Assembly (NCBI GenBank): GCA_017503785.1
Contig: JAFVSK010000018.1
Location: 1-64,000 of the forward strand
DNA length: 64,000 bases
Direction: 5' to 3'
Source of the DNA: Clostridia bacterium
GTDB taxonomy: Bacteria > Bacillota > Clostridia > Oscillospirales > Acutalibacteraceae
Shown: in pieces, positions 1-64,000 of the stretch
Layout of the letters: each line of letters starts with the position of its first letter
How positions within the stretch are numbered: position 1 is the first letter of the stretch
The notes under the pieces: model-generated
Told to the model about the DNA's origin: nothing
Database searches by the model: none
What the model saw: the letters and a program-made list of their open reading frames with translations, nothing else
Translations under genes and position numbers: made by a program

Positions 1-925
1 CACCGGTGCTGCCCAGATGGACGGCGCTATCCTGGTCTGCTCCGCTGCCGACGGCCCGATGCCCCAGACCCGTGAGCACATCCTGCTCTCCCGTCAGGTT
101 GGCGTTCCCTACATCGTTGTGTTCATGAACAAGTGCGATCAGGTTGACGATCCTGAGCTGCTTGAGCTCGTCGAGATGGAAATCCGTGAGCTGCTGAACG
201 AGTACGAGTTCCCGGGCGACGATACCCCCATCATTAAGGGTTCCGCTCTGGCTGCTCTGGAGTGCGCTGCTACCACGCAGGATGCCCCCGAGTATGCTCC
301 CATCCTGGAGCTCATGGCTGCTGTTGACGAGTACATTCCTTCTCCGGAGCGTACCACCGACAAGCCCTTCCTGATGCCTGTTGAAGACGTGTTCACCATC
401 ACCGGTCGTGGTACTGTTGCTACCGGCCGTGTGGAGCGTGGCCAGCTCAACCTGTCCGATGAAATCGAAATCATCGGTCTGACCGACGAGCGCAAGAAGA
501 CGGTTGTTACCGGTATCGAAATGTTCCGTAAGCTGCTCGACTACGCTGAGGCCGGCGACAACATCGGCGCCCTGCTGCGTGGTATTCAGAGAACCGAGAT
601 CGAGCGTGGTCAGGTTCTGTGCAAGCCCGGCACCATCAACCCCCACATGAAATTCCATGGCCAGGTTTACGTCCTGTCCAAGGAAGAAGGCGGCCGTCAT
701 ACCCCGTTCTTCAACAACTATCGTCCTCAGTTCTACTTCCGTACCACCGACGTTACCGGTGTTATCAACCTGCCGGCCGGCACCGAGATGTGCATGCCCG
801 GCGATAACGTCGAAATGGACGTTGAGCTGATCACCCCCATCGCTATCGAAGAGGGTCTGCGCTTCGCTATCCGTGAAGGCGGCCGTACTGTCGGTTCCGG
901 TGTTGTTACCAAGATCAACGAGTAA
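1..925 (+). CDS. tuf: Elongation factor Tu, 3' part (5' end outside window)
   Basis: EF-Tu is the GTPase that brings aminoacyl-tRNA to the ribosome. The reading frame is open from base 2, so the gene begins upstream; 307 residues are visible of the usual roughly 400. Visible are the end of the GTPase domain with the NKCD guanine-specificity motif and the GSAL G5 motif, then domains 2 and 3 with [13 protein letters not shown] and the C-terminal VVTKINE. The missing part should hold the P-loop and the switch I and II regions. A strong terminator follows 30 bases after the stop, so tuf ends its transcription unit. Identity is certain from near-consensus sequence throughout. Confidence 0.98.
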
Positions 926-951
926 TTCTTGATCCGTAACGCTTAACAAGC

Positions 952-986
952 AAAAAAGCCCTCTGCTTCGGCAGAGGGCTTTTTGT
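952..986 (+). terminator. Intrinsic terminator of tuf
   Basis: A GC-rich stem (gccctctgc / gcagagggc) closed by a TTCG tetraloop is flanked by A-tract and T-tract. It follows the tuf stop codon. Confidence 0.95.
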
Positions 987-1008
987 TTTGCGCAAAATTG
1001 CAAGACGG

Positions 1009-1024
1009 TTGCGCACGTGTGCAA
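1009..1024. promoter_or_regulatory. Near-palindrome with CACGTG core upstream of esterase gene
   Basis: The 16-mer ttgcgcacgtgtgcaa is an inverted repeat with one mismatched pair. It lies about 50 bases before the esterase start, upstream of a TATAAT-like -10 box, where an operator could sit. No regulator gene is adjacent, so function is inferred only. Confidence 0.3.
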
Positions 1025-1075
1025 TGTACTTTGTATGGTTATTTTTTTATAATTAACCTAAAAGGAGTGGTTACT

Positions 1076-2092
1076 ATGGCGCCCGAGAATAACAGCGTTT
1101 CGCTTAACTATATTAAGCAGGCGTTCCCTGCACTTACGCCGCTGTTGCGTTACACCGATGCCGAGGATGCGGGTGCGTGGCAACAGCACGCCTACGCCCG
1201 CTTGTGGAGCCTGCTGGGGCTGGAATATATGCACTCCTGCAGCGACGATGCGTTTTGTGTGGTGGAGGAATTTGATCTTCCCGCCGGCCACGTGATGGCA
1301 TTTACGTTTCAAAGCGAGCCGGGCTACACGGTGCCCGGGTATCTGCTCCTCCCCCATGGCTGGCAGGGCGAAACGCTGCCTGCTTGCCTGTGCCTGCAAG
1401 GTCATTCCAGCGGTATGCACAATTCGCTGGAAATGGAGCTTGACCGCTCCCCCAACCCGCAGGAGGGCGACCGTGATTTCATGGTGCGTGCCGTAAAAGA
1501 GGGCTACGTTGGCGTGTGCATTGAGCAGCGGTATATGGGGCGCTGCGGTAGCCACGACGGTGCTCCCGGTTGTTCCGGCGGGCAAGCCGCTGCCACGTTG
1601 CTGCTGGGACGTACCGCCATTGGCGAGCGCGTGTGGGACGTGATGCGGCTGATCGACACGTTGGAAAAACACGTGCCGTTTGCTGACACGACCGATCTGG
1701 TGTGCCTTGGCAATTCGGGTGGCGGAACCACCACGTTCTATGCCGCGTGCATCGAGCGGCGCATCAAGCACGCCATTCCCTCTTGTGCGTTTTGCACCTA
1801 CAAGGACTCCATTGTGGATCTTCGGCATTGCGCCTGCAATTACGTTCCCGGAATCGCTCGCGAGTTTGATATGGGTGACCTCGCCGGATTGATTGCACCG
1901 CGTGATCTGATTATTGTTAACGGCAAAGAGGATCCCATCTTCCCCGACAGCGGCGTGCGCGAGGCGTATGCCGTTGCCAAGCGGATGTACGCTGCGTTAG
2001 GCGGCAATCTTGCTTTGGTGACAGGTGACGGCGGGCATCGGTTTTACGCCGACCCTGCGTGGGAAGCACTGCATCGGTTTATGCAACAATAA
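1076..2092 (+). CDS. Alpha/beta-hydrolase esterase (acetylxylan esterase / dienelactone hydrolase-like)
   Basis: A 338-residue predicted cytoplasmic alpha/beta hydrolase, probably removing acyl groups from carbohydrate or small ester substrates. The nucleophile elbow GNSGGG puts Ser214 in place; Asp286 in GKEDPIFP and His321 in GDGGHRF complete a plausible catalytic triad. No signal peptide or membrane segment is seen. The start at ATG 1,076 is chosen because aaaggag lies nine bases upstream; a longer frame from 983 has no ribosome site and would begin inside the tuf terminator. The gene is monocistronic, between the tuf terminator and its own. The architecture fits large alpha/beta hydrolases such as Abhydrolase_7; the substrate is unknown. 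Confidence 0.8.
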   Translation: MAPENNSVSLNYIKQAFPALTPLLRYTDAEDAGAWQQHAYARLWSLLGLEYMHSCSDDAFCVVEEFDLPAGHVMAFTFQSEPGYTVPGYLLLPHGWQGETLPACLCLQGHSSGMHNSLEMELDRSPNPQEGDRDFMVRAVKEGYVGVCIEQRYMGRCGSHDGAPGCSGGQAAATLLLGRTAIGERVWDVMRLIDTLEKHVPFADTTDLVCLGNSGGGTTTFYAACIERRIKHAIPSCAFCTYKDSIVDLRHCACNYVPGIAREFDMGDLAGLIAPRDLIIVNGKEDPIFPDSGVREAYAVAKRMYAALGGNLALVTGDGGHRFYADPAWEALHRFMQQ

Positions 2093-2095
2093 AGA

Positions 2096-2123
2096 AAGCG
2101 CACCAAACGGTGCGCTTATTTTT
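2096..2123. terminator. Bidirectional terminator between convergent genes
   Basis: The stem aagcgcacc / ggtgcgctt has loop aaac. It is followed by a T-tract on the plus strand and TTTCTTT on the minus strand, and serves both the esterase gene and the facing YcxB-like gene. Confidence 0.85.
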
Positions 2124-3153
2124 ATTCCGTATAGGTTGCGCTGCGACGCCAGAGATCGAAGCGGTTATAGTAGGTGTCTTGCCGCTCGCCGGGGCACGTG
2201 AATTCCAAGCGCCAACAGCCGCTTTCCGTCCAATGCAGGACGGTGCACACGTATTCGGCGCCCTGCGCGTACTGCATGTACACCTCGTTTTCAACGTTTT
2301 CATCGCTCACCCACTCGCCTTTTTCGGGCACGGTTTGTTGCTGTTGCTCAAAGGCGGCGTAGGAGGCTAACGTGAGCGGCTTATTGAACTTGGTGTTATC
2401 GAATTTCCACTGCAACTGCGTGTGGGAAAAGAACTCGGCGCTGACGGTGATGCCGTTGCCGACGTAGTGCGGTTCGATGCCAAAGGAGGGTGTTTCCTCT
2501 AAGAAGCGCGGCAGCGACAGCGTGCACGCCGCTTCACCGTTGCGAATGGTGACAGGGCGGCGTAAATACGTGTAGCCGCGGGTGGCGGTTACCATCCCCA
2601 CCGCCAGCACAACGGCAACCAGCACCGCGGTGGCGCGGCGGCGGTAGTTCTTTTGCGGCGAGCAGGTGCGTATGGTTGTGCCCGTTTGCTCGGCAATGAA
2701 CGAACGAAATGCAGCGGCATTGCCTACCGTAAAGCAGCCCTTGGGCAGAATGTACCCAAACTGCGCACCGCGCAGGAAAAAACATTCCTCGGTTTCCAGC
2801 ACTTGTGTGATCTCACGATAACGATGCTTGGCAGTACCGTCGGGGTGTTCCCGCGTGAATTCGGTATCGGCAAAGCGATAGGTGGTTGGCAGCAGCTTTT
2901 CGCCTGCGGCGCGGCGGCGCCAGCGAACGCTCGCCAGCAGGTGTGAGGAAAGACCGAACCACAACAGCAGCAGTGCTGCCGATATCAAGCAAAGCAGGCT
3001 TCCGTGCCACGGCAGCACCTCCGTTAGCGCTACGACGAGCAAGACGGTGCCGACGAGCAGCTGTGCCAGCCGCGGAGCACGCTTGGCGCGGGCTTCGGTG
3101 TAATCGCGGTAGTTGCCCTTATCCAGTACCGCGACGATTTCAAAGGTAGTCAT
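2122..3153 (-). CDS. YcxB-like membrane protein (downstream copy)
   Basis: A 343-residue membrane protein of unknown function. Two hydrophobic segments near residues 28-75 are followed by a basic stretch and a domain ending in YILPKGCFTVGNAAAFRSFI, which resembles the conserved end of YcxB-like domains (ILPK...F..FL). A further hydrophobic segment near residue 180 leads to an extracytoplasmic C-terminal domain. The start at 3,153 overlaps the stop of the upstream gene in an ATGA, so the two are translationally coupled. The upstream gene has the same layout, so they arose by tandem duplication. YcxB family function is not established. Confidence 0.7.
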   Translation of the reverse strand: MTTFEIVAVLDKGNYRDYTEARAKRAPRLAQLLVGTVLLVVALTEVLPWHGSLLCLISAALLLLWFGLSSHLLASVRWRRRAAGEKLLPTTYRFADTEFTREHPDGTAKHRYREITQVLETEECFFLRGAQFGYILPKGCFTVGNAAAFRSFIAEQTGTTIRTCSPQKNYRRRATAVLVAVVLAVGMVTATRGYTYLRRPVTIRNGEAACTLSLPRFLEETPSFGIEPHYVGNGITVSAEFFSHTQLQWKFDNTKFNKPLTLASYAAFEQQQQTVPEKGEWVSDENVENEVYMQYAQGAEYVCTVLHWTESGCWRLEFTCPGERQDTYYNRFDLWRRSATYTE

Positions 3154-4193
3154 TCCATTACCTCCACGGTGATCGACTCGCGCCATTCTTCAAACTGATG
3201 GGCATACGTAAGCGTATGCTCTTCCAAGCAGCTGAACTCTACCAAAAAACAGGCATTGTCGGTCCAGTACAAGCAGGTAAGATAATAGTACTCCTGATAA
3301 TAATTGGACAAGTAATAATTGCCGTTACTATCGGTCTGCCAATCGTTGTCGCCCTCAATATAGCCCGTGGAATACAAATAGTCCATATAGGCTTGTGGCG
3401 TAAGCTCCTCGCCCCGCAGTGTTTCCGTTAAATAGGCGGTATCGTAGTGCCATACCACCACGGCCACCTCTTCGCTGTATAATTCGGTGGCGCCAACGGC
3501 ATCCTTATCCTCCCACGTGAGATACAGCGGCACCTCCATCGACAATACCTCATTACCGTTTTCGGAGGTGACGGTGATAACGTGATTGACGTTACCGACG
3601 AGCAGCAGCGCTACCGAAAGCACCAGCGCCAGCAGGGGAACCAGCAGCGCCCAGCGTAAACGACGGCCGTGCTCCTTCTTCTGCGAGAACGCCGTGACGG
3701 GCCTGCCGAGCTTTTGCGCAATGAAGGTGCGAAACGCCTCCGGCGTGCCCTTGGTGAACGCCGCTTTGGGCAAAATGTAGGCCGAGGCCTTGCTGATGTA
3801 CAGCAGAAAATACTCTTCGGTTTCCACAACGTCCATCAGCGTGCGATAATCCGCCGTGCTGGCCGTTAAAGGGTGATTGTCGTAAAAATACGTGTCGTCA
3901 AAGCGGAAGGTAACGGGAGCACCGTCCAACAGCGGGTTGCGGGCATCCCATGAGGCTTTGGCAAGTGAACGGGGCTGCAGACCGTAGAGCAACGAGATAA
4001 AACCGCAGGTAAGAAGAACCCCCACCATCGTGCCCGGCTGCATCAGCAAGGCGTTGCACAGTGCACATACGGCGATCAGCAAAGAGAAAACCAACAGGAT
4101 AACCCCGTTTTTCTGCTTTTTCAAGCTATAATCGGTCAAGGCGCGATAGTGCTCCTTTTCACGGCGAGCGACCACTTCAAACAGAGGTTCCAT
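3150..4193 (-). CDS. YcxB-like membrane protein (upstream copy)
   Basis: A 347-residue paralogue of the next gene. It starts MEPLFEVVARREKEHYRALT, matching the partner's MTTFEIVAVLDKGNYRDYTE in pattern. Two membrane segments lie near residues 31-70, then the motif AYILPKAAFTKGTPEAFRTF, a third membrane segment near residue 190, and an acidic C-terminal domain rich in Tyr and Glu. The start is set at 4,193 because aaagga lies ten bases upstream; an ATG 18 bases earlier lacks spacing to a ribosome site. The two genes form one operon from the promoter at 4,226-4,254. Function is unknown; paired extracytoplasmic domains suggest a heteromeric membrane protein. Confidence 0.7.
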   Translation of the reverse strand: MEPLFEVVARREKEHYRALTDYSLKKQKNGVILLVFSLLIAVCALCNALLMQPGTMVGVLLTCGFISLLYGLQPRSLAKASWDARNPLLDGAPVTFRFDDTYFYDNHPLTASTADYRTLMDVVETEEYFLLYISKASAYILPKAAFTKGTPEAFRTFIAQKLGRPVTAFSQKKEHGRRLRWALLVPLLALVLSVALLLVGNVNHVITVTSENGNEVLSMEVPLYLTWEDKDAVGATELYSEEVAVVVWHYDTAYLTETLRGEELTPQAYMDYLYSTGYIEGDNDWQTDSNGNYYLSNYYQEYYYLTCLYWTDNACFLVEFSCLEEHTLTYAHQFEEWRESITVEVME

Positions 4194-4225
4194 AGGCGTT
4201 ATTCCTTTCATTAAGCAGTACTATA

Positions 4226-4254
4226 AGCATACCACAGTTTGTCGAAAATGGCAA
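4226..4254 (-). promoter_or_regulatory. Sigma-A promoter of the YcxB-like pair
   Basis: On the minus strand TTGCCA (4,249-4,254) is 17 bases from TATGCT (4,226-4,231), about 33 bases before the start codon. Confidence 0.75.
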
Positions 4255-4260
4255 TAGAGT

Positions 4261-4286
4261 AGCCCCCCTTTAGTAAAAGGGGGGCT
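4261..4286. terminator. Hairpin downstream of araC-type gene
   Basis: A stem agccccccttt / aaaggggggct lies just past the AraC-type gene. Its T-tract is better on the plus strand than on the minus strand, so termination of the minus-strand gene may be incomplete. Confidence 0.6.
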
Positions 4287-4294
4287 TGTTTTTG

Positions 4295-5170
4295 TTAGAG
4301 ATGCAACGTGCGTTTGAATTCCGTGGGGGTCATTCCCGTGATGCGACGGAACACGCGTGAAAAGTATTGGGGGCTTTCAAACGACAGCCGCGCCGAGATC
4401 TGCGAAAAATTCATGTTATTTTCCCGAATGAGCTGCTTGGCGCGATCGATCTTGACACGCACGATATAGGCGGCCAGCGTTTCGCCCGTTTGCTCCAAAA
4501 ATAAGCGGCTCAAATAGCTTTTGCTGTAGCTGAACTCGTTGCACAGATCGGCAATGCGCACCGTGCCTTCCGCGTGGTCGGCAATGTAGGCCTTGAGCGC
4601 ACCCACCAAGTGGCTTTCCATGCTTTCCTTCGACGGAAACACCGTGCTGTCGCCCGCCTTGGTGATGCCGCGAATGAGGAAGATGAGCAGCTGCTCCAGA
4701 TACGTTTTAATGAGCTGCTCGCCGCCCGGTGAGGCGTTTTCCTTGCGCACGAGCTTTTTAAGCTCGGTATCGTTTTTGGGGATTACGTAGGTTTTTTCGG
4801 CCTCCTTCAGCACCGAGGTGATGAACGTGCCCAGCGTTTTATCGAGATGGGTGTGGTATTTTTCAAAGTGTCGCATGGCGGGGGACTCGCACACGAAGGA
4901 TACCACGAAAAAGTTTGGCTCGGAATCTTGTGCTTTGATGGCGTGGAACTCGTTGGGGCGGTGAAAGACGATCTCCCCTGCCCCGAGCTCGATCTGCTCG
5001 TCGTCCCGCGTGATGCTGACGCGGCCTTTATCGACGTATACCATTTCCCAAAAATCGTGGCTTTCGCCGTGGAACACGAAGCGGCGGTCGAACTCGTAGT
5101 AATGAATGGTGACCAGCTTCGACACGTTAATGAGTGCTTGCGGCTTGGTTTTTACGTAGGTTGCTTTCAC
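4295..5170 (-). CDS. AraC-family transcriptional regulator
   Basis: A 291-residue regulator with an N-terminal cupin-like sensing domain (around residues 20-110, including RDDEQIELGAGEIVFHRPNE) and a C-terminal AraC double helix-turn-helix from about residue 190 (RIADLCNEFSYSKSYLSRLF, then INFSQI-type second helix and SPQYFSRVFRRITGMTPTEF). It starts at GTG 5,170 with gaggaag directly upstream. The gene is divergent from the sugar isomerase/dehydrogenase cluster at 5,340, and a palindrome sits in the shared region, so it most likely activates that cluster when a sugar or sugar acid is bound. The ligand is not deducible. Confidence 0.9.
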   Translation of the reverse strand: MKATYVKTKPQALINVSKLVTIHYYEFDRRFVFHGESHDFWEMVYVDKGRVSITRDDEQIELGAGEIVFHRPNEFHAIKAQDSEPNFFVVSFVCESPAMRHFEKYHTHLDKTLGTFITSVLKEAEKTYVIPKNDTELKKLVRKENASPGGEQLIKTYLEQLLIFLIRGITKAGDSTVFPSKESMESHLVGALKAYIADHAEGTVRIADLCNEFSYSKSYLSRLFLEQTGETLAAYIVRVKIDRAKQLIRENNMNFSQISARLSFESPQYFSRVFRRITGMTPTEFKRTLHL

Positions 5171-5197
5171 GCTTCCTCACCCCCATTTCCTTTTTTT

Positions 5198-5226
5198 ATT
5201 GTAGCATGGGCTTTTCAAAAAAGCAA
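5198..5226 (-). promoter_or_regulatory. Promoter of the araC-type gene
   Basis: Minus-strand TTGCTT (5,221-5,226) and TACAAT (5,198-5,203) are separated by 17 bases. Confidence 0.65.
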
Positions 5227-5240
5227 CGCGAGCGCCAACT

Positions 5241-5258
5241 CGTGCACAAAAGTGCACG
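5241..5258. promoter_or_regulatory. Inverted repeat, likely AraC-type operator
   Basis: cgtgcac and gtgcacg arms are separated by aaaa. The centre is about 63 bases upstream of the expected start site of the 5,340 operon, a usual activator position, and upstream of the regulator's own promoter. Confidence 0.55.
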
Positions 5259-5300
5259 TTTCAGCGTGAAAAATCTCTGTTTCGCCCCGCCGTTGCTCGG

Positions 5301-5306
5301 TATAAT
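5301..5306 (+). promoter_or_regulatory. -10 box of the sugar-catabolism cluster
   Basis: A perfect TATAAT lies 34 bases before the start codon. The -35 position (5,278-5,283, tgtttc) is poor, which fits dependence on an activator such as the divergent AraC protein. Confidence 0.6.
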
Positions 5307-5339
5307 GACAGTAGAAAACACGGTCAAGGAGGAACGGTT

Positions 5340-6179
5340 ATGAAAAAAGGTATCAGCATTTGGTCTTTCCCTGCCGGCACGCTGAGCGAAAGCTTTGCGT
5401 TGGCAAAGGATGCGGGCTTCGAGGGCGTTGAGGTGGCGCTGGACGAGCAGGGCGAGCTGTCGCTTGCCAGCACCGAAAAGGATATTGCCGCCATTCGCCG
5501 CCAAGCCGACGAAGCAGGTATTGCGCTGTACAGCGTGGCGTGCGGCTTGTATTGGGATTACTGGCTGAACGACGAGGACGTGCAAAAGCGCCGCAAGGCC
5601 AAGGATATTGTGAAAAAGCAGCTGGAATGTGCCGCCGGCTTGGGCTGTGAGTCCATTTTGGTGATTCCCGGCTGCGTGAACGCCGATTTTGCCGACCCGA
5701 ACAAGGTGTGTGACTACGAGGTGGCCTACGATCGCAGCCTGGAAGCGCTGTCGGAGTTGAAAGCCACCGCCGAGCAGTACCGGGTGGAGATCGGTTTGGA
5801 AAACGTGTGGAACAAGTTTTTGCTCTCGCCCATGGAGCTGCGCGATTTCATCGACAAGATCGGCAGCGATTACGTGGGCAGCTATTTGGATATCGGTAAC
5901 GTGCTGGCGAACGGCTATCCCGAGCAGTGGGTGCGTATTCTGAACAAGCGCATCAAAAAGGTGCACTTTAAGGATTATCGCAAGGCTGCCGGCGGTTTGC
6001 ACGGCTTTGTAGATCTGCTGGCCGGCGACGTGAATTATCCCGCTGTGATGCAGGCACTTGCCGACGTGGGCTACGACGGCTGGGTTTCTGCCGAGATGAT
6101 TCCGAATTACACCTACCATACCGAGGCGATCATTTACAACACGTCGCTGGCGATGGATAAGATTTTGGGGAGGAACTGA
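5340..6179 (+). CDS. Sugar phosphate isomerase/epimerase, TIM barrel
   Basis: A 279-residue xylose-isomerase-like TIM-barrel protein (AP_endonuc_2 superfamily). It probably isomerises or epimerises a keto-sugar or sugar phosphate. Metal-site residues are suggested by the Glu in EIGLENVWNKF, the Asp in GSYLDIGN, the His in KKVHFKDYRK and the Glu in GWVSAEMIPN. The sequence resembles L-ribulose-5-phosphate 3-epimerase (UlaE/SgbU) and hydroxypyruvate isomerase relatives. It is the first gene after the divergent promoter, with a strong aaggagg site, and the next gene follows after two bases. The paired dehydrogenases suggest catabolism of an inositol-like polyol or an unusual sugar. Confidence 0.85.
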   Translation: MKKGISIWSFPAGTLSESFALAKDAGFEGVEVALDEQGELSLASTEKDIAAIRRQADEAGIALYSVACGLYWDYWLNDEDVQKRRKAKDIVKKQLECAAGLGCESILVIPGCVNADFADPNKVCDYEVAYDRSLEALSELKATAEQYRVEIGLENVWNKFLLSPMELRDFIDKIGSDYVGSYLDIGNVLANGYPEQWVRILNKRIKKVHFKDYRKAAGGLHGFVDLLAGDVNYPAVMQALADVGYDGWVSAEMIPNYTYHTEAIIYNTSLAMDKILGRN

Positions 6180-6181
6180 AG

Positions 6182-7153
6182 ATGATAAAAGTAGGCTTGA
6201 TCGGCTGCGGCTTTATGGGTGCCATGCACGCCAACTGCTATCGCAGCCTTGCGGGTGTGGAAGTGGCTGCCGTGGCGGATATTCGCCCCGAAAAAGCAGC
6301 GGCACTGGCGCAGGGAGCGACTGTCTACGCCGACGGCATGGACCTCATTGCCGAGGCTGACGTGGACGTTATTGACATTTGCCTTCCCACCTTTTTGCAC
6401 GCCAAGTATGCCTTGGCGGCGATGGACAAGGTGCGCTACGTGTTTGTGGAAAAGCCCGTGGCGCTGACGGTGAACGAGGGCGAAGCCATGCTGGCCAAGG
6501 CCCGCGAGGTGGGCTGCTTTGTGCAGGTGGGCCAGGTAATTCGGTTCTGGGATGAATACGTGGCGCTGCGCGACATGGTGAAAAGCAACAAGTACGGTCG
6601 CGTGGTGAACGCCAACTTCCGCCGCATCAGCCCCCGCCCCGACTGGGGCTGGCAGGATTGGCTGCTGGACGCCTCGCTTTCGGGCGGTGCGGCGCAGGAT
6701 CTGCACATTCACGATATCGACTACGTGCTTTCCGTGTTCGGCGAGCCCGAAGCGTTTTTTTCGGTAAAGAATACGCTGAGCGAAACCAATTCCTACGTGA
6801 ACACCCTGCTGCGCTATCACGATAAGGCGATCACGGTGGAGGGCACGTGGGATCTGCCCGGCTGCCATCCGTTTGAGGCCACCTTCCGCGTGGTGTTTGA
6901 AAAGGCTGTGGTGGAAAACGCCGGCGGCAAGTTTTTGCTGTACACCAACGACGGTGTCGAGGAGATCGTGCTGGAGAAGGCAACGGTGGGCACGGCTGCG
7001 GCAGGCGGCAACATTTCCGATCTGGGCGGCTATTACAACGAGCTGAAATATTTTTGCGAAAAAGTCGCCGCAGGCGAGCCCATTGAACAGGCAACGCTGG
7101 CCGACGGCGTGAGTTCGTTGAAGTTTTTGAAGAAAGAACTGTCATTTGTATAA
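6182..7153 (+). CDS. Gfo/Idh/MocA-family NAD(P)-dependent oxidoreductase
   Basis: A 323-residue dehydrogenase of sugars or polyols. The N-terminal Rossmann fold shows IGCGFMGAMHA. Next comes the conserved VEKPVAL with the catalytic Lys, and the substrate domain has GGAAQDLHIHDIDYV, the Asp/His arrangement typical of inositol 2-dehydrogenase-like members. It is translationally close to the isomerase (two-base gap) and followed by a second family member after 89 bases. A two-step oxidation/epimerisation route through 3-keto intermediates is plausible but inferred. Confidence 0.88.
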   Translation: MIKVGLIGCGFMGAMHANCYRSLAGVEVAAVADIRPEKAAALAQGATVYADGMDLIAEADVDVIDICLPTFLHAKYALAAMDKVRYVFVEKPVALTVNEGEAMLAKAREVGCFVQVGQVIRFWDEYVALRDMVKSNKYGRVVNANFRRISPRPDWGWQDWLLDASLSGGAAQDLHIHDIDYVLSVFGEPEAFFSVKNTLSETNSYVNTLLRYHDKAITVEGTWDLPGCHPFEATFRVVFEKAVVENAGGKFLLYTNDGVEEIVLEKATVGTAAAGGNISDLGGYYNELKYFCEKVAAGEPIEQATLADGVSSLKFLKKELSFV

Positions 7154-7174
7154 AAAGAAATGTAAAAATTGCAA

Positions 7175-7202
7175 AAAAGCACCTTTTCGCGAGCGTGCTT
7201 TT
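7175..7202 (+). terminator. Weak hairpin between the two dehydrogenase genes
   Basis: aaaagcac and gtgctttt arms with a 12-base loop end in a short T-run. A TGATACAAT extended -10-like sequence follows at 7,205-7,212. The site may reduce read-through and give the second dehydrogenase its own promoter; both roles are uncertain. Confidence 0.4.
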
Positions 7203-7242
7203 GTGATACAATACGGTTAAGACGTTAAAGGAGTTGACGGTT

Positions 7243-8250
7243 ATGCTGCGAGTAGGTATTGTAGGCTGCGGTAACATCTTTACGATGCACGCTACCTCGT
7301 GTGACCATTTGCCCAATGCGACGCTGGTGGGCGTGTGCGATATTAAAAAGGATCGCGCCGATGCCGCCGCCGCCAAATACGGCGTGCAGGCGTATTACGA
7401 TTATAAGGAACTCATCACCCCCGAAAAGGTGGACGTGGTGCACCTGTGTGTTCCCCACTACCTGCACCCCATCATCTCTCGCTACGCGCTGGAGCACGGT
7501 GTGAACGTACTGTGCGAAAAGCCGATGAGCATTGATTATGCCGACGGCGAGGCCAACGTGAAGCTGGCCGACGAAAAAGGCTTGATCTACGGCATTATTT
7601 TCCAGTGCCGCTACAACGACGCTTCGCGCTTTGTGAAGGAGCAGCTGGAAAGCGGCCGCTTGGGCCGTATCATCTCCGCACGGTGCACCCTCACGTGGTA
7701 TCGCCCCGATTCCTATTATGCTCTTTCGGACTGGAAGGGCACGTGGGATAAAGAGGGCGGCGGCGTGATCATCGACCAAGCCATTCATTCGCTGGATCTC
7801 GCCAACTGGTTTATTGACGATGAGCCCGTGGAAATTCAGGCGCATCTGGCCAACCGCGGCCACTCGATCGTTGAGGTGGACGATACCGGCGAGGGCTTTA
7901 TTCGCTACAAGAACGGCGCAACGCTGTCGTTCTGGGCCATGAACAACTACGGCTGCGACGACCCGATCGAGATCCGCTTGTTCTGCGAAAACGGCAAGGT
8001 CGTGATGAGCTACGACGATGCCGTGATCACCTTTAACGACGGCACCGAGCTGAAGATCTCCCAAGAGGACGACGGCATTGTGTACGAGGGCGGCAAGGAT
8101 TATTGGGGCTTCCGTCACATTCGTCAGATCGAGAACTTCTACAACGCCGTGGAAAACGGTGTGCAGCCCGATATTACCGGTCGCGAGGCGCTGAAGATTC
8201 AAAAGATCATCAGCGAGATCTACCGTGTGGGCAGAGAAAATTTTAATTAA
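7243..8250 (+). CDS. Gfo/Idh/MocA-family oxidoreductase
   Basis: A 335-residue NAD(P)-dependent dehydrogenase. GIVGCGNIFTMHA is the dinucleotide-binding loop, LCEKPMSIDYADGE carries the catalytic EKP motif, and GGGVIIDQAIHSLDLANWF is the substrate-domain signature. The start is ATG 7,243 because aaaggag lies nine bases upstream; a TTG nine bases earlier overlaps that site. It is only distantly similar to the previous gene, so the two probably act at different steps of one pathway. A strong terminator follows. Confidence 0.88.
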   Translation: MLRVGIVGCGNIFTMHATSCDHLPNATLVGVCDIKKDRADAAAAKYGVQAYYDYKELITPEKVDVVHLCVPHYLHPIISRYALEHGVNVLCEKPMSIDYADGEANVKLADEKGLIYGIIFQCRYNDASRFVKEQLESGRLGRIISARCTLTWYRPDSYYALSDWKGTWDKEGGGVIIDQAIHSLDLANWFIDDEPVEIQAHLANRGHSIVEVDDTGEGFIRYKNGATLSFWAMNNYGCDDPIEIRLFCENGKVVMSYDDAVITFNDGTELKISQEDDGIVYEGGKDYWGFRHIRQIENFYNAVENGVQPDITGREALKIQKIISEIYRVGRENFN

Positions 8251-8259
8251 GGCATGATA

Positions 8260-8290
8260 AAAGGCCACCGTCCTGCAGACGGTGGCCTTT
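8260..8290. terminator. Bidirectional terminator
   Basis: Stem aaaggccaccgtc / gacggtggccttt with loop ctgca, between convergent genes. Confidence 0.9.
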
Positions 8291-8301
8291 GTGTTTGGTG
8301 A

Positions 8302-9648
8302 TTATTCTTCCAGCTGATCCAAGCGGGCGATCGCCAGCGCCAGCGCGCCGATACCGCCGAGCAGCGCTTCCACAGAAACGCATTCGTCACTTTGGTGGGC
8401 ACCGCCATGACCGGCAGGCAGGCCCAGAGCCTCTTTATCCCACGGGAGGCTATGGTTGATGGCAAAGGCGTTCTTTAAGCGGCGAGCGTAGGTGCCGCCG
8501 TAGGTTTTATACGGATTGGCCTCGGGCTTGCCCGCAGCATCGCGGCACGCACCCAGAATACACTCCATTTCGGCGCCGCCCTCGTCCAGCAAGAAGCCGG
8601 GATCGTTGCTGACGGAAACGGTGTCGTACCCACGGGCAGCCAGTGCCGCGATAAGGCGCGGAATACCGGCCTCGTAATCGAATTCGTTGCCGTAGCGAAT
8701 GTCCAGCGTGAACACGAGATGGCCGTCGTCCACGCGAACGATGCCGTTGGCACAGGTCAGCTTACCGAATACACCTTCGCTGGCGATATCCACTTCCTCG
8801 CCGAAGTGGCCGCACACGGTGTCGCGCAGGCCGGCCACAATGCGGTGGTCGTTTTCGCACAGATCGTCACGCTCGCACAGCGCGGCAGCCGCTTTGTGGG
8901 CAGCGTTTTCGCCGCGTTCGGGATTTGCTGCGTGGGCAGCAAGACCCTCGAACACCTCGGCGCGGCCGTTATACTCCACGTTCACGCGGTCGAGCACCAC
9001 GTTGTAGGCTTGGCCGCCGTCGAATTTCGTGACCTGCGAAAGCACCTCGCGGCTGCGACATTCCACGTGCAAAATGCCCTTTTCACCCACACTTACCGGG
9101 AAGCCGCTGTCGGGAACGATGCACACCGCCGGCTGGCGTTCGTTTGCGACGAAGGCGCGCACGTCGGTCATGCCGCCGGTTTCCTCGCTGCCGCCCACGA
9201 ACACCGTGATGCGGCGGCGCGGCGTGATGCCCGCCGCCTTTAACGCCTTTAACGCGTACAGCGAGCCAACCACGCCCGCCTTGTTATCGTTGATACCGCG
9301 GCCGTATATAATGCCGTCTTTTTCAATAGGCTCGAACGGCTGCGTGGTGATCCAATCGTCGTTAACGGGGACCACGTCGGCGTGGCCGAACAGGCCAATG
9401 CCGTCGCCCTCGCCCTCCAGCACGGCCACGGCGTAGCCAAGCTCGTGCTTGACCGTCATGGGGACACCGTTTGCCGTGTACAGCGCGGCGGTGGCGGTGA
9501 GCGCTTCGTCGGAAGCCTTGCCAAAGGGCAAGCCGTCTTCGCCGGCCTTGGCAATGGAGGGGATGCGCACCAGCGAAAACAGATCGCGCACGATCTCGCT
9601 GCGGTGCTCGTTCAGATAGGCGGTAACGGCCGCATACCATTGTTCCAT
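8302..9648 (-). CDS. M20-family dipeptidase (PepV/Sapep-like)
   Basis: A 448-residue di-zinc aminoacyl peptidase that cleaves dipeptides or deacylates amino acids in the cytoplasm. Metal and catalytic elements are visible: LFGHADVVPV (His, and Asp two on), YGRGINDNKAG (bridging Asp), GGSEETGG (catalytic Glu pair), IVPDSGFPV (Asp) and a C-terminal GHGGAHQSDE (His). The length and the large inserted lid domain match the PepV/Sapep group rather than short M20 enzymes. It lies 11 bases downstream of a serine hydrolase gene in the same operon, which suggests peptide or D-amino-acid peptide turnover. A strong terminator lies 12 bases after the stop. Confidence 0.9.
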   Translation of the reverse strand: MEQWYAAVTAYLNEHRSEIVRDLFSLVRIPSIAKAGEDGLPFGKASDEALTATAALYTANGVPMTVKHELGYAVAVLEGEGDGIGLFGHADVVPVNDDWITTQPFEPIEKDGIIYGRGINDNKAGVVGSLYALKALKAAGITPRRRITVFVGGSEETGGMTDVRAFVANERQPAVCIVPDSGFPVSVGEKGILHVECRSREVLSQVTKFDGGQAYNVVLDRVNVEYNGRAEVFEGLAAHAANPERGENAAHKAAAALCERDDLCENDHRIVAGLRDTVCGHFGEEVDIASEGVFGKLTCANGIVRVDDGHLVFTLDIRYGNEFDYEAGIPRLIAALAARGYDTVSVSNDPGFLLDEGGAEMECILGACRDAAGKPEANPYKTYGGTYARRLKNAFAINHSLPWDKEALGLPAGHGGAHQSDECVSVEALLGGIGALALAIARLDQLEE

Positions 9649-9659
9649 AATGATTCTCC

Positions 9660-10778
9660 TTACAAACCTAACGCTTCGTACACTTCGTCGCGGATGGGAG
9701 CGTAAAACTCACCCATGAGGCGCGGCCAGTTGCGAATGTGCTGCATAAACGAAAACGACAGATGATTGAACGGGTCGACAATGAGGAACGCGCCGTTGGC
9801 GCCATCCCAGCCGAATTCGCCCAGCGGGCTGCGCTGGCCTTGGCTTTTGTCGATGAGGGTGCGCACGCCCAGGCCGTAGCCATAGCCGGGGCCGGTGGCG
9901 CAGGAGAAGGTGGGATCCTTCACAAACGTGCCCATTTGGTTTTCGTGCAGGGCGTGCACGGAGGCTTCGGTGAGAATGCGGGCACCCGTGGCACCCACGC
10001 CGCAGCAGGCCATGGCATCGGCAAACAGGGCATAATCGTCCAGCGTGGACACCAAGCCACCGCCGCCGCTTTCGTAGCGAGTGCCGAAATTGTAGGGATG
10101 CTGGGTACCGATATCAATTAACTCGCCCGTTTCTTCCAGACATTCGTACTGGCCGGCAAGGTTGGACACGTTGCGGTTAAAGCCGGTGTTAGTCATGCCC
10201 AGCGGCTCGAAGATGTTTTTCTTTAAGTATTCTCCGTAGCGCATGCCGGCGGCCTCTTCGATGACGGCGCCCATGACGTCGTGGCACAAGCTGTACTTAA
10301 ATCGCTCGCCGGGGTGGAAGATCAACGGTGAGGCGGCGATCGCCTCGGCGATTTGGCGGGTGGTTACGTCGCTCCCCCACAGGCCTTGTGCCTTCAGGCG
10401 GCCGCGAAGATTGTAATCGAGGCCGGCGCTCATGGTCATTAAATGGCGTACCGTGATGGGTGTTTTCGGCGGCACGAGCTTGCCGTCTTCCAGCACCGAA
10501 ACCGCGCCGTATTCGGGCAGAATTTCGGACACGGGGGTGTCGATCGTCAGCACGCCGCGCTCGACGAGCTGCATGGTGGCGGCCATGGTGATGGGCTTAC
10601 TGCAGGAAAAAATGAAAAAGCGCTCCTCGCCCGTCATGGGCTCGGCGGTGTCGCGACCGCGGGTGCCGCAAACGTGGCGGTAGATCTCCTCATGGTCACG
10701 GCGAATGGAAATGCTGCAGCCCGGAACCCCTAATTCGAGTAACGCGTGCATTCGTTTTTCAACGCAGGAAAGATTCAT
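9660..10778 (-). CDS. Serine hydrolase, beta-lactamase/class C family
   Basis: A 372-residue penicillin-recognising-fold hydrolase (esterase, D-aminopeptidase or similar). The active-site SxxK is SCSK in FFIFSCSKPITMAATMQL. The second motif reads YSL within FKYSLCHDVMGAVIEEAAG instead of the usual YxN. GWDGANGAFLIVDP occupies the place of the third motif. No signal peptide is seen, so it is likely cytoplasmic. It is the first gene of a two-gene operon with the M20 peptidase and is divergent from the SGNH esterase gene. The substrate is not deducible. Confidence 0.85.
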   Translation of the reverse strand: MNLSCVEKRMHALLELGVPGCSISIRRDHEEIYRHVCGTRGRDTAEPMTGEERFFIFSCSKPITMAATMQLVERGVLTIDTPVSEILPEYGAVSVLEDGKLVPPKTPITVRHLMTMSAGLDYNLRGRLKAQGLWGSDVTTRQIAEAIAASPLIFHPGERFKYSLCHDVMGAVIEEAAGMRYGEYLKKNIFEPLGMTNTGFNRNVSNLAGQYECLEETGELIDIGTQHPYNFGTRYESGGGGLVSTLDDYALFADAMACCGVGATGARILTEASVHALHENQMGTFVKDPTFSCATGPGYGYGLGVRTLIDKSQGQRSPLGEFGWDGANGAFLIVDPFNHLSFSFMQHIRNWPRLMGEFYAPIRDEVYEALGL

Positions 10779-10803
10779 AAAAACGCCTCCTTTATCGCTG
10801 ACA

Positions 10804-10833
10804 ATTATACCACACTCTTTCCCTCTTTGTAAA
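10804..10833 (-). promoter_or_regulatory. Promoter of the serine hydrolase/M20 operon
   Basis: Minus-strand TTTACA (10,828-10,833) and TATAAT (10,804-10,809) with 18-base spacing. Confidence 0.75.
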
Positions 10834-10835
10834 CC

Positions 10836-10864
10836 TTGACAACCATATTTTTTGCAGGTATAAT
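10836..10864 (+). promoter_or_regulatory. Consensus sigma-A promoter of the SGNH esterase gene
   Basis: TTGACA (10,836-10,841), 17 bases, TATAAT (10,859-10,864): a full match to consensus. It is back to back with the divergent promoter at two bases' distance. Confidence 0.92.
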
Positions 10865-10892
10865 AACGGTATTACGTAATCGGAGGTGTGCT

Positions 10893-11951
10893 GTGAGTTA
10901 TTTTGAAGCCTTTACCTCGAACACGCTGGCAGCCGGCGGTAATCAGACCGTGTTTCATCCTGTCGGCGAGCAGGTGGGACGGGTGTTCTACCGCGTGTTC
11001 GCAGGCGGTACCTACCGCTATTCGCTGCTGTTTTCCGACGTGATCGACAGCACCTTTGCCGACGGCAGCATCAGCCGTGCAGGTGACACCTGCGGCGGCT
11101 TCACGCTGACACGGCTGGCCATGGGCGTGTGCGATACTTTGGAAAGCTCGCCGAGCCTGCAGCCGATCACGGTGGGCGGCGTCTCCTCCTACACATTAAA
11201 AAGCGGCGAGACCGTTGCCACCGATCCGCTCGTTATCACGGCCGCCGCAGGACAATATTTGTGTATAGAAATTGGATTTTACGGCCATACTGTTCCTTGC
11301 CACGCTGAAACACAAATTCCCGTGTTTGTAAAGCGGGACAACGCGTGGATACCCTCCTGCGAGGTGCCCCTGCCCTCGATGGTGGGGTGTGATCGCCCCG
11401 TGAAGCACCGTGTGGCGTATTGGGGAGATTCCATTACGCAGGGCATCGGTGTGGAGCCAAACAGCTATCGGCATTGGAACGCCCTGGTATCGGAGCGATT
11501 GGGGCGTGAAAACAGCTATTGGAACTTGGGGCTGGGCTTCGGTCGCGCCATGGATGCGGCGCTGGACGGTTCGTGGCTGCGCAAGGCCTGCACCGCCGAG
11601 GCGGTGGTGCTGTGCTTCGGTGTGAACGATATGGGGCGCCGCACCGCACAGCAAATTTGCGAGGATCTGACCGCTGCGGTGACCGCCCTGCAGGCTGCCG
11701 GCTGCCGCGTGTTGCTGCAAACGGTGCCGCCGTTTGAGTATTCTCCCGAAGCGCGGGAACGGTGGCAGCAGGTAAACCGCTATTTACGCACCGTGCTGCG
11801 CCACCGCGCCGATGCGTTCTTTGACGTGGAAACCGCGCTGGGCAGCGACCCCAAGCGCTATGGCGGACACCCAAACGAAGAAGGCTGCCGCGTGTGGGCA
11901 GAGGGGATTCTAAAACCGCTCGGCAAGTTATTGGAAAATCTTGACAAGTGA
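10893..11951 (+). CDS. SGNH/GDSL-type esterase
   Basis: A 352-residue carbohydrate esterase-like protein. An N-terminal beta-rich domain (about residues 1-165) precedes the SGNH fold. Block I is YWGDSITQG with Ser180, block III is CFGVNDMG with the oxyanion Asn, and block V is GGHPNEEG with His326. The Asp usually three residues before that His is Tyr here, so the triad may use another acidic residue. The start is GTG 10,893 with ggaggtg upstream; an earlier in-frame ATG lies inside the promoter. No signal peptide is visible. The promoter of the next gene overlaps its last codons. Confidence 0.85.
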   Translation: MSYFEAFTSNTLAAGGNQTVFHPVGEQVGRVFYRVFAGGTYRYSLLFSDVIDSTFADGSISRAGDTCGGFTLTRLAMGVCDTLESSPSLQPITVGGVSSYTLKSGETVATDPLVITAAAGQYLCIEIGFYGHTVPCHAETQIPVFVKRDNAWIPSCEVPLPSMVGCDRPVKHRVAYWGDSITQGIGVEPNSYRHWNALVSERLGRENSYWNLGLGFGRAMDAALDGSWLRKACTAEAVVLCFGVNDMGRRTAQQICEDLTAAVTALQAAGCRVLLQTVPPFEYSPEARERWQQVNRYLRTVLRHRADAFFDVETALGSDPKRYGGHPNEEGCRVWAEGILKPLGKLLENLDK

Positions 11952-11969
11952 CCTCGCGCTCCGTATAAT
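11941..11969 (+). promoter_or_regulatory. Consensus promoter of rubrerythrin gene
   Basis: TTGACA (11,941-11,946), 17 bases, TATAAT (11,964-11,969). The -35 box lies within the final codons of the esterase gene. A full-consensus promoter fits a highly expressed stress gene. Confidence 0.92.
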
Positions 11970-11999
11970 AAAAGTATCATAATTTAGGAGGAATTGACT

Positions 12000-12536
12000 A
12001 TGGATCTCAAGGGAAGCAGAACTGAAGCCAACCTGGCTGCCGCGTTTGCCGGCGAATCGCAGGCTCGCAACAAGTACACCTACTACGCCTCCAAGGCTCG
12101 CAAGGACGGCTACAACCAAATTGCCGAGTTGTTTGAGGAAACCGCCAACAACGAAAAGGAACACGCCAAAATGTGGTTTAAGCTGCTCAAGGGCGGCATT
12201 GGCACCACCGAGGAAAACCTCGCCGACGCGGCCGAGGGCGAAAACTACGAGTGGACGGATATGTACGCCGGCTTCGCCAAGGAAGCCCGCGAGGAAGGCT
12301 TCGACAAGATCGCCGAGCTGTTCGAGATGGTCGCTGCCGTTGAGAAAATGCACGAGGAGCGCTATCGTCGCCTGCTCGCCAACGTTGAGGGTGGCCTTGT
12401 GTTCTCCCGCGATGGCGATCAGATCTGGGAATGCGGCAACTGCGGTCACCTGCACTTTGGCAAGGCGGCCCCCGAAATTTGCCCCGTGTGCGCTCATCCG
12501 AAAGCCTATTTCCGCCTGCGCGCCACCAATTATTAA
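12000..12536 (+). CDS. rbr: Rubrerythrin
   Basis: A 178-residue peroxide-reducing diiron protein of anaerobes. The N-terminal ferritin-like four-helix domain carries paired iron ligands in [20 protein letters not shown] and EKMHEERY. The C-terminal rubredoxin domain has CGNCG and CPVCAHP for the single Fe(Cys)4 site. It protects an anaerobe against hydrogen peroxide using rubredoxin or NADH-linked electrons. The start is ATG 12,000 with aggagg nine bases upstream. It is expressed alone from a consensus promoter and ends at a strong terminator. Confidence 0.97.
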
Positions 12537-12540
12537 AAGC

Positions 12541-12575
12541 AAAAAGCCGGTTCGCACGAACCGGCTTTTTTTATT
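12541..12575. terminator. Bidirectional terminator
   Basis: Stem aaaaagccggttcg / cgaaccggcttttt followed by T-rich sequence, between rubrerythrin and the convergent acyltransferase gene; it overlaps the last codons of the latter. Confidence 0.9.
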
Positions 12576-13572
12576 TTTCGCCTAACAAGAGATTGCGTGT
12601 GAATTTGTTCTTTTGAAGCAGATAAATCATAACCATGCAAAGCACCAGCCACACCAAGGCAACGATCAATGCACTTAAATGTAAACCAATGCTGTTCACC
12701 AAAACACTGTACAGCGGAAGCGGTAAGCTGAAGAAAATACACCAGTGAATGGCATACACCGGCAACGTGTTCTTGCCGATTTTTTCGACCAGCGTTGTTA
12801 GCTTTTTAAGCCACGGAATGGCATAGAGCAAACGGCAGACGATATAACACGCCGCTACACCGCTGAGGGCCATGCTTTTGTCGATAAGGATATAGATAAT
12901 ACCCTGCGTTTTCGAGAGTAAAACAATGCTTACTACAAATACAACGGCAAGTATTCCCGCCAGTATGGTAAAAGCAGAACGGTATACCTTGGCATCGTAT
13001 TTCTTAGAAAGCTTATACAAAAGATTGCCCAGTACAAAAAACGGAAGATAGTTCAGCAACGACCCGCAACCGGGAATGCGGGAAATAAGCACGGTGAGTA
13101 TGGCCGCCACCACGGCGGCAATCAGCACCTTAAGAGGGCCGCTTGAAAGCTTATGTAACGCCCGATAAAGCATGACAAAGGCCCAGTACACCAAAAACAT
13201 TAGAAACAAAATGCGCAAAAACCAGAATTGCGATACCAGCACGCTTTTTAGCTGCTTAACCACGCTGTAGTAACCGGATACACACGCTGTGAGAAGATAA
13301 TGAATCTGTATCCAAACAAGATAGGGTAATAAAATTCGTTTCACCTTGCCCAGCAGAAAACTTTTACTATTCTTCATTGGCTCGGAAAAGCCCGAGCTAA
13401 AACCACTAATAACGAAAAGCAACGACATTTGAAAGGTTTGAATTAGTCTGAGCAGAGGGTCGGTTGCCGTTTCGTCACAAAGTAGAAGCGCATGCCCCAA
13501 TACAACGATGATAATTGCTATTCCTCGAAAATAATCCAAAAACAGATTGCGCTGCTTTGTCAATAAATACAC
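12571..13572 (-). CDS. Acyltransferase 3 family membrane protein
   Basis: A 333-residue polytopic membrane protein with about ten hydrophobic segments. It begins with the family signature LDYFRGIAIIIVVLGHALLL; the His in this helix is the conserved catalytic residue of O-acetyltransferases acting on cell-surface sugars. The start is GTG 13,572 behind aaggtgg. It is monocistronic from a good promoter at 13,596-13,624. The acceptor (cell wall, polysaccharide or lipid-linked sugar) cannot be told from sequence. Codon use is more AT-rich than in its neighbours, which hints at later acquisition. Confidence 0.88.
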   Translation of the reverse strand: MYLLTKQRNLFLDYFRGIAIIIVVLGHALLLCDETATDPLLRLIQTFQMSLLFVISGFSSGFSEPMKNSKSFLLGKVKRILLPYLVWIQIHYLLTACVSGYYSVVKQLKSVLVSQFWFLRILFLMFLVYWAFVMLYRALHKLSSGPLKVLIAAVVAAILTVLISRIPGCGSLLNYLPFFVLGNLLYKLSKKYDAKVYRSAFTILAGILAVVFVVSIVLLSKTQGIIYILIDKSMALSGVAACYIVCRLLYAIPWLKKLTTLVEKIGKNTLPVYAIHWCIFFSLPLPLYSVLVNSIGLHLSALIVALVWLVLCMVMIYLLQKNKFTRNLLLGEK

Positions 13573-13595
13573 CCACCTTCATTTTTCTGCTAATA

Positions 13596-13624
13596 ATCAT
13601 ATCACGCCAACCAATATGTGTCAA
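13596..13624 (-). promoter_or_regulatory. Promoter of the acyltransferase gene
   Basis: Minus-strand TTGACA (13,619-13,624) and TATGAT (13,596-13,601), 17-base spacer. Confidence 0.85.
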
Positions 13625-13673
13625 ATTTTTTACACTTTTCCCTTTCACCCTCTTTTATTTTGCGGGGCGGTGT

Positions 13674-13681
13674 GTTATACT
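13674..13681 (+). promoter_or_regulatory. Extended -10 element before sufC
   Basis: A TGT-TATACT extended -10 (TATACT at 13,676-13,681) lies 31 bases before the sufC start. The -35 position is weak (ttttat). Confidence 0.5.
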
Positions 13682-13712
13682 GTAGTGTGACCATAACAGG
13701 AGGCTTGACCGT

Positions 13713-14435
13713 ATGCTGGAACTGAAAAATCTTTCCTACGCCGTGGAAACCGACGGCGAGAAAAAGGAGATCTTACACAATATCAATCTGCGCGTGGACG
13801 AACGCTTTGTAGCCTTTACCGGCCCCAACGGCGGCGGTAAGTCGACGCTGGCCAAGGTGGTGGCCGGTATTCTCACCCCCACCTCCGGCTCGGTAATTTT
13901 AGACGGCGAGGATATTACCGCGCTGTCCATTACCGAACGCGCCAAACGCGGCATCAGCTTTGCGTTTCAGCAGCCGGTGCGCTTTAAAGGCATTACCGTG
14001 CACGATCTTTTGTCGCTGGCGGCCGGGGAGACCATGTCGGTTACCAAGGCGTGCTCCTACCTGTCGGAGGTGGGCCTGTGCGCTAAGGATTACATTAACC
14101 GCGAAGTCAACGCCAGCTTATCGGGCGGCGAGCTCAAGCGTATTGAAATCGCCACCGTGATGATCCGCGGCACCAAGCTGTCGATCTTTGACGAGCCCGA
14201 AGCCGGAATCGACCTGTGGAGCTTCCAAAACCTCATTCAGGTGTTTGAGAAAATGCATAAGAAGCAGGGCGGCTCCATTCTGATCATTTCGCATCAGGAA
14301 CGTATTTTGAATATTGCCGACAAGATCGTGGTGATCGCCGGCGGCGAGATCGACCGCATCGGTACGCCGAGCGAGGTTATGCCGCATCTGCTGAACGCCG
14401 CCACGGCCTGCTCGGCCCTGACGGACAAGTTGTAA
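13713..14435 (+). CDS. sufC: SufC-type Fe-S cluster assembly ATPase
   Basis: A 240-residue ABC-type ATPase that powers Fe-S cluster assembly together with a SufB/D scaffold. Walker A is GPNGGGKST (near residue 40), the signature is LSGGELKRIEI, and Walker B is SIFDEPEAGID, the form typical of SufC. It precedes the scaffold gene by 13 bases with aaaggagg between, so both are one operon. No sufS, sufU or sufD is present nearby, which points to the minimal two-gene arrangement. Confidence 0.95.
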   Translation: MLELKNLSYAVETDGEKKEILHNINLRVDERFVAFTGPNGGGKSTLAKVVAGILTPTSGSVILDGEDITALSITERAKRGISFAFQQPVRFKGITVHDLLSLAAGETMSVTKACSYLSEVGLCAKDYINREVNASLSGGELKRIEIATVMIRGTKLSIFDEPEAGIDLWSFQNLIQVFEKMHKKQGGSILIISHQERILNIADKIVVIAGGEIDRIGTPSEVMPHLLNAATACSALTDKL

Positions 14436-14448
14436 AGGAGGTTGCTGC

Positions 14449-15366
14449 ATGGATAAGATTCAACAAACACTGTTAGAGGCCGTGACCGAGCTGCACGGCG
14501 TTCCCGAGGGTGCATATAACATTCGCGCCAACGGCACCATGGCCGGGCGCAACACCACCGCGAACATTGATATTATCACCAAAGAGGACAAGCCCGGCAT
14601 TGATATTCGCATTAAGCCCGGCACCAAAAACGAAAGCGTGCACATTCCCGTGGTGCTCAGCCAAAGCGGCTTGCAGGAAATGGTGTATAACGATTTCTTC
14701 GTGGGCGACGATTGCGATATTACCATCGTGGCCGGCTGCGGTATCCACAACGGCGGTGACGAGGAATCCCGCCACGACGGTATCCACACCTTCTACGTGG
14801 GCAAAAACGCGAAAATTCGGTACGTAGAGCGCCATTACGGGCAGGGCGACGGCAACGGCCAACGCGTGATGAACCCGAACACCGTGATCTATTTGGAGGA
14901 AGGCGCCACGATGGAGCTGGAAACTACGCAGATCAAGGGCGTGGATTCTACCGATCGCATTACCACCGCCACGGTGGGCGCAGGTGCTACGCTGCTCATT
15001 AAGGAAAAACTGATGACCCACGGCGAGCAGGTGGCTAACACCGATTTTACCGTGTATCTCAACGGCGAGGACTCCTCGGCAAACGTCATCTCGCGTTCGG
15101 TGGCGCGCGACCGCTCCAAGCAGCGGTTTGTGTCGCACATTTACGGCAACACGCGCTGCGCGGGGCATACCGAGTGCGATGCCATTTTGATGGACAACGC
15201 CAGCGTGGTGGCGGTGCCGGAGATCACCGCCAATCATTTGGATGCCAGCCTCATTCACGAGGCCGCGATCGGCAAGATCGCCGGCGAACAGCTTATTAAG
15301 CTGATGACCTTGGGCCTGACCGAGCAGGAGGCCGAGGAACAGATCGTTAACGGATTCTTAAAGTAA
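14449..15366 (+). CDS. sufB: SufB/SufD-like scaffold, short form
   Basis: A 305-residue protein with the SufBD beta-helix core and the typical ending NHLDASLIHEAAIGKIAGEQL followed by a helical EQEAEEQIVNGFL. It should act as Fe-S scaffold with the adjacent SufC. It is much shorter than canonical SufB (roughly 470 residues) because the N-terminal region is missing; this matches the ancestral-like minimal SufBC (SMS-type) systems described in archaea and some anaerobes. A strong terminator follows at once, so the operon has only two genes. Confidence 0.88.
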   Translation: MDKIQQTLLEAVTELHGVPEGAYNIRANGTMAGRNTTANIDIITKEDKPGIDIRIKPGTKNESVHIPVVLSQSGLQEMVYNDFFVGDDCDITIVAGCGIHNGGDEESRHDGIHTFYVGKNAKIRYVERHYGQGDGNGQRVMNPNTVIYLEEGATMELETTQIKGVDSTDRITTATVGAGATLLIKEKLMTHGEQVANTDFTVYLNGEDSSANVISRSVARDRSKQRFVSHIYGNTRCAGHTECDAILMDNASVVAVPEITANHLDASLIHEAAIGKIAGEQLIKLMTLGLTEQEAEEQIVNGFLK

Positions 15367-15371
15367 ATAAG

Positions 15372-15410
15372 AAAAAGGCCGCCGATGACTTCATCGGCGG
15401 CCTTTTTCTT
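15372..15410. terminator. Bidirectional terminator
   Basis: A long stem (aaaaaggccgccgatga and its complement) with a three-base loop lies between sufB and the convergent isocitrate dehydrogenase gene. Confidence 0.9.
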
Positions 15411-15412
15411 GG

Positions 15413-16525
15413 TTAAAGCAGTTTCAGCAGGGCATCGGTATAGGCGGCGCAGGTGGCGCCGTTTGTGTCGCCCGTGACGGTGACGGTGCACGCATCCAGC
15501 GCCTGCTCCAGCTGTGCGGCCGCTGCGGTGCGGCCAATGTGGCGCAGCAGCATGGCCGCGGCGCGCAGGATGCTGCGCGGGTCGGCATAGTCGCCTAGGC
15601 CCGCTTCGATCATGCGCGGTGCCGAGCCGTGAATGGCTTCAAACATGGCATAGCGGTCGCCAGCGTTGGCGCTGCCGCTGGTGCCCACCCCACCGCGCAG
15701 CTGGGCGGCTTCGTCGGTGAGGATATCGCCGTACAAGTTGGGCAGCAGCACCACCTGAAAACGGTTGCGAATACGCGGGTCTACCAAATTGGCGGTCATG
15801 ATATCAATGTACCAATCGTCCACCTCGATGCCGGGATAGTCGCGTGCGACCTCGTGGCAGATCGCGGTGAATTTACCGTCGGTCTTTTTCATGATATTGG
15901 CCTTGGTGACGATGGACACGCGCGTTTTGCCGTTTTGAACGGCGTGTTCAAACGCAGCGCGCGCGATGCGGCGGGTGCCGCTGTCGGTGGTTACCTTGAA
16001 ATCCACCGCCATGCCGTCAAGCTCGACACCGCGGCTGCCGAGCACGTATTCGCCCTCGGTGTTTTCGCGGAAGAACACCCAGTCGATCCCCTCTTCGGGA
16101 ATGGCAACGGGGCGCACGTTGGCATACAGATCCAGCTCACGCCGCAGGGTGACGTTGGCGCTTTCCATGGTACCGCCCATAGGTGTGGTGGTGGGGCCTT
16201 TTAAAAATACGTCACACGCGCGGATCTCATTGAGCACCGACGGCGGCACCGAGCAACCCTCGGCCAAGCGGTTTTCGATGGTGAGGCCTGTAATGGGCTT
16301 CAGTACCACCGCACCGGTGGCCAGCTCGGCTTGCAGCAGATGGCGCAGCACGCGCTCGGCCTGTTCCATTAAGATGGGGCCGATGCCGTCGCCGCCGGCC
16401 AAGCCCACGGTGACGGTGGGCTTTTTGGTGAGGTCCACCCGCTCGGTATCCATGGCAGCCAAGCGCTGCTGCTGTTCCTCTAACAGCGTGCGAAATTGTG
16501 CACACGCACGATCCAGTTCGGTCAT
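15413..16525 (-). CDS. Isocitrate dehydrogenase (isocitrate/isopropylmalate family)
   Basis: A 370-residue beta-decarboxylating dehydrogenase converting isocitrate to 2-oxoglutarate. Visible are VGLAGGDGIGPILM, the substrate loop ESANVTLRRELDLYANVRP (the S-x-N-x-x-LR form of isocitrate dehydrogenases rather than isopropylmalate enzymes), the catalytic Lys in VTKANIMKKTDG, the metal Asp pair in LYGDILTDEAAQLRGG and the cofactor loop HGSAP. It has an N-terminal extension of about 35 residues. Context decides the function: it overlaps aconitase by four bases and lies in an operon headed by Re-citrate synthase. NAD versus NADP preference is not decided. Confidence 0.88.
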   Translation of the reverse strand: MTELDRACAQFRTLLEEQQQRLAAMDTERVDLTKKPTVTVGLAGGDGIGPILMEQAERVLRHLLQAELATGAVVLKPITGLTIENRLAEGCSVPPSVLNEIRACDVFLKGPTTTPMGGTMESANVTLRRELDLYANVRPVAIPEEGIDWVFFRENTEGEYVLGSRGVELDGMAVDFKVTTDSGTRRIARAAFEHAVQNGKTRVSIVTKANIMKKTDGKFTAICHEVARDYPGIEVDDWYIDIMTANLVDPRIRNRFQVVLLPNLYGDILTDEAAQLRGGVGTSGSANAGDRYAMFEAIHGSAPRMIEAGLGDYADPRSILRAAAMLLRHIGRTAAAAQLEQALDACTVTVTGDTNGATCAAYTDALLKLL

Positions 16526-18453
16526 ACGCCGCCCTCCTTGGTGTAGTTAAGTAAGCCGCCGCACGCCAAAATGCGTTGCTGGCGCTCGGTGAAGTCGCAG
16601 CAGACGGTGAACTGTCGGCCGCTTGTTTCGTCGGTAACAGTAAGGCTGCCCTTCGCCAAGCCTTCGGCGATGTTATTGATGGTTAAGCGACTGCCTTGCT
16701 TCACGGCATCGCCGTCGGCAGCGTCGGCAAAGGTGAGCGGCAAAATGCCTGCGTTGATGAGGTTGGCCGCGTGGATGCGAGCAAAGCTCTTGGCCAGCAC
16801 GCAGCGCACACCCAAATACATCGGCACCAGGGCCGCGTGCTCACGCGAGGAGCCTTGGCCGTAGTTTTCGCCGCCCACGATGATGCCCGTGCCTGCGGCT
16901 GCGGCGCGTTCGGGGAACGTGGGGTCGCACACCTCAAAGCAGAACCGCGACAGGTACGGAATGTTGGAGCGGTAGGGCAAAATTTTGGCACCTGCCGGCA
17001 TGATGTGGTCGGTGGTAATGTTATCGCCTACCGTGAGCACCACCTCGGCAGTGAGCGTGTCACCCAGCGGCGCACACGTGGGGAATTCCTTAATGTTGGG
17101 GCCGCGAAGCACCTCGACGTCGCGCGCTTCCGCTTCGTCGGGAGGCGGCAGCAGCGCCGAATCGTCCACGTGGAAATACGCGGGCATCGTGCGTTGCGGC
17201 GGCAGTTCCAGGCCCTGCGGATCGGTAATGTAGCCTGTGATGGCCGACAGAGCGGCCGTTTCGGGCGATACCAGATAGACCTGCCCATCACGCGTGCCGC
17301 TGCGGCCGTGGAAGTTGCGGTTGAAGGTGCGCAGGCTCACGCCGCCCGACGGAGGCGAAAAGCCCATGCCGATGCACGGACCGCAGGCACATTCCAGCAG
17401 GCGAGCGCCGCTGAGCAAAATGTCGTTCAGCTCGCCGCTTTCGGCCAGCATGTTGAGCACCTGCCGCGATCCGGGCGAGATGGACAGGCTGACGTGCGGA
17501 GCCACGGTTTTGCCGCGCAAAATGGCGGCGACCTTTTTCATATCCTGCAGCGAGGAGTTGGTGCACGAACCGATGCACACCTGATCGACCTTGACACCCT
17601 TGAGCGAGCCGACCGGCACCACGTTATCGGGACTGTGCGGGCAGGCCACCAACGGCTCCAGCTTGGAGAGGTCGATCTCGATCACGCGGTCGTACTGCGC
17701 ATCGTCATCGGCGGCGAGAGGCGTGTAATCCTGCACGCGCCCTTGCGCTGCCAAGAACGCCTGCGTGTTTTCATCGGACGGAAAGATCGAGGTGGTGGCA
17801 CCCAGCTCGGCGCCCATATTGGTGATGGTGGCACGTTCGGGAACCGACAGCGTTTTCACGCCCGGGCCGCCCCATTCCACCAACACGCCCACGCCGCCTT
17901 TCACGCTCAAGCGGCGCAGCAGCTCTAAGCTGACGTCCTTGGCGGTTACGTGGGGGCGCAGTTCACCTGTGAGGTTCACTCGATATTGGCGAGGCATGGT
18001 GATATAGTAGGCACCGCCGCCCATGGCCACCGCCACGTCCATGCCACCGGCGCCAAACGCCAGCATGCCGAGACCGCCGGCGGTGGGGGTGTGACTGTCG
18101 GAGCCGATGAGCGTTTTTCCCGGCTTGCCGAAGCGTTCCAAATGCACCTGATGGCAAATGCCGTTGCCGGGACGGGAAAACTGTACACCGTATTTGGCAG
18201 CTACCGTTTGCAGATAGCGATGGTCGTCGGCGTTTTCGAAACCGCATTGCAGCGTGTTATGGTCGACATACGCCACGCTGAGCTCGGTTTTTACCCGCGG
18301 GATGCCCATGCTTTCAAATTCCAAATAGGCCATGGTGCCCGTAGCATCCTGCGTGAGGGTCTGGTCGATGCGCAGGGCGATCTCGGAGCCGACCGTCATC
18401 TCCCCTGCTACCAAATGTGCTTGTATAATTTTTTCTGCTATCGTCTTACCCAT
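16522..18453 (-). CDS. Aconitate hydratase, short (Aquifex-type) form
   Basis: A 643-residue aconitase that interconverts citrate and isocitrate through a [4Fe-4S] cluster. The cluster cysteines lie in IGSCTNSS and ECACGPCIG. GSDSHTPTAGG lies in the catalytic core and GGENYGQGSSREHAA in the C-terminal swivel domain. Its length is that of the compact anaerobe aconitases (TIGR01342-like), about 250 residues shorter than AcnA. It overlaps the regulator gene by eight bases upstream and isocitrate dehydrogenase by four downstream, so the three are coupled. Confidence 0.95.
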   Translation of the reverse strand: MGKTIAEKIIQAHLVAGEMTVGSEIALRIDQTLTQDATGTMAYLEFESMGIPRVKTELSVAYVDHNTLQCGFENADDHRYLQTVAAKYGVQFSRPGNGICHQVHLERFGKPGKTLIGSDSHTPTAGGLGMLAFGAGGMDVAVAMGGGAYYITMPRQYRVNLTGELRPHVTAKDVSLELLRRLSVKGGVGVLVEWGGPGVKTLSVPERATITNMGAELGATTSIFPSDENTQAFLAAQGRVQDYTPLAADDDAQYDRVIEIDLSKLEPLVACPHSPDNVVPVGSLKGVKVDQVCIGSCTNSSLQDMKKVAAILRGKTVAPHVSLSISPGSRQVLNMLAESGELNDILLSGARLLECACGPCIGMGFSPPSGGVSLRTFNRNFHGRSGTRDGQVYLVSPETAALSAITGYITDPQGLELPPQRTMPAYFHVDDSALLPPPDEAEARDVEVLRGPNIKEFPTCAPLGDTLTAEVVLTVGDNITTDHIMPAGAKILPYRSNIPYLSRFCFEVCDPTFPERAAAAGTGIIVGGENYGQGSSREHAALVPMYLGVRCVLAKSFARIHAANLINAGILPLTFADAADGDAVKQGSRLTINNIAEGLAKGSLTVTDETSGRQFTVCCDFTERQQRILACGGLLNYTKEGGV

Positions 18454-19099
18454 GATAATGGAACCTCTCGATCATACTCTCTTTAGCGTTGGTGATATGC
18501 TCCTGCGTGAGCCGTTCGGCCGTTTCGGCATCCCCCGCGGCAATGGCCGCAAAAATAGCGCGATGCTCCTGAATGGAATGATCCAAACGGCTACTGTCTT
18601 CAATGGAAATACGGCGGTAGCGCTGCGTTTTTTTGTGCAACGGCAACAGCGTATCGTGAATGACGGCGCGGCCGCTGAGCTCGTAAATGGTGTCGTGGAA
18701 CTGATCGTCCATTTCGCGCAGGTGCTCAATATCGTGTTTCTCGTAGTAAAAATCCTGCAGCTGGCTGATGGTGCGCAACCGCTCCAGCCCCTCGGGCGTG
18801 AGGTTCACGGTGGTGTAGTAGGCGGCCAAGCCCTCGATGCGCTGGCGGATGTTCATAATGTCCACCAAGTCCTCCAGGGTGATGCCCAGCACCACCGAGC
18901 CCTTGCCGCTGTCGGCAATGAGGCGTTCCTGCTCCAAGCGGCGCAACGCTTCGCGAATGGGGGTGCGGCTGACACCCAGATTTTCCACCAGCTTCAGCTC
19001 GGTAAGCAGCTCACCGCGGGCGTAGACACCGGTGATGATATCGTTTTCCAGCTTTTCAAATACCTGATCGGCCAGAGAGACGGTTTTAAAGGTTGCCAT
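18446..19099 (-). CDS. GntR-family (FadR-type, FCD) transcriptional regulator
   Basis: A 217-residue repressor or activator. The N-terminal winged helix includes GELLTELKLVENLGVSRTPIREALRRLEQERLI. The C-terminal FCD ligand domain has the metal-ligand pattern DDQFHDTIYE, EHRAIFAAI and QEHITNAKE. It is inside the citrate operon, between citrate synthase and aconitase. A perfect palindrome with a FadR-subfamily core covers the operon promoter, so it very likely autoregulates and controls this pathway, perhaps sensing citrate or another carboxylate (inference). Confidence 0.92.
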   Translation of the reverse strand: MATFKTVSLADQVFEKLENDIITGVYARGELLTELKLVENLGVSRTPIREALRRLEQERLIADSGKGSVVLGITLEDLVDIMNIRQRIEGLAAYYTTVNLTPEGLERLRTISQLQDFYYEKHDIEHLREMDDQFHDTIYELSGRAVIHDTLLPLHKKTQRYRRISIEDSSRLDHSIQEHRAIFAAIAAGDAETAERLTQEHITNAKESMIERFHYHG

Positions 19100-19110
19100 A
19101 ACGCTCCTCC

Positions 19111-20487
19111 TTACTGATCGCCAAAGCGGCCCGGAGCCAGCTCGGTGATCTTATCTTCCAGTTCCTTGTGGGAAATCACGGTTTGGCGGCCGCCCTCGTA
19201 CAGGGCATCCACCCACGCCTTGATGGCCACCACCAGCTCGTCGTTTTTCGCAAGCTTTGCCTCACCCGACAAGCCGTAATTCTGATTGATCCAATAGGCG
19301 ATGCCCGCCAGACCCGAGGTTTTGCTGATCTCGACCGTTGCAGGACGAGCCAACAGTTTTTCGGTGTCGAAAATGGTGTAGATCTCGGCATCCTTCATTA
19401 AGCCGTCGGCATGAATACCGGCACGCGTGGTGTTGAAGCTGCGCCCCACGAACGGCGTCATGGCGGGGATATCGTAGCCGATCTCATTTTTGAAATACTC
19501 TGCGATCTCGGTGATGACCGTGGGCTCCATGCCGTCCATGGAGCCGCGGAGGGCGGCGTATTCGAACACCATGGCCTCCAGCGGAATGTTGCCTGTGCGT
19601 TCACCGACGCCCAGCAGCGAGCAGTTAACGGCGCACGCGCCGTACAGCCACGCGGTAGAGGCGTTGGCCACAGCCTTATAAAAGTCGTTATGGCCGTGCC
19701 ACTCCAGACATTCGGAGGGAACGTCGGCGTAGTGCTGCAGACCGTACATAATACCGGCCACGCTGCGCGGCATGGCGGCTTCGGTGTAGGGTACACCGTA
19801 GCCCATGGTGTCGCAGGCACGGATCTTAACGGGGATCCCCGCCTGGCGGGACAGCGCCTGCAGCTCGTTGACAAACGGCACCACAAAGCCGTAAAAATCG
19901 GCGCGGGTGATATCCTCCAAGTGGCAGCGCGGCACGATGCCGGCTTCGAACGCATCGGCGATGGTGGCGAGATAGTGCTCCAGCGCCTGCTTACGTGTCA
20001 TTTTCATCTTCTTGAAAATGTGATAGTCGCTGCAGCTCACCAAAATGCCGGTTTCACGAATACCGAGATCGCGCACTAAGCGGAAATCCTCTTTACTGGC
20101 GCGGATCCAACTGGTGATCTCGGGGAATTTCAGCCCCAGCTCCATGCATTTTTCGAGGGCCTCGCGGTCTTTTTTACTGTAAATAAAGAACTCTGTTTGG
20201 CGAATGATACCGTAGGGCCCGCCCAGCTTGGAAAGGAATTTATACAGCTGCACGATCTGCTCCACGCTGTACGGCTCCACCGATTGCTGGCCGTCGCGCA
20301 GGGAGGTGTCGGTGATCCAGATCTCCTCGGGCATATTCATCGGTACGCGGCGATGGTTGAACGCCACCTTGGGAACCGTGCCGTAGGAATAAATGTCGCG
20401 CTGTAAATTGGGTTCGGCTACGTCTTGTAACGAATACTTGTAGGATTTTTGCTCTAACAAATTGGTTTTAGAGGATATTTCAAGCAT
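19111..20487 (-). CDS. Re-citrate synthase (homocitrate synthase-like)
   Basis: A 458-residue TIM-barrel enzyme that should condense acetyl-CoA and oxaloacetate to citrate with Re-face stereochemistry (EC 2.3.3.3). It belongs to the HMGL/homocitrate synthase superfamily and is unrelated to ordinary citrate synthase. Diagnostic stretches are VPMNMPEEIWITDTSLRDGQQS, GGPYGIIRQTEFFIYSKKDRE and LEWHGHNDFYKAVANAS. The start is ATG 20,487 with gaggag upstream; an earlier in-frame ATG lies within the operator. The next genes are a regulator, aconitase and isocitrate dehydrogenase, which supports citrate rather than isopropylmalate or homocitrate as product. The pathway supplies 2-oxoglutarate for glutamate in an anaerobe. 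Confidence 0.88.
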   Translation of the reverse strand: MLEISSKTNLLEQKSYKYSLQDVAEPNLQRDIYSYGTVPKVAFNHRRVPMNMPEEIWITDTSLRDGQQSVEPYSVEQIVQLYKFLSKLGGPYGIIRQTEFFIYSKKDREALEKCMELGLKFPEITSWIRASKEDFRLVRDLGIRETGILVSCSDYHIFKKMKMTRKQALEHYLATIADAFEAGIVPRCHLEDITRADFYGFVVPFVNELQALSRQAGIPVKIRACDTMGYGVPYTEAAMPRSVAGIMYGLQHYADVPSECLEWHGHNDFYKAVANASTAWLYGACAVNCSLLGVGERTGNIPLEAMVFEYAALRGSMDGMEPTVITEIAEYFKNEIGYDIPAMTPFVGRSFNTTRAGIHADGLMKDAEIYTIFDTEKLLARPATVEISKTSGLAGIAYWINQNYGLSGEAKLAKNDELVVAIKAWVDALYEGGRQTVISHKELEDKITELAPGRFGDQ

Positions 20488-20502
20488 AGTTACGCTCCTC
20501 TC

Positions 20503-20528
20503 GTGTATAATTGTATACAATTATACAC
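20503..20528. promoter_or_regulatory. Perfect 26-bp palindromic operator of the citrate operon
   Basis: The 26 bases read the same on both strands, with core TTGTATACAA, which fits the FadR-subfamily consensus TnGTnnnACnA. It covers the -10 box of the operon promoter, so binding should block RNA polymerase. Confidence 0.85.
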
Positions 20529-20547
20529 CATATTTACCGTTTGTCAA
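20520..20547 (-). promoter_or_regulatory. Promoter of the citrate operon
   Basis: Minus-strand TTGACA (20,542-20,547) and TATAAT (20,520-20,525) with 16-base spacing. The -10 box is inside the palindrome. Confidence 0.85.
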
Positions 20548-20571
20548 GCGAAATCGCGAAAAAGGCAGGGA

Positions 20572-20600
20572 TTGACAGGGGGTGAAAAAGCGCGTACAAT
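20572..20600 (+). promoter_or_regulatory. Promoter of the MocR-type gene
   Basis: TTGACA (20,572-20,577), 17 bases, TACAAT (20,595-20,600). Confidence 0.85.
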
Positions 20601-20649
20601 AGTCTGGTATGATGCGATTGCACAAAATAAATGGAGTTGGTAAGACCAG

Positions 20650-21723
20650 ATGAACTATCGTGTGGAGAAAAACGGCGGCAAGGCCGCCTATTTACAGGTA
20701 TATGAGCAGCTGCGCGAGGATATTGCCGCAGGGATGTATCCGTTTGGCAGCCGCTTGCCGTCGAAGCGAGTGCTGGCTGAGGAGCTGGGGATCAGCCTGG
20801 TAACGGCCGAGCACGCCTATTCCCTGCTGTGCGACGAGGGGTATGCCGAGGCGCGCGAGCGCAGTGGGTATTTTGTGAGTTTTCGCGAGGGCGACGTGTT
20901 TTTGCCGCCGTCGGCCCCGCTGCCGCCGTTGCCGTATGTCGGTGGGGAGCGCGGCGGTGATTTTCCCTTCTCGGTGCTGGCAAAAACCATGCGGCGCGTG
21001 CTGAGCGAGCACGGCGAGGCGTTGATGGTGAAGCCCGAAAACAAAGGCTGTGCGCCGCTGCGGCAGGCGTTGTCGCGGTACTTGGCGCGCAGCCGCGGTA
21101 TTCACGCACGGCCCGAGCAGATCGTTATTGGTGCAGGTGCCGAGTATTTGTACGGCCTGCTGGTGGAGCTGCTGGGGCGCGAGCGAACGTATGCGGTGGA
21201 GTCGCCGTCGTACAAGCAAATTGAACGCGTGTACGCCGCCAACGGCGTAGCCTTTGAACGGTTGCCGCTGGGGCAAGACGGTATTCTCAGCGAGGCACTT
21301 TCGGCCTCTGCTGCCACGGTGCTGCACATTACGCCCTACCGCAGCTTCCCCACCGGGGTCACGGCCGGCGCTTCCAAAAAACGCGAATACCTGCGCTGGG
21401 CCGACGACGGCAGGATGCTGGTGGAGGATGATTTTGAGTCGGAATTCACGCTTTCGCACAAGCCGGAGGAAACGCTGTTTTCGCTGGCGGAGCGTGGAAA
21501 CGTGGTGTACGTGAACACGTTTTCCAAAAGCATCTCCCCTGCGTTTCGCGTGGGGTATATGGTGTTGCCCGAGGCGTTGCTCGATGCCTTTGAGCAGCGT
21601 GTGGGATTTTATTCGTGCACGGTGCCCACGTTTGAGCAATACGTGCTGGCGCAGCTGCTGGACAGCGGCGAGTTTGAGCGACATATCAACCGCGTGCGGC
21701 GGCGCAAACGGCAAGGAAAATAA
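20650..21723 (+). CDS. MocR-type regulator (GntR helix fused to aminotransferase), C-terminally truncated
   Basis: A 357-residue PLP-dependent regulator. The N-terminal GntR winged helix (residues 1-77; YPFGSRLPSKRVLAEELGIS) is followed by a fold-type I aminotransferase domain. The PLP Lys is in NTFSKSISPAFRVGYM and the substrate-site AspAsp in RMLVEDDFESEF. Full-length MocR proteins have about 460-480 residues. This one stops right after the helix that reads RHINRVRRRK, losing roughly 100 residues of the C-terminal small subdomain, and runs straight into a terminator. It could still bind DNA, but normal PLP chemistry or dimer geometry is doubtful. Confidence 0.8.
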   Translation: MNYRVEKNGGKAAYLQVYEQLREDIAAGMYPFGSRLPSKRVLAEELGISLVTAEHAYSLLCDEGYAEARERSGYFVSFREGDVFLPPSAPLPPLPYVGGERGGDFPFSVLAKTMRRVLSEHGEALMVKPENKGCAPLRQALSRYLARSRGIHARPEQIVIGAGAEYLYGLLVELLGRERTYAVESPSYKQIERVYAANGVAFERLPLGQDGILSEALSASAATVLHITPYRSFPTGVTAGASKKREYLRWADDGRMLVEDDFESEFTLSHKPEETLFSLAERGNVVYVNTFSKSISPAFRVGYMVLPEALLDAFEQRVGFYSCTVPTFEQYVLAQLLDSGEFERHINRVRRRKRQGK

Positions 21724-21765
21724 AAAACGGCAGAGATTACATAATCTCTGCCGTTTTTGTTTTCT
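21722..21765. terminator. Bidirectional terminator
   Basis: A 17-bp stem (aaaaacggcagagatta and its complement) overlaps the stop codon of the MocR-type gene and faces the end of the translation operon. Confidence 0.92.
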
Positions 21766-21769
21766 TTTA

Positions 21770-22525
21770 TTATTCGGCGGTGACGGATACCACGATCCAG
21801 CGACCGTCTTCGGTTTTTTCTACCGTGAACCATTGGGCGTATTTGCTCATTGCCGCCGTGGGCGCAATGGCGTTGCCGCGGAGATCGTAGGCCACGTCGG
21901 CGTTGGACACGTAGGCCACACGCACGGAATAGCCGTCGCCCTGTTTTTTCAGCGTATCCAGCACCGGCACGTAGCCCGAGGTGCTGAGCGTGAGCGGAAC
22001 GTAATAGCAGGCTTTGGCAGCATCGTATTCCGCCTCACCCACCGTTTTGTGCTCGCGAATGGCCTTTTCGCCAAACAGTGCGGCAAACGAGGCTTCCACG
22101 TCGGCCTGCGGCACGATCATGCGCCACAGGGTTTCTTCCAGTTCGTAAACGCAGGTATCGTCCTTCTCGCGCAGCTGGCGAATACGCTCGGTTTCGGCAA
22201 TGTCATAAATGGCCGCCATCAGCAGCGTATCCTGATCCTCGGCGGTGCCGGCATCGTCGAACGGCGGCGGGCACAGCTGCATGACAGGGTCCAGCGCGAG
22301 CGACAATTCCTCACGCAGGGGCGTATCGTCGGCCCAGCGCTTAACGAGGTTCACACCGCCCACGATGGTGCTGATCACGCCCACCACCGCAAACAGCAGC
22401 ACCAAAAAGCCAAGCGGTGCCGCATAGCGAATGTGGCCGCGTTTTTTCTTACGCTTTGCGGGTTTCTTTTCGGGTTTCGGGGGTTCGATTGGCTGTTCGT
22501 CCTGACGGATCGGTGTTTCATCCAT
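21770..22525 (-). CDS. Membrane-anchored hypothetical protein, last gene of translation operon
   Basis: A 251-residue protein of unknown function. It has a highly charged N-terminus (proline, lysine and arginine rich, residues 1-33), one membrane helix (about residues 36-60, APLGFLVLLFAVVGVIST) and an extracytoplasmic domain of about 190 residues with no recognised motif. It overlaps truB by eight bases, so it is co-translated with it. The usual downstream neighbour of truB, ribF, is absent here. The extracytoplasmic domain has the feel of an NTF2-like or lipoprotein-type domain (two FTVEKT/WIVVSV strands at the end), but this is a weak impression. Confidence 0.6.
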   Translation of the reverse strand: MDETPIRQDEQPIEPPKPEKKPAKRKKKRGHIRYAAPLGFLVLLFAVVGVISTIVGGVNLVKRWADDTPLREELSLALDPVMQLCPPPFDDAGTAEDQDTLLMAAIYDIAETERIRQLREKDDTCVYELEETLWRMIVPQADVEASFAALFGEKAIREHKTVGEAEYDAAKACYYVPLTLSTSGYVPVLDTLKKQGDGYSVRVAYVSNADVAYDLRGNAIAPTAAMSKYAQWFTVEKTEDGRWIVVSVTAE

Positions 22526-23411
22526 TGGAAATCCCTCCTAATAATCGAAGTACGTGCAGCTCCCCTTCTTTGGGAGTGCCGAGGCCCAAAAACGCGCCGT
22601 CGGGTGCATACACGCGTGTGACATCTGCCACCGTTTGTGCGCCCAAGCGGTCCAGCGACAGGGCGCCGCCGTTTTGAAAGCGCGTGGCCTGTGCGGCACT
22701 GACCGACACCTGACCATACACGGTAAAGGCAGAATCGACCGGGCGGATATGCTGCTCCAGCGTGCCGTTTTCGGCAAAGGCGCGCCATTCCTCAATGGTG
22801 TGGCAATCGGCCTCGGTGTAGCCGGCGGCCGCGGTGCGGCGCAGAGCGGTCATGACGGCGCCGCAGCCCAGCAGGCGGCCAAGATCGTCGCACAAGGTGC
22901 GAATATAGGTGCCGGCCGAGCAGGAGCAATCCACCGTGAGCTCGCCGTTTTCATACCCCACCACGTCCAGTCGATGGATGGTGACGGGGCGGGCTTCCCG
23001 TTCGACCTCAATGCCCTGGCGGGCTAGATCGTATAGCCGCACGCCGTCTTTTTTAAGGGCCGACATCATGGGCGGCACCTGCATGATCTCACCGCGGAAC
23101 GTGGGCAGCGCTTCTTCGACGGCGGCCGGCGTGGGCAACGCCGCAGTTTGCGGCGTTACGTTGCCCCAAATATCGAGCGTGTCGCTCACGCAGCCGAAGC
23201 GCAGCGTGGCGCGGTAGGTTTTATCGTGTGTGGGTAAGAGCGGAATGGCTCGCGTGGCGCGCCCCAGCATGAGGGGCAGCACGCCGGTGGCCATGGGGTC
23301 GAGCGTGCCTGCGTGGCCAATGCGGCGCTCGCCCGTGAGGCGGCGCAGAATGGCGCAGCAATCAAACGAGGTCATTTCCTGCGGCTTGTCCACACAAAGG
23401 ATGCCGTTCAT
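22518..23411 (-). CDS. truB: tRNA pseudouridine(55) synthase
   Basis: A 297-residue enzyme making pseudouridine at position 55 of tRNA. The catalytic Asp lies in GHAGTLDPMATGVLPLMLG. The N-terminus MNGILCVDKPQEMTSFD is typical, and AGTYIRTLCDDLG is the second family motif. A C-terminal PUA-like part is present. It overlaps nrnA by four bases upstream. Its place at the end of the rimP-infB operon is the usual Firmicutes order. Confidence 0.97.
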   Translation of the reverse strand: MNGILCVDKPQEMTSFDCCAILRRLTGERRIGHAGTLDPMATGVLPLMLGRATRAIPLLPTHDKTYRATLRFGCVSDTLDIWGNVTPQTAALPTPAAVEEALPTFRGEIMQVPPMMSALKKDGVRLYDLARQGIEVEREARPVTIHRLDVVGYENGELTVDCSCSAGTYIRTLCDDLGRLLGCGAVMTALRRTAAAGYTEADCHTIEEWRAFAENGTLEQHIRPVDSAFTVYGQVSVSAAQATRFQNGGALSLDRLGAQTVADVTRVYAPDGAFLGLGTPKEGELHVLRLLGGISNG

Positions 23412-24382
23412 TCGCAGTTCTCCTGCAAGCGCGGCACGGCTTGCTTGATGGCACCAAGCAGCTCGTTCAGCACCGCTTCATCGCTGCCCGACAGCGTGCA
23501 GCCTGCCGCACGGGCGTGGCCGCCACCGCCAAGCAGGGCACAGATCTCGGACGCATCGGCATGAGCGCCGGTGCGAATACTCACTTTATAGCTGCCGTCT
23601 TCCTTGCGGCGCAGGGTGGCACCCACCCACACGCCCTCGATCTGGCGCGGCAGCGGAGAGAGGCCCTCCAGGTCGCCCTCGCAGGCACCGCTGGTTGTAA
23701 GCATCTCCTCGGTGATCTTCATAACGGCAATGCGGCCCTCGGCGTAAAACGTCATGGACTGCAAGGCCTGCTGCTCCAGCGACAGCCGCGCACGGGATTT
23801 GATATCGAACATGGCGCGGTTGATGGGCTCGGCGTGGGCGCCGACCTCCATCAGCTGTGCGGCCATGCGGTGCGTGAGCGGCGTGGTGTTGCTGTATTTA
23901 AAGCAGCCGGTATCGGTGGCGATGCCGGTGTACAGGCAGTCGGCCATGGGGACGTCGAGCGTGACACCCAGTTCCTCTATGACCTGCAGGATGATCATGG
24001 CGTTGGCGCCCATGGCGGCATCCAGCAGCAACCGCTTTTCAAACGGCCGATGTGAGCCGTGATGGTCGATGCACAGCTCGGTTTGCGCGGCAAGGGGCTG
24101 CAGCGTTTCACCCAGCAGCTTTTCATCGGCCACGTCAACGGCACACACGAACGCCGGTTCAAAATCTTGCGTTTCCATGCCCTCCCACATGTAGGCGTAC
24201 TTTTCGGGAATGGCATCGTTACACACAACGCGCACCTGCTTGCCGAGCGCACGCAGCGCACGGCACAGCGCATAGCCGGAGCCCAAGGTATCGCCGTCGG
24301 GGAAATGATGGGTGAGTATGAGGATGCGGTCGGCCTCACGAAGCAGCGCCGCCGCTTGCGAAACGGTTACGCGTTCACTCAT
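23408..24382 (-). CDS. nrnA: DHH-family phosphoesterase (nanoRNase/pAp phosphatase)
   Basis: A 324-residue phosphoesterase that degrades short RNA oligonucleotides and 3',5'-pAp. The DHH domain has LTHHFPDGDTLGSG and CIDHHGSHRPF for the metal site, and the DHHA1 domain ends with GGGGHARAAG. The start is ATG 24,382 with ggagaa upstream; it overlaps the end of rbfA by eight bases. A longer in-frame extension to 24,472 lies wholly inside rbfA and is not used. Confidence 0.93.
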   Translation of the reverse strand: MSERVTVSQAAALLREADRILILTHHFPDGDTLGSGYALCRALRALGKQVRVVCNDAIPEKYAYMWEGMETQDFEPAFVCAVDVADEKLLGETLQPLAAQTELCIDHHGSHRPFEKRLLLDAAMGANAMIILQVIEELGVTLDVPMADCLYTGIATDTGCFKYSNTTPLTHRMAAQLMEVGAHAEPINRAMFDIKSRARLSLEQQALQSMTFYAEGRIAVMKITEEMLTTSGACEGDLEGLSPLPRQIEGVWVGATLRRKEDGSYKVSIRTGAHADASEICALLGGGGHARAAGCTLSGSDEAVLNELLGAIKQAVPRLQENCE

Positions 24383-24746
24383 TGGCTTCTCCGTCCTTTT
24401 TTTCGTTAACGCCCAAGGCTTCCAGCGTTTGTGCAATGTGGGAGCTGTAGGCAATGGAGTCGTCCGCCACAAAGCGGAGCTCCGGAACGTGGCGCAGCTT
24501 CAGCGCCAGTCCCAATTCGCGCCGCATATACCCCGCGGCAGAGGTGAGGCCCTTTACGGCGGTTTTGGCCGCTTCGTAGCCATCCATCGCACTGACGAAC
24601 ACCGTGGCATACGACAGATCCCGCGTGACATCCACGCGGACGATGCTGATGAGCCCCGTTACACGGGGGTCTTTCACGGTGCGGAGGATCGCGGTAAGCT
24701 CACGCATGATATCCTCGCCGGTGCGGTCCATTCGATAACCGGGCAT
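24375..24746 (-). CDS. rbfA: Ribosome-binding factor A
   Basis: A 123-residue KH-like 30S maturation factor that acts on the 5' helix of 16S rRNA. Conserved elements are MRELTAILRTVKDPRVTGLI, the VTRDLSYATVFVS strand and LKLRHVPELRFVADDSI. It follows infB by 12 bases and is coupled to nrnA. Confidence 0.95.
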   Translation of the reverse strand: MPGYRMDRTGEDIMRELTAILRTVKDPRVTGLISIVRVDVTRDLSYATVFVSAMDGYEAAKTAVKGLTSAAGYMRRELGLALKLRHVPELRFVADDSIAYSSHIAQTLEALGVNEKKDGEANE

Positions 24747-24758
24747 AGTGGCCCTCCT

Positions 24759-27113
24759 TTAATCGCGATATTCCTCAATGATATAGGTTTCGTAAATGTC
24801 GCCCTCTTGGATATCGGTGAATTTCTCCAGACCGATACCACATTCGTAGCCCTGGGCAACCTCGCGCTGGTCGTCCTTAAAGCGTTTGAGCGAGATCATC
24901 TTATCGTCGCCGATGATGATACCGTCGCGCACGATGCGCAGCAGGTCGTTACGGTAGACCTTGCCGTCGAGCACGTAGCAGCCGGCCACCAAGCCCACGC
25001 CGGTGATGCGGTAGACCTGACGGACTTCCGCACGGCCGTGCAGCACTTCACGCGTTTTGGGAGCGAGCATGCCCTTCATGGCCGCTTCGATCTCCTCGAG
25101 GCAGTCGTAGATGATGCGATACATACGCATGTCTACCTCGGCCTGCTCGGCGGCGGCTTGTGCCAACGGATCGGGGCGCACGTTGAAGCCCACGATGATG
25201 GCACCCGAGGCCTGAGCCAACATGACATCGTTTTCGCTGACGGCACCCACGGCACCGTGGATAACGCGAACGCGCACTTCCTCGTTGGTGAGCTTCTCCA
25301 ACGACTGGCGCAGCGCTTCCACCGAGCCCTGCACGTCGGCCTTGACGATAACAGGCAGCTCCTTGCGCTCGTTTTCCTGCATTTGGCTGAACAGGTTATC
25401 CAGCGTGACCTTTTGATATTGCTTAAACTGCTCTTCTTTCGCAGCAGTCTTACGCTGCTCCACCAGCTCACGCGCCAAGCGTTCGTCGCTGACGGCGTTA
25501 AATTCGTCGCCCGCCACGGGAACCTCGGCCAAGCCCATGATCTCAACCGGCACCGACGGACCGGCCGCGTTGACCTTGCGGCCCATATCGTCGGTCATGG
25601 CGCGAACACGGCCCACGGCCGTGCCGGCCACCACGATATCGCCCGAATGCAGGGTGCCGTTTTGCACCAGCAGCGTGGCAATGGGGCCGCGGCCCTTATC
25701 TAAGCGGGCTTCAATGACAACACCCTTCGCCGCACGGGAGGGGTTAGCCTTGAGCTCGCGCATTTCGGCAACCAACAGCACCGATTCCAGCAGCTGGTCG
25801 AGACCCATGCCGGTGTGTGCCGACACGGGAACGCAGATCACATCGCCGCCCCACTCCTCGGGTACCAGCTCGTATTCGGTGAGCTGCTGGAGGATGCGGT
25901 CGGGGTTGGCGGTGGGTTTATCCATTTTATTGATCGCAACCACGATGGCCACACCCGCAGCCTTGGCGTGGTTGATGGCTTCGATGGTTTGCGGCATGAT
26001 GCCGTCGTCGGCGGCGACAACCAGAATGGCAACGTCGGTGGCTTGCGCACCGCGGGCGCGCATGGCCGTGAACGCGGCGTGACCGGGCGTGTCGAGGAAG
26101 GTAACGGCCTGGCCGTTCACCTTGGCACGGTAGGCACCGATATGCTGGGTGATACCGCCCGCTTCGCCCGAGGTGACCTTGGTTTTGCGGATGGCGTCCA
26201 GAATGGAGGTCTTACCGTGGTCGACGTGGCCCATGACCACCACGACGGGATCACGCGGTTGAAGCTCGCTGTCGTCGTCCTCGTGGTCGTCGATGATGCG
26301 CTCCTCGATGGTGACAACCACCTCGCGCTCGACCTTGGCGTGGAACTCCTCGGCTACCAAGAATGCGGTGTCGAAATCGATCTCCTCGTTGGCAGTAACC
26401 ATCATGCCCAGCACCATCAGTTTTTTGATGACCTCGGCAACGGTGGCCTTTAAGCGCAGAGCCAGCTCGGAAACCGTGATGGTCTCGCCCACCGTGATGG
26501 TCATTTGCTTCTGCTTGCGCTCCATCTGAATACGGTTTAGGCGCTCGGCCTCGGTTTCGCGGCGGCGCTGCGGTTTCTTATACTGCTGCGATTTTTGGTT
26601 GATCTTTTGCTTTTTGATACCGCCGCCGTCGCCGCGCACACGGCTGGACGACTGTGCCATATCGTCGAAGCGTTCGTCGTACTTATCGCCCACGTTGGTT
26701 TGCACCGTGCGGGTATCGACCGTGCGACGTTCGATCTGTACACGGGGCTGGGGCGGGTTCTTTTGCTTTTTCTCCTGCTTTTGCGCAGCAGGCTTTACCT
26801 CATCGGCCGGCTTAGCCTCGGCCTTGACCTCGGCGGGGGCTTTCTCGGCAGCAGCCGCCTCAACAGCCGGAGCAGGCTTCTTCGCGGCCGTTTTTTCCTC
26901 GCGGCGGCGGTCGGCCTCGGCAAAGTATTCCTCTAAATTTTCTTGGTTGTGCTGTTGAGTCAGATAATCGAAAATGATATCCAGCTCATCCTCTTGCAGC
27001 GCGGTGGCACTCTTTTTGGGAGTTTCGGAGAATTTGGCAAGCAGGGCAATGATCTCCTTGCTTTGCACGCCGAAATCCTTGGCGACCTCGCTGACGCGAT
27101 ATTTAATCATCAT
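24759..27113 (-). CDS. infB: Translation initiation factor IF-2
   Basis: A 784-residue GTPase that joins initiator tRNA to the 30S subunit. The N-terminal IF2_N helix ([19 protein letters not shown]) is followed by a low-complexity Ala/Lys/Glu linker (about residues 60-190), a second IF2_N domain, then the G domain with [16 protein letters not shown] and NKMDK, and domains II-IV. The start is ATG 27,113, with gaggagg upstream and an in-frame ATG directly after. The long frame that extends further upstream runs inside ylxQ and is spurious. Confidence 0.97.
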
Positions 27114-27115
27114 AG

Positions 27116-27436
27116 TCAAGATTCCTCCTCTTGAACGGTAGTCAAAAGCGGGCGCAGTGCCCGGATAAAGCCTTGATCGGCGGTGGCAAGCACCGCAAGG
27201 GGCTTGTGGGAGCCGACGGCGTGTGCCGTTTCCTCCCTGGTGAGCGGCAGCCGATAAACGGGAATGTCGCCTGCTTGAAAGCACAGCTGGCGAACCGTGC
27301 GTTCGGATGCATCGGAGGCGAGCATGAGGAGCACCTGCGGTTCGCGGCAAAGGGCCACCACCGCATCGAACCCCGCGGTGAGCCGCCCACTGCGACGGCA
27401 CATGCCCAGCAGCCCGACAAGCTTACTCGTTGGCAT
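27116..27436 (-). CDS. ylxQ: Ribosomal L7Ae-like protein YlxQ
   Basis: A 106-residue L7Ae-family RNA-binding protein, normally binding kink-turn RNA. The core reads [20 protein letters not shown] with a later [15 protein letters not shown]. It overlaps the end of ylxR by 14 bases and precedes infB by two bases. Its position between ylxR and infB is conserved across Firmicutes; the exact role is unknown. Confidence 0.9.
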
Positions 27437-27698
27437 GCTGTGCATACGCCTCCAATTCCTCGTATAACGCATCGGGAACGCGGCAGGCAAACGCCTTTTC
27501 CAGACGGCGCGCCTTACGCGCGCTTGCCAAGCACGCAGGATCGGTGCACACGTAGGCACCGCGACCGGATTTTTTGCCGGTGAGATCCAGTGAAAGCTCA
27601 CCCTCCGGACTTTTCACCACACGCACCAGCTGGTTCTTCGGTTTCATTTCACCGCAGCCGGTACATTTGCGGAGCGGTACACGTTTGATAGGCGCCAT
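27423..27698 (-). CDS. ylxR: YlxR (DUF448) nucleic-acid-binding protein
   Basis: A 91-residue DUF448 protein. The signature RKCTGCGEMKPKNQLVRVV is followed by SGRGAYVCTDPACLASARK. The family is thought to bind RNA and has been tied to RNase P or global regulation in some species. It lies 17 bases after nusA. Confidence 0.95.
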   Translation of the reverse strand: MAPIKRVPLRKCTGCGEMKPKNQLVRVVKSPEGELSLDLTGKKSGRGAYVCTDPACLASARKARRLEKAFACRVPDALYEELEAYAQHANE

Positions 27699-27715
27699 AC
27701 GGCCACCCCTTTTCC

Positions 27716-28786
27716 TTAATTTTCGGCGTCGTCTTCGCCGTAGAAGCCGCTTTCCGGACGGATATCAATTTTCCAGCCGGTAAGACGTGCGGCCAAACGA
27801 GCGTTCTGGCCCTTGTTGCCGATCGCCAGCGACAGCTGGGCATCCGGCACGGTAACGCGGCAGACCTTGGCGCCGTCGGGATCGACCTCGACACCCACGA
27901 CCTTGGCAGGAGCCAGCGCCGCTGCAATGAACTTTTCGGGATCTTCACTATACTCGATAATATCGATCTTTTCGCCGCCGAGTTCTTCCACGATCTCAGC
28001 TACACGAGCGCCCTTGGCACCAATGCAGGCACCCACGGCATCCACGTTTTCGTCGTGAGCGAGCACCGCCATTTTGGTGCGGGAGCCGGCCTCACGCGAT
28101 ACGGCCTTGATTTCGACCGTGCCGTCGAAGATCTCGGGAACCTGCATTTCAAACAAGCGCTTGACCAAGCCCGGATGCGTGCGGGAGATCAGCACGCGGG
28201 GGCCTTTTTCGGTGTCTTTCACATCCACCACGTAGACCTTGACGCGCATGCCCTCACGCAGCTCTTCGTCGCCCACCTGCTCGGTTTTGGGAAGCACGGC
28301 TTCGGACTTGCCGATCTCCACCGTGGCGGCGCCGGTGCGAGGATCGACGCGGCTGACCAGGGCGGTAACCAGCTCCTGATTATGGCGCTGGAACTCGATG
28401 AACTTCTGGCCACGCTCTGCCTCACGGATGCCCTGACGGATCACGTGCTTGGCGGTTTGCGCCGCGATGCGACCGAACTGACGGGTTTCCAGCTTGACCT
28501 CCACCGTGTCGCCCACAACGGCCGACTTGCGGTATTTTACCGCCTGCTCGGGCAAAATCTCCTCGCCGGGATTTACCACTTCGTCTACGACGCGCATAAA
28601 CATGGACACCGCAAACTCACCCGTGGCGGGATCCAGTTTCACCATCACGTTATCTTCCCCGCCGTAGTCTTTTTTCACTGCCAGCACGATAGCTGCTTGG
28701 ATCTTCTCCAGCAGGTACGCGCCGTCGATGCCTTTTTCCTTTTCCAGCAACCGCAGTGCCTCAAAAAATTCCGCATTACTACTCAT
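27716..28786 (-). CDS. nusA: Transcription termination/antitermination factor NusA
   Basis: A 356-residue RNA polymerase-bound factor. Domains in order: N-terminal domain (residues 1-~125), S1 (about 135-200), then KH1 and KH2 with GACIGAKGARVAEIVEELGGEKID and LAIGNKGQNARLAARLTGWKIDI. It lacks the C-terminal acidic repeats of proteobacterial NusA, as is normal in Firmicutes. It lies six bases after rimP. Confidence 0.97.
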   Translation of the reverse strand: MSSNAEFFEALRLLEKEKGIDGAYLLEKIQAAIVLAVKKDYGGEDNVMVKLDPATGEFAVSMFMRVVDEVVNPGEEILPEQAVKYRKSAVVGDTVEVKLETRQFGRIAAQTAKHVIRQGIREAERGQKFIEFQRHNQELVTALVSRVDPRTGAATVEIGKSEAVLPKTEQVGDEELREGMRVKVYVVDVKDTEKGPRVLISRTHPGLVKRLFEMQVPEIFDGTVEIKAVSREAGSRTKMAVLAHDENVDAVGACIGAKGARVAEIVEELGGEKIDIIEYSEDPEKFIAAALAPAKVVGVEVDPDGAKVCRVTVPDAQLSLAIGNKGQNARLAARLTGWKIDIRPESGFYGEDDAEN

Positions 28787-28792
28787 GTCGTG

Positions 28793-29311
28793 TCATTCCT
28801 CCGTTATTGTATCATCTTGGGTATCTTCATCCCAGAGATCGACAGCGCGAACTGCCGACAGCTCTTTCCGGGAAAATTGCCGAATTTCGCCGCTTTCCAG
28901 CTCGAGGGAAAGCGTATCGTCCGTGACTTCGGTGAGCAGGCCGACGAACTCCCGCAGACCGTTTTCCGCCGGGCGGATGAGCCGCGCCGTGACGGGCTCG
29001 CCGAGAAAGGCTTCAAAGTGCTCGGGGCGTGTGAGCTCCCGTTCGACACCGGGCGACATTACCTCGAGGCAATACGCCTGCGGAATGGGATCCTCCTTAT
29101 CGAGCACGGGGTTGATGAGGTGCGTGAGATCGACGCAATCGTTAATGGTGACACCGCCCTCTTTGTCGATGACGATGCGCAAGAACCAATCGGAGCCTTC
29201 TTTGACGAAGCGCACGTCCCACAATGACAGGCCCAGGCTTTCCGCCAACGGCTGCGCCAGCTCGCGACACACTGCCGCAATGCCGCCGCTGCCGCGTTTT
29301 TTCTCTGCCAT
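28793..29311 (-). CDS. rimP: Ribosome maturation factor RimP
   Basis: A 172-residue 30S maturation protein. Family motifs are LGLSLWDVRFVKEGSDWFLRI, INDCVDLTHLINPVLD and LEVMSPGVERELTRPEHFEAF. The start is ATG 29,311 with gaaaggag upstream; the longer frame reaches through the leader hairpin and promoter and is not credible. It is the first gene of the operon running to 21,770, and its ribosome site can pair with the leader hairpin's 3' arm. Confidence 0.95.
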   Translation of the reverse strand: MAEKKRGSGGIAAVCRELAQPLAESLGLSLWDVRFVKEGSDWFLRIVIDKEGGVTINDCVDLTHLINPVLDKEDPIPQAYCLEVMSPGVERELTRPEHFEAFLGEPVTARLIRPAENGLREFVGLLTEVTDDTLSLELESGEIRQFSRKELSAVRAVDLWDEDTQDDTITEE

Positions 29312-29334
29312 AGCGCTCTCCTTTCTACAAACAC

Positions 29335-29360
29335 AAAGGAGCGGGTTGCCCCACTCCTTT
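29335..29360 (-). promoter_or_regulatory. Leader hairpin before rimP with GCAA tetraloop
   Basis: On the minus strand an 11-bp stem (aaaggag, a U-G pair, ggg / ccc, g, ctccttt) is capped by GCAA. Its 3' arm ctccttt is also complementary to the rimP ribosome site aaaggag (29,318-29,324) ten bases on, so two pairings exclude each other. Confidence 0.7.
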
Positions 29361-29383
29361 ACTACCATACTATCACTATGGTT

Positions 29384-29412
29384 AGTATACCACACATTTT
29401 CAAAAAATGCAA
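29384..29412 (-). promoter_or_regulatory. Promoter of the rimP-truB operon
   Basis: Minus-strand TTGCAT (29,407-29,412), 17 bases, TATACT (29,384-29,389). The leader would be about 65 bases and contains the hairpin. Confidence 0.8.
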
Positions 29413-29457
29413 GCCTTTTTTACAGAAAGGCGAAAATGGGGCGGTGCTATTCCCTGC

Positions 29458-29486
29458 GTAGGGGCGATGTGGGCATCGCCCCCTAC
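29458..29486. repeat. Intergenic palindromic element
   Basis: gtaggggcgatg and catcgcccc-c-tac form an imperfect palindrome in the gap between the rimP operon promoter and the surface-protein gene. It looks like the dispersed intergenic palindromes seen in many gut Clostridia, but only one copy is in this window. Confidence 0.45.
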
Positions 29487-29558
29487 GATGTTGGTTTGAG
29501 GTTGTGCGAGTGCAACGGAACGACACGCAGGGCGTTCCCGCCGAAAGGCTTGCAAGAA

Positions 29559-29588
29559 AAGCGCCGCAGGCTTCTGCCTGCGGCGCTT
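29559..29588 (-). terminator. Terminator of the surface GH16 protein gene
   Basis: Stem aagcgccgcaggc / gcctgcggcgctt with a four-base loop; on the minus strand it is followed by ttttctt. Confidence 0.9.
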
Positions 29589-29594
29589 GGTGGT

Positions 29595-32500
29595 TTATTT
29601 TGCGTGCTTGCGTTTGCGCGTGAGCCACAAGGCGGCGGCACCCAGCACCGCAGCGGCCGTGGCGGCCGGCAACGCGGTGGTGGCACCGGTGGCGGGAGAT
29701 TGCTCCTCGTCCGTGCCGTTTTGAATGGCCAACGCGGCGGCCAGCAGCTCGTCGTACGACGGCTGACCCTGCGCCTTCAAGTAGGCGTTGATCTCCGCGC
29801 GGCGCGCATCCGTGAGCGCCTCCCACAGCGCCTGACCGGCCAGAACGTTCAGGTAGTTTTCTTCGGTGACAGCGGTGATGTTGTCGCCCCAGTCATCGGT
29901 GCAGTAGTTGTACCAGAACTGCTCGGGCTCGATATCCACGATCACGTCATCGGGATCGACTTCTTCCCCGTCCTCCGGATCGTCGGGCGATACCACAGAG
30001 CCGTCGCCCTGCCAAATACGCACATAGTCGAGCTCCATGGGATTCTTCTCGTGAGCGGAGAGGTACAGAATGTTAAACTGCCGGTCGATCAGCGTATAGA
30101 CGTCCTCGGTGGGAGTCAAGACACCGTTGATCTGATCGGGAGCATTCGGCTTGGGCTGTTCGCCCTCGCCCCACTTTTGCTCAAAGACCTTCTCGCCGTC
30201 GTAGTAGCCGGCAAGCTTGCCCTTTTCCCAACGGAAGCCCATTACGTGCCATTCCTCGTCGCCCAGGCCTTCCTGATAGCGGCCGCTCGAACCGGAGTTG
30301 GCGAACCACGCTGTTAAGCCGTCTGTGCTGTTTTCACAATCGTGCAGCGAGATGGTGTAGTAACCGCCCGGACGAGTAGGCCACTTGGCCGTATCAAGGC
30401 CCCAATACTCCATCCAGTCCATTTCAACGTAGCGCTTGTTCTTGCCTGCGATCTCCATGTGCTTTTCCATGGGGAACGACCAGACGGCCGGTACGTTGCC
30501 CACGTTGTGGACCTGCGCACCGTCAGCATCGACAACACGCAAGCGGAACTCCAGATAACCGGTGTTCCAGCTGAAGCCGTTGCCGGTGTTGATATCCATG
30601 GTGCTGAGCGTAATGTTGTTGGGCGTGCTGCCGCGGTGGAGCTTTAAGATACCGTCCTTCACGGTGTAATCGTCGGGCTGGGCGGTGCCGTTGCCCCACT
30701 TGGCGGTAACGTACCACTTGTAGCCATGGTCACCCGTGGCGTACTTGTCGATGGTCTTGTCGCTGTCGAAATCGTCGCTGAAGATGAGGTTGGTCATGCC
30801 GGCGACCTGTGCCTGCTCGGGCGCCTCAAGACGCTCGTTGGCAATACGCAGGTTGACCTGGCGCGTGTTGTTGGTATCGTCGATCTCCAGCACGGTGAGC
30901 GTGGGATTGACGTGTGCCGAAACGGTGTGATCGCCAAGGCCTGCTACCGTCCACGCGGTTTCGCTGATAACAATGGTGGAATCGCCGCTATCCAGCTCGC
31001 CGGTGTAGGTGATGGTTTGGATCACTTTACCGTCTAAGCAGATGTTCACATCGAACGACTGATCCCGCTTCATCTTATCTTCGCCCTGGTTGCGAATGGT
31101 GGTGGCAAAGGTGAGCTTATCGCCGGGTTTTACCTGGCTGTCGCCGCCGTCCCAAATGATGTTTTCGACCACCAGATCAACGAGCGAGGCCTTTTGAGCC
31201 AGAATGATATTATCAATATACACGGGGCCGTTGCCGCTCGCCAGTGCAAACGTGAGCGTGAGCGACGTGGGCGCAGTTGCGCCGGTTTTGAATTCGTAGG
31301 TGAGCTTCTTCCAGTAGGAGGATTCACCGGTGAGGTCGTCTACCAGTTTCGTGGTACCGTCGGCCAGCACCACGCTTGCCTTGCTCTTGTTCGGCGTGCG
31401 ATAACGCACGAACAGCTGATATTCGGTTTCCGGCTTGAATTCGCCGTTGATGACCTGCGACAGCGTGGCACCGGGAACGAGCTGCGCGGCAATCGAATTG
31501 GAAACGCCTGCACCCTCGGCCGTGGCGGCACCGTCGGCAAAGGTCCAGCTGGTGTCATTCTTCTTGTCGAACGTACCGTTTTGTACGTAGGTTTCGTTGC
31601 CGCTGACCGTAACGGTGCAGCTGGCGCTCTTGCCGTTTTTGGTGGTACCCGTGATGATGGCCGTACCCTTGCCAACGCCGGTGACCACGCCGTATTCCAC
31701 GGTGGCAACGTCTTCGTTGGAGGAGGTCCAAACCATCTGGTTGGTGTCGCCGTCAACAGGCGTGGCGTGTGCCGCCAGCGCACCCGTGCGACCGGGAATG
31801 AGCGTTAAGGTGTTCTTGCTGAGCGTAATGCTTTCGGCCGCAACACCGCTGTTATACAGTTTCAGACTGATATTGTCGATAACGGCGCTCTCATCGCCCT
31901 CATCGTCGCACACGATACCGAGATCCCAGTTGGTGTTGAGCGCCATATCGGCAGGCGTGGTGAAGATCTTGGTAGCGGTCTTCCACACCTTTTTACCGGT
32001 GGAGGTGTACACGTTATCGAAGCCCATGGTGCCCGACCACAAACGGATGCTGCCGTTGGGCGCCGCTAAATAATCGAACGTGATGATATAGGTTGTGCCG
32101 GGATCCAGCGGAAGCGCTTTGCGGTAGTAGGTGGTGGTTTTTGACTTGCCGCTGGTGTTGTGCATACGCAAGCCCCAGCTGCCGTCCTTACCGATGCCGG
32201 GAAGGATCAGCTCGTTCAAATCGGCGTCGGCGTTGTAATACAGGGTGTTACCCAGCTCGAAGTCGCCGTTGGTGAGCAGGTTCGCATAGGGGTTGATGGT
32301 AACGGTGGCCGTTGCCGTTTTGTTCTTGTCGTTGGTGACGGTGATGGTGACACTGCCGCTCTTAGCCACGGCCGTTACGTTACCCTCTTGGTCGACCGAT
32401 ACCACGTTGGGATCGGAACTGGACCAGGTAACGGCGCCCATGTTGGAAAGCTCGGGCACGGCCGACACCTTCAGCGTGGAGGTGCCGTTCGGCAACAACT

Positions 32501-35366
32501 CAACCGCCGACGGCGTGATGAGGAGGCTTTCAGCATCGGGCAGCTCGGCCCAAGTAATGTTATCGATCAAAACCGCTTCGCCGCTCTTGTTGCGCAAGCC
32601 CACGGCGTAGTTCTTGTTGGGATCGCCGTTGGTGGTAAACACGCGGGTAACGGTGGTCCATTCATCGGCCTTCAGCGTGGCGCTCTTCTCACCTGCACCG
32701 GCCGCAACGTGCTTGGCAATGACCGAGGTGGTCAGCCCCTTACCCTTGGCCTTCAGCGTGAGGATATACGTCTTATTGGCAACGATGGGAGCCGGCGCAA
32801 AATACAGCGTAGCCGTAACGTCGCCCGGGATCTGCAGCACGGCGTTGCCGTCGGCCTCGGTGATGACGGAGCCGGCGCCGTCCTTCACGATGTTGCCGGT
32901 GAAGGTAGCGTGGTTCCAGTCGCCGTTTTCGAAATCGCCGCCCGACAGGCGCTCGCCGTAAGCGTCGACCTTAACGGTGACGGTGGCGGTAACGTTCTTG
33001 TAGTTGGTGGCGGTGATGGTGGTGGCGCCCTCGCCTACCGCGGTGACCTTGCCGTTATCAACGGTGGCAACCGCAGCATCGGCGGTGGCCCAAGTGAGAG
33101 CACCGGCGCTCAGGCCGCCCTCGGTAACGACCGTGAGGGTCTTATAGGTGCCCGGCGCAAAATACAGCGCGGTTTCTTTCAGGGTGAACGCGTCGGCGAT
33201 CAGCGGAACCGTGATCACGCAGGTGGCCGACAGTGTGCCGTTGGACACGGTAATGGTGGCTTCGCCCGAACCGACAGCCGTGACCAAGCCGTTTTGATCG
33301 ACGGTGGCCACCGCTTCGTTGTTGCTCGCCCACGTGAGCGTGCCGGCGTTGGCCTGCTCGGGCTCGGTGGATACCGTGAGCTGCAGCGTTTGGTTATGGC
33401 TGAGCGTTTCGGCAGTTTTATCCAGCTTGAGCGCCGTGGCGGCGGGAAGCGTGGTGAGCGAAGCGTTATCAATGTAGGTGGGGGTGGCGGTGGTGGCACC
33501 AATGGCCATCACGAAGTTCTTGTTGGGGCTGGCCTTGGTGGTAAACACGCGGGTAACGGTGGTCCAGCCTTCGCCTTCGGGCGAGGTATTTTTCCAGCCG
33601 GTACCGGCCGACGAGTGCGTGGCCGAAATGGAGGTGCGCACCGTGCCGCCCTTGAACTGATAGGTGAACACGTAGGTGGTGTTGCCCTTTACGGGGAAGT
33701 TTTGGAAATACACCGCATTGTTGGAGGGCTGGAGCTGCAGGACCGTGTTACCGTCGGTTTCGGTAACGATGGTGCCGGCACCGGCCTTGATGAGATTGGT
33801 GGTCCACAGCGGAACGTTCCAGTCGTTATTCTCGAAATCACCGCCGGTGAGGAGTTCGCCTTCCTCGGAGACCTTAACGACGGTCGTGGCCGACAGCGTG
33901 CCGTTGGACACGGTGATGGTGGCCTCACCTGCGGCAACCGCGGTGATCTTGCCGCCGTCCACCGTGGCGACCGCCTCGTTATTGGAGGTCCAGGTCAAGG
34001 TGCCCAGATCGGCACCCACGGGATCGGCAACGGCCGTTACGGTTTTCACCGTGCCGGGTGCCAGATGCAGCGACGCATGGCTGGCGCTCATGCCGTTTGC
34101 CGCCAGCGGAACGGTGACCGCGCAGGTGGCGGTAAGCGTTCCTGCCGTGGCAGTGATGGTGGCGGTGCCGGGGGCTACCGCGGTGACCACACCGTTTGCC
34201 ACGGTGGCAACCGCTTCGTTCGACGAGGTCCACACCACGGCATCGTAGGTGCCGTTTTCGGGCGTGGCAACGACCGACAGCGTTTCGCTGCCGCTCACGC
34301 CGAGGGTGAGCTCGGTTTTGTTCAGTGTGATCGCGGTGGCAGGCTTGGCCGCGGCCGGCTTGATGCTGACATCGTCAATATACGTTGCGGCATCGGTGCC
34401 GGCGGCAGTCATGGCGGCGTTGCCCTTGGCGAACATCACAATGTAGCCCACCGTGGGAGAGGCCGCGGTGGTGAAGTTGAACGAATAGGTTTTCCATTCG
34501 TTGCCCGGCTCTACCGTTTGCCATTCTTTTTCGGCTGTGGCGTGGGTGGCGCTGAAATACACGCCCAACGCACCGCCCTTGGCTTTGAAGGACAGCGTGT
34601 AGTCTTTACCGCCGGACACGGCAAGGCTCTTCAAATAGGCCTCTGCCTTGGCGGCAGGGAATTTGATGTAGCCGTTCTCGCCTTCAGCCTCCAGCGTGTA
34701 GCCGGCGGTGATGCCGGCAGCCTTGTACATTTCAACAAACTCCTCGCTCCAGTAGCCGGAGAAATCGCCGCCGGCGATCACTTCGGCCTGTGCTTCCTCG
34801 GAGAGCTCGCGGATCTCAAAATTATCCACGTAGGACTCGTTGCCGGCCGTGGTGGCCGAGCCGCGCTTGAAGCAGAAGCCGTAGTTCTTGTCGTACGACG
34901 GTGCATCGCCCGTGTAGAACAGGAAGCTGTATTTTACCCAGTCGGCGCTGGTGTTGGTGGAAAGAATATTGCTCATGCTGGCAACGCCGGGAATGGTGAT
35001 ATTCTTCAGCTTGCTGGCGCCGCCGCTGCCAAAGCTAAAGTAATAGCCCTTGGCCAAAAAGCTCACTTCATACACCGCGTTGGGACGCAGCGTGAGCGAG
35101 GTGCGGTAATACAGCGTTTTCTTATCCGCGGTCAGTTCCAAACCGCGGCTGCCGCCGAAGCCCACGCCGTCTTTCGCGCCGTAGGGCGAGGCGTTGGTCC
35201 ACTGCGTGCCGTCGACGGTTTCGAAATCACCGTTTACGGCAATGTTGGTGCCTACCTCGGCATACTCCACGGCGGAAACAGGCAGCACGATCCCTGCGAT
35301 ACTGCAGGTGATGAGCAGCGTGACCGCCAGCAGGCAGGAAAGCAGGCGTTTTGAGATGCTTTTCAT
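29595..35366 (-). CDS. Wall-anchored modular GH16 glycoside hydrolase with Ig-like and carbohydrate-binding modules
   Basis: A 1,923-residue surface protein. A signal peptide (about residues 1-31, ending LPVSA) is followed by several CBM4/9-like modules, each opening with a GGDFE/NGDFE-type strand, alternating with about six bacterial Ig-like Big_2 domains (WTSSNEAVATV...GTATIT). A CARDB-like domain (from VDLVVENIIWDGGDS) precedes a GH16 domain starting near residue 1,525. Its catalytic E-x-D-x-x-E is EMDWME near residue 1,647, so it should cut beta-1,3 or mixed-linked glucans or galactans. The C-terminus has SPATG near residue 1,890, a hydrophobic helix and KRKHAK, a sortase signal of the clostridial S/P-P-x-T-G type. 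The start is ATG 35,366. Confidence 0.9.
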   Translation of the reverse strand: MKSISKRLLSCLLAVTLLITCSIAGIVLPVSAVEYAEVGTNIAVNGDFETVDGTQWTNASPYGAKDGVGFGGSRGLELTADKKTLYYRTSLTLRPNAVYEVSFLAKGYYFSFGSGGASKLKNITIPGVASMSNILSTNTSADWVKYSFLFYTGDAPSYDKNYGFCFKRGSATTAGNESYVDNFEIRELSEEAQAEVIAGGDFSGYWSEEFVEMYKAAGITAGYTLEAEGENGYIKFPAAKAEAYLKSLAVSGGKDYTLSFKAKGGALGVYFSATHATAEKEWQTVEPGNEWKTYSFNFTTAASPTVGYIVMFAKGNAAMTAAGTDAATYIDDVSIKPAAAKPATAITLNKTELTLGVSGSETLSVVATPENGTYDAVVWTSSNEAVATVANGVVTAVAPGTATITATAGTLTATCAVTVPLAANGMSASHASLHLAPGTVKTVTAVADPVGADLGTLTWTSNNEAVATVDGGKITAVAAGEATITVSNGTLSATTVVKVSEEGELLTGGDFENNDWNVPLWTTNLIKAGAGTIVTETDGNTVLQLQPSNNAVYFQNFPVKGNTTYVFTYQFKGGTVRTSISATHSSAGTGWKNTSPEGEGWTTVTRVFTTKASPNKNFVMAIGATTATPTYIDNASLTTLPAATALKLDKTAETLSHNQTLQLTVSTEPEQANAGTLTWASNNEAVATVDQNGLVTAVGSGEATITVSNGTLSATCVITVPLIADAFTLKETALYFAPGTYKTLTVVTEGGLSAGALTWATADAAVATVDNGKVTAVGEGATTITATNYKNVTATVTVKVDAYGERLSGGDFENGDWNHATFTGNIVKDGAGSVITEADGNAVLQIPGDVTATLYFAPAPIVANKTYILTLKAKGKGLTTSVIAKHVAAGAGEKSATLKADEWTTVTRVFTTNGDPNKNYAVGLRNKSGEAVLIDNITWAELPDAESLLITPSAVELLPNGTSTLKVSAVPELSNMGAVTWSSSDPNVVSVDQEGNVTAVAKSGSVTITVTNDKNKTATATVTINPYANLLTNGDFELGNTLYYNADADLNELILPGIGKDGSWGLRMHNTSGKSKTTTYYRKALPLDPGTTYIITFDYLAAPNGSIRLWSGTMGFDNVYTSTGKKVWKTATKIFTTPADMALNTNWDLGIVCDDEGDESAVIDNISLKLYNSGVAAESITLSKNTLTLIPGRTGALAAHATPVDGDTNQMVWTSSNEDVATVEYGVVTGVGKGTAIITGTTKNGKSASCTVTVSGNETYVQNGTFDKKNDTSWTFADGAATAEGAGVSNSIAAQLVPGATLSQVINGEFKPETEYQLFVRYRTPNKSKASVVLADGTTKLVDDLTGESSYWKKLTYEFKTGATAPTSLTLTFALASGNGPVYIDNIILAQKASLVDLVVENIIWDGGDSQVKPGDKLTFATTIRNQGEDKMKRDQSFDVNICLDGKVIQTITYTGELDSGDSTIVISETAWTVAGLGDHTVSAHVNPTLTVLEIDDTNNTRQVNLRIANERLEAPEQAQVAGMTNLIFSDDFDSDKTIDKYATGDHGYKWYVTAKWGNGTAQPDDYTVKDGILKLHRGSTPNNITLSTMDINTGNGFSWNTGYLEFRLRVVDADGAQVHNVGNVPAVWSFPMEKHMEIAGKNKRYVEMDWMEYWGLDTAKWPTRPGGYYTISLHDCENSTDGLTAWFANSGSSGRYQEGLGDEEWHVMGFRWEKGKLAGYYDGEKVFEQKWGEGEQPKPNAPDQINGVLTPTEDVYTLIDRQFNILYLSAHEKNPMELDYVRIWQGDGSVVSPDDPEDGEEVDPDDVIVDIEPEQFWYNYCTDDWGDNITAVTEENYLNVLAGQALWEALTDARRAEINAYLKAQGQPSYDELLAAALAIQNGTDEEQSPATGATTALPAATAAAVLGAAALWLTRKRKHAK

Positions 35367-35403
35367 GAAAAAAACTCCTCCTTTTTCTCCAAAGAACAAG
35401 ACA

Positions 35404-35432
35404 GGATGGCACAGCCGAACACCGTGCCATCC
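35404..35432 (-). promoter_or_regulatory. Leader hairpin of the surface-protein gene
   Basis: The arms ggatggcac and gtgccatcc are perfect 9-bp complements with an 11-base loop, inside the roughly 95-base leader. No T-run follows, so it may stabilise or control the mRNA rather than terminate it. Confidence 0.45.
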
Positions 35433-35466
35433 CTCTCTCATTCTCCGGATGACTTTACACACTATC

Positions 35467-35496
35467 AGTATAACACGCCTACTTTATCAAAGTAAA
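35467..35496 (-). promoter_or_regulatory. Promoter of the surface-protein gene
   Basis: Minus-strand TTTACT (35,491-35,496), 18 bases, TATACT (35,467-35,472). A ctttgataaag inverted repeat lies in the spacer and may be an operator. Confidence 0.65.
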
Positions 35497-35638
35497 GAGG
35501 GAATTTCTATTATTTGTTCATTTTTGTCTTGGAATTGTACATTTTTTGAACTGGAAATGAATCGCGTTTTGAGCGCCCGCACTGGGGAGATCCTTCGACT
35601 ACGCTCAGGATGGCACCCGGTTTGGATCGTACTGCAAA
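35497..35638. other. Gene-free stretch with a putative dispersed repeat
   Basis: No gene is seen between the surface-protein promoter and the rhaB terminator. The part around 35,590-35,612 (ccttcgactacgctcaggat) matches a short sequence that I recall as frequent between genes in gut Clostridia; it is single here. Confidence 0.35.
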
Positions 35639-35670
35639 AAACGCCGCCGCGAAAATTCGCGGCGGCGTTG
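35639..35670 (-). terminator. Terminator of rhaB
   Basis: Stem aacgccgccgcgaa / ttcgcggcggcgtt; on the minus strand it is followed by a run of T. Confidence 0.9.
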
Positions 35671-35681
35671 GTGTTTGTGTT

Positions 35682-37082
35682 TTATTTTACAGGCTTAACG
35701 TCGAACGAGCGCGCAATGGCTTCGCGGCCCTCGGCCAGCGAGGTAAATTCGCCGTTGGCGAGCATCTGCACCAGCAGGTTGCCCAGTGCCGTGGCCTCGA
35801 TGGGGCCCGCATACACCGCTTTGCCGGTGGCCTTGGCGGTGAGTTCATTGAGGTAACCGTCTTGGCAGCCACCGCCCACAATGTGCAGGCGGCTATAGGT
35901 GCGGCCGGTAACCTCTTCCATTTGCTCGATCGCCTTGCGATAGCAATCCGACAAGCTGAGGTACACGACCTTACACACCTCGCCCACCGTTTCGGGGACC
36001 TGCTGACCGCCCTCGGCACACAGAGCCTTGACGGTGTCGATCATGCTCTTGGGAGCCAGGAAGCGCATATCGTCCACATCGACCAGCGAGTTGATCTTGG
36101 CTTCGCGCGCCAGATCGGACAATTCGCCGAAGCCGTATTCGTCGTTAAGCTCGCGCTTGATGGACTGCAGCATCCACAGACCCATAATGTTCTTGAGATA
36201 ACGGAAGCGATACTCCACACCGCCCTCGTTGGTGAAGTTGAGCTTGCGGCTGGCCTCGCTGCAATCGGGGATCATGCGCTCCACGCCCAACAGCGACCAC
36301 GTGCCCGAGCTGATGTAGAGGAAATCGTCGTCGTTAGCGGGAACGGCAGCCACGGCGGAGCCGGTGTCGTGCGTGGCGGGGAGCACCACGTTGCAGCTGA
36401 AGCCCACTTCCTTGGCGATCTCGTCGGTGAGCTTGCCGAGCACCTCGCCCGGTTTGCCGATGCGGCCGAACAAGCGACGCGGGAAACCGAGCTTATCCAG
36501 CAGCTCGCCGTCCCATTCCTTGGTTTCGGCGTTGACAAGATTGGTGGTGGTGGCCAGCGTGTATTCGTTGACACCCACGCCTGTTAAGCGGTAGTGGAAA
36601 TAGGCAGGGATCATGAGCAGCTGTGCCGCCTTGTCGAGCAGGGCAGGCTCGGTCTTTTTCAGGCTCATCAGCTGATAGATGGTGTTATACATAGCCTTCT
36701 GAATACCGGTTTTGGCATACAACTCGGTTTCGGGAACCAGCGCGTAGACCTCTTCGTCCATGCCGTCGGTGCGGCTGTCGCGGTAGGCCACGGTGTCGCC
36801 CAGCACGGCGCCGTTCTCGTCGAGCAGGACGAAGTCGACACCCCACGTGTCGATGCCCATGGACTGCGGGATCTTGCCCAGCTCGGCACACTTTTTCATG
36901 CCCGTGATGATGCCCTCGAACAGCTTATCGGTGTCCCAGCAGAAGTGGCCGTTTTTCTCCACAAAACCGTTCTTGAAGCGGTGCACCTCTTCCAGCACGA
37001 TCTTACCGTTTTCCACGTGCGCCAAAATGTGACGGCCGCTGGATGCGCCGAAGTCGATTGCCAAATAATACGTTGTATTCAT
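35682..37082 (-). CDS. rhaB: Rhamnulokinase
   Basis: A 466-residue FGGY-family kinase that should phosphorylate L-rhamnulose. The N-terminal phosphate-binding loop is YLAIDFGASSGRHI, the form typical of RhaB, and the C-terminal ATP-binding stretch is LHIVGGGCQDGYLNELTA. The MGIDTWGVDFVLLDENG segment carries the catalytic-base Asp region. No rhamnose isomerase or aldolase lies in the window, so it is an isolated kinase gene. Its promoter -35 box overlaps the stop codon of the preceding rsmF-like gene. Confidence 0.92.
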   Translation of the reverse strand: MNTTYYLAIDFGASSGRHILAHVENGKIVLEEVHRFKNGFVEKNGHFCWDTDKLFEGIITGMKKCAELGKIPQSMGIDTWGVDFVLLDENGAVLGDTVAYRDSRTDGMDEEVYALVPETELYAKTGIQKAMYNTIYQLMSLKKTEPALLDKAAQLLMIPAYFHYRLTGVGVNEYTLATTTNLVNAETKEWDGELLDKLGFPRRLFGRIGKPGEVLGKLTDEIAKEVGFSCNVVLPATHDTGSAVAAVPANDDDFLYISSGTWSLLGVERMIPDCSEASRKLNFTNEGGVEYRFRYLKNIMGLWMLQSIKRELNDEYGFGELSDLAREAKINSLVDVDDMRFLAPKSMIDTVKALCAEGGQQVPETVGEVCKVVYLSLSDCYRKAIEQMEEVTGRTYSRLHIVGGGCQDGYLNELTAKATGKAVYAGPIEATALGNLLVQMLANGEFTSLAEGREAIARSFDVKPVK

Positions 37083-37114
37083 AATAAAGCCTCCTATGCA
37101 GCATTTACCAATTC

Positions 37115-37143
37115 AGTATACCAAAGACGTGTAAAAAAATCAA
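37115..37143 (-). promoter_or_regulatory. Promoter of rhaB
   Basis: Minus-strand TTGATT (37,138-37,143), 17 bases, TATACT (37,115-37,120). Confidence 0.75.
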
Positions 37144-38531
37144 CCCAGCAAACGCAAACCTTTGGGATAGCGGTTTTTTAATCGACCGCCCGTGGCCTTA
37201 CCGAAACCGCACATAACGCCCTCGACGGCAACCCCCGTCCAACCGCCGGCAGCATCGTCGCGCAGCTCCTCACCGCGCAGGAACGCCGCCAAGCGCGGAT
37301 CGTTGTAGGTTAGGTTCAACAGGCTGCGGCAATCGGCCGCGGCAGCGCTTTGAAACGCCGCATGGCACGGCTCGATGCGCGGCGTGCGGCCGCCGATGAC
37401 CTCACCCACCGCCACACCGGCGCACAGCACGTGAACGCCGCGGGCTTCGGGCAGATCGCTCGGTATCAGGCGCACGGTATCGCCCGTGCGGAGAAACACG
37501 CCGTTCGGCGCTTCGCAAAAGCATTGGGCATACACCTCGGCAGCCATGGAGTCGGGCTTGGCCTCCACCGTGCGGGGGTACGGGGTGTCGCCCTCCCCTG
37601 CGCGACGCAGCAACGCCAAAAAGTGGCCTTCGCCGCCGTGCCACGGAAAGATGCGGCGCGTGTGCGACAGCGGCTGCGTGCGAGCAAACGGCAGCAGTGC
37701 TGCCTCACCGAACGAGGCGACCTGTTCGGCCGAAAAGCCCGCCTGCCCAAACGGCAACGCGGCCTCCTCCAAGGTGAAGTCGGGATGCGCGTGCAAAAAG
37801 CGGATGATCGCCCATTCGTTTTCCTCGGGCGCAAAGGTGCAGGTGGACACCACCAGCCGACCACCCGGGCGAACGCAGGCAGCGGCGTTGTGCAAAATTT
37901 CCTCACTGCGGGCAGCGCACAGGCGCACGTTATCCTCGCTCCAGCCCGAAAACGCTTCGGGCTCCTTGCGGAACATACCCTCACCCGAGCAGGGAACGTC
38001 GGCCAGCACGGCATCAAAATATGCGGGCAACGCCTCGGCCAAGCGAGCCGTATCGCCCACCGACACCACGGCGCGGCGCACGCCGCAGCGTTCCAGATTT
38101 TGTGCCAGCACCCGTGCACGGGCAGGCACGTATTCATTGGCCCACAGCAGCCCCGTGTGCCCCAGCGCGGCGGCGATCTGTGTGGATTTGCCGCCCGGAG
38201 CGGCACACAGATCCAGCACGCGCTCGCCCGGCTGCGGCGAAAGCAGTGTGACCGCCGACATGGCCGACGGTTCCTGCATGTAATAGGCGCCGGCGTGATG
38301 CAGCGGATCGCGACCGGCGGCAAAGCTCGTTTCGGTAACAAAGCCCACCGGCGAAAACGGCGTAGGCTTCAGCGAGAGCGGCAGCAGCCTGCACAACTGC
38401 TCGGCACAGCATTTGAGCGTGTTGACGCGCACGCCGCGTGTGGTAAGCGGCGTGCTTTGCCACGTCTCCAGCAAGGCGGCTTGCTCGCCGAGCAGGCGGT
38501 GCATGCGTTCGGTAAACAACGATGGTAACAT
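37140..38531 (-). CDS. RsmF/NOL1-NOP2-Sun-type rRNA (cytosine-C5) methyltransferase
   Basis: A 463-residue SAM-dependent RNA m5C methyltransferase. The SAM site is VLDLCAAPGGKSTQIAAALG, the catalytic cysteines are in ADVPCSGEGMFRKEPEAF and VVSTCTFAPEENE, and the C-terminal part (from about residue 300) is the PUA-like RsmF tail. The start is ATG 38,531 with cggagg upstream; the GTG 24 bases earlier is inside a terminator hairpin. The closest family is RsmF, which modifies 16S rRNA, but related YebU-like enzymes have other targets. Confidence 0.9.
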   Translation of the reverse strand: MLPSLFTERMHRLLGEQAALLETWQSTPLTTRGVRVNTLKCCAEQLCRLLPLSLKPTPFSPVGFVTETSFAAGRDPLHHAGAYYMQEPSAMSAVTLLSPQPGERVLDLCAAPGGKSTQIAAALGHTGLLWANEYVPARARVLAQNLERCGVRRAVVSVGDTARLAEALPAYFDAVLADVPCSGEGMFRKEPEAFSGWSEDNVRLCAARSEEILHNAAACVRPGGRLVVSTCTFAPEENEWAIIRFLHAHPDFTLEEAALPFGQAGFSAEQVASFGEAALLPFARTQPLSHTRRIFPWHGGEGHFLALLRRAGEGDTPYPRTVEAKPDSMAAEVYAQCFCEAPNGVFLRTGDTVRLIPSDLPEARGVHVLCAGVAVGEVIGGRTPRIEPCHAAFQSAAAADCRSLLNLTYNDPRLAAFLRGEELRDDAAGGWTGVAVEGVMCGFGKATGGRLKNRYPKGLRLLG

Positions 38532-38545
38532 AAGCTCCTCCGAAA

Positions 38546-38570
38546 AAAGCCGCACGTGCCGTGCGGCTTT
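38546..38570 (-). terminator. Terminator of the small membrane protein gene, overlapping the rsmF leader
   Basis: Stem aaagccgcac / gtgcggcttt with five-base loop and a T-run on the minus strand, ending only a few bases before the rsmF-like ribosome site. It may act as an attenuator for rsmF. Confidence 0.75.
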
Positions 38571-38577
38571 TGCTTGT

Positions 38578-39072
38578 TTATTCGTCGAGCGAGGACATGG
38601 TAAAGCCCTCTAACACGCTGGGCATGGGTTCGGCCTCGGCAGCGGCCTCGGCGGCGCGATTATCCTCACGCTGAACCAGCCACCCGGGGATCATCATAAA
38701 GGGAATGAGCACCGGCAGTGCGTGGCGATAGAGTGCCTTCCATACGGTGAGATAGCTGCCGTCGGGAATAACACCGGTGGTGGGCGGACCGTAATACACG
38801 TGCAACGAATGTGCCAGTGCCACAAAGCACAGGCCCAGCACGGCGGCAATGATGAGCGGCACCAAGCGGCCGCGGCGCAAAGCGAAAAACACAATGACCG
38901 TGACCGTCATGAGTGCAGTGGCAAGCACCAGCGGAGCCACCTCATACGAGCTGGCAGCACCCACGGCGGTATCGTAATTTTTAATGCCCATAACGGTGAG
39001 GATCTGGAAAAACAGCATGAGCACCGTCACGATCCAGATGCCCACCCGACAGATAGCAGCCCACGTTCGCAT
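38578..39072 (-). CDS. Small four-helix membrane protein of unknown function
   Basis: A 164-residue protein with four predicted membrane helices: residues about 8-28 (ICRVGIWIVTVLMLFFQIL), 42-62, 68-88 and 118-138, and a short acidic Ala/Glu-rich cytoplasmic tail. The start is ATG 39,072, the first Met after the promoter. It resembles generic small integral membrane proteins; no motif identifies a function. The terminator follows directly. Confidence 0.65.
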   Translation of the reverse strand: MRTWAAICRVGIWIVTVLMLFFQILTVMGIKNYDTAVGAASSYEVAPLVLATALMTVTVIVFFALRRGRLVPLIIAAVLGLCFVALAHSLHVYYGPPTTGVIPDGSYLTVWKALYRHALPVLIPFMMIPGWLVQREDNRAAEAAAEAEPMPSVLEGFTMSSLDE

Positions 39073-39099
39073 AACAACGCCTCGCTTTCTTTGCTTGCT

Positions 39100-39128
39100 A
39101 TTATAACACACGCCCGTGCGCTTGTCCA
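39100..39128 (-). promoter_or_regulatory. Promoter of the small membrane protein gene
   Basis: Minus-strand TGGACA (39,123-39,128), 17 bases, TATAAT (39,100-39,105). Confidence 0.8.
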
Positions 39129-39146
39129 GCATCGTTAAGAAATTCA

Positions 39147-39175
39147 TTGAAAAGTGTCGCAGTTTATGGTATACT
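39147..39175 (+). promoter_or_regulatory. Promoter of the YwqG-like gene
   Basis: TTGAAA (39,147-39,152), 17 bases, TATACT (39,170-39,175). Confidence 0.85.
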
Positions 39176-39209
39176 ATATACATACGTAATTTTGAGAGGA
39201 GCGATCTTC

Positions 39210-39887
39210 ATGAACGGTCAGACCGTTGCTGCCTACTTCTTACAAAGTGACGAGGATTTTTTCTGCGACGAGCACGCACCGCTGTGCGTTACCAAAACGC
39301 TGGGCGTGCCGTATCTCCCCGAAGGGAAAGCCCTGCCTCTCGACCGCAACGGCGAGCCGATGATGCTGCTGTTCCAAATGAATTTTGAAGAATTTCCGCC
39401 GCTGCCCGGGTTCCCCGAGACCGGCATGATGCAGATCTTCACGGCCAATGAGTTTTTTGAAACCGACGAATACGGTCCCGACACGGTGTGTGTGCGGTTT
39501 TACGACTCCGTGGATTACGATTGCGAGGAGCCGGAGGGCGGCTTCTTTACCGACGAGGACAACCCCTTTGGCTTGGGCGAGTGCCGCTACGACGGCAGCG
39601 GTGCCACGCTGACCTGGCACGGCACTCCCATGAGCATGCCGCTGGGCACCTCTGAGTTCCGCGGGATCATCGTGGGAGGCACCATGAGCACCTATACGCT
39701 CTACGCCGATTCCTGGGAGTTTTTGGAATACCACAACGGTCAGCGCTTCCCCTTGTTGCGCATCAGCAGCAGTGAGCAGCGCTACGACGAAACCCGTACC
39801 TCCTACTTTTTCCTGGTGGATGAGCAGGAGTTTGCCGAGCGAAAGATCAATCGCGTAACAGTGCTGGTGGAGCCCGACGAAGAATAA
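39210..39887 (+). CDS. YwqG-like DUF1963 protein
   Basis: A 225-residue acidic cytoplasmic protein of the YwqG/DUF1963 family. Visible are the family features LGVPYLPEGKALPLDRNGEPMMLLFQMNF, followed by PGFPETGMMQIF and a C-terminal ADSWEFLEYHNGQRFPLLRISS. In polymorphic-toxin surveys this family appears among immunity-like proteins; the biochemical role is unknown. The start is ATG 39,210 with gagaggag upstream. The gene stands alone. Confidence 0.75.
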   Translation: MNGQTVAAYFLQSDEDFFCDEHAPLCVTKTLGVPYLPEGKALPLDRNGEPMMLLFQMNFEEFPPLPGFPETGMMQIFTANEFFETDEYGPDTVCVRFYDSVDYDCEEPEGGFFTDEDNPFGLGECRYDGSGATLTWHGTPMSMPLGTSEFRGIIVGGTMSTYTLYADSWEFLEYHNGQRFPLLRISSSEQRYDETRTSYFFLVDEQEFAERKINRVTVLVEPDEE

Positions 39888-39914
39888 TTGGTAAGGCCAC
39901 CGTTGTTTTCCTTA

Positions 39915-39973
39915 CTGCCCCTCAGTCAAAACCTGCGGTTTTGCCAACTCCCCTGACACGGGGAGCCGCCGCA
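39915..39973. repeat. Intergenic element, putative dispersed repeat
   Basis: The stretch with cccctcagtcaaaacctgcg and tgacacggggagccgccgc contains short inverted halves (aacctgcggtt) and resembles non-coding elements I recall as dispersed in gut Clostridia. A single copy is present here. Confidence 0.4.
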
Positions 39974-39991
39974 TTTTTAAAACTTTCTGCT

Positions 39992-40026
39992 AAAAAATCC
40001 CCGTCCTTGTTCGGACGGGGATTTTT
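39992..40026. terminator. Bidirectional terminator
   Basis: Stem aaaaatccccgtcc / ggacggggattttt between the YwqG-like gene and the facing operon. Confidence 0.92.
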
Positions 40027-40027
40027 A

Positions 40028-40345
40028 TTACTGTTCTAAAATGGGACGAAACTGCTCGTTGAGCCATGCTTCGGCTTCCAGACGGCCTTCCTCACTGCAG
40101 GGGAAATCGGCAATCACCGGTTCCTCCACCGTGCTGCCCTCGTCCCACGGGCGCACCACGCGACATTCGCACACAAAGCGTGCCGTTTCGGTGTTGAAAT
40201 CGCGAATATACACGAGATAGTTCATGGTGGTCTTCAGCAGGCAGCCGCGCGTGGGGTCGGTGCCCACCGAGCCGCGAAACACGTTGGTGACGGGCTGACC
40301 CTCCATTTTGCTGACAAACCAAGAATACAACGGAATGTTTACCAT
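40028..40345 (-). CDS. Hypothetical protein, third gene of the ABC exporter operon
   Basis: A 105-residue soluble protein with no recognised domain. It reads MVNIPLYSWFVSKMEGQP at the N-terminus and has two Cys in FVCECRVV plus one in FPCSEEG. A good aaggag site precedes ATG 40,345, and the gap to the ABC gene is ten bases, so it belongs to the exporter operon. It might be a substrate-handling or regulatory protein, but nothing in the sequence shows this. Confidence 0.6.
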   Translation of the reverse strand: MVNIPLYSWFVSKMEGQPVTNVFRGSVGTDPTRGCLLKTTMNYLVYIRDFNTETARFVCECRVVRPWDEGSTVEEPVIADFPCSEEGRLEAEAWLNEQFRPILEQ

Positions 40346-40355
40346 ACGCTACTCC

Positions 40356-42305
40356 TTACTCCAGCTCAAAGGCGCCGGTGTACAGCTGATAATACGTGCC
40401 GCGCTCGGCTATCAGCTTTTCGTGGTTGCCGCGTTCGATAATGCGGCCCTTTTCCAGCACCATGATCACATCGGAATTCTTTACGGTGGACAAGCGGTGC
40501 GCAATAACGAACACCGTGCGGCCCTCCATGAGCTTATCCATACCGCGCGACACGATGGCCTCGGTGCGGGTATCCACCGAGGAGGTGGCTTCGTCGAGGA
40601 TCATGACGGGCGGATCGGCCACCGCCGCGCGGGCAATGGCAATGAGCTGGCGCTGCCCCTGCGACAGGTTGGCGCCGTTGTTGGCAAGCTCGGTGTTGTA
40701 GCCCTGCGGCAAGCGGGAAATGAAATCGTCGGCACCCACCAGGCGCGCCGCTTCGCGACATTCCTCGTCGGTGGCATCCAGGCGGCCGTAACGAATGTTT
40801 TCCATGACCGTGCCGGTGAACAGGTTGGTTTCCTGCAGCACGATACCCAACGAACGGCGCAGGTCGGATTTTTTGATCTTATTAATGTTAATGCCGTCGT
40901 AGCGGATCTTGCCGTCGGCAATATCGTAAAAGCGATTGATCAGATTGGTGATGGTGGTTTTCCCCGCGCCCGTGGCACCCACGAACGCCACCTTTTGACC
41001 GGGCTCGGCGTACACCGAAACGTCGTGCAGCACGGGTTTATCCTCCACGTAGCCGAAATCCACGTTTTCCAGCGTAACGTCGCCGCGCAGCAGCGTGTAG
41101 GTGAGCGTGCCGTCGCTGTGCGGGTGCTTCCACGCCCAGTGACCGGTGCGGTGCTCGGATTCGGTAACGGTACCGTCCGGGGCTACGTTGGCGTTGACCA
41201 GCGTGACGTAGCCGTCGTCGGCCTCGGCAGGTTCATCCATTAAGGCGAACACGCGTTCGGCACCGGCCAGCGCCATGGCCACCGAATTGATCTGCTGCGA
41301 GAACTGGTTGACGTTGCCGGTAAACTGCTTGGTCATGTTCAAAAACGGCACGATGAGCGAGATCTCAAACGCCATGCCCGACAGGCTGATATTGATATCG
41401 TGATTGACGTCCACCGCCAAGAAAATGCCACCCACGATGGCGATGATAACGTACAAAATGTTGCCGATATTCATCACGATGGGGCCTAAAATGTTGGCGT
41501 AGGCGTGGGCGCGGAAGGCATCTTGATACAGTTCTTCGTTGATGGTATCAAATTCCTTGCGCACCTGCGGTTCGCGGCTGAACACCTTAATGACCTTTTG
41601 GCCGTTCATCATTTCCTGCACGTAGCCCTCGGTTTTACCCACGGCCTTTTGCTGGCGAATGAAGTATTTGGCCGAGCCGCCGCCCACCTTGCCGGACACG
41701 GTGAAGATGAGGACCACGCCGCACAGCACCACCAGAGTCATCCACAGGCTGTAATACAGCATGATGGACAGCACCGTAATTACCACCAGCGACGACTGCA
41801 GCAAACTGGGCAGCGATTGCGATACCAGCTGGCGCAGGGTGTCGATATCGTTGGTGTAGTGGCTCATGATATCGCCGTGCTTATGCGTGTCGAAATACCG
41901 GATGGGCAGGTTCTGCATGCCGTCGAACATGCGGCAGCGCAGCTTGCTCAAAAAGCCTTGCGTGATATACGCCATTAACTGCCCCTGCAGCGTAATGACG
42001 ATGAGCGAGGCAACGTACAGCGCAATGAGCACGCCCACCAGCGGCAGGATTTCGGTTTTGGCAACCGTCCAATCGAGGTTGCCTGCCTCCATGTACCGCG
42101 TGACGATCGCCAGCACCTTTTGCGTGAAGATGGACGGAATGGACGATACCAGTGAGAAGAAGATGGTGCAGCACATGGCCAACGGCACCAGCACCGGGTA
42201 GGAACGGAACAACAGCTTGACCACACGGCCGAGCGAACGGAAGTTCAGCTTGCGCATACCGCGCGGCTGCGGGCCGCGCATGGGGCCTCCCATCGGTTTA
42301 CTCAT
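40356..42305 (-). CDS. ABC exporter half-transporter with catalytic ATP site
   Basis: A 649-residue type IV exporter subunit: six membrane helices (about residues 30-330) and an ATPase domain. Walker A is VGATGAGKTTITNL, the signature LSQGQRQLIAIARA, and Walker B MILDEATSSVD with the catalytic Glu. A roughly 40-residue insert between membrane and ATPase domains (with HRTGHWAWKHPHSDG) is unusual. The N-terminus is Gly/Pro/Arg rich. The start at 42,305 overlaps the end of the partner by eight bases. Together they form a heterodimeric multidrug- or peptide-type exporter. Confidence 0.92.
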   Translation of the reverse strand: MSKPMGGPMRGPQPRGMRKLNFRSLGRVVKLLFRSYPVLVPLAMCCTIFFSLVSSIPSIFTQKVLAIVTRYMEAGNLDWTVAKTEILPLVGVLIALYVASLIVITLQGQLMAYITQGFLSKLRCRMFDGMQNLPIRYFDTHKHGDIMSHYTNDIDTLRQLVSQSLPSLLQSSLVVITVLSIMLYYSLWMTLVVLCGVVLIFTVSGKVGGGSAKYFIRQQKAVGKTEGYVQEMMNGQKVIKVFSREPQVRKEFDTINEELYQDAFRAHAYANILGPIVMNIGNILYVIIAIVGGIFLAVDVNHDINISLSGMAFEISLIVPFLNMTKQFTGNVNQFSQQINSVAMALAGAERVFALMDEPAEADDGYVTLVNANVAPDGTVTESEHRTGHWAWKHPHSDGTLTYTLLRGDVTLENVDFGYVEDKPVLHDVSVYAEPGQKVAFVGATGAGKTTITNLINRFYDIADGKIRYDGININKIKKSDLRRSLGIVLQETNLFTGTVMENIRYGRLDATDEECREAARLVGADDFISRLPQGYNTELANNGANLSQGQRQLIAIARAAVADPPVMILDEATSSVDTRTEAIVSRGMDKLMEGRTVFVIAHRLSTVKNSDVIMVLEKGRIIERGNHEKLIAERGTYYQLYTGAFELE

Positions 42306-44046
42306 CGCTATCACCTCCGTGCGTTTGTTGCTCGAACACCTCACGGTAGATCTCGCTGCCGCGCATGAGCTCCTCGTGCGTGCCCGACGATACCACACGG
42401 CCGTTTTCCATAACCAAAATTAAATCGGCATCCTGCACCGAGGCAACGCGCTGGGCAATGATGATCTTGGTGGTTTCGGGAATGTAGCGCTTAAAGCCGT
42501 CGCGGATGAGGGCATCGGTGCGGGTATCCACGGCGCTGGTGGAGTCGTCGAGAATTAAGATCTTGGGCTTTTTCAACAGAGCACGCGCAATGCACAGGCG
42601 CTGCTTCTGACCGCCCGACACGTTGGTGCCGCCCTGTTCGATAAAGGTATCGTACCCCTCGGGGAAGGCGCGCACAAACTCATCGGCCTGCGCCAAACGG
42701 CAGGCTTCTTCAATTTCCTCATCGGTGGCGGCCTCATTGCCCCAACGCAGGTTTTCCTTGATGGTGCCCGAGAACAAGAGGTTCTTTTGCAGCACCATGG
42801 CCACCGCACCGCGCAGGGTGTCGAGATCGTAGTCGCGCACATCGCGGCCGCCCACGCGCACGCAGCCTTCGCTGACGTCATACAAGCGCGGAATGAGCTG
42901 CACCAGCGTGGTTTTGCTGGAGCCGGTGATGCCCAAAATGCCCACTGTCATGCCCGATCGGATATGCAGATCGACACCCTCCAGGGCAAAGCGGTCGGCC
43001 TCGGCAGAATATTTGAAGCTGACGTTCTCGAAGTCGATGGAGCCGTCGGCCACTTCGTATACGGGATCTTCGGGGTTGTGCAGCGAGGGCTCCTCGCGCA
43101 GTACCTCGGTGATGCGCTTCATGGCTTCGGCCGACATGGTGAGCATGACGTAGATCATCGACAGCATCATCAGCTGCATTAAGATCTGCATACCGTAGGT
43201 GAGCATGGCGGTGATCTCACCCACGTTGATGAGCGAGCCACCGCTCTTGATGACCAGCATGGAGCCCACGATGAGCACGAAGATCATGTTAAAATACACG
43301 CAGAACTGCATGAGCGGCGAGTTGAGCGCCACAATGCGCTCGGCGCGGGTGAAATCGCGCTGAATGTCCTCGGCCGAGGTGCGGAACTTGGCTTTTTCGT
43401 ATTCCTCGCGCGAAAAGCCCTTGACCACACGCATACCGCGCACGTCTTCCTCAATGGATTCGTTTAAGCGGTCGTACTTTTTAAATACACGGCGAAACGC
43501 CGGCATGGCCTTGCGGGCCACCATGAGCAGACCGAACGTCAAAAACGGAACGATGACCACAAACGACGTGGCCAGTGCGCCACCCATAATGTAGGCCATA
43601 ATGATGGAAAAAATGAGCAGCATGGGCGCACGAATAGCAATGCGAATGATCATCATATACGCCATTTGCACGTGGTTAACGTCGGTGGTGAGACGCGTGA
43701 CCAGCGACGAGGTGGAGAACTTGTCGATATTATGGAACGAAAAGTCCTGCACACGGTGGAATACGTCGTGCCGCACGTTTTTGGCAAAGCCTGCCGAGGC
43801 CTTGGCGCAGGTGTAGGCGGCAATGGCGCCGCAGCACAGCGAGGCCACGGCCATGAGCACCAGCACAAGGCCGATGCGCACGATCTCGGGCGGCTGAGCG
43901 CCCGCTTCGATGCGGTTGACCAAATTGGCGGTGATGAACGGGATAAGACATTCAATGATCGCTTCGCCGACGATAAATACAATCGTTAAAATGGTGGGTT
44001 TGCGATATTCACGAATGCACTTTACCAATTGCTTCAGCATAGGCAT
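42298..44046 (-). CDS. ABC exporter half-transporter with degenerate ATP site
   Basis: A 582-residue exporter subunit with six membrane helices and an ATPase domain. Walker A is GITGSSKTT (Ser instead of Gly before Lys), the signature is VSGGQKQRLCIARALL, and Walker B reads LILDDSTSAVD with Asp in place of the catalytic Glu. One consensus and one degenerate site is the pattern of heterodimeric exporters such as BmrCD, LmrCD and TM287/288. ATG 44,046 or 44,040 may be the start; the ribosome site aaggaag fits either. It is first in a three-gene operon whose promoter is next to a perfect inverted repeat. Confidence 0.92.
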   Translation of the reverse strand: MPMLKQLVKCIREYRKPTILTIVFIVGEAIIECLIPFITANLVNRIEAGAQPPEIVRIGLVLVLMAVASLCCGAIAAYTCAKASAGFAKNVRHDVFHRVQDFSFHNIDKFSTSSLVTRLTTDVNHVQMAYMMIIRIAIRAPMLLIFSIIMAYIMGGALATSFVVIVPFLTFGLLMVARKAMPAFRRVFKKYDRLNESIEEDVRGMRVVKGFSREEYEKAKFRTSAEDIQRDFTRAERIVALNSPLMQFCVYFNMIFVLIVGSMLVIKSGGSLINVGEITAMLTYGMQILMQLMMLSMIYVMLTMSAEAMKRITEVLREEPSLHNPEDPVYEVADGSIDFENVSFKYSAEADRFALEGVDLHIRSGMTVGILGITGSSKTTLVQLIPRLYDVSEGCVRVGGRDVRDYDLDTLRGAVAMVLQKNLLFSGTIKENLRWGNEAATDEEIEEACRLAQADEFVRAFPEGYDTFIEQGGTNVSGGQKQRLCIARALLKKPKILILDDSTSAVDTRTDALIRDGFKRYIPETTKIIIAQRVASVQDADLILVMENGRVVSSGTHEELMRGSEIYREVFEQQTHGGDSDE

Positions 44047-44061
44047 TCACTTCCTTTCATA

Positions 44062-44074
44062 AACAACAGTTGTT
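44062..44074. promoter_or_regulatory. Inverted repeat operator of the ABC exporter operon
   Basis: aacaac-a-gttgtt, six-base perfect arms, abuts the -10 box on its downstream side, a classic repressor position. Confidence 0.6.
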
Positions 44075-44103
44075 AGTATACCATTTTTTAGGGAATAATT
44101 CAA
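44075..44103 (-). promoter_or_regulatory. Promoter of the ABC exporter operon
   Basis: Minus-strand TTGAAT (44,098-44,103), 17 bases, TATACT (44,075-44,080). Confidence 0.82.
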
Positions 44104-44143
44104 TACGGACGGCTATGAATTTTTTGTAAATTCCTGCTTCACC

Positions 44144-44172
44144 TTGCCAATCGTCGGCAGGTGTGGTACAAT
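44144..44172 (+). promoter_or_regulatory. Promoter of the histidine phosphatase gene
   Basis: TTGCCA (44,144-44,149), 17 bases, TACAAT (44,167-44,172). Confidence 0.8.
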
Positions 44173-44194
44173 GCTCGCGAAAGGACGTGGGACT

Positions 44195-44920
44195 ATGAAG
44201 CTCTTAATTATACGGCACGGTGATCCGAACTACGCCATTGACGGTCTGACCGAAAAGGGGCAGCGCGAGGCGGCGCTGTTGGCCGATCGGTTGTGCCGCG
44301 AGGAGATCACGGCGGTGTATTGCTCCACCATGGGGCGCGCCAAGCTCACCATACAGCCCACGCTGGACCGTTTGGGGATCACCGCCGAATACGGCGACTG
44401 GCTGCGCGAGTTCAGCTACGTATACGCCGATCCGCCGTATGAGCGCGAGGGGCATTTGTGCTGGGATCAGCTGCCCGCGTATATGAGCGAACATCCCACG
44501 CTGTACTCCCCCACCGCCTGGCGCCAGCATCCCGTTATGCAGGCGGCGGGCGCAGGCGAGGCCTACGACGCCGTGTGCCATGCGCTGGATACGGTGCTCG
44601 AGCAGCACGGCTACCGCCGCAACGGCTGCCATTACGACGTGCTGGAGGAGTCGCACAAAACGCTGGTGTTCGTGTGCCATTACGGCGTGTCGGGGGTGCT
44701 GCTGTCGCATCTCTTAAATTGCTCGCCGTATACCGTGTGGCAAAACATGTGCACCGTGCCCACCGCGGTGAGCACGTTCTACACCGAGGAACGCGTGCAG
44801 GGCATTGCCTCGCTGCGCTGTGTTGGGTTGGGCGACGTGTCGCATCTGTATGCCGGCGGCGAGGAGCCGTCGTTCAGCGCTCGCTTTTGTGAATGCTTTT
44901 CGGATAAAACGCGGCATTAA
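44195..44920 (+). CDS. Histidine phosphatase (phosphoglycerate mutase) family protein
   Basis: A 241-residue branch-1 histidine phosphatase. The phosphohistidine motif is LLIIRHGDPNY (RHG), and the second catalytic His is in LVFVCHYGVSGVLLSHLL. Asp and Glu of the acid site are near GLTEKGQREA and GDWLREF. The substrate (a phosphosugar, nucleotide or cobalamin precursor) cannot be deduced. The start is ATG 44,195 with gaaagga upstream. It is a single gene with its own promoter and terminator, and it borders the WYL region. Confidence 0.88.
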   Translation: MKLLIIRHGDPNYAIDGLTEKGQREAALLADRLCREEITAVYCSTMGRAKLTIQPTLDRLGITAEYGDWLREFSYVYADPPYEREGHLCWDQLPAYMSEHPTLYSPTAWRQHPVMQAAGAGEAYDAVCHALDTVLEQHGYRRNGCHYDVLEESHKTLVFVCHYGVSGVLLSHLLNCSPYTVWQNMCTVPTAVSTFYTEERVQGIASLRCVGLGDVSHLYAGGEEPSFSARFCECFSDKTRH

Positions 44921-44925
44921 AGTAA

Positions 44926-44953
44926 CGGACGGGAGCGATCCCGTCCGCTTTTT
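44926..44953 (+). terminator. Terminator of the histidine phosphatase gene
   Basis: Stem cggacggga / tcccgtccg with a GCGA loop and cttttt after it. It marks the left border of the WYL regulon. Confidence 0.92.
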
Positions 44954-44955
44954 GT

Positions 44956-44971
44956 GCCCCTTTTTCGGTAC
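44956..44971 (+). promoter_or_regulatory. Regulon motif copy 0, upstream of the WYL gene promoter
   Basis: gcccctttttcggtac shares the TTTYGGTRC core with the four elements downstream. It lies eight bases upstream of the -35 box of a normal promoter, so the WYL gene may autoregulate here in a different geometry. Confidence 0.55.
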
Positions 44972-44979
44972 ATTGCCTA

Positions 44980-45008
44980 TTGCCAAATCCGTGCATCCGT
45001 GCTATGAT
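44980..45008 (+). promoter_or_regulatory. Promoter of the WYL regulator gene
   Basis: TTGCCA (44,980-44,985), 17 bases, TATGAT (45,003-45,008). This is a self-sufficient promoter, unlike those of the controlled genes. Confidence 0.8.
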
Positions 45009-45038
45009 GAACACAGACTACGCACAGGAGGGATAAGC

Positions 45039-46028
45039 ATGGACACCTTTGAGCCCAAAAAGTTGGCGCTGTTACGCATTTTGGAAATTCTGCAAAAACA
45101 CAGCGATTACGATCATCCGCTCACGCAGGAGGAGATTGCCGATTATCTGAAGCTGGATTACGGTATTGAAATTGAGCGCAAGGCCATCGGCCGTAATTTG
45201 TCGCTGCTGCAGGAAGCAGGCTACGAGGTGGAAACCCTCCGCCGCCGCGGCAGTTATTTGGAGGCGCGGGAGTTCGAGGATTACGAGCTGCGCATGCTCA
45301 TTGACGGTGTGCTGAGCAGCAACTATATCACTGCGTCACATTCCAAGGAGCTCATCAATAAGCTGTGCGGGTTATCCAACAAGTATTTCCGCGCCCACGT
45401 AAAGCACATTCATTCGGTAAACGAGTGGAATAAAACCGATAATCAGGCGTTGTTCTACAACATTGAGCAGGTGGACGAGGCCATCGAAAAGGGCGTGCAG
45501 CTGCACTTCGATTACAACAAGTACGGCATCGACAAGAAGCTGCACAAAACCAGCACGCATCGCGTTTCGCCCTATCAGCTGGTGCTACACAATCAGCGGT
45601 ATTATTTAATGTCGTTCCACGAGCATTACCGCAACATGACCTTCTACCGCGTCGACCACATTACCAATATGACGGTGCTTCCCGACCAACCGGCCACGCC
45701 GCTTAACACGGTGGAGGGTTTTAAGAACGGTATCAATTACAAGGAGCTTGCTTCGTCGTTCCCCTATATGTACACCGACAAACCGGAAAATATGGAATTT
45801 ATTGCGCAAAAATCGGTGATCGATCAAATCGTCGATTGGTTCGGCAGTGATATTCGTATTCTTAACCGCGACGAAAACACCGTTTCGGTCATGGTCAAGG
45901 CCAGTCCCAACGCCATGGAGCATTGGGCTATGCAATATATCAATTACGTGGAGATTTTAAAACCGCTCTCCCTGCGCGAAAAAATTAAAGAAAATTTGGC
46001 GGCAGCGCAGCAAAAATACGGAAGGTAA
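45039..46028 (+). CDS. WYL-domain transcriptional regulator
   Basis: A 329-residue regulator. The N-terminal winged helix (about residues 8-65) has a recognition helix with ERKAIGRNLSLL (Glu46-Arg52). The central WYL domain (about 130-225) has the family core HRVSPYQLVLHNQRYYLMSF with YYL in place of WYL, and a WCX-like C-terminal part (KENMEF to NYVEILKPLS). WYL proteins sense ligands, probably nucleic acids or nucleotides, and control DNA-damage and anti-phage genes. The DUF262 gene follows after ten bases. Its winged helix is closely similar to the C-terminus of the protein at 59,865. It is the best candidate to bind the shared 16-bp promoter element. Confidence 0.9.
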   Translation: MDTFEPKKLALLRILEILQKHSDYDHPLTQEEIADYLKLDYGIEIERKAIGRNLSLLQEAGYEVETLRRRGSYLEAREFEDYELRMLIDGVLSSNYITASHSKELINKLCGLSNKYFRAHVKHIHSVNEWNKTDNQALFYNIEQVDEAIEKGVQLHFDYNKYGIDKKLHKTSTHRVSPYQLVLHNQRYYLMSFHEHYRNMTFYRVDHITNMTVLPDQPATPLNTVEGFKNGINYKELASSFPYMYTDKPENMEFIAQKSVIDQIVDWFGSDIRILNRDENTVSVMVKASPNAMEHWAMQYINYVEILKPLSLREKIKENLAAAQQKYGR

Positions 46029-46038
46029 GGTAAAAGCA

Positions 46039-47796
46039 ATGGATTTTAAAAGCGTTACCATAAAAGGATTCTTTGGTCAACACAAAATTTCCTACACGAT
46101 CCCGCCGTATCAACGGGCGTATTCCTGGGAAGAAGATCAACTGAAAACGTTTTTGGAAGATCTGAAAGAGCACAAAAACAGCGGCATCGGAAATTCATAC
46201 TGCTACGGAAACGTGTTGTTAGAAACCATTACCAAGGACAGAAAATGGGAAATCATCGACGGTCAGCAACGAATTACTACGATCTCCATTTTCATCAGAA
46301 GCTTGATCAATGTTTTAGGCGAGCGTTTGGAGCGTGGCGAATCACTGATCGACTCCGCCGGCGATACCATTGATCTGTGCTACGAGGAAGAGGTGTTTTT
46401 GAAGGACCACGGTGTTGTGAAATTGCAGCCCACCCAAGGGGATATGGCTTGCTTTGAAACGGTGATCGTGGACAATCACACGGAATTTCTTTGCCAAACT
46501 CCCTCGCAGCACCGCATCCTGTTTGCCAAAACGTATTTTACGCGTGAGCTGCGCGGCTTACCCACCGACCGTTTGATAAACATTTATGAAATCCTTAATA
46601 ATTCCACGATAAATAAAATTGAACTCACCGGCAAAAAAGAATCGGCTCTTATGTTTGAACTGCAAAACAATCGCGGTAAGGACCTGACGAATCTGGAAAA
46701 GCTGAAGTCGTTTTTGATGTATCAGTTATACGTTTACAGCGAGCCCGAGGAAACCGAAGCCAACATTACCAAGCTCTCAAATTACTTCAACCCGATCTAC
46801 ACCCTTGTAAACCAAATGTCGATCACCCTCGATGAGGACGAGGACGACGTGGTGAGCACCAAGGTGACCGAGGATAATATTTTGCTGTACCATTCGTATG
46901 CCTACAGCAAAAAGCATTTCTCCTACAGAAACCTTAACGATATTTTTGACGAGTTCAAAGCGGTGCCGCCCGAAAGCAAGGTCGATTGGATCAGCGACTA
47001 TGCTTGCAAGCTGTATAACAGTTTCTCGTTTATTCAACGCGTAATCGGCTCGTCCGACAAAAATCTTTTGCGCCTTAAAAAAATGAATATGCCCTTCTTC
47101 GTCTATCCGTTTCTTATCCGTTGCTCACAAAATAAGGAAAACCTCCCCAAGCTTTTTGCGCTGATGGAGGTTTTGGGATTTCGGTATAAGCTGGTAAGCA
47201 GCCGCGCGGATATTCGCGGCAAGCTGACCGAGCTTATTAAGGACTTCGACGGTGACGTGGAGCTTCTCGCCGCAAAAATGGCAAACAAAATGGAAGCGGA
47301 GTATTATTGGGGCGATAAAAAGGTCGTTGACGTGTTAAACGGAAATATGTACAAAAATACGATGATCAATTATTTCCTTTGGGAATACGAGCAATTTTTG
47401 CAGAGCAAGGGTTATACCATCGGCGATCTGTCCTTGGAAAAAGAAAGCATTGAACACATTGCTCCGCAAACCGAGCCCGACAACCGCGAAAATGCCGGCT
47501 ATCCCATTGAGGAGGACGGCCTGTATTCCCAGGAGTTCCGAGACGCCTACGTGAACAAATTGGGAAATCTGATGCTGATCTCGCAGTCGCATAACTCCTC
47601 GATTGGCAACGTAGCGTTCGCAGAAAAATTAGCCTCGTACAACAAAAATCCCTTGTTAAATCAACAGGCGGAGATTAAATCCTTTGTGGAAAACGAAGAA
47701 CACCCCTTGTGGGATGCCGAGGCAATCGACAAGCGACACAAAAAAATGCTGGAATTCGCACTGCGCAGATGGGCGTATGTCCCCACCGAAAAATAA
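46039..47796 (+). CDS. DUF262/DUF1524 (GmrSD-like) protein
   Basis: A 585-residue protein. The N-terminal DUF262 domain has YTIPPYQRAYSWEEDQL and IIDGQQRITT (Asp74-Arg78), the ParB/Srx-like nucleotide-hydrolysing motif. The C-terminal DUF1524 HNH-like nuclease domain has SIEHIAPQ near residue 470, then LGNLMLISQSHNSSIGN and FAEKL. This is the layout of GmrSD and BrxU type IV restriction enzymes that attack modified phage DNA. It is co-transcribed with the WYL gene and ends at a strong terminator. Activity on modified DNA is inferred from family only. Confidence 0.9.
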   Translation: MDFKSVTIKGFFGQHKISYTIPPYQRAYSWEEDQLKTFLEDLKEHKNSGIGNSYCYGNVLLETITKDRKWEIIDGQQRITTISIFIRSLINVLGERLERGESLIDSAGDTIDLCYEEEVFLKDHGVVKLQPTQGDMACFETVIVDNHTEFLCQTPSQHRILFAKTYFTRELRGLPTDRLINIYEILNNSTINKIELTGKKESALMFELQNNRGKDLTNLEKLKSFLMYQLYVYSEPEETEANITKLSNYFNPIYTLVNQMSITLDEDEDDVVSTKVTEDNILLYHSYAYSKKHFSYRNLNDIFDEFKAVPPESKVDWISDYACKLYNSFSFIQRVIGSSDKNLLRLKKMNMPFFVYPFLIRCSQNKENLPKLFALMEVLGFRYKLVSSRADIRGKLTELIKDFDGDVELLAAKMANKMEAEYYWGDKKVVDVLNGNMYKNTMINYFLWEYEQFLQSKGYTIGDLSLEKESIEHIAPQTEPDNRENAGYPIEEDGLYSQEFRDAYVNKLGNLMLISQSHNSSIGNVAFAEKLASYNKNPLLNQQAEIKSFVENEEHPLWDAEAIDKRHKKMLEFALRRWAYVPTEK

Positions 47797-47817
47797 CCCC
47801 TTTTTTAAAAACAACCA

Positions 47818-47860
47818 AAAACACCCTGCAGCACCCGGCTGCAGGGTGTTTCTTTTTTTT
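47818..47860 (+). terminator. Terminator of the WYL-DUF262 operon
   Basis: Stem aaacaccctgcagc / gctgcagggtgttt with loop acccg, then a run of eight T. The regulon motif begins at the next base. Confidence 0.95.
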
Positions 47861-47893
47861 GTACCATTTTTGGTGCGTAAGATGCTTTATACT
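47861..47893 (+). promoter_or_regulatory. Regulon promoter P1 (motif plus -10)
   Basis: Motif gtaccatttttggtgc (47,861-47,876), 11 bases, TATACT (47,888-47,893). There is no consensus -35; the motif covers that position. Confidence 0.8.
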
Positions 47894-47928
47894 GGTCAAC
47901 GTAACAAAAAACAACGGAGGGATCGGGT

Positions 47929-49938
47929 ATGGTATTTTACAAAGTTGAAGCCACCGTATCGGCAGAAAAAAACGATGAAAACACCGGCAGTTCGCAGGCG
48001 TTGCGCGCCGAACTGTGTGAAAGGAGCGAAACGCTGTACCGAAAAAGCCAAAAACGCTGCTTCGTGTTCGTTTCGTCCATGCGCCTTCCGCGCGTTATCT
48101 TTGGTGTGATCGCCGACCGACCGGACGCCGCGGAGCGGGCATTTGCCGAGTATATGGCACAGCTGCCGTTTCAGCCGGAGCGATATACATTTGAGGAAAG
48201 TACCTTCAGCGTCTTGAAGTTGCAATTGACAATTGCCTATCGCAACGATTATATCGTGGATAACGATACGGTGCTGAAACGGTTTGATCTTGCCCCCTTG
48301 GCCGACCGCTACAACGACATTCGTTTTGAAGAGGAGCTTCTCCCCGACGATATGACCGCCGCCAAGGCTCGGCGTATTTCGGACGAGCTGATGTTTAACG
48401 AAACCTTTACGCCGGAGCTGGAACGCATTTACACCTCCCCTGCCCACAGCAAAGCACCGGGGCATCCGGTACACTATCTTTTGCAGGCTGACGACAGCGA
48501 GAACCGTCGCCCCCTTTACGAGGCCCTGCTTGGCTCTCTTTACACGGTGGGGCGGCTGAAAAACCGTCGGTACAGCTTAGTGGACTACGACGAGGAAAGC
48601 GATTTCCCCGGGTCGGGCTTGGAAGCGTTGTACAAAAGTTCGGGGAACGGCACCGTTATTCTGCGCTATACGGGCGACGGCGATGCCAACGGGCACTTCG
48701 CCAACCGCGGACTTGCACTGATTTCCGCGATCGGCCGTATCGCTGCGCGGTATCGCCACTCCGTTCTGACGGTGGTGTGGTTTCCTCTTGCCTGTCAACG
48801 CATTAAGCAGGAGCTACTGGTCACGTGGGAAAGCGCCTCATTCGTGGAGCTGTGCGAAAACCCCGCGTTTGGCGAGCGGGCGCTGCAATACCTCAAGCAG
48901 AAAGCCCGCACCCATGGGGTGCGCGCCGATAAGGCGTTGCTGTCGCTTCCCGAGCAGGAGCGTGGCTACACCGTTACCGACTTGAACCGTCTGTTCGGCA
49001 CTTGGTACGATCGCAAGCTGCGCACCGGTGTGTATCCGCAATACGCCGCAACGGTTACCGCCAAAACGCAGGTGCAGCAGAGCGAAGCGCGCGGCAGCGC
49101 TTACGACAAGCTGCAATCGCTCATTGGCCTTACCGAGGCCAAAAAGGTGTTAACGCAGGCGCTGAACTATCACAAGGCGAAAAAACTCTTTGCCGACCGC
49201 GGCATGCTGGCCGACCGCCCTGCCATGCACATGGTATTCACCGGCAACCCCGGCACCGCCAAAACCACCGTGGCGCGGTTGTTTGCGCAGATCATGAAGG
49301 AGAACGGCCTGCTGCTGAACGGCGATTTGTACGAGGTGGGGCGCGCCGATCTGGTGGGCAAGTACGTGGGACACACCGCCCCGCTGGTGAAGCAGGCGTT
49401 CAAAAAAGCCAGTGGCGGCGTGTTGTTTATCGACGAGGCTTACTCGCTGGTGGACGACCGCGACGGCATGTTCGGCGACGAGGCCATCAACACGCTGGTA
49501 CAGGAAATGGAAAATCATCGCCACGATACGGTGGTGATCTTTGCGGGCTATCCCGCCAAGATGGAGCACTTTTTGAACAAAAACCCCGGCTTGCGGTCGC
49601 GTATTGCGTTTCATATTCCGTTTGAGGATTACAACGCCGACGAGCTGTGCGACATTGCCGCGCTGATCGCCAAGGAAAAAGGGCTTTCCTTAACGGCCGA
49701 GGCAACAAACAAGCTGAACCACATTTTCCAAGGCGTGCAGGGCAGCGACGATTTCGGCAACGGTCGCTTTGTGCGCAACGTCATTGAACGTGCCAAAATG
49801 GTGCAGGCCAACCGCCTGCTTTCGATGGACGTGGACCGTTTGACAGATCGCGATATCGTGACACTGTGCGCCGAGGATTTTGAAGTACCCGACACGGCAC
49901 GCCGTTCCAATGTGATTAAAATGGGCTTTTCAGCCTGA
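47929..49938 (+). CDS. CbxX/CfqX-type AAA+ ATPase with large N-terminal domain
   Basis: A 669-residue protein. Residues 1-400 form an unrecognised N-terminal region. The C-terminal AAA+ module of the CbbX/SpoVK/EccA group has Walker A GNPGTAKTT (from residue 439), Walker B GVLFIDEAYSL (Asp502, Glu503), and LRSRIAFHIPF for sensor and arginine finger. Such AAA+ rings remodel partner proteins. The start is ATG 47,929 with cggaggg upstream. It is the first gene behind P1 and is followed by a SUFU-domain gene after 13 bases. It could remodel one of the DNA enzymes in the cluster (inference). Confidence 0.85.
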   Translation: MVFYKVEATVSAEKNDENTGSSQALRAELCERSETLYRKSQKRCFVFVSSMRLPRVIFGVIADRPDAAERAFAEYMAQLPFQPERYTFEESTFSVLKLQLTIAYRNDYIVDNDTVLKRFDLAPLADRYNDIRFEEELLPDDMTAAKARRISDELMFNETFTPELERIYTSPAHSKAPGHPVHYLLQADDSENRRPLYEALLGSLYTVGRLKNRRYSLVDYDEESDFPGSGLEALYKSSGNGTVILRYTGDGDANGHFANRGLALISAIGRIAARYRHSVLTVVWFPLACQRIKQELLVTWESASFVELCENPAFGERALQYLKQKARTHGVRADKALLSLPEQERGYTVTDLNRLFGTWYDRKLRTGVYPQYAATVTAKTQVQQSEARGSAYDKLQSLIGLTEAKKVLTQALNYHKAKKLFADRGMLADRPAMHMVFTGNPGTAKTTVARLFAQIMKENGLLLNGDLYEVGRADLVGKYVGHTAPLVKQAFKKASGGVLFIDEAYSLVDDRDGMFGDEAINTLVQEMENHRHDTVVIFAGYPAKMEHFLNKNPGLRSRIAFHIPFEDYNADELCDIAALIAKEKGLSLTAEATNKLNHIFQGVQGSDDFGNGRFVRNVIERAKMVQANRLLSMDVDRLTDRDIVTLCAEDFEVPDTARRSNVIKMGFSA

Positions 49939-49951
49939 AAGGATGATAGGT

Positions 49952-50716
49952 ATGAACACCCAAGTAATCTTCTACCCCGAGGAAGAACGCGAGGAGCTTT
50001 GCAAATTTATTGAGAAAAAATTCGGCCCCGACTGTCGCTTTATCTCCCACGAGCTGGACAGTGAATACGTGCACACCGACGTGCAGCTGCTCACTTCCGA
50101 AAACGGCAACCGCGAGTTCGTTACCAGCGGCATGGGAGCCCGCCCGATGAACTCCCCCACCGACTTTGAACGCACCGAGCTGGTCATGTCGTCCTCGACG
50201 GTGCCGGACACGACGGCAAGCGAAAGCTACCTCATCTGCAACGAACTGAGAAACCTGAGCAAATTTCCGTTTCGCAACGACACGTGGTTCGGCCCGGGAC
50301 ACACGATCAACGTGTCGGAAGCGTTTGAAGAACGCTTTGGTTACCCCTACGTTGCGTTTTACGACAGCGGTGTGTACGCCGAGATGGAGGGCGTGGGCGA
50401 AATCGGCTTTTTGAGGGCGGTACCCATTTACGAGGATGAGTATGACTGGATCGTGGAGAACGATACCGAGGTGTTCCTCCATCTGCTGCACGAAAAGCTG
50501 GGCGACGCCATGTTCTGCGTTGACTGCGAGCGGGAACACGTTGTTCCCGAGCACGCACTGGATGAGGATGACAAGTTTCTGCTGAACCTGATGCGTACGT
50601 TCCACACGGATTGGGAAACGGTGCAGGAACTGGCCGCCTACCTGGAAGACGTGAGCGAACGCGGCGAGGAGATCACCCGCGAACTCGTTGAGGCATGGCT
50701 TGAACAACGCGAATAA
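49952..50716 (+). CDS. SUFU (suppressor of fused)-domain protein
   Basis: A 254-residue acidic protein. The SUFU signature is visible in FVTSGMGARPMNSPTDFERT followed by ELVM and a later LRNLSKFPFRNDTWFGPGHT; GEIGFLRAVPIYEDEYDW belongs to the domain core. Bacterial SUFU proteins are mostly known as immunity proteins next to polymorphic toxins. No toxin gene lies beside it; the neighbour is the AAA+ protein in the same operon. The start is ATG 49,952 with aaagga upstream; an ATG nine bases earlier is too close to that site. Confidence 0.75.
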   Translation: MNTQVIFYPEEEREELCKFIEKKFGPDCRFISHELDSEYVHTDVQLLTSENGNREFVTSGMGARPMNSPTDFERTELVMSSSTVPDTTASESYLICNELRNLSKFPFRNDTWFGPGHTINVSEAFEERFGYPYVAFYDSGVYAEMEGVGEIGFLRAVPIYEDEYDWIVENDTEVFLHLLHEKLGDAMFCVDCEREHVVPEHALDEDDKFLLNLMRTFHTDWETVQELAAYLEDVSERGEEITRELVEAWLEQRE

Positions 50717-50720
50717 TCGC

Positions 50721-50752
50721 CAAGTAACGTACCGTTTTTGGTGCGTTACTTG
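50721..50752 (+). terminator. Extended inverted repeat over motif P2, possible terminator
   Basis: Arms caagtaacgtacc and ggtgcgttacttg pair over 13 bases (one T-G pair) with loop gttttt and are followed by tttt. It may end the upstream transcript and at the same time be the operator of the next. Confidence 0.6.
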
Positions 50753-50761
50753 TTTTATACT
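50729..50761 (+). promoter_or_regulatory. Regulon promoter P2 (motif plus -10)
   Basis: Motif gtaccgtttttggtgc (50,729-50,744), 11 bases, TATACT (50,756-50,761). Confidence 0.8.
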
Positions 50762-50794
50762 GAGAATACTCTAAAAAAAGGAGCATACAACGCT

Positions 50795-53700
50795 ATGGCT
50801 GAAATGAAAAACGCCCCTGCCGTCGAGCAATTGGACCCTGTTGAGCTTGCCAAAGAAAAGCGGTCGCTGTACCGCCGCTTTTTCGGGAGTGTAAAGGACG
50901 GCGGCGAAGTATTCTCACCCGAGGATATTGACATTGCCATTGAATCGCTGCGATTTGCCCAAATGGATATTCGCGCACGTCTGGTGCGGGAGCAGCAGGA
51001 AAAAGAAGCCGAGCAGCTGCGTCAAAAAATGGAGCAGGACAAAAAGCGCCGCGAGGCCGCCCAGCTGCGAGCCGCCCGCCGCGCCCAGCGCCGCCGCGAG
51101 CGACTGGCACAGGAAATTGCCACCATGCAGGTGCCGGAGGGGTTTGTGAACGCCTTCGAGGGCGATCACCGCGCCAACGTGCATTGCGATTCCATCAGCG
51201 ATGCGCTGTTCGTGTCGATCGACTCGCTCGGCATGGTGGACATTGAGTTCATCGCCTCCATCACGGGCGAGGAAATGAAAACCGTAATTGAAACCTTACG
51301 CGGCTCCATTTTTCAAAATCCGCTGTTTTGGAACGAATGCTTTTACAAGGGCTGGGAAACGGCCGAGGAATATCTCTCGGGCAATCTCACTCACAAATAC
51401 CAGCTGGCCGAGGAGGCCAACGAGCAATTCCCCGGCATCTTTGATGCCAATTTGGAAGCACTCAAGCAGGTGATGAATCCCGAACTGGATATTTACGACA
51501 TTTACATTACGCTGGGCTCGCCCTGGGTACCAACCGATATTATTGACGATTTTATTTTGCACTTGGTGGAATTGGATCCGGTTGACGGTGTCCCCCCTGC
51601 ACAGGCCGAACCGTTTTTGGCGCCGGAATATGCCGTGCAGCACGACGATTACACCGGATTTTGGGAAATTCCCGAAAAAACGCGGTTCCGCAAAAGTCGC
51701 GAGCACGGGCGGTTTGAAAGGTTTAATTATTCGGTGTGGGGCACGCCGCGCATGGAAATGCTCACCCTACTGGAAAACGTGCTGAACATGAAAACGCTGG
51801 CGGTGTTCGACACCAAAGAAGGCAAAAACGGCAAGAAAACGCGCCTGCTCAACCAAGAGGAAACCGTGAAGGTGCTGGAAAAGCAAAAGGCGCTGGTGGC
51901 GGAGTTTCAGTCGTGGGTGTGGCAGGACGAACACCGCCGTAACCGCCTGCAGGGCAGCTATTGCCGCAAGTTCGGCAGCATTAAACGGCGAGAATTTGAC
52001 GGTTCTTTTTTGGAGTTCCCCGACATCAACCCCAACATCGAGCTGCGCCCGCATCAGAAAAACTCCGTGGCACGCATTATCTTTTCCCCCAACACGCTGC
52101 TCGCGCACGACGTGGGTGCCGGCAAAACCTTCACCATGATCGCCGCCGGCATGGAGCTGCGCCGTTTGGGTAAAAGTCAAAAAAACATGTATGTGATCCC
52201 CAACAACATTATGCCGCAATGGGTGCAGATGTTTCATACCATGTATCCCGATGCCAAGCTGCTGACGATTACCAACAAAAACTTTAATCAAAAAAAGCGC
52301 TACGCCACCCTGAAGCTCATCATGGATGAGGATTTTGATGCCATTCTCATCACCTACAGCTGCTTTGATATGCTTTCGCTTTCCAAAAAATATTATAAAG
52401 ACTTGTATCTCAAGCAGCTGGAACGGCTGGAAAAGGCTCGCGAGAAAAATCCCAGCAAATCCATTGCCGGTAACCGCGCCCGCGTGCTTGAGCTGCTGGA
52501 CAAACTGGAGGAGGATGCCGTGAACAGCGTGTGCGAGATCCCCTTTGACGATCTGGGCATCAACACGCTGTTCGTGGACGAAGCACACAACTACAAGAAC
52601 GTATCGGTTGCCTCACGCATCACGCGCGTGCGCGGCATCAGCACCGTCGGCTCCAAAAAATGCGACGGTATGATGGATAAGATCCACTGCGTACAGCGGC
52701 AGAACAACGGCGGCCGTGTGGTGCTGGCTACGGGCACGCCCATCACCAACTCCATCACCGACCTGTTCGTCATGCAAAAGTATTTGCAGGAGGGCGAGCT
52801 GGAATTTATGGGAATTCACACCTTTGATGCTTGGGTGGGTATGTTCGGCAAAAAAACCACCGAATTTGAAATTGACGTGGACACCAACAGCTACCGTTTG
52901 GCCACGCGCTTTTCGCGGTTTTACAACGTGCCCGAGCTCACGGCGGTGCTTTCGTCCATTGCCGATTTTTATCACATTGACCAGTCGGACGGTCTGCCCC
53001 GTTTTGACGGCTACACCGACATCGTGCGTGTGGGTGATCAGGATTTTAAGGAGTTTTTGGCCGACATTTCCACCCGTGCCGACGACGTGCGCAACAAGCG
53101 CGTGGAGCCCAAGGTGGACAACCTTTTGAAGATCACCACCGATGGCCGCAAGGCGGCGCTGGATATGCGTTTGATCGACATGGTGTACGGCTTGAGTCCC
53201 GATTCCAAGGTGTTTCAGTGTGCACGGCAGGTGGTGGATATTTATGAAAAAACGCGCGACCAAAAACGAATTCAAATGGTGTTTTGCGACACCTCCACCC
53301 CCAAGCTCAGCTTCAATTTGTACGACGAGCTGAAGAAGATCCTCATAGCCATGGGGATCCCCGAAAACGAGATCGCCTTCATTCACGACGCCGACAACGA
53401 GGCCAAAAAGCGCTTGCTGTTCAGCGACCTGCAAAAGGGCTTGATCTCGGTGGTGGTGGGCTCTACCTTTAAAATGGGCTTGGGCGTGAACGTTCAGGAG
53501 CGCCTGTGCGCCCTACATCATCTGGACGTGCCGTGGCGCCCTGCCGATATGGTGCAGCGCGAGGGGCGTATTCTGCGCCAGGGTAACCGCTGCGAGGAGG
53601 TGCAGATCTTCCGCTATATCACCCGCGGCAGCTTCGACGCCTATTCGTGGCAGCTGCTGGAATCGAAGCAGAAATTTATCAGCCAGATCCTCTCGGGCCG

Positions 53701-54424
53701 CGCCGTGGTGCGTGAGGGTGACGATGTGGATGAAAGCGTGCTCTCCTATGCCGAGGTAAAGGCGTTGGCGGTGGGTAATCCGCTCATTAAAGAGCGTGTG
53801 GAGCAACTGAACGAGTTGGACAAGTACCGTATTCTGCAGCGCGATTATCAGAACGATTTGCGAAACAAGGAGCGCCGCCTGCGCGAGCTGCCGCAGCTGA
53901 TTGAAGATCAGAAAAAGCGCATTCACGATACCGAGCTGGATATTGCCTTTTATCAGCAGCACGGCAACAACTACGAGGAGATGTCCTACGAGGAGCAAAA
54001 GGCCATTCGCGATGCGATTTACGCGGCAGTGAAAACGCATATCGGTAAGCGTGTTTCCAAGCAGGTGCTCACCTACCAGGGCTTCAGCGTGGTGGTGCCC
54101 GAGGGTATGCAGCCCAAGCTCGCCAAAAAGAGCGACGACGAGGACGCGGGCGAAAAGGTGTCCTACGTGTTTGTGAAGCGCAACGGCTCATATTACATGG
54201 AGGTACAAAGCTGCTCCGGTATTACCAAGCGCTTGAACAATCTGCTGGACGGCTTGGTGCACGAGAAACGACGCCGCAAGGAAGGCCTGCAGGATCTGCT
54301 GTGCCAAAAGGCCGCTATTGAAGAAGCACTGCAGCTGCAGGGCAACGATTACGCACTCAAAATCGAGCAGCTGATGAGTCGTCTTGAGGAAATTGATTAC
54401 GAATTGGGAGTGATGAGCGCATGA
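50795..54424 (+). CDS. Large SF2/SNF2-like helicase without methylase domain
   Basis: A 1,209-residue protein. Residues 60-108 form a charged coiled coil (Arg/Glu/Gln-rich), then come a GMVDIEFIASITGEEMKTVI-type domain, helicase motif I LLAHDVGAGKTFT (Gly443-Lys-Thr), motif II FVDEAHNYKN near residue 594, motif III ATGTPITNS, and in the second core GSTFKMGLGVNVQERL and QREGRILRQGN (motif VI, near 917). This core is the one found in giant helicase/N6-methylase proteins of integrative elements, but the methylase is missing. It probably translocates on DNA. It is coupled by ATGA to the MoxR gene and starts the operon behind P2. Confidence 0.88.
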   Translation: MAEMKNAPAVEQLDPVELAKEKRSLYRRFFGSVKDGGEVFSPEDIDIAIESLRFAQMDIRARLVREQQEKEAEQLRQKMEQDKKRREAAQLRAARRAQRRRERLAQEIATMQVPEGFVNAFEGDHRANVHCDSISDALFVSIDSLGMVDIEFIASITGEEMKTVIETLRGSIFQNPLFWNECFYKGWETAEEYLSGNLTHKYQLAEEANEQFPGIFDANLEALKQVMNPELDIYDIYITLGSPWVPTDIIDDFILHLVELDPVDGVPPAQAEPFLAPEYAVQHDDYTGFWEIPEKTRFRKSREHGRFERFNYSVWGTPRMEMLTLLENVLNMKTLAVFDTKEGKNGKKTRLLNQEETVKVLEKQKALVAEFQSWVWQDEHRRNRLQGSYCRKFGSIKRREFDGSFLEFPDINPNIELRPHQKNSVARIIFSPNTLLAHDVGAGKTFTMIAAGMELRRLGKSQKNMYVIPNNIMPQWVQMFHTMYPDAKLLTITNKNFNQKKRYATLKLIMDEDFDAILITYSCFDMLSLSKKYYKDLYLKQLERLEKAREKNPSKSIAGNRARVLELLDKLEEDAVNSVCEIPFDDLGINTLFVDEAHNYKNVSVASRITRVRGISTVGSKKCDGMMDKIHCVQRQNNGGRVVLATGTPITNSITDLFVMQKYLQEGELEFMGIHTFDAWVGMFGKKTTEFEIDVDTNSYRLATRFSRFYNVPELTAVLSSIADFYHIDQSDGLPRFDGYTDIVRVGDQDFKEFLADISTRADDVRNKRVEPKVDNLLKITTDGRKAALDMRLIDMVYGLSPDSKVFQCARQVVDIYEKTRDQKRIQMVFCDTSTPKLSFNLYDELKKILIAMGIPENEIAFIHDADNEAKKRLLFSDLQKGLISVVVGSTFKMGLGVNVQERLCALHHLDVPWRPADMVQREGRILRQGNRCEEVQIFRYITRGSFDAYSWQLLESKQKFISQILSGRAVVREGDDVDESVLSYAEVKALAVGNPLIKERVEQLNELDKYRILQRDYQNDLRNKERRLRELPQLIEDQKKRIHDTELDIAFYQQHGNNYEEMSYEEQKAIRDAIYAAVKTHIGKRVSKQVLTYQGFSVVVPEGMQPKLAKKSDDEDAGEKVSYVFVKRNGSYYMEVQSCSGITKRLNNLLDGLVHEKRRRKEGLQDLLCQKAAIEEALQLQGNDYALKIEQLMSRLEEIDYELGVMSA

Positions 54425-55533
54425 AAGACGTAGCAAGCAACATACCTGCCCTTTCGGTGGAGGCAACCATCAGCGCCTTGACCGATGCCTATTGCGCGGT
54501 GATCGGTGAGGGGCGCTCGCCCAAGGTGTTGCCCTCGGTGATGCTGTGGGGGCCGCCCGGTGTGGGTAAATCGCAAGCGATTCGGCAGATCGGCAAAAAC
54601 ATTGAGGAGCGCACCCACAAGCGGGTGTGCCTTACCGACGTGCGCCTGCTGCTGTTTAATCCCATTGACCTGCGCGGTATTCCCACCGCCAACGCCGACA
54701 AAACGCTGGCGATCTGGCTGAAGCCGCAGATCTTTCAAATGGATCCCGCCGAGGACGTGGTGAACATTCTGTTTTTGGATGAGATCTCCGCGGCACCGCA
54801 ATCGGTGCAGGCGGCAGCTTATCAGATCACGCTTGACCGCGTGGTAGGTGAGCACAAGCTACCCGACAACTGCATCGTCATTGCGGCCGGCAACCGCGTG
54901 ACTGATAAATCCGTGGCGTTTAAGATGCCCAAGGCATTGGCCAACCGTTTGCTGCACATTGAAATTAAGGGCAGCTTTGAATCGTGGCTGGGATGGGCGG
55001 CAAGCGCCGGCGTGAACGAAAAGGTGATGGGCTTTTTGGCCTATTCCCCCGACACGCTGTTTAATTTTGATGCTTCCGGCGACGATCTGGCCTTTGCCAC
55101 GCCCCGTTCGTGGGAAATGGTGAGCAACCTTTTGAATAACGTGTCGGAGGATGTGGAAGCCATGCTGCCGATGATCAGCGGCTTGGTGGGACTGGGCACG
55201 GCCACACTGTTTGCGGCCTTTTGCCGCAATGGCACGCTGCCGCGCGTGAAGAACATTTTTAACGGTACCGAGCAAAATTTTCCCGAGCATCCCGACGTGC
55301 TGTATTCGGTGCTGCTTTCCATGGTGTCGTATGCCAAGGAGCACAAGGACGACGTGGCGCAAATCCGCCATTCGCTGGCCTACGCCGCCAAGTTCCCGCC
55401 CGATTACGTGGCCTACCTGCTGAAAAACTACGCAGCCTTTGGCAACGATTACCAACGCTTCCTGAGCACTCTGCCCGAATATCATCAGTTAACGCAAAAG
55501 TGTGGTGTTCTACGCAATGGCGAACTCCGTTAA
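54421..55533 (+). CDS. MoxR-type AAA+ ATPase
   Basis: A 370-residue AAA+ ATPase of the MoxR branch. Walker A is WGPPGVGKSQ (residues 44-51), Walker B NILFLDEISAAPQSVQ near 120, sensor 1 is IVIAAGNR, and a C-terminal lid follows. MoxR proteins act as chaperones that mature or activate VWA-domain partners. It overlaps the helicase gene (ATGA) and the DUF2201/VWA gene, so the three proteins are co-translated and probably work together. Confidence 0.93.
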   Translation: MKDVASNIPALSVEATISALTDAYCAVIGEGRSPKVLPSVMLWGPPGVGKSQAIRQIGKNIEERTHKRVCLTDVRLLLFNPIDLRGIPTANADKTLAIWLKPQIFQMDPAEDVVNILFLDEISAAPQSVQAAAYQITLDRVVGEHKLPDNCIVIAAGNRVTDKSVAFKMPKALANRLLHIEIKGSFESWLGWAASAGVNEKVMGFLAYSPDTLFNFDASGDDLAFATPRSWEMVSNLLNNVSEDVEAMLPMISGLVGLGTATLFAAFCRNGTLPRVKNIFNGTEQNFPEHPDVLYSVLLSMVSYAKEHKDDVAQIRHSLAYAAKFPPDYVAYLLKNYAAFGNDYQRFLSTLPEYHQLTQKCGVLRNGELR

Positions 55534-57007
55534 CGAGCAGCGCGCCAACAAGCGCCTGCTCGGCGCCAAAATGGCGCTGCTGAACACGTATCCGTTTTAC
55601 GCGCTGCTGCTGACACATATCACCTTCGTGCCCGACAGCACCTGCCGACAGATCGCCTGTCGAAACGATTCCATTCGGTACAACCCCGAATTCATTGATA
55701 CCCTTACCGAGGAGGAACTGAACTTCGTACTAATGCACCAGGTGCTGCACTTGGCGCTGGGGCATCCCTTCCGCACGCAGGTGGGCTACGATCTGAAAAA
55801 ATACGATCTGGCCTGCGATATCGTGGTGAATTCCAATATTTTCAATTCCATGAACTACTATGACGATCAGTTTGAGATCACCTTTCCGCATTTGGGAACG
55901 CCACCGAACCGCGCTCCCGACGGACAGGCCGGCTATTGCTTGGACGTGGATCAGGTGTATCGCCAGCTGATGCAGCTGCCTGCTGATGCCTCGCCGCAGC
56001 TAACCGTGAAAGGGCCTGAGTGCGACGAGGAGGACAGCCTTGCGGGTGCATCGGACGAGCCAAGCTCCGACACACAGGAGTCCAACAGGCAACAGCGCAG
56101 CGACGACGAGCAGGATGACGGTGACGGCGAAGATAACGGCAAGGGTAGCAGCAAGGACAGCGGTGGCGACAACGATGAGGAGAATGAGGAGGCAGAACTG
56201 CAGGAGCTGATTCGTTCCATTAAACAAAAAACGGCCGAACGGGCAGAAACGCTGAAGCAAGTAAAGCCGCCCCCAAAACCGCGGCCCACCCCGCAGTTTG
56301 ACGATCACACCTATTGGGACGGCGAAAACGAAAACGAGCTGATTCCCCCCTCTGCCAAATGGCTGTCACGTTGTCTGAACGCCGGAGAAGCCTTGTCCTC
56401 GGCCCTGCGCAGCTGGGGGCAGTTCCCGGCCGGCGTGAAGCGGCGCATCGACAGTATCAAAACCCCGCTGTTGGATTGGCGCACCATTTTAAACGATTTC
56501 GTGCAAGAGGAGATTACCGACTACTCGTTCTCGCCGCCCGATAAGCGACTGCAGGAATGTCCGTTCTTCCTGCCCGATTTTAACGAGGTGAGCGACATGG
56601 TGAAAAACGTGCTGTTCATGATCGACACCTCGGCTTCCATGGATGAAGAAGCTGTGACACAGTGCTACAGCGAGATCTATCACGCCATTTTGCAATTTAA
56701 CGGCCGCCTGCAGGGGATGCTGGGCTTCTTCGATTCCGAAGTGTCAAAGCCGGTGCCGTTTGCCGATCTGGAGGAGTTTCAAATCATCACCCCTCGCGGC
56801 GGCGGTGGCACCAGCTTTCAAGCTGTGTTTGATTACGTGCGCACAAATATGACCGACGAGCCGCCTGCCAGCATGATCATCCTGAGCGACGGCGAATGTG
56901 ATTATCCTCCCGAGTCGGCGGCACAGGGAATTCCCGTGCTGTGGGTCATTGACAATCTCGACTACACGCCACCGTGGGGAAAAGTTGCACGACTGATAAA
57001 AACGTGA
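55517..57007 (+). CDS. DUF2201 metallopeptidase-like protein with C-terminal VWA domain
   Basis: A 496-residue MoxR partner. The N-terminal DUF2201 domain has a zincin-like LMHQVLHLALGH in which Gln75 replaces the catalytic Glu of HExxH. A long acidic Asp/Glu/Ser linker (about residues 165-235) is followed by the VWA domain with the MIDAS motif MIDTSASMDEE (Asp370-Ser374), later TPRGGGGTSF and ILSDGECDYP. The start is uncertain: ATG 55,517 or GTG 55,502/55,505, all overlapping the moxR end. The stop codon is embedded in promoter motif P3. Loss of Glu suggests a binding rather than protease role. Confidence 0.85.
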   Translation: MANSVNEQRANKRLLGAKMALLNTYPFYALLLTHITFVPDSTCRQIACRNDSIRYNPEFIDTLTEEELNFVLMHQVLHLALGHPFRTQVGYDLKKYDLACDIVVNSNIFNSMNYYDDQFEITFPHLGTPPNRAPDGQAGYCLDVDQVYRQLMQLPADASPQLTVKGPECDEEDSLAGASDEPSSDTQESNRQQRSDDEQDDGDGEDNGKGSSKDSGGDNDEENEEAELQELIRSIKQKTAERAETLKQVKPPPKPRPTPQFDDHTYWDGENENELIPPSAKWLSRCLNAGEALSSALRSWGQFPAGVKRRIDSIKTPLLDWRTILNDFVQEEITDYSFSPPDKRLQECPFFLPDFNEVSDMVKNVLFMIDTSASMDEEAVTQCYSEIYHAILQFNGRLQGMLGFFDSEVSKPVPFADLEEFQIITPRGGGGTSFQAVFDYVRTNMTDEPPASMIILSDGECDYPPESAAQGIPVLWVIDNLDYTPPWGKVARLIKT

Positions 57008-57036
57008 CGATTTCGGTACGCAACCTTTGGTAAAGT
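57004..57036 (+). promoter_or_regulatory. Regulon promoter P3 (motif plus -10)
   Basis: Motif gtgacgatttcggtac (57,004-57,019), 11 bases, TAAAGT (57,031-57,036). The left half includes the stop codon of the upstream gene, which may explain why it departs from gtacc. Confidence 0.7.
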
Positions 57037-57058
57037 ACCGTTGTAAGGAGATGAGTAT

Positions 57059-59014
57059 ATGAATCAATTGGAAAAAATGCGCGAGCTGGTCGATGCTATC
57101 AACAGCGCCGATACCGCCTATTATCAACACGACGAGCCCTCGCTTACCGACCGCGCCTACGACGAGCTGGTGCTGGAGTTGACCATGCTGGAGAAAATTA
57201 CCGGAGTGCATTTTTCCGACTCGCCCATCGGCAAGGTTCCTGCCGATACCAAAACCGAGCTGGAAACCGTGCGCCATTCCAAGCCGATGCTTTCGTGCAA
57301 TAAAACCAAGGACGTGAACGACCTGGTGCTGTTTGCCAAGCGCAAGGATTGCCTGCTCACTTGGAAGATGGACGGCTTGACCCTGGTGCTGCGCTACAAG
57401 CAGGGCAAGCTGGTACAGGCGATCACCCGCGGCAAGGACGGTCTGGTTGGCGAGGACGTTACCCATACCGTGCGCGAAATGCGCAACGTGCCCTCGCACG
57501 TGCCGTGCAAGGACGATTTTGAGGTGCGCGGCGAGGGCGTGGTGTCGTGGGAGGATTATAAGATCCTCACCAAGCTGGACGACAAAAGCTCTCACCCACG
57601 CAGCATGGCGGCCGGCGCGGTGCGCAGCTTCGTGGCAGATCTCGGCAAGCTCAATCACTTGGATTTCTTTGCCTTTGAGCTCATCAAGGAGGAACATGAG
57701 CCGCCCACCAAGCTGGAGCAGCTGGCCTTTTTAAAGGACAACGGCTTCGACGTGGTGGAATATCTGGAGGTGTATGCCGACGAGAAGGCCAGCGCCATTA
57801 TCGATCTGCTGGAGCAGTGGACACCCGAGGATTACGCGTATCCGGTCGACGGCATCGTTGCCGAGTACAACGACATTGCGTTCGGCCGCTCGCTGGGGGC
57901 TACTGCCCACCATGAAAAACGTATGTTGGCGCTGAAATGGCAGGACGAGCTGAAGGAAACCACGTTTCGCGGCGTGGAGCTGCACACCACGCGCAGCGGT
58001 AAGGTGAGCATTGTTGGTGTTTTCGATGAGGTCACCATCGACGGCACCAAGTTTCACCGCGCCAATTTGCACAATCTGAGCACCTTTGAGTCCTACCGCT
58101 TTGGCGTGGGCGACACAATCACCGTGTATAAGGCCAACAAGATCGTTCCGCAGATCGCCCAAAACAAAATGCTCAGCGGCACCTACGTGCTGCCGCGCTT
58201 TTGCCCGAGCTGCGGCGAGGAGCTGACGGTGCAGACCTCACTCTCCGGCGTGCGTAACTTGTATTGCCCCAACGAAGCCTGCGTGGCACGCAACGCCAAC
58301 CGCATTGCCGCCTATTGCGGGGCGATGGGCATTCACGGCATTTCGGCTTCGGTGGCCGAAAATATGGTGGCCTATGGGTGGATCAACCATTTCAAAGACC
58401 TGTATCATCTGGAGCTGTACCGCGAGGAGATCGCCAACACGCCCGGCTTTGGTGCCGACTGGTATTCCCGTATTCACGAGGCAATCGAAAGCGCGCGCAC
58501 TCCCTATATGTCGCAGTTTTTGCAGGGCTTGGGTATTCCCGCTGTGGGCACCGACGCGGCACTTCGTCTGCACGAATATTATAACGGGTCGATGACCGAT
58601 TTGGAAAAGGCGGCGAAAAAGAAGTTTGCGTTTTCGCATATTGAGGGAATCTCTCCCCGCGCCGAGGCGGCCCTTCACGAATGGTTCGGCAATCCCGCCA
58701 ACCTGAACATGCTGCACGAGCTGATGACCGAGCTTCAGTTTTCGGGAGTAGTGCCGAAAAAAATCACTGCCAAAAACCCCTTCCATGCAGCGAAGGTGGC
58801 GCTTTCGGGTGTGTATAAGACGCTGGACAAAAACGGCATGGCTGAGCTGCTGAAATCGCTGGGCGCTTTGGTGAGCAAGGAGATCACGGAGGAAACCGAG
58901 TTCTTTATCTACGGCGATATGCCCAACAGCAAGCTGGTGAGCCAAGCCATAAAGCAAGGCACCACCATGATGAGCGAGGAAAAATTCGCCGAAATGCTGG
59001 AGCAAGAGCTGTGA
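57059..59014 (+). CDS. Divergent NAD-dependent DNA ligase (LigA paralogue)
   Basis: A 651-residue ligase with every LigA domain in order: Ia (AYYQHDEPSLTDRAYDEL), adenylation domain with the nucleophile in TWKMDG (Lys103), ITRGKDGLVGEDVT and FEVRGEGVV, OB fold, Zn finger (CPSCG ... CPNEAC, near 381-405), helix-hairpin-helix and BRCT (about 575-651). It differs from housekeeping LigA at several conserved sites: the block normally reading RWAIAYKF is KRMLALKW, and RNxAAG is SHPRSMAAG. It should seal nicks, perhaps in special substrates. It stands behind regulon promoter P3 and overlaps the next gene by GTGA. Confidence 0.9.
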   Translation: MNQLEKMRELVDAINSADTAYYQHDEPSLTDRAYDELVLELTMLEKITGVHFSDSPIGKVPADTKTELETVRHSKPMLSCNKTKDVNDLVLFAKRKDCLLTWKMDGLTLVLRYKQGKLVQAITRGKDGLVGEDVTHTVREMRNVPSHVPCKDDFEVRGEGVVSWEDYKILTKLDDKSSHPRSMAAGAVRSFVADLGKLNHLDFFAFELIKEEHEPPTKLEQLAFLKDNGFDVVEYLEVYADEKASAIIDLLEQWTPEDYAYPVDGIVAEYNDIAFGRSLGATAHHEKRMLALKWQDELKETTFRGVELHTTRSGKVSIVGVFDEVTIDGTKFHRANLHNLSTFESYRFGVGDTITVYKANKIVPQIAQNKMLSGTYVLPRFCPSCGEELTVQTSLSGVRNLYCPNEACVARNANRIAAYCGAMGIHGISASVAENMVAYGWINHFKDLYHLELYREEIANTPGFGADWYSRIHEAIESARTPYMSQFLQGLGIPAVGTDAALRLHEYYNGSMTDLEKAAKKKFAFSHIEGISPRAEAALHEWFGNPANLNMLHELMTELQFSGVVPKKITAKNPFHAAKVALSGVYKTLDKNGMAELLKSLGALVSKEITEETEFFIYGDMPNSKLVSQAIKQGTTMMSEEKFAEMLEQEL

Positions 59015-59796
59015 TACTCCGCATCAAGGCGCTCACCGTTGAAGAAAACGGTAAGCTCGTTGTAGCCCGCACGTTCGACGGCGATCTTGCCGTGATTACG
59101 GGAGATACGTGTGCGCTCACGCAAGCGGTGCTGGCGGCTGTGCTCGGATACACAGCCCCCGCCTACTCTGCTGCCGTGCGGTTTTCGGCCGAAGTACAGG
59201 GTGATATTCTCTTTCACGTGAGCGGCAACAACACAAACGGTCATGCTGCGTTTTACCTGCAGGCGCACGACACCGACGGCAAGGACTGCACCGCCGCCTA
59301 TCGGGAGGCGCTGCAGCAAAGTGCCGAGGAGGCTTCGGCGAACTGCTTTTTGAGCGACGAGCGACAACGGTATCCGCAACGGCTGTTTCGGTATAAACAC
59401 ATCGACCGTTTCTTCTCCCGCGACACGTTTGCCGCGCGCACCGACGGTTTGGGTGTGACCCGCTGCTTTCGGGCGTTTTTGCGGCGCTATATCCGCGACT
59501 TCCGGCCACGGCCGCTGCCAAACGGCAAGCTATGGGTGCAGCTGCGGCCCGACGGCCGCTTCACACTGAACACCGAGCACGGCGAAGCCGCCCCCGCTCC
59601 CACCAAGGAAACGCGCGTGCTATACCGCTATCTCTGTTTTTTGATTTTGGCCGATTTTTGGCAGCAGGCCGAACAGCAACGGAATTTCCATCGCAGCGTT
59701 AAGCCCTTACTGGTGTGCGGGGCGCCACAGCAGGCGGCCGCCCTCGCGGCTGCCACACCGCCCGACCGTCAGGTGTTTTTATTGCTGGCCGGCTAG
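59011..59796 (+). CDS. Degenerate RecF/ABC-ATPase-like protein
   Basis: A 261-residue protein starting at GTG 59,011, coupled to the ligase gene by GTGA. DLAVITGDTCALTQAVLAAV near residue 25 occupies the place of a P-loop but lacks the GK[ST]. Later LWVQLRPDGRFTLN, LYRYLCFLILADFWQQAEQQ and DRQVFLLLAG look like the signature and final strands of RecF/SMC-type ATPases. I recall similar but intact ATPases in related bacteria; this one may only be structural. Assignment is tentative and rests on pattern, not on a single firm motif. Confidence 0.5.
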   Translation: MILRIKALTVEENGKLVVARTFDGDLAVITGDTCALTQAVLAAVLGYTAPAYSAAVRFSAEVQGDILFHVSGNNTNGHAAFYLQAHDTDGKDCTAAYREALQQSAEEASANCFLSDERQRYPQRLFRYKHIDRFFSRDTFAARTDGLGVTRCFRAFLRRYIRDFRPRPLPNGKLWVQLRPDGRFTLNTEHGEAAPAPTKETRVLYRYLCFLILADFWQQAEQQRNFHRSVKPLLVCGAPQQAAALAAATPPDRQVFLLLAG

Positions 59797-59800
59797 TTGT

Positions 59801-59833
59801 GTACCACTTTCGGTACATCGCGCCGTATATACT
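59801..59833 (+). promoter_or_regulatory. Regulon promoter P4 (motif plus -10)
   Basis: Motif gtaccactttcggtac (59,801-59,816), with perfect gtacc/ggtac arms, 11 bases, TATACT (59,828-59,833). Confidence 0.82.
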
Positions 59834-59864
59834 GGGGATACATTAACAATAAGGAGTGTGCTTA

Positions 59865-60920
59865 ATGAACAACACCACCTTGGACGCCATGAACGACGCC
59901 CTGCTTTCCCCTGCCGATTTTATCACGTTTATGTTCGAACGCACCGACGAGGACGGCGTGCTGTACATTCCCGGCTGGCATTACGATAATCCCGGCTGGG
60001 AGGTCAATGCCCCCGGCAGCACCGACGACGGAGCCAGCTATCGCTGCAAAATGAACTGGAACTTATTCAAATACGAAAAGGTGTTGGCAGAGTTCAAGGC
60101 CGTGTATGCGGCGCTGCAGCACATTGCTGCGGCAGGCGATCTGTTTGGTGCCTCGCCCGAAGAAGCCAAGGCTGCACTTGCCGACGAGTCGGTGTTTGCC
60201 GTATGGAATACCTATGTGCGCACCCTCGACGAGGGTGAGTTCGATACCGAGCGGGTAGAAACGATCTACGACAAGCAGGACACGATGGAATGGGTAAAGG
60301 CCATTGCCGCCCGTTTGGCAGCGGGGGAAACGCTTGAAAGCTTTGAAAAAGAAGCGTTGGCGGAATATATGGATATCGCCGTCACCGAGGAGGAGGTCGC
60401 TTATCGGTTTGCTTATCTGGAGCACCAACACAAGGAGGCCGAAAAGCGACTGGGCGACGGTTTGTGCGCCCACGACGTGTACATTCGTGCGCGCCGCCTT
60501 TGCCGCCTGTTGGCATTGAAGGCGCCCGCGCTGGTCGTTTGCAACGAAGCTCGCCAGTTCGCCGCAGCGTTTGTGCTGCAGCGGTACGGTCTGTCCCGCG
60601 AGGTGGTGGATAATACTATTCGCCTGCGCTTGGAGCAAATGGAACTGATGAGTGAGGATGAGCTGGACGAGCTGTACCGCCCACAGCGCTCCAACCGTCG
60701 CAAAAGCTTAGCACCGCTGTTTGTGTTTGAAATTTTGAGCAGGCACTCCAATTCCAAAACACATCTGCGGCAACGGGATATTCTGAAAGAGCTGGAAAAA
60801 TATCCCTATGAAATTTCACTGGAGCGCAAGGCGCTCGGTCGTATCATCCATAATTTGGTCGACACACCGCAATACGCCGTGTTTTCGGATAAAAGCGGCG
60901 TGTGGATCGAACAGGAATAA
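59865..60920 (+). CDS. Unknown protein with C-terminal winged helix paralogous to the WYL regulator
   Basis: A 351-residue protein. Residues 1-270 are acidic and mostly helical with no known domain (it opens with a Trp- and Tyr-rich segment, GWHYDNPGWEVNAPG). Residues 281-351 align with the DNA-binding domain of the WYL protein at 45,039: SLAPLFVFEILSRHSN against KLALLRILEILQKHSD, and LERKALGR against IERKAIGR in the recognition helix. It has no WYL domain. It may bind the same operator as co-regulator, or link DNA to the other proteins. It is first behind P4; a strong aaggag precedes ATG 59,865. Confidence 0.7.
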   Translation: MNNTTLDAMNDALLSPADFITFMFERTDEDGVLYIPGWHYDNPGWEVNAPGSTDDGASYRCKMNWNLFKYEKVLAEFKAVYAALQHIAAAGDLFGASPEEAKAALADESVFAVWNTYVRTLDEGEFDTERVETIYDKQDTMEWVKAIAARLAAGETLESFEKEALAEYMDIAVTEEEVAYRFAYLEHQHKEAEKRLGDGLCAHDVYIRARRLCRLLALKAPALVVCNEARQFAAAFVLQRYGLSREVVDNTIRLRLEQMELMSEDELDELYRPQRSNRRKSLAPLFVFEILSRHSNSKTHLRQRDILKELEKYPYEISLERKALGRIIHNLVDTPQYAVFSDKSGVWIEQE

Positions 60921-60941
60921 GCAGAAAAGGAGAAACAAATT

Positions 60942-61496
60942 ATGAAAGACGTATGGGTATTGTATGAGCGCTCGGATCTGGCGCGCGGCGGTGAATGGGA
61001 TTATCAGAACTATGCGACGGCATGCCGCGCGTTTGCCGATTTCGACACTGCCAAGCAAGCAATGCGAGATACCATTAAGCGCTACGCCACCGAAAAAAGC
61101 TCGATGTTTGACGGCGAGGGGAATCTCAACGAGCTGCTCGACCAATATTACTGTGACGATGATGAACGTGACACCTTCACCTACGTGGGCGAGCTGCTTC
61201 GCAAGCTTTGTCTGAATGAGCTGGACGATGCCACCGCAAAAGCCATCAAGCCGCTGTTTTGCACTACCTTCCTTTTTGCCGCCGAGATAACGACAGACAA
61301 CGGCGAGCCCGTGCTGCTGATGCGCGGTGATGACGACGGCCCTTGCAACGGTGTGAATCCCTACGTTCACACCAACCTGTTCTCCATGAACGACGATACC
61401 AAAGATTACTATTTCTACGTTGAGGATATGTTCCACATGGATTCCGACTTCTTCTCGCATCTGTTCCTGGATTTAAAAAAGGTTTCGGTGGAATAA
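60942..61496 (+). CDS. Acidic hypothetical protein
   Basis: A 184-residue acidic protein with no recognised family. It starts MKDVWVLYERSDLARGGEWD, has an acidic DDDERDTFTYVGELL segment near residue 75, and ends in an aromatic DYYFYVEDMFHMDSDFF stretch. It lies 21 bases after the winged-helix gene behind aaaaggag, so it is in the P4 operon. Strong acidity could mean DNA mimicry or protein binding, but this is only a thought. Confidence 0.55.
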   Translation: MKDVWVLYERSDLARGGEWDYQNYATACRAFADFDTAKQAMRDTIKRYATEKSSMFDGEGNLNELLDQYYCDDDERDTFTYVGELLRKLCLNELDDATAKAIKPLFCTTFLFAAEITTDNGEPVLLMRGDDDGPCNGVNPYVHTNLFSMNDDTKDYYFYVEDMFHMDSDFFSHLFLDLKKVSVE

Positions 61497-61525
61497 CCTT
61501 GTACTAAAAAAGAAGGAATTTGTGG

Positions 61526-61531
61526 TATACT
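61526..61531 (+). promoter_or_regulatory. -10 box before the phosphatase gene
   Basis: TATACT preceded by tgtgg. The 16-bp regulon motif is absent at the expected place and no clear -35 is seen, so this may be a weak internal promoter. Confidence 0.45.
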
Positions 61532-61552
61532 ATTGGTACGAGGAGGGATCGT

Positions 61553-62230
61553 ATGATTTATGCCATGAGTGATCTTCACGGCTGTTATGAAAAATACATA
61601 GCCATGCTGGACACCATTCAATTCAGCGAGCAGGATACCCTGTACGTGCTGGGCGACGTGGTGGATCGCGGCAACGGCGGTATACGCCTTTTGCAGGATA
61701 TGCAAAGCCGCCCAAACGTGGTGCCGTTGCGCGGAAATCACGACTGCATGGCCTACCGCATGCTGTCGGCACTTATCAACGACTGCATGGGCGACAGTGA
61801 CCGCTTTTTGCAGCTGTATGAGCTGTGGCTGCACGACGGCGGCGCCCCCACCTACGAGGCATTTGCCGCACTGACACCCGCTCAGCAGGCACAGATTCTT
61901 ACGTATCTCAATTCGTTTTTGATCTATGACGAGATCGCTGTGGGCGGAAACACGTTCTTTTTAGCGCACACCGTCCCCGAAAAAGAGCGCATGCTCCGGT
62001 TCGACAAGCTGCTGTGGCAGGAATTTATTGCAGGCGAGCCCGACTATGACCAAGAATACTATCCCGACAAATATCTGGTGACCGGCCACACGCCCACCGG
62101 CTTGATCGACCCCGCCTGTGCGGGCCGTATCTTCCGCCGCAATCGCCACATTGCTATTGATTGCGGTGCCGTGTTCGGCAAGTCGTTGGGCTGTATCTGC
62201 CTGGACACACTGGAGGAGTTCTATGTATAA
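61553..62230 (+). CDS. Calcineurin-like (PPP-type) metallophosphatase
   Basis: A 225-residue phosphoesterase. The metal-binding motifs are complete: MSDLHGCYEKY (DxH), VLGDVVDRGNGG (GDxxDRG), LRGNHDCM (GNHD) and VTGHTPTG (GH). This is the form of ApaH and PPP phosphatases acting on dinucleoside polyphosphates or phosphoproteins. It precedes the PolC-like gene by 18 bases and is probably co-transcribed, which suggests hydrolysis of a nucleotide signal or of a product of the polymerase; this is inference. Confidence 0.88.
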   Translation: MIYAMSDLHGCYEKYIAMLDTIQFSEQDTLYVLGDVVDRGNGGIRLLQDMQSRPNVVPLRGNHDCMAYRMLSALINDCMGDSDRFLQLYELWLHDGGAPTYEAFAALTPAQQAQILTYLNSFLIYDEIAVGGNTFFLAHTVPEKERMLRFDKLLWQEFIAGEPDYDQEYYPDKYLVTGHTPTGLIDPACAGRIFRRNRHIAIDCGAVFGKSLGCICLDTLEEFYV

Positions 62231-62248
62231 AGCAGAAAGGAAGGAAAA

Positions 62249-64000
62249 ATGGAACGCGTTGAACTACACCTACACACCAAGCTATCCGACGACGTTTCGG
62301 TTATTGAACCCGCCGAAGCCATAGAACGAGCACTGGCATGGCAGCACACCGCCGTTGCGTTCACCAATTTGAACAACGTGCAGGATTTCCCCGCCATTGC
62401 CGAGGCTGCAAGCAAGGCGCCGTCGCTGCGGGTGATCTACGGTGCCGAGCTGCGCTATGCCGCCGACAACGGTATCGCTCCCTACGGTATTACCGCGCTG
62501 GTGAAAAACCGCGCGGGACTTAAAGAACTGTATACCGTTTTATCGTCGCTGAAGGACGACGGCGTGTGCGAATTGATCGACACCGCCGTGCTGAAAAAAC
62601 ACCGCAAGAACCTGCTGATCGGTTCCTGCGGTGAGTTGAGCGAGTTATTTGCATTGATCGCGCGCGGCGCCGACCGCGAAGTCATTGAACGCGCCGCCGC
62701 CTTTTACGATTATTTTGAGATCTACCCCACCGACGATGCGGAGGAGCAGCGCGTGTATGCGGCGATCTTCCGCTTGGGCGAACAGCTGGGGGTTCCCGTG
62801 GCAGCTGTTGGCAACTGCCATTATTTAGACCGGCGCGACGAGCTCTGCCGCCGTGTGATGCGCACCGTTAAAGGGCACACCGACAAAAACACTCGCTTAT
62901 TCTTTCACTCCACCAAGGAAATGCTGGCCGCCTTTGCCTACTTGGGCGAGCGGGAAGCCTATCAAGCGGTGGTGTCCGATCCGCACACCATTGCCGCGTG
63001 TGTGGAAGCGGTATCGCCGCTTTGGGAAAACCGCTGCACGCCGGTGGTGGAAAACGCCGGCGAGCAGCTGTGCTCGTTAGCACACGCGCAGGCCAATGCG
63101 CTTTACGGCAGCCCGCTGCCCGCCCCTGTTGCCGAACGTCTGGAGGAGGAGCTGGGCCACATTCAGCGCCACGGCTTTGCGGTGCCGTATTTGGTAGCAT
63201 ACGAGTTGGCTCGCGCCATGCATCACGAGGGGGTTCGCACGGGAACGCGCGGCTCGCTGGGCTCAGTGCTGACAGCATTTTTTTTAGGAATTACCGACAG
63301 CAATCCCCTGCCGCCGCACTATCGCTGCGCACAAGGACATTACGCGGAATTTGCCGATGCCTTTGACGGTGCGGAGCTTCCCGCCAAGCCGTGCCCGGTG
63401 TGCGGCAGTCGTCTGATTGCCGACGGCCACAACATTCCCTATGAAACCTTTATGGGGTACGACGGCAGCGCTGTGCCCGATCTGTCGTTAAATTTCCCTG
63501 TTGCCAAGCGAACACGTGCGCTGGAACAACTAAAAACACAGTTCAGCGAGGAGCAGCTGGCCCATGCAGGGTGTATCACCACATTGTGGGAGCGCTTTGC
63601 CGAGGGATACATTGCCGTGTACGAGGCGGAAACTGCCGACTATCTCTCAAACAAGCAGCGCGACCGTGTGTGCCGCAAGCTGTGCGGCGTGAAGCGAAAC
63701 GTAGTCACGCATCCCTCGGCCGTTTTGGTGATGCCTGCCGAGCGGAACTTTACCGAGCTGACACCGCTGCGCGCCGCTGAACGCGACACGCCCATTCCGT
63801 CGGTTACGCAGCTCGACCATCACAGCCTGCGAAACAGTCTGATGCGCGTGGACGTGCTGGGGCACACCACGCTGGATCTGCTGATGGCCTTAGAGGCTGC
63901 CACCGGTTGTTCGGCCGATACGGTACCGTGGGACGATCCTGAAGTGTACGCATTGTTTGAAAGCGCCGACACGCTGGGGATTCCCGAGTTTGACTCGGAG
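62249..64000 (+). CDS. PolC-like DNA polymerase III alpha subunit, no exonuclease, altered active site (3' end outside window)
   Basis: 584 residues are visible and the frame is open at the window edge. It starts directly at a PHP domain (MERVELHLHTKLSDD; His7, His9), lacking PolC's N-terminal domains. PolC palm/fingers landmarks follow: TRGSLGSVLTAFFLGITDSN, CPVCGSRLIADGHNIPYETF, then VPDLSLNF and MRVDVLGHT. The distance from PHP to the GSLGS loop leaves no room for the 3'-5' exonuclease normally inserted in PolC. In the catalytic PDxD motif the second Asp is Ser413 (PDLS); Asp411 and Asp535 remain. So it may be catalytically weak or dead. It follows the phosphatase gene in one operon. Confidence 0.88.
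   Translation, partial: MERVELHLHTKLSDDVSVIEPAEAIERALAWQHTAVAFTNLNNVQDFPAIAEAASKAPSLRVIYGAELRYAADNGIAPYGITALVKNRAGLKELYTVLSSLKDDGVCELIDTAVLKKHRKNLLIGSCGELSELFALIARGADREVIERAAAFYDYFEIYPTDDAEEQRVYAAIFRLGEQLGVPVAAVGNCHYLDRRDELCRRVMRTVKGHTDKNTRLFFHSTKEMLAAFAYLGEREAYQAVVSDPHTIAACVEAVSPLWENRCTPVVENAGEQLCSLAHAQANALYGSPLPAPVAERLEEELGHIQRHGFAVPYLVAYELARAMHHEGVRTGTRGSLGSVLTAFFLGITDSNPLPPHYRCAQGHYAEFADAFDGAELPAKPCPVCGSRLIADGHNIPYETFMGYDGSAVPDLSLNFPVAKRTRALEQLKTQFSEEQLAHAGCITTLWERFAEGYIAVYEAETADYLSNKQRDRVCRKLCGVKRNVVTHPSAVLVMPAERNFTELTPLRAAERDTPIPSVTQLDHHSLRNSLMRVDVLGHTTLDLLMALEAATGCSADTVPWDDPEVYALFESADTLGIPEFDSE

What the first reader, a model, noticed from the sequence alone, without database searches (positions are those of the whole stretch)
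44956..64000. Candidate undescribed WYL-controlled DNA-processing system
Thirteen genes in a row on one strand, bounded on the left by a strong terminator, encode a WYL regulator, DUF262/HNH protein, CbxX AAA+, SUFU protein, SF2 helicase, MoxR ATPase, DUF2201/VWA, LigA paralogue, degenerate ATPase, winged-helix protein, acidic protein, PPP phosphatase and PolC-like polymerase. Four separate transcription units within it share one promoter element. A private ligase, polymerase and helicase under a WYL regulator suggest inducible repair, mutagenesis or phage defence. I know of WYL-controlled defence (BREX, CBASS) and of PafBC-controlled DNA damage response, but of no system with this set.
Basis: partly seen in the sequence, partly recalled or inferred. 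Interest (0 to 1): 0.95.

Follow-up and report, generated by a model that had tools for sequence, protein, structure and literature searches.

The report
WYL-switched helicase, ligase and polymerase island
Thirteen neighbouring genes in this bacterium encode a WYL-type regulator, a predicted DNA-cutting enzyme, a predicted helicase with two partner proteins, and extra relatives of DNA ligase and DNA polymerase; all thirteen gene families sit together again in another bacterium, four of the units carry one and the same unusual promoter signal, and the whole is likely an inducible defence against phages with its own DNA-repair tools.

Summary
Thirteen + strand genes (45036-64534) encode the families named, the genome has separate housekeeping LigA, PolC and DnaE, and four units share one promoter element. 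All 13 families lie within 30 kb in a second genome (G954). A strict core, SNF2 helicase-MoxR-DUF2201/VWA, stands in 24 of 27 readable loci, patchily (16 of 398 genomes of the family, own included). Ligase, mini-PolC and CbxX are accessories that come and go with GmrSD, McrBC, DUF2779, retron RT, RtcB and FtsH-like genes. The promoter element is G(T/C)ACC-N6-GGT(A/G)C, exactly 11 bp, then TATAAT, with no -35 box found. It recurs where the WYL orthologue is present (36 matches at that spacing against 3-12 at 20 others) and hardly where it is absent (3 against 0-8). That reads as a WYL activator site. Best explanation: an inducible anti-phage island with its own repair enzymes; defence itself is untested. 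Caveats: this copy's VWA has lost the HExxH glutamate and its mini-PolC one catalytic aspartate. The paper searches made listed no description of it. New variant of MoxR-vWA / WYL-controlled conflict systems.

The parts
44926..44947 (+). terminator bounding the island on the left
   Evidence: 9-pair stem, 7 G-C, then CTTTTTG
44980..45008 (+). ordinary promoter of the WYL gene (TTGCCA-17-TATGAT, TG before the -10); degenerate operator 44954-44971 just upstream
   Evidence: 10 of 12 consensus bases; operator half sites GTGCC/GGTAC with 8-bp spacer
45036..46028 (+). gene 1: WYL-WCX regulator with N-terminal wHTH, 330 aa; the only PF13280 match in the genome at E 0.001
   Evidence: PF13280, PF25583; orthologues of 54-71% identity in 9 relatives
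46039..47796 (+). gene 2: GmrSD-type (DUF262 + HNH) type IV restriction protein, DGQQR motif intact
   Evidence: PF03235 1.9e-33, PF07510 5.6e-19; motif scan
47819..47851 (+). strong terminator between unit 1 and unit 2
   Evidence: 14-pair stem then T-run
47861..47893 (+). operator-promoter of CbxX-SUFU unit: GTACC-N6-GGTGC, 11 bp, TATACT
47929..49938 (+). gene 3: CbxX/SpoVK-type AAA+ protein, 669 aa
   Evidence: PF00004, PF17866; TIGR02881 267 bits, below cut-off
49943..50716 (+). gene 4: SUFU-domain protein
   Evidence: PF05076 4.9e-21
50729..50761 (+). operator-promoter of the core unit: GTACC-N6-GGTGC, 11 bp, TATACT
50795..54424 (+). gene 5: SNF2 (SF2) helicase/translocase, core; DEAH box intact
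   Evidence: PF00176, PF00271; DEAH; same place in 24 of 27 readable loci
54421..55533 (+). gene 6: MoxR AAA+ ATPase, core
   Evidence: PF07726; Walker A and B intact
55502..57007 (+). gene 7: DUF2201 metallopeptidase-like domain + VWA with MIDAS; HExxH reads HQVLH here
   Evidence: PF13203, PF09967; alignment
57004..57036 (+). operator-promoter of the LigA unit: GTGAC-N6-GGTAC (one mismatch), 11 bp, TAAAGT
57059..59014 (+). gene 8: divergent NAD+-dependent DNA ligase, KMDG and zinc cysteines kept
   Evidence: PF01653, PF03120, PF12826; alignment to own LigA
59011..59796 (+). gene 9: fast-evolving protein of unknown fold, overlapping the end of gene 8
   Evidence: no Pfam match; relatives of 25-43% seen in like loci; database search found only itself
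59801..59833 (+). operator-promoter of gene 10 unit: perfect GTACC-N6-GGTAC, 11 bp, TATACT
59865..60920 (+). gene 10: helical protein ending in a wHTH like that of the WYL regulator
   Evidence: BLASTP 47% over 47 residues, E 1e-6; 52-54% relative in L041/G954
60942..61496 (+). gene 11: small acidic protein
   Evidence: relatives of 26-33% identity in 5 like loci
61520..62230 (+). gene 12: PPP-type phosphoesterase (GDVVDRG, GNHD), next to mini-PolC
   Evidence: PF00149; motifs
62249..64000 (+). gene 13: mini-PolC (PHP, palm, fingers; no exonuclease or OB domain matched; C-terminal tail of PolC missing), runs on to 64534; second catalytic Asp is Ser

Best explanation
The locus is an island with a conserved core of SNF2 helicase, MoxR ATPase and DUF2201/VWA protein, four of its units share one promoter element, and it is likely an inducible anti-phage (foreign-DNA) defence in which a WYL protein would act as the switch. 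Shown by sequence: the core and its accessories recur in other genomes, and promoters with the GTACC-N6-GGTAC element at a fixed distance from the -10 go with the WYL orthologue. Inferred: the WYL dimer, made from its own ordinary promoter, binds single-stranded or fragmented DNA and then the element. The element's near half site falls at about -26, where PafBC binds, and the dimer would lend RNA polymerase the missing -35 contact (sigma adaptation), so that CbxX-SUFU, core, ligase and wHTH units come on together. Inferred: GmrSD (McrBC or other nucleases in relatives) cuts modified foreign DNA, the SNF2 motor, loaded or reset by the MoxR-VWA chaperone pair, strips or translocates the target, and LigA, PPP and mini-PolC (DnaB, retron RT or RtcB in relatives) reseal or copy the host's own damaged nucleic acid. 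In this copy the peptidase and polymerase sites look inactive, so those two would act as structural or regulatory parts.
For: Second complete set: G954 carries all 13 families in 30 kb, WYL 70%, SNF2 67%, LigA 59%, PPP 60%, mini-PolC 42%. Core: VWA follows MoxR in 29 of 29 loci, SNF2 precedes it in 24 of 27 readable ones. Patchy spread: 9 of 391 class and 16 of 398 family genomes including the own one, 0 of 6 others of the genus. Element: palindromes upstream of 15 of 188 ORFs where a WYL orthologue of 53% or more is present, 2 of 427 elsewhere, Fisher p 9e-7; both exceptions adjoin a WYL gene or fragment; inside ORFs 0 of 188 and 1 of 427. Rigid spacing: 0.53 of 76 sites have a -10 of 4/6 or better at offset 27, other offsets 0-0.24; 36 against 3-12 in the WYL group, 3 against 0-8 in the group without. 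In G954 the element also precedes the retron RT, CbxX, SNF2, LigA, wHTH and PPP-PolC genes. Whole genomes: exact operator matches 12 in seven WYL genomes (control 4; 8 of the 12 lie in the islands), 1 in seven others (control 3). Neighbours are in part defence-type: McrBC after WYL in G891 and G907, GmrSD copies, DUF2779, TIR, PD-(D/E)XK, Ec107-like retron RT. PafBC binds a -26 motif in place of the -35 contact and is activated by ssDNA (PMC11804915, passages and start of abstract).
Against: No function was measured. LigA is in 3 of 23 and mini-PolC in 1 of 23 loci of the MoxR search, so a repair arm is not essential. Own VWA has HQVLH, own PolC D-S-D; 60 of the 76 relatives under 1000 aa among the 120 listed keep all three Asp. 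Many loci have no WYL gene or element, and in this locus PPP-PolC has no element of its own. G891, a WYL genome, has no exact whole-genome match. A repressor reading is possible: BrxR, a WYL regulator of defence islands, represses from inverted repeats (PMC9122601, passages). Loose versions of the motif (two mismatches) are no commoner than the backward control in the genome (119+119 against 153+126). Groups for searches were set, and related loci (G877/G907) are not independent. Several neighbours of the core in relatives are unrelated to defence.
Confidence: 0.45

Rival explanations
1. A non-SOS DNA-damage regulon: the WYL protein senses ssDNA from damage and switches on spare helicase, ligase, polymerase and phosphoesterase for repair; phages are not the target.
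For: Ligase, polymerase, DnaB, RtcB and SNF2 are repair-type enzymes; the promoter geometry resembles the PafBC damage regulon.
Against: Patchy distribution, restriction, TIR and retron genes in the same loci, and loss of a catalytic residue in own PolC.
Confidence: 0.25
2. A defence island of independent systems that merely share one regulator: the SNF2-MoxR-VWA system, a GmrSD or McrBC restriction system, a CbxX-based system and a LigA/PPP-PolC repair set, shuffled as modules.
For: Modules occur apart: WYL-CbxX-g9 lies some 20 kb past the core in G959 and on another contig in G857; terminators and promoters separate units; accessories vary freely.
Against: One promoter class ties the modules together, and the 13-family set recurs almost in the same order in G954.
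Confidence: 0.22
3. Domesticated jumbo-phage or other mobile-element genes: the MoxR and metallopeptidase-VWA pair and the NAD ligase came from large phages and serve assembly or replication of an element.
For: Closest phage MoxR is 47% (Bacillus phage G), with a VWA relative 4 kb away annotated as HNH endonuclease; jumbo phages have such pairs (PMC7824862, passages); ligase relatives of 28-45% in the best 80 viral loci; one IMG/VR contig has SNF2-MoxR-VWA; a PcfJ-like protein, a family of conjugative plasmids by recall, lies beside the core in G907; SNF2 relatives of 31-39% are listed in phages and plasmids.
Against: Apart from PcfJ, no structural, relaxase or integrase family turned up in the window genes 1-13 or in the 40 neighbours scanned with Pfam, which are a part of all neighbours; mini-PolC not found in viral contigs; none of the 80 viral ligase loci has the core within the 10 kb held.
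Confidence: 0.08

Closest known systems
MoxR-vWA-centric ternary conflict systems (VMAP, iSTAND, FtsH, beta-propeller types; Kaur et al. 2020, PMC7159879, passages read)
   Same: Adjacent MoxR ATPase and vWA protein as a constant pair, a further constant partner, exchangeable accessory effectors, patchy spread. Four relatives of this locus also carry an FtsH-like AAA-M41 family (two members scanned).
   Different: The constant third partner is an SNF2 helicase; the vWA protein has an N-terminal DUF2201 domain; the named relatives are Clostridia-type genomes; WYL-linked promoter element; own ligase and polymerase. The one SNF2 passage of that paper describes it among effector domains, not as the third partner.
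BrxR-type WYL regulators of defence islands (PMC9122601, passages read)
   Same: A dimeric wHTH-WYL protein, inverted-repeat operators, control of islands with BREX or type IV restriction.
   Different: BrxR operators are 11-bp repeats with 5-bp spacer and repress; here 5-bp half sites with 6-bp spacer stand in the place of the -35 of several units at fixed distance from the -10.
PafBC DNA-damage activator of mycobacteria (PMC11804915, passages and start of abstract)
   Same: WYL protein, promoters without the usual -35 contact, near half site at about -26, -10 kept.
   Different: PafBC is a heterodimer of two WYL proteins; here one WYL gene in the genome and a two-fold symmetric site.
Jumbo-phage MoxR + metallopeptidase-vWA pair (PMC7824862, passages)
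   Same: Same two-protein pair, including the N-terminal metallopeptidase domain.
   Different: No SNF2 or WYL match beside it in the 19 kb of phage G examined; proposed in that paper to assemble virions.
DISARM / BREX helicase systems (PADLOC and NCBIfam matches)
   Same: The SNF2 protein matches DrmD and BrxH models, and one DrmA model weakly.
   Different: No methyltransferase, PglZ or BrxC match was listed for the locus (for gene 2 only the best 25 of 33 PADLOC matches are shown).

Membership tests
MoxR-vWA-centric ternary systems | adjacent MoxR ATPase and vWA protein | tested here: met
   29 of 29 loci
MoxR-vWA-centric ternary systems | third constant partner is VMAP, iSTAND, FtsH or beta-propeller | tested here: not met
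   constant partner is SNF2 in 24 of 27 readable loci; FtsH-like family only in 4 relatives' loci; VMAP has no model of its own in the libraries used, as far as I know
PafBC-type WYL activators | WYL/WCX domains with wHTH | tested here: met
PafBC-type WYL activators | heterodimer of two WYL genes | tested here: not met
   one WYL match in the genome
PafBC-type WYL activators | -35-less promoters with a motif near -26 at fixed spacing from the -10 | tested here: met
   geometry only; binding not tested
PafBC-type WYL activators | activation by ssDNA | not testable with these tools
   needs in vitro transcription
BREX | PglZ, BrxC and methyltransferase | tested here: not met
   no such match listed for window genes 1-10 (Pfam and PADLOC) or 11-13 (Pfam)
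DISARM | DrmA, DrmB and methyltransferase beside the helicase | tested here: not met
   only weak DrmD/DrmA matches to the SNF2 protein itself
GmrSD type IV restriction | DUF262 (GmrSD_N) and HNH (GmrSD_C) domains with DGQQR | tested here: met
   cutting not testable
NAD-dependent DNA ligase | adenylation and OB domains, zinc cysteines, HhH, KxDG lysine | tested here: met
   NF005932 over cut-off, TIGR00575 below
PolC DNA polymerase | three catalytic aspartates | tested here: not met
   D-S-D in this copy; of the 120 listed relatives 60 of 76 under 1000 aa and 42 of 44 longer ones keep all three; which columns are catalytic is recalled
PolC DNA polymerase | OB and 3'-5' exonuclease domains | tested here: not met
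   761 aa, PHP/palm/fingers only
Retron | reverse transcriptase and ncRNA in the locus | tested here: not met
   RT not found in the own stretch, present in 5 relatives' loci; ncRNA not tested

The most novel reading that the evidence does not exclude
A fifth class of MoxR-vWA conflict system, with an SNF2 motor as third partner, in which a homodimeric WYL activator works by sigma adaptation from -26/-37 half sites outside actinobacteria and induces a private miniature repair-replication kit (NAD ligase, exonuclease-less PolC, DnaB, retron RT or RtcB, depending on the genome) to restore the host's nucleic acids while type IV nucleases attack the invader.
Probability: 0.3. Interest if true: 0.92.

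Novelty: new variant of a known kind. Interest (0 to 1): 0.75.

Why it matters
If true, it shows WYL activators with a PafBC-like promoter logic in Clostridia-type bacteria, gives a sequence signature (GTACC-N6-GGTAC-N11-TATAAT) by which members of the regulon can be listed in any genome, and adds a class of conflict system that carries its own ligase and polymerase. It also makes a question directly testable: whether defence islands repair the damage that their own nucleases cause.

Tried and rejected
Empty-site test: the right flank was found in 5 of 6 same-genus genomes, at 42-68% protein identity for the right-flank genes matched near it (one weaker lysR-type match, 36%) and without the left flank beside it (one genome has weak ABC-transporter matches only), so the insertion edges could not be drawn. 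Structure prediction of genes 10 and 9 gave mean pLDDT 46 and 55; no fold search was run on them. Gene 9 looks to the eye like a worn ABC/SMC-type ATPase, but Pfam gives nothing for three members; I do not claim it. The database search for gene 9 found only itself. Mini-PolC in viral contigs: no relative. A PolC search of 197 genomes mostly returned long PolC frames and does not test co-occurrence. A one-mismatch motif count without spacing was noisy: 83 against 22 expected in WYL loci, but excess also in loci without WYL (125 against 84) and in window 1-44000 (46 against 25); it was replaced by the spacing test. Mutagenesis by the polymerase was considered and set aside because of the missing aspartate. 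Burroughs and Aravind 2016 on RNA repair systems, the likely best comparator for the RtcB variant, is not held.

Full report
WHAT IS THERE. The window is bases 1-64000 of a 181,790-base contig of a 2.06-Mb, 64-contig genome. From 45036 to 64534 thirteen genes follow each other on the + strand. Pfam gives WYL/WCX, GmrSD_N with GmrSD_C, CbxX-type AAA, SUFU, SNF2 with Helicase_C, MoxR-type AAA, DUF2201_N with DUF2201 (VWA), NAD-ligase domains, a calcineurin-like phosphoesterase, and PHP with PolC palm and fingers; genes 9, 10 and 11 have no significant match. The contig goes on with open frames on both strands.

EXTRA COPIES. The genome has an intact LigA on C53 (658 aa, 27% identical to gene 8), a PolC frame of 1483 aa on C53 and a further alpha-subunit match in a 1170-aa frame on C34, taken as DnaE. 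The 21 other ligases that I aligned are 50-62% identical to gene 8, KxDG invariant; gene 13 belongs to a mini-PolC family mostly of about 720-800 aa, some members of which are fused to an N-terminal DnaB-like helicase domain.

RECURRENCE. The other ligase loci of 39-51% identity show none of the other genes in what is held of them. A search with MoxR alone, which does not favour the ligase, at E 1e-60 found 9 of 391 genomes of the class sample and 16 of 398 of the family sample, the own genome counted in both, and none of 6 others of the own genus. I fetched the surroundings of all 23 other genomes. Over 29 separate loci with MoxR (own, 23, and 5 from the ligase scan; L044, L065 and L072 dropped as duplicates of G857, G621 and G321; L043 and L082, which lack MoxR at a contig edge, left out) VWA follows in 29 of 29, SNF2 precedes in 24 of 27 readable (G425 and L045 end there; G319, G402 and G604 lack it; in G441 and G780 SNF2 is split over two frames). 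Of the 23 from the MoxR search, LigA is beside the core in 3, a WYL match lies in the fetched stretch in 9 (one a fragment at a contig end), CbxX in 7 (one a fragment), mini-PolC in 1.

THE SECOND FULL SET. The genome of L041 (JAFXAP010000013.1, MAG RGIG6241, sheep rectum; G954) has, on one contig, the acidic gene, a retron RT, WYL 70%, a GmrSD-like gene (22%, weak), CbxX 52%, SUFU 41%, an LRR protein, SNF2 67%, MoxR 66%, VWA 56%, LigA 59%, gene 9 32%, a 127-aa gene, gene 10 52%, a 155-aa gene, then four genes on the other strand (two GmrSD-like, DUF2779 family, one more), then PPP 60% and mini-PolC 42%: all 13 families in about 30 kb. The acidic gene is at the left end there, not between gene 10 and PPP. 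PPP stands directly before mini-PolC in the own locus, G954 and G957 (contig C77), and one small gene away in G636; a second G957 copy is cut by the contig start.

NEIGHBOURS. I scanned 40 neighbour proteins of relatives with Pfam, a part of all. They include McrB/McrC after WYL (G907, G891), further GmrSD_N proteins (G621, L041, L042), DUF2779/Cas4-like (one scanned; its cluster is in 6 genomes), PD-(D/E)XK (G636), TIR-TPR (G512), RtcB with DUF2828/DUF7788 (G443), FtsH-like AAA-M41 (two scanned; cluster in 4 genomes), DnaB (G721), PcfJ-like (G907) and a retron RT (one scanned, Ec107-like by PADLOC; relatives in 5 loci, two of them shorter and more distant). Others have no match or are plainly unrelated (aspartyl-tRNA-synthetase type, MatE, GGDEF/EAL, Mur ligase, radical SAM), so the edges of the islands are not sharp.

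THE PROMOTER ELEMENT. In the own locus GTACC-N6-GGTRC stands at 47861, 50729 and 59801, with a one-mismatch copy at 57004, 55-68 bp before the start codons of CbxX, SNF2, gene 10 and LigA, and in each case a -10-like hexamer begins exactly 27 nt after the element's first base. The promoter scan found no -35/-10 pair at these four places, while WYL has an ordinary promoter. Three of four exact matches to GTRCCNNTTTYGGTRC in the genome lie in this 12-kb stretch. Over 14 genomes, exact matches on both strands number 12 in the seven WYL genomes (G000 4, G907 2, G954 2, G955 2, G877 1, G621 1, G891 0; backward control 4; 8 of the 12 lie in the islands) and 1 in the seven others (control 3). In fetched stretches, palindromes lie before 15 of 188 ORFs where a WYL orthologue of at least 53% is present and 2 of 427 elsewhere (Fisher p 9e-7); the same test inside ORFs gives 0 of 188 and 1 of 427. 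One of the 15 (before SUFU) lies inside the CbxX gene and is probably chance. The spacing to the -10 is the strongest sign: offset 27 gives 36 matches in the WYL group against 3-12 at the 20 other offsets tried, 11 against 2-9 in loci with a distant WYL or cut contigs, 3 against 0-8 in the group without. The 36 include one palindrome read on both strands and a few likely chance matches. Consensus of the 47 in the first two groups: G(T/C)ACC-W6-GGT(A/G)C-AT-N9-TATAAT. The grouping by WYL identity was fixed, so the p value is descriptive.

HOW IT MAY WORK. With the -10 at -12 to -7 the element covers -39 to -24 and its near half site -28 to -24. PafBC, a WYL activator, places one HTH on a -26 motif and the other on sigma domain 4, in place of the -35 contact, and needs ssDNA (PMC11804915, passages). 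A repressor does not need a fixed distance to the -10, an activator of this kind does; this is inference. BrxR shows that WYL proteins of defence islands can also repress (PMC9122601, passages). Gene 10 ends in a wHTH like that of the WYL protein (47% over 47 residues) and could read the same sites; this too is inference. Genes 11 to 13 have no element of their own here and may be read from the gene 10 promoter; in G954 and G907 PPP has one.

THE COPY IN HAND. Motif checks: MoxR Walker A/B, VWA MIDAS, SNF2 DEAH, ligase KMDG and zinc cysteines, GmrSD DGQQR and PPP GDVVDRG/GNHD are present. The VWA protein reads HQVLH where most of the relatives aligned read HExxH (G402, G604 and G319 also have Q), and the PolC aspartates read D-S-D, whereas 60 of 76 relatives under 1000 aa keep all three. 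This copy may be partly decayed, or these two may have become non-enzymatic.

LIMITS. Function was not tested. Several genomes are fragmented MAGs and the own genome is given 6% contamination. The literature statement rests on searches, of which I saw listings (most of them capped) and, for six papers, passages; subscription papers are mostly not held.

Noticed in passing
L249:1179-2327, G954 (L266 reversed), L267, L043:4673-5575, L253: A reverse transcriptase (retron Ec107-like by PADLOC for the one scanned, VTG motif) recurs in 5 loci of this kind, directly before WYL in G891 and G954, with the same promoter element before it there.
   Followed up: partly
P0047-P0050, P0053, P0056, P0057, P0060, P0061, P0068, P0071: Mini-PolC proteins fused behind a DnaB-like helicase domain: helicase and polymerase in one chain. 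Contig contexts not seen.
   Followed up: no
L214/L215 (G443): A variant locus with RtcB RNA ligase after VWA and a DUF2828/DUF7788 protein before SNF2, as if the DNA ligase were exchanged for an RNA ligase.
   Followed up: no
L285:14404-15582 (Bacillus phage G gp576): Annotated HNH endonuclease, but similar to the DUF2201/VWA protein (34% over 212 residues) and 4 kb from the phage's MoxR gene.
   Followed up: partly
window 50721-50752: The SNF2 operator sits in a longer inverted repeat (14 pairs) that also scans as a terminator, so operator and terminator of the unit before may be one sequence.
   Followed up: no
L286 (IMGVR_UViG_3300032167_007747): A contig filed as viral carries SNF2-MoxR-VWA (49%, 57%, 38-51%) without an exact copy of the promoter element.
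   Followed up: partly
G000:C35:21697-21712: The fourth exact operator match in the genome lies outside the island; its neighbours were not looked at.
   Followed up: no
L046-L063: Ligases of 42-48% identity to gene 8 (L051 apart) without the other genes of this island; several are in Lachnospiraceae. Their surroundings were not annotated.
   Followed up: no
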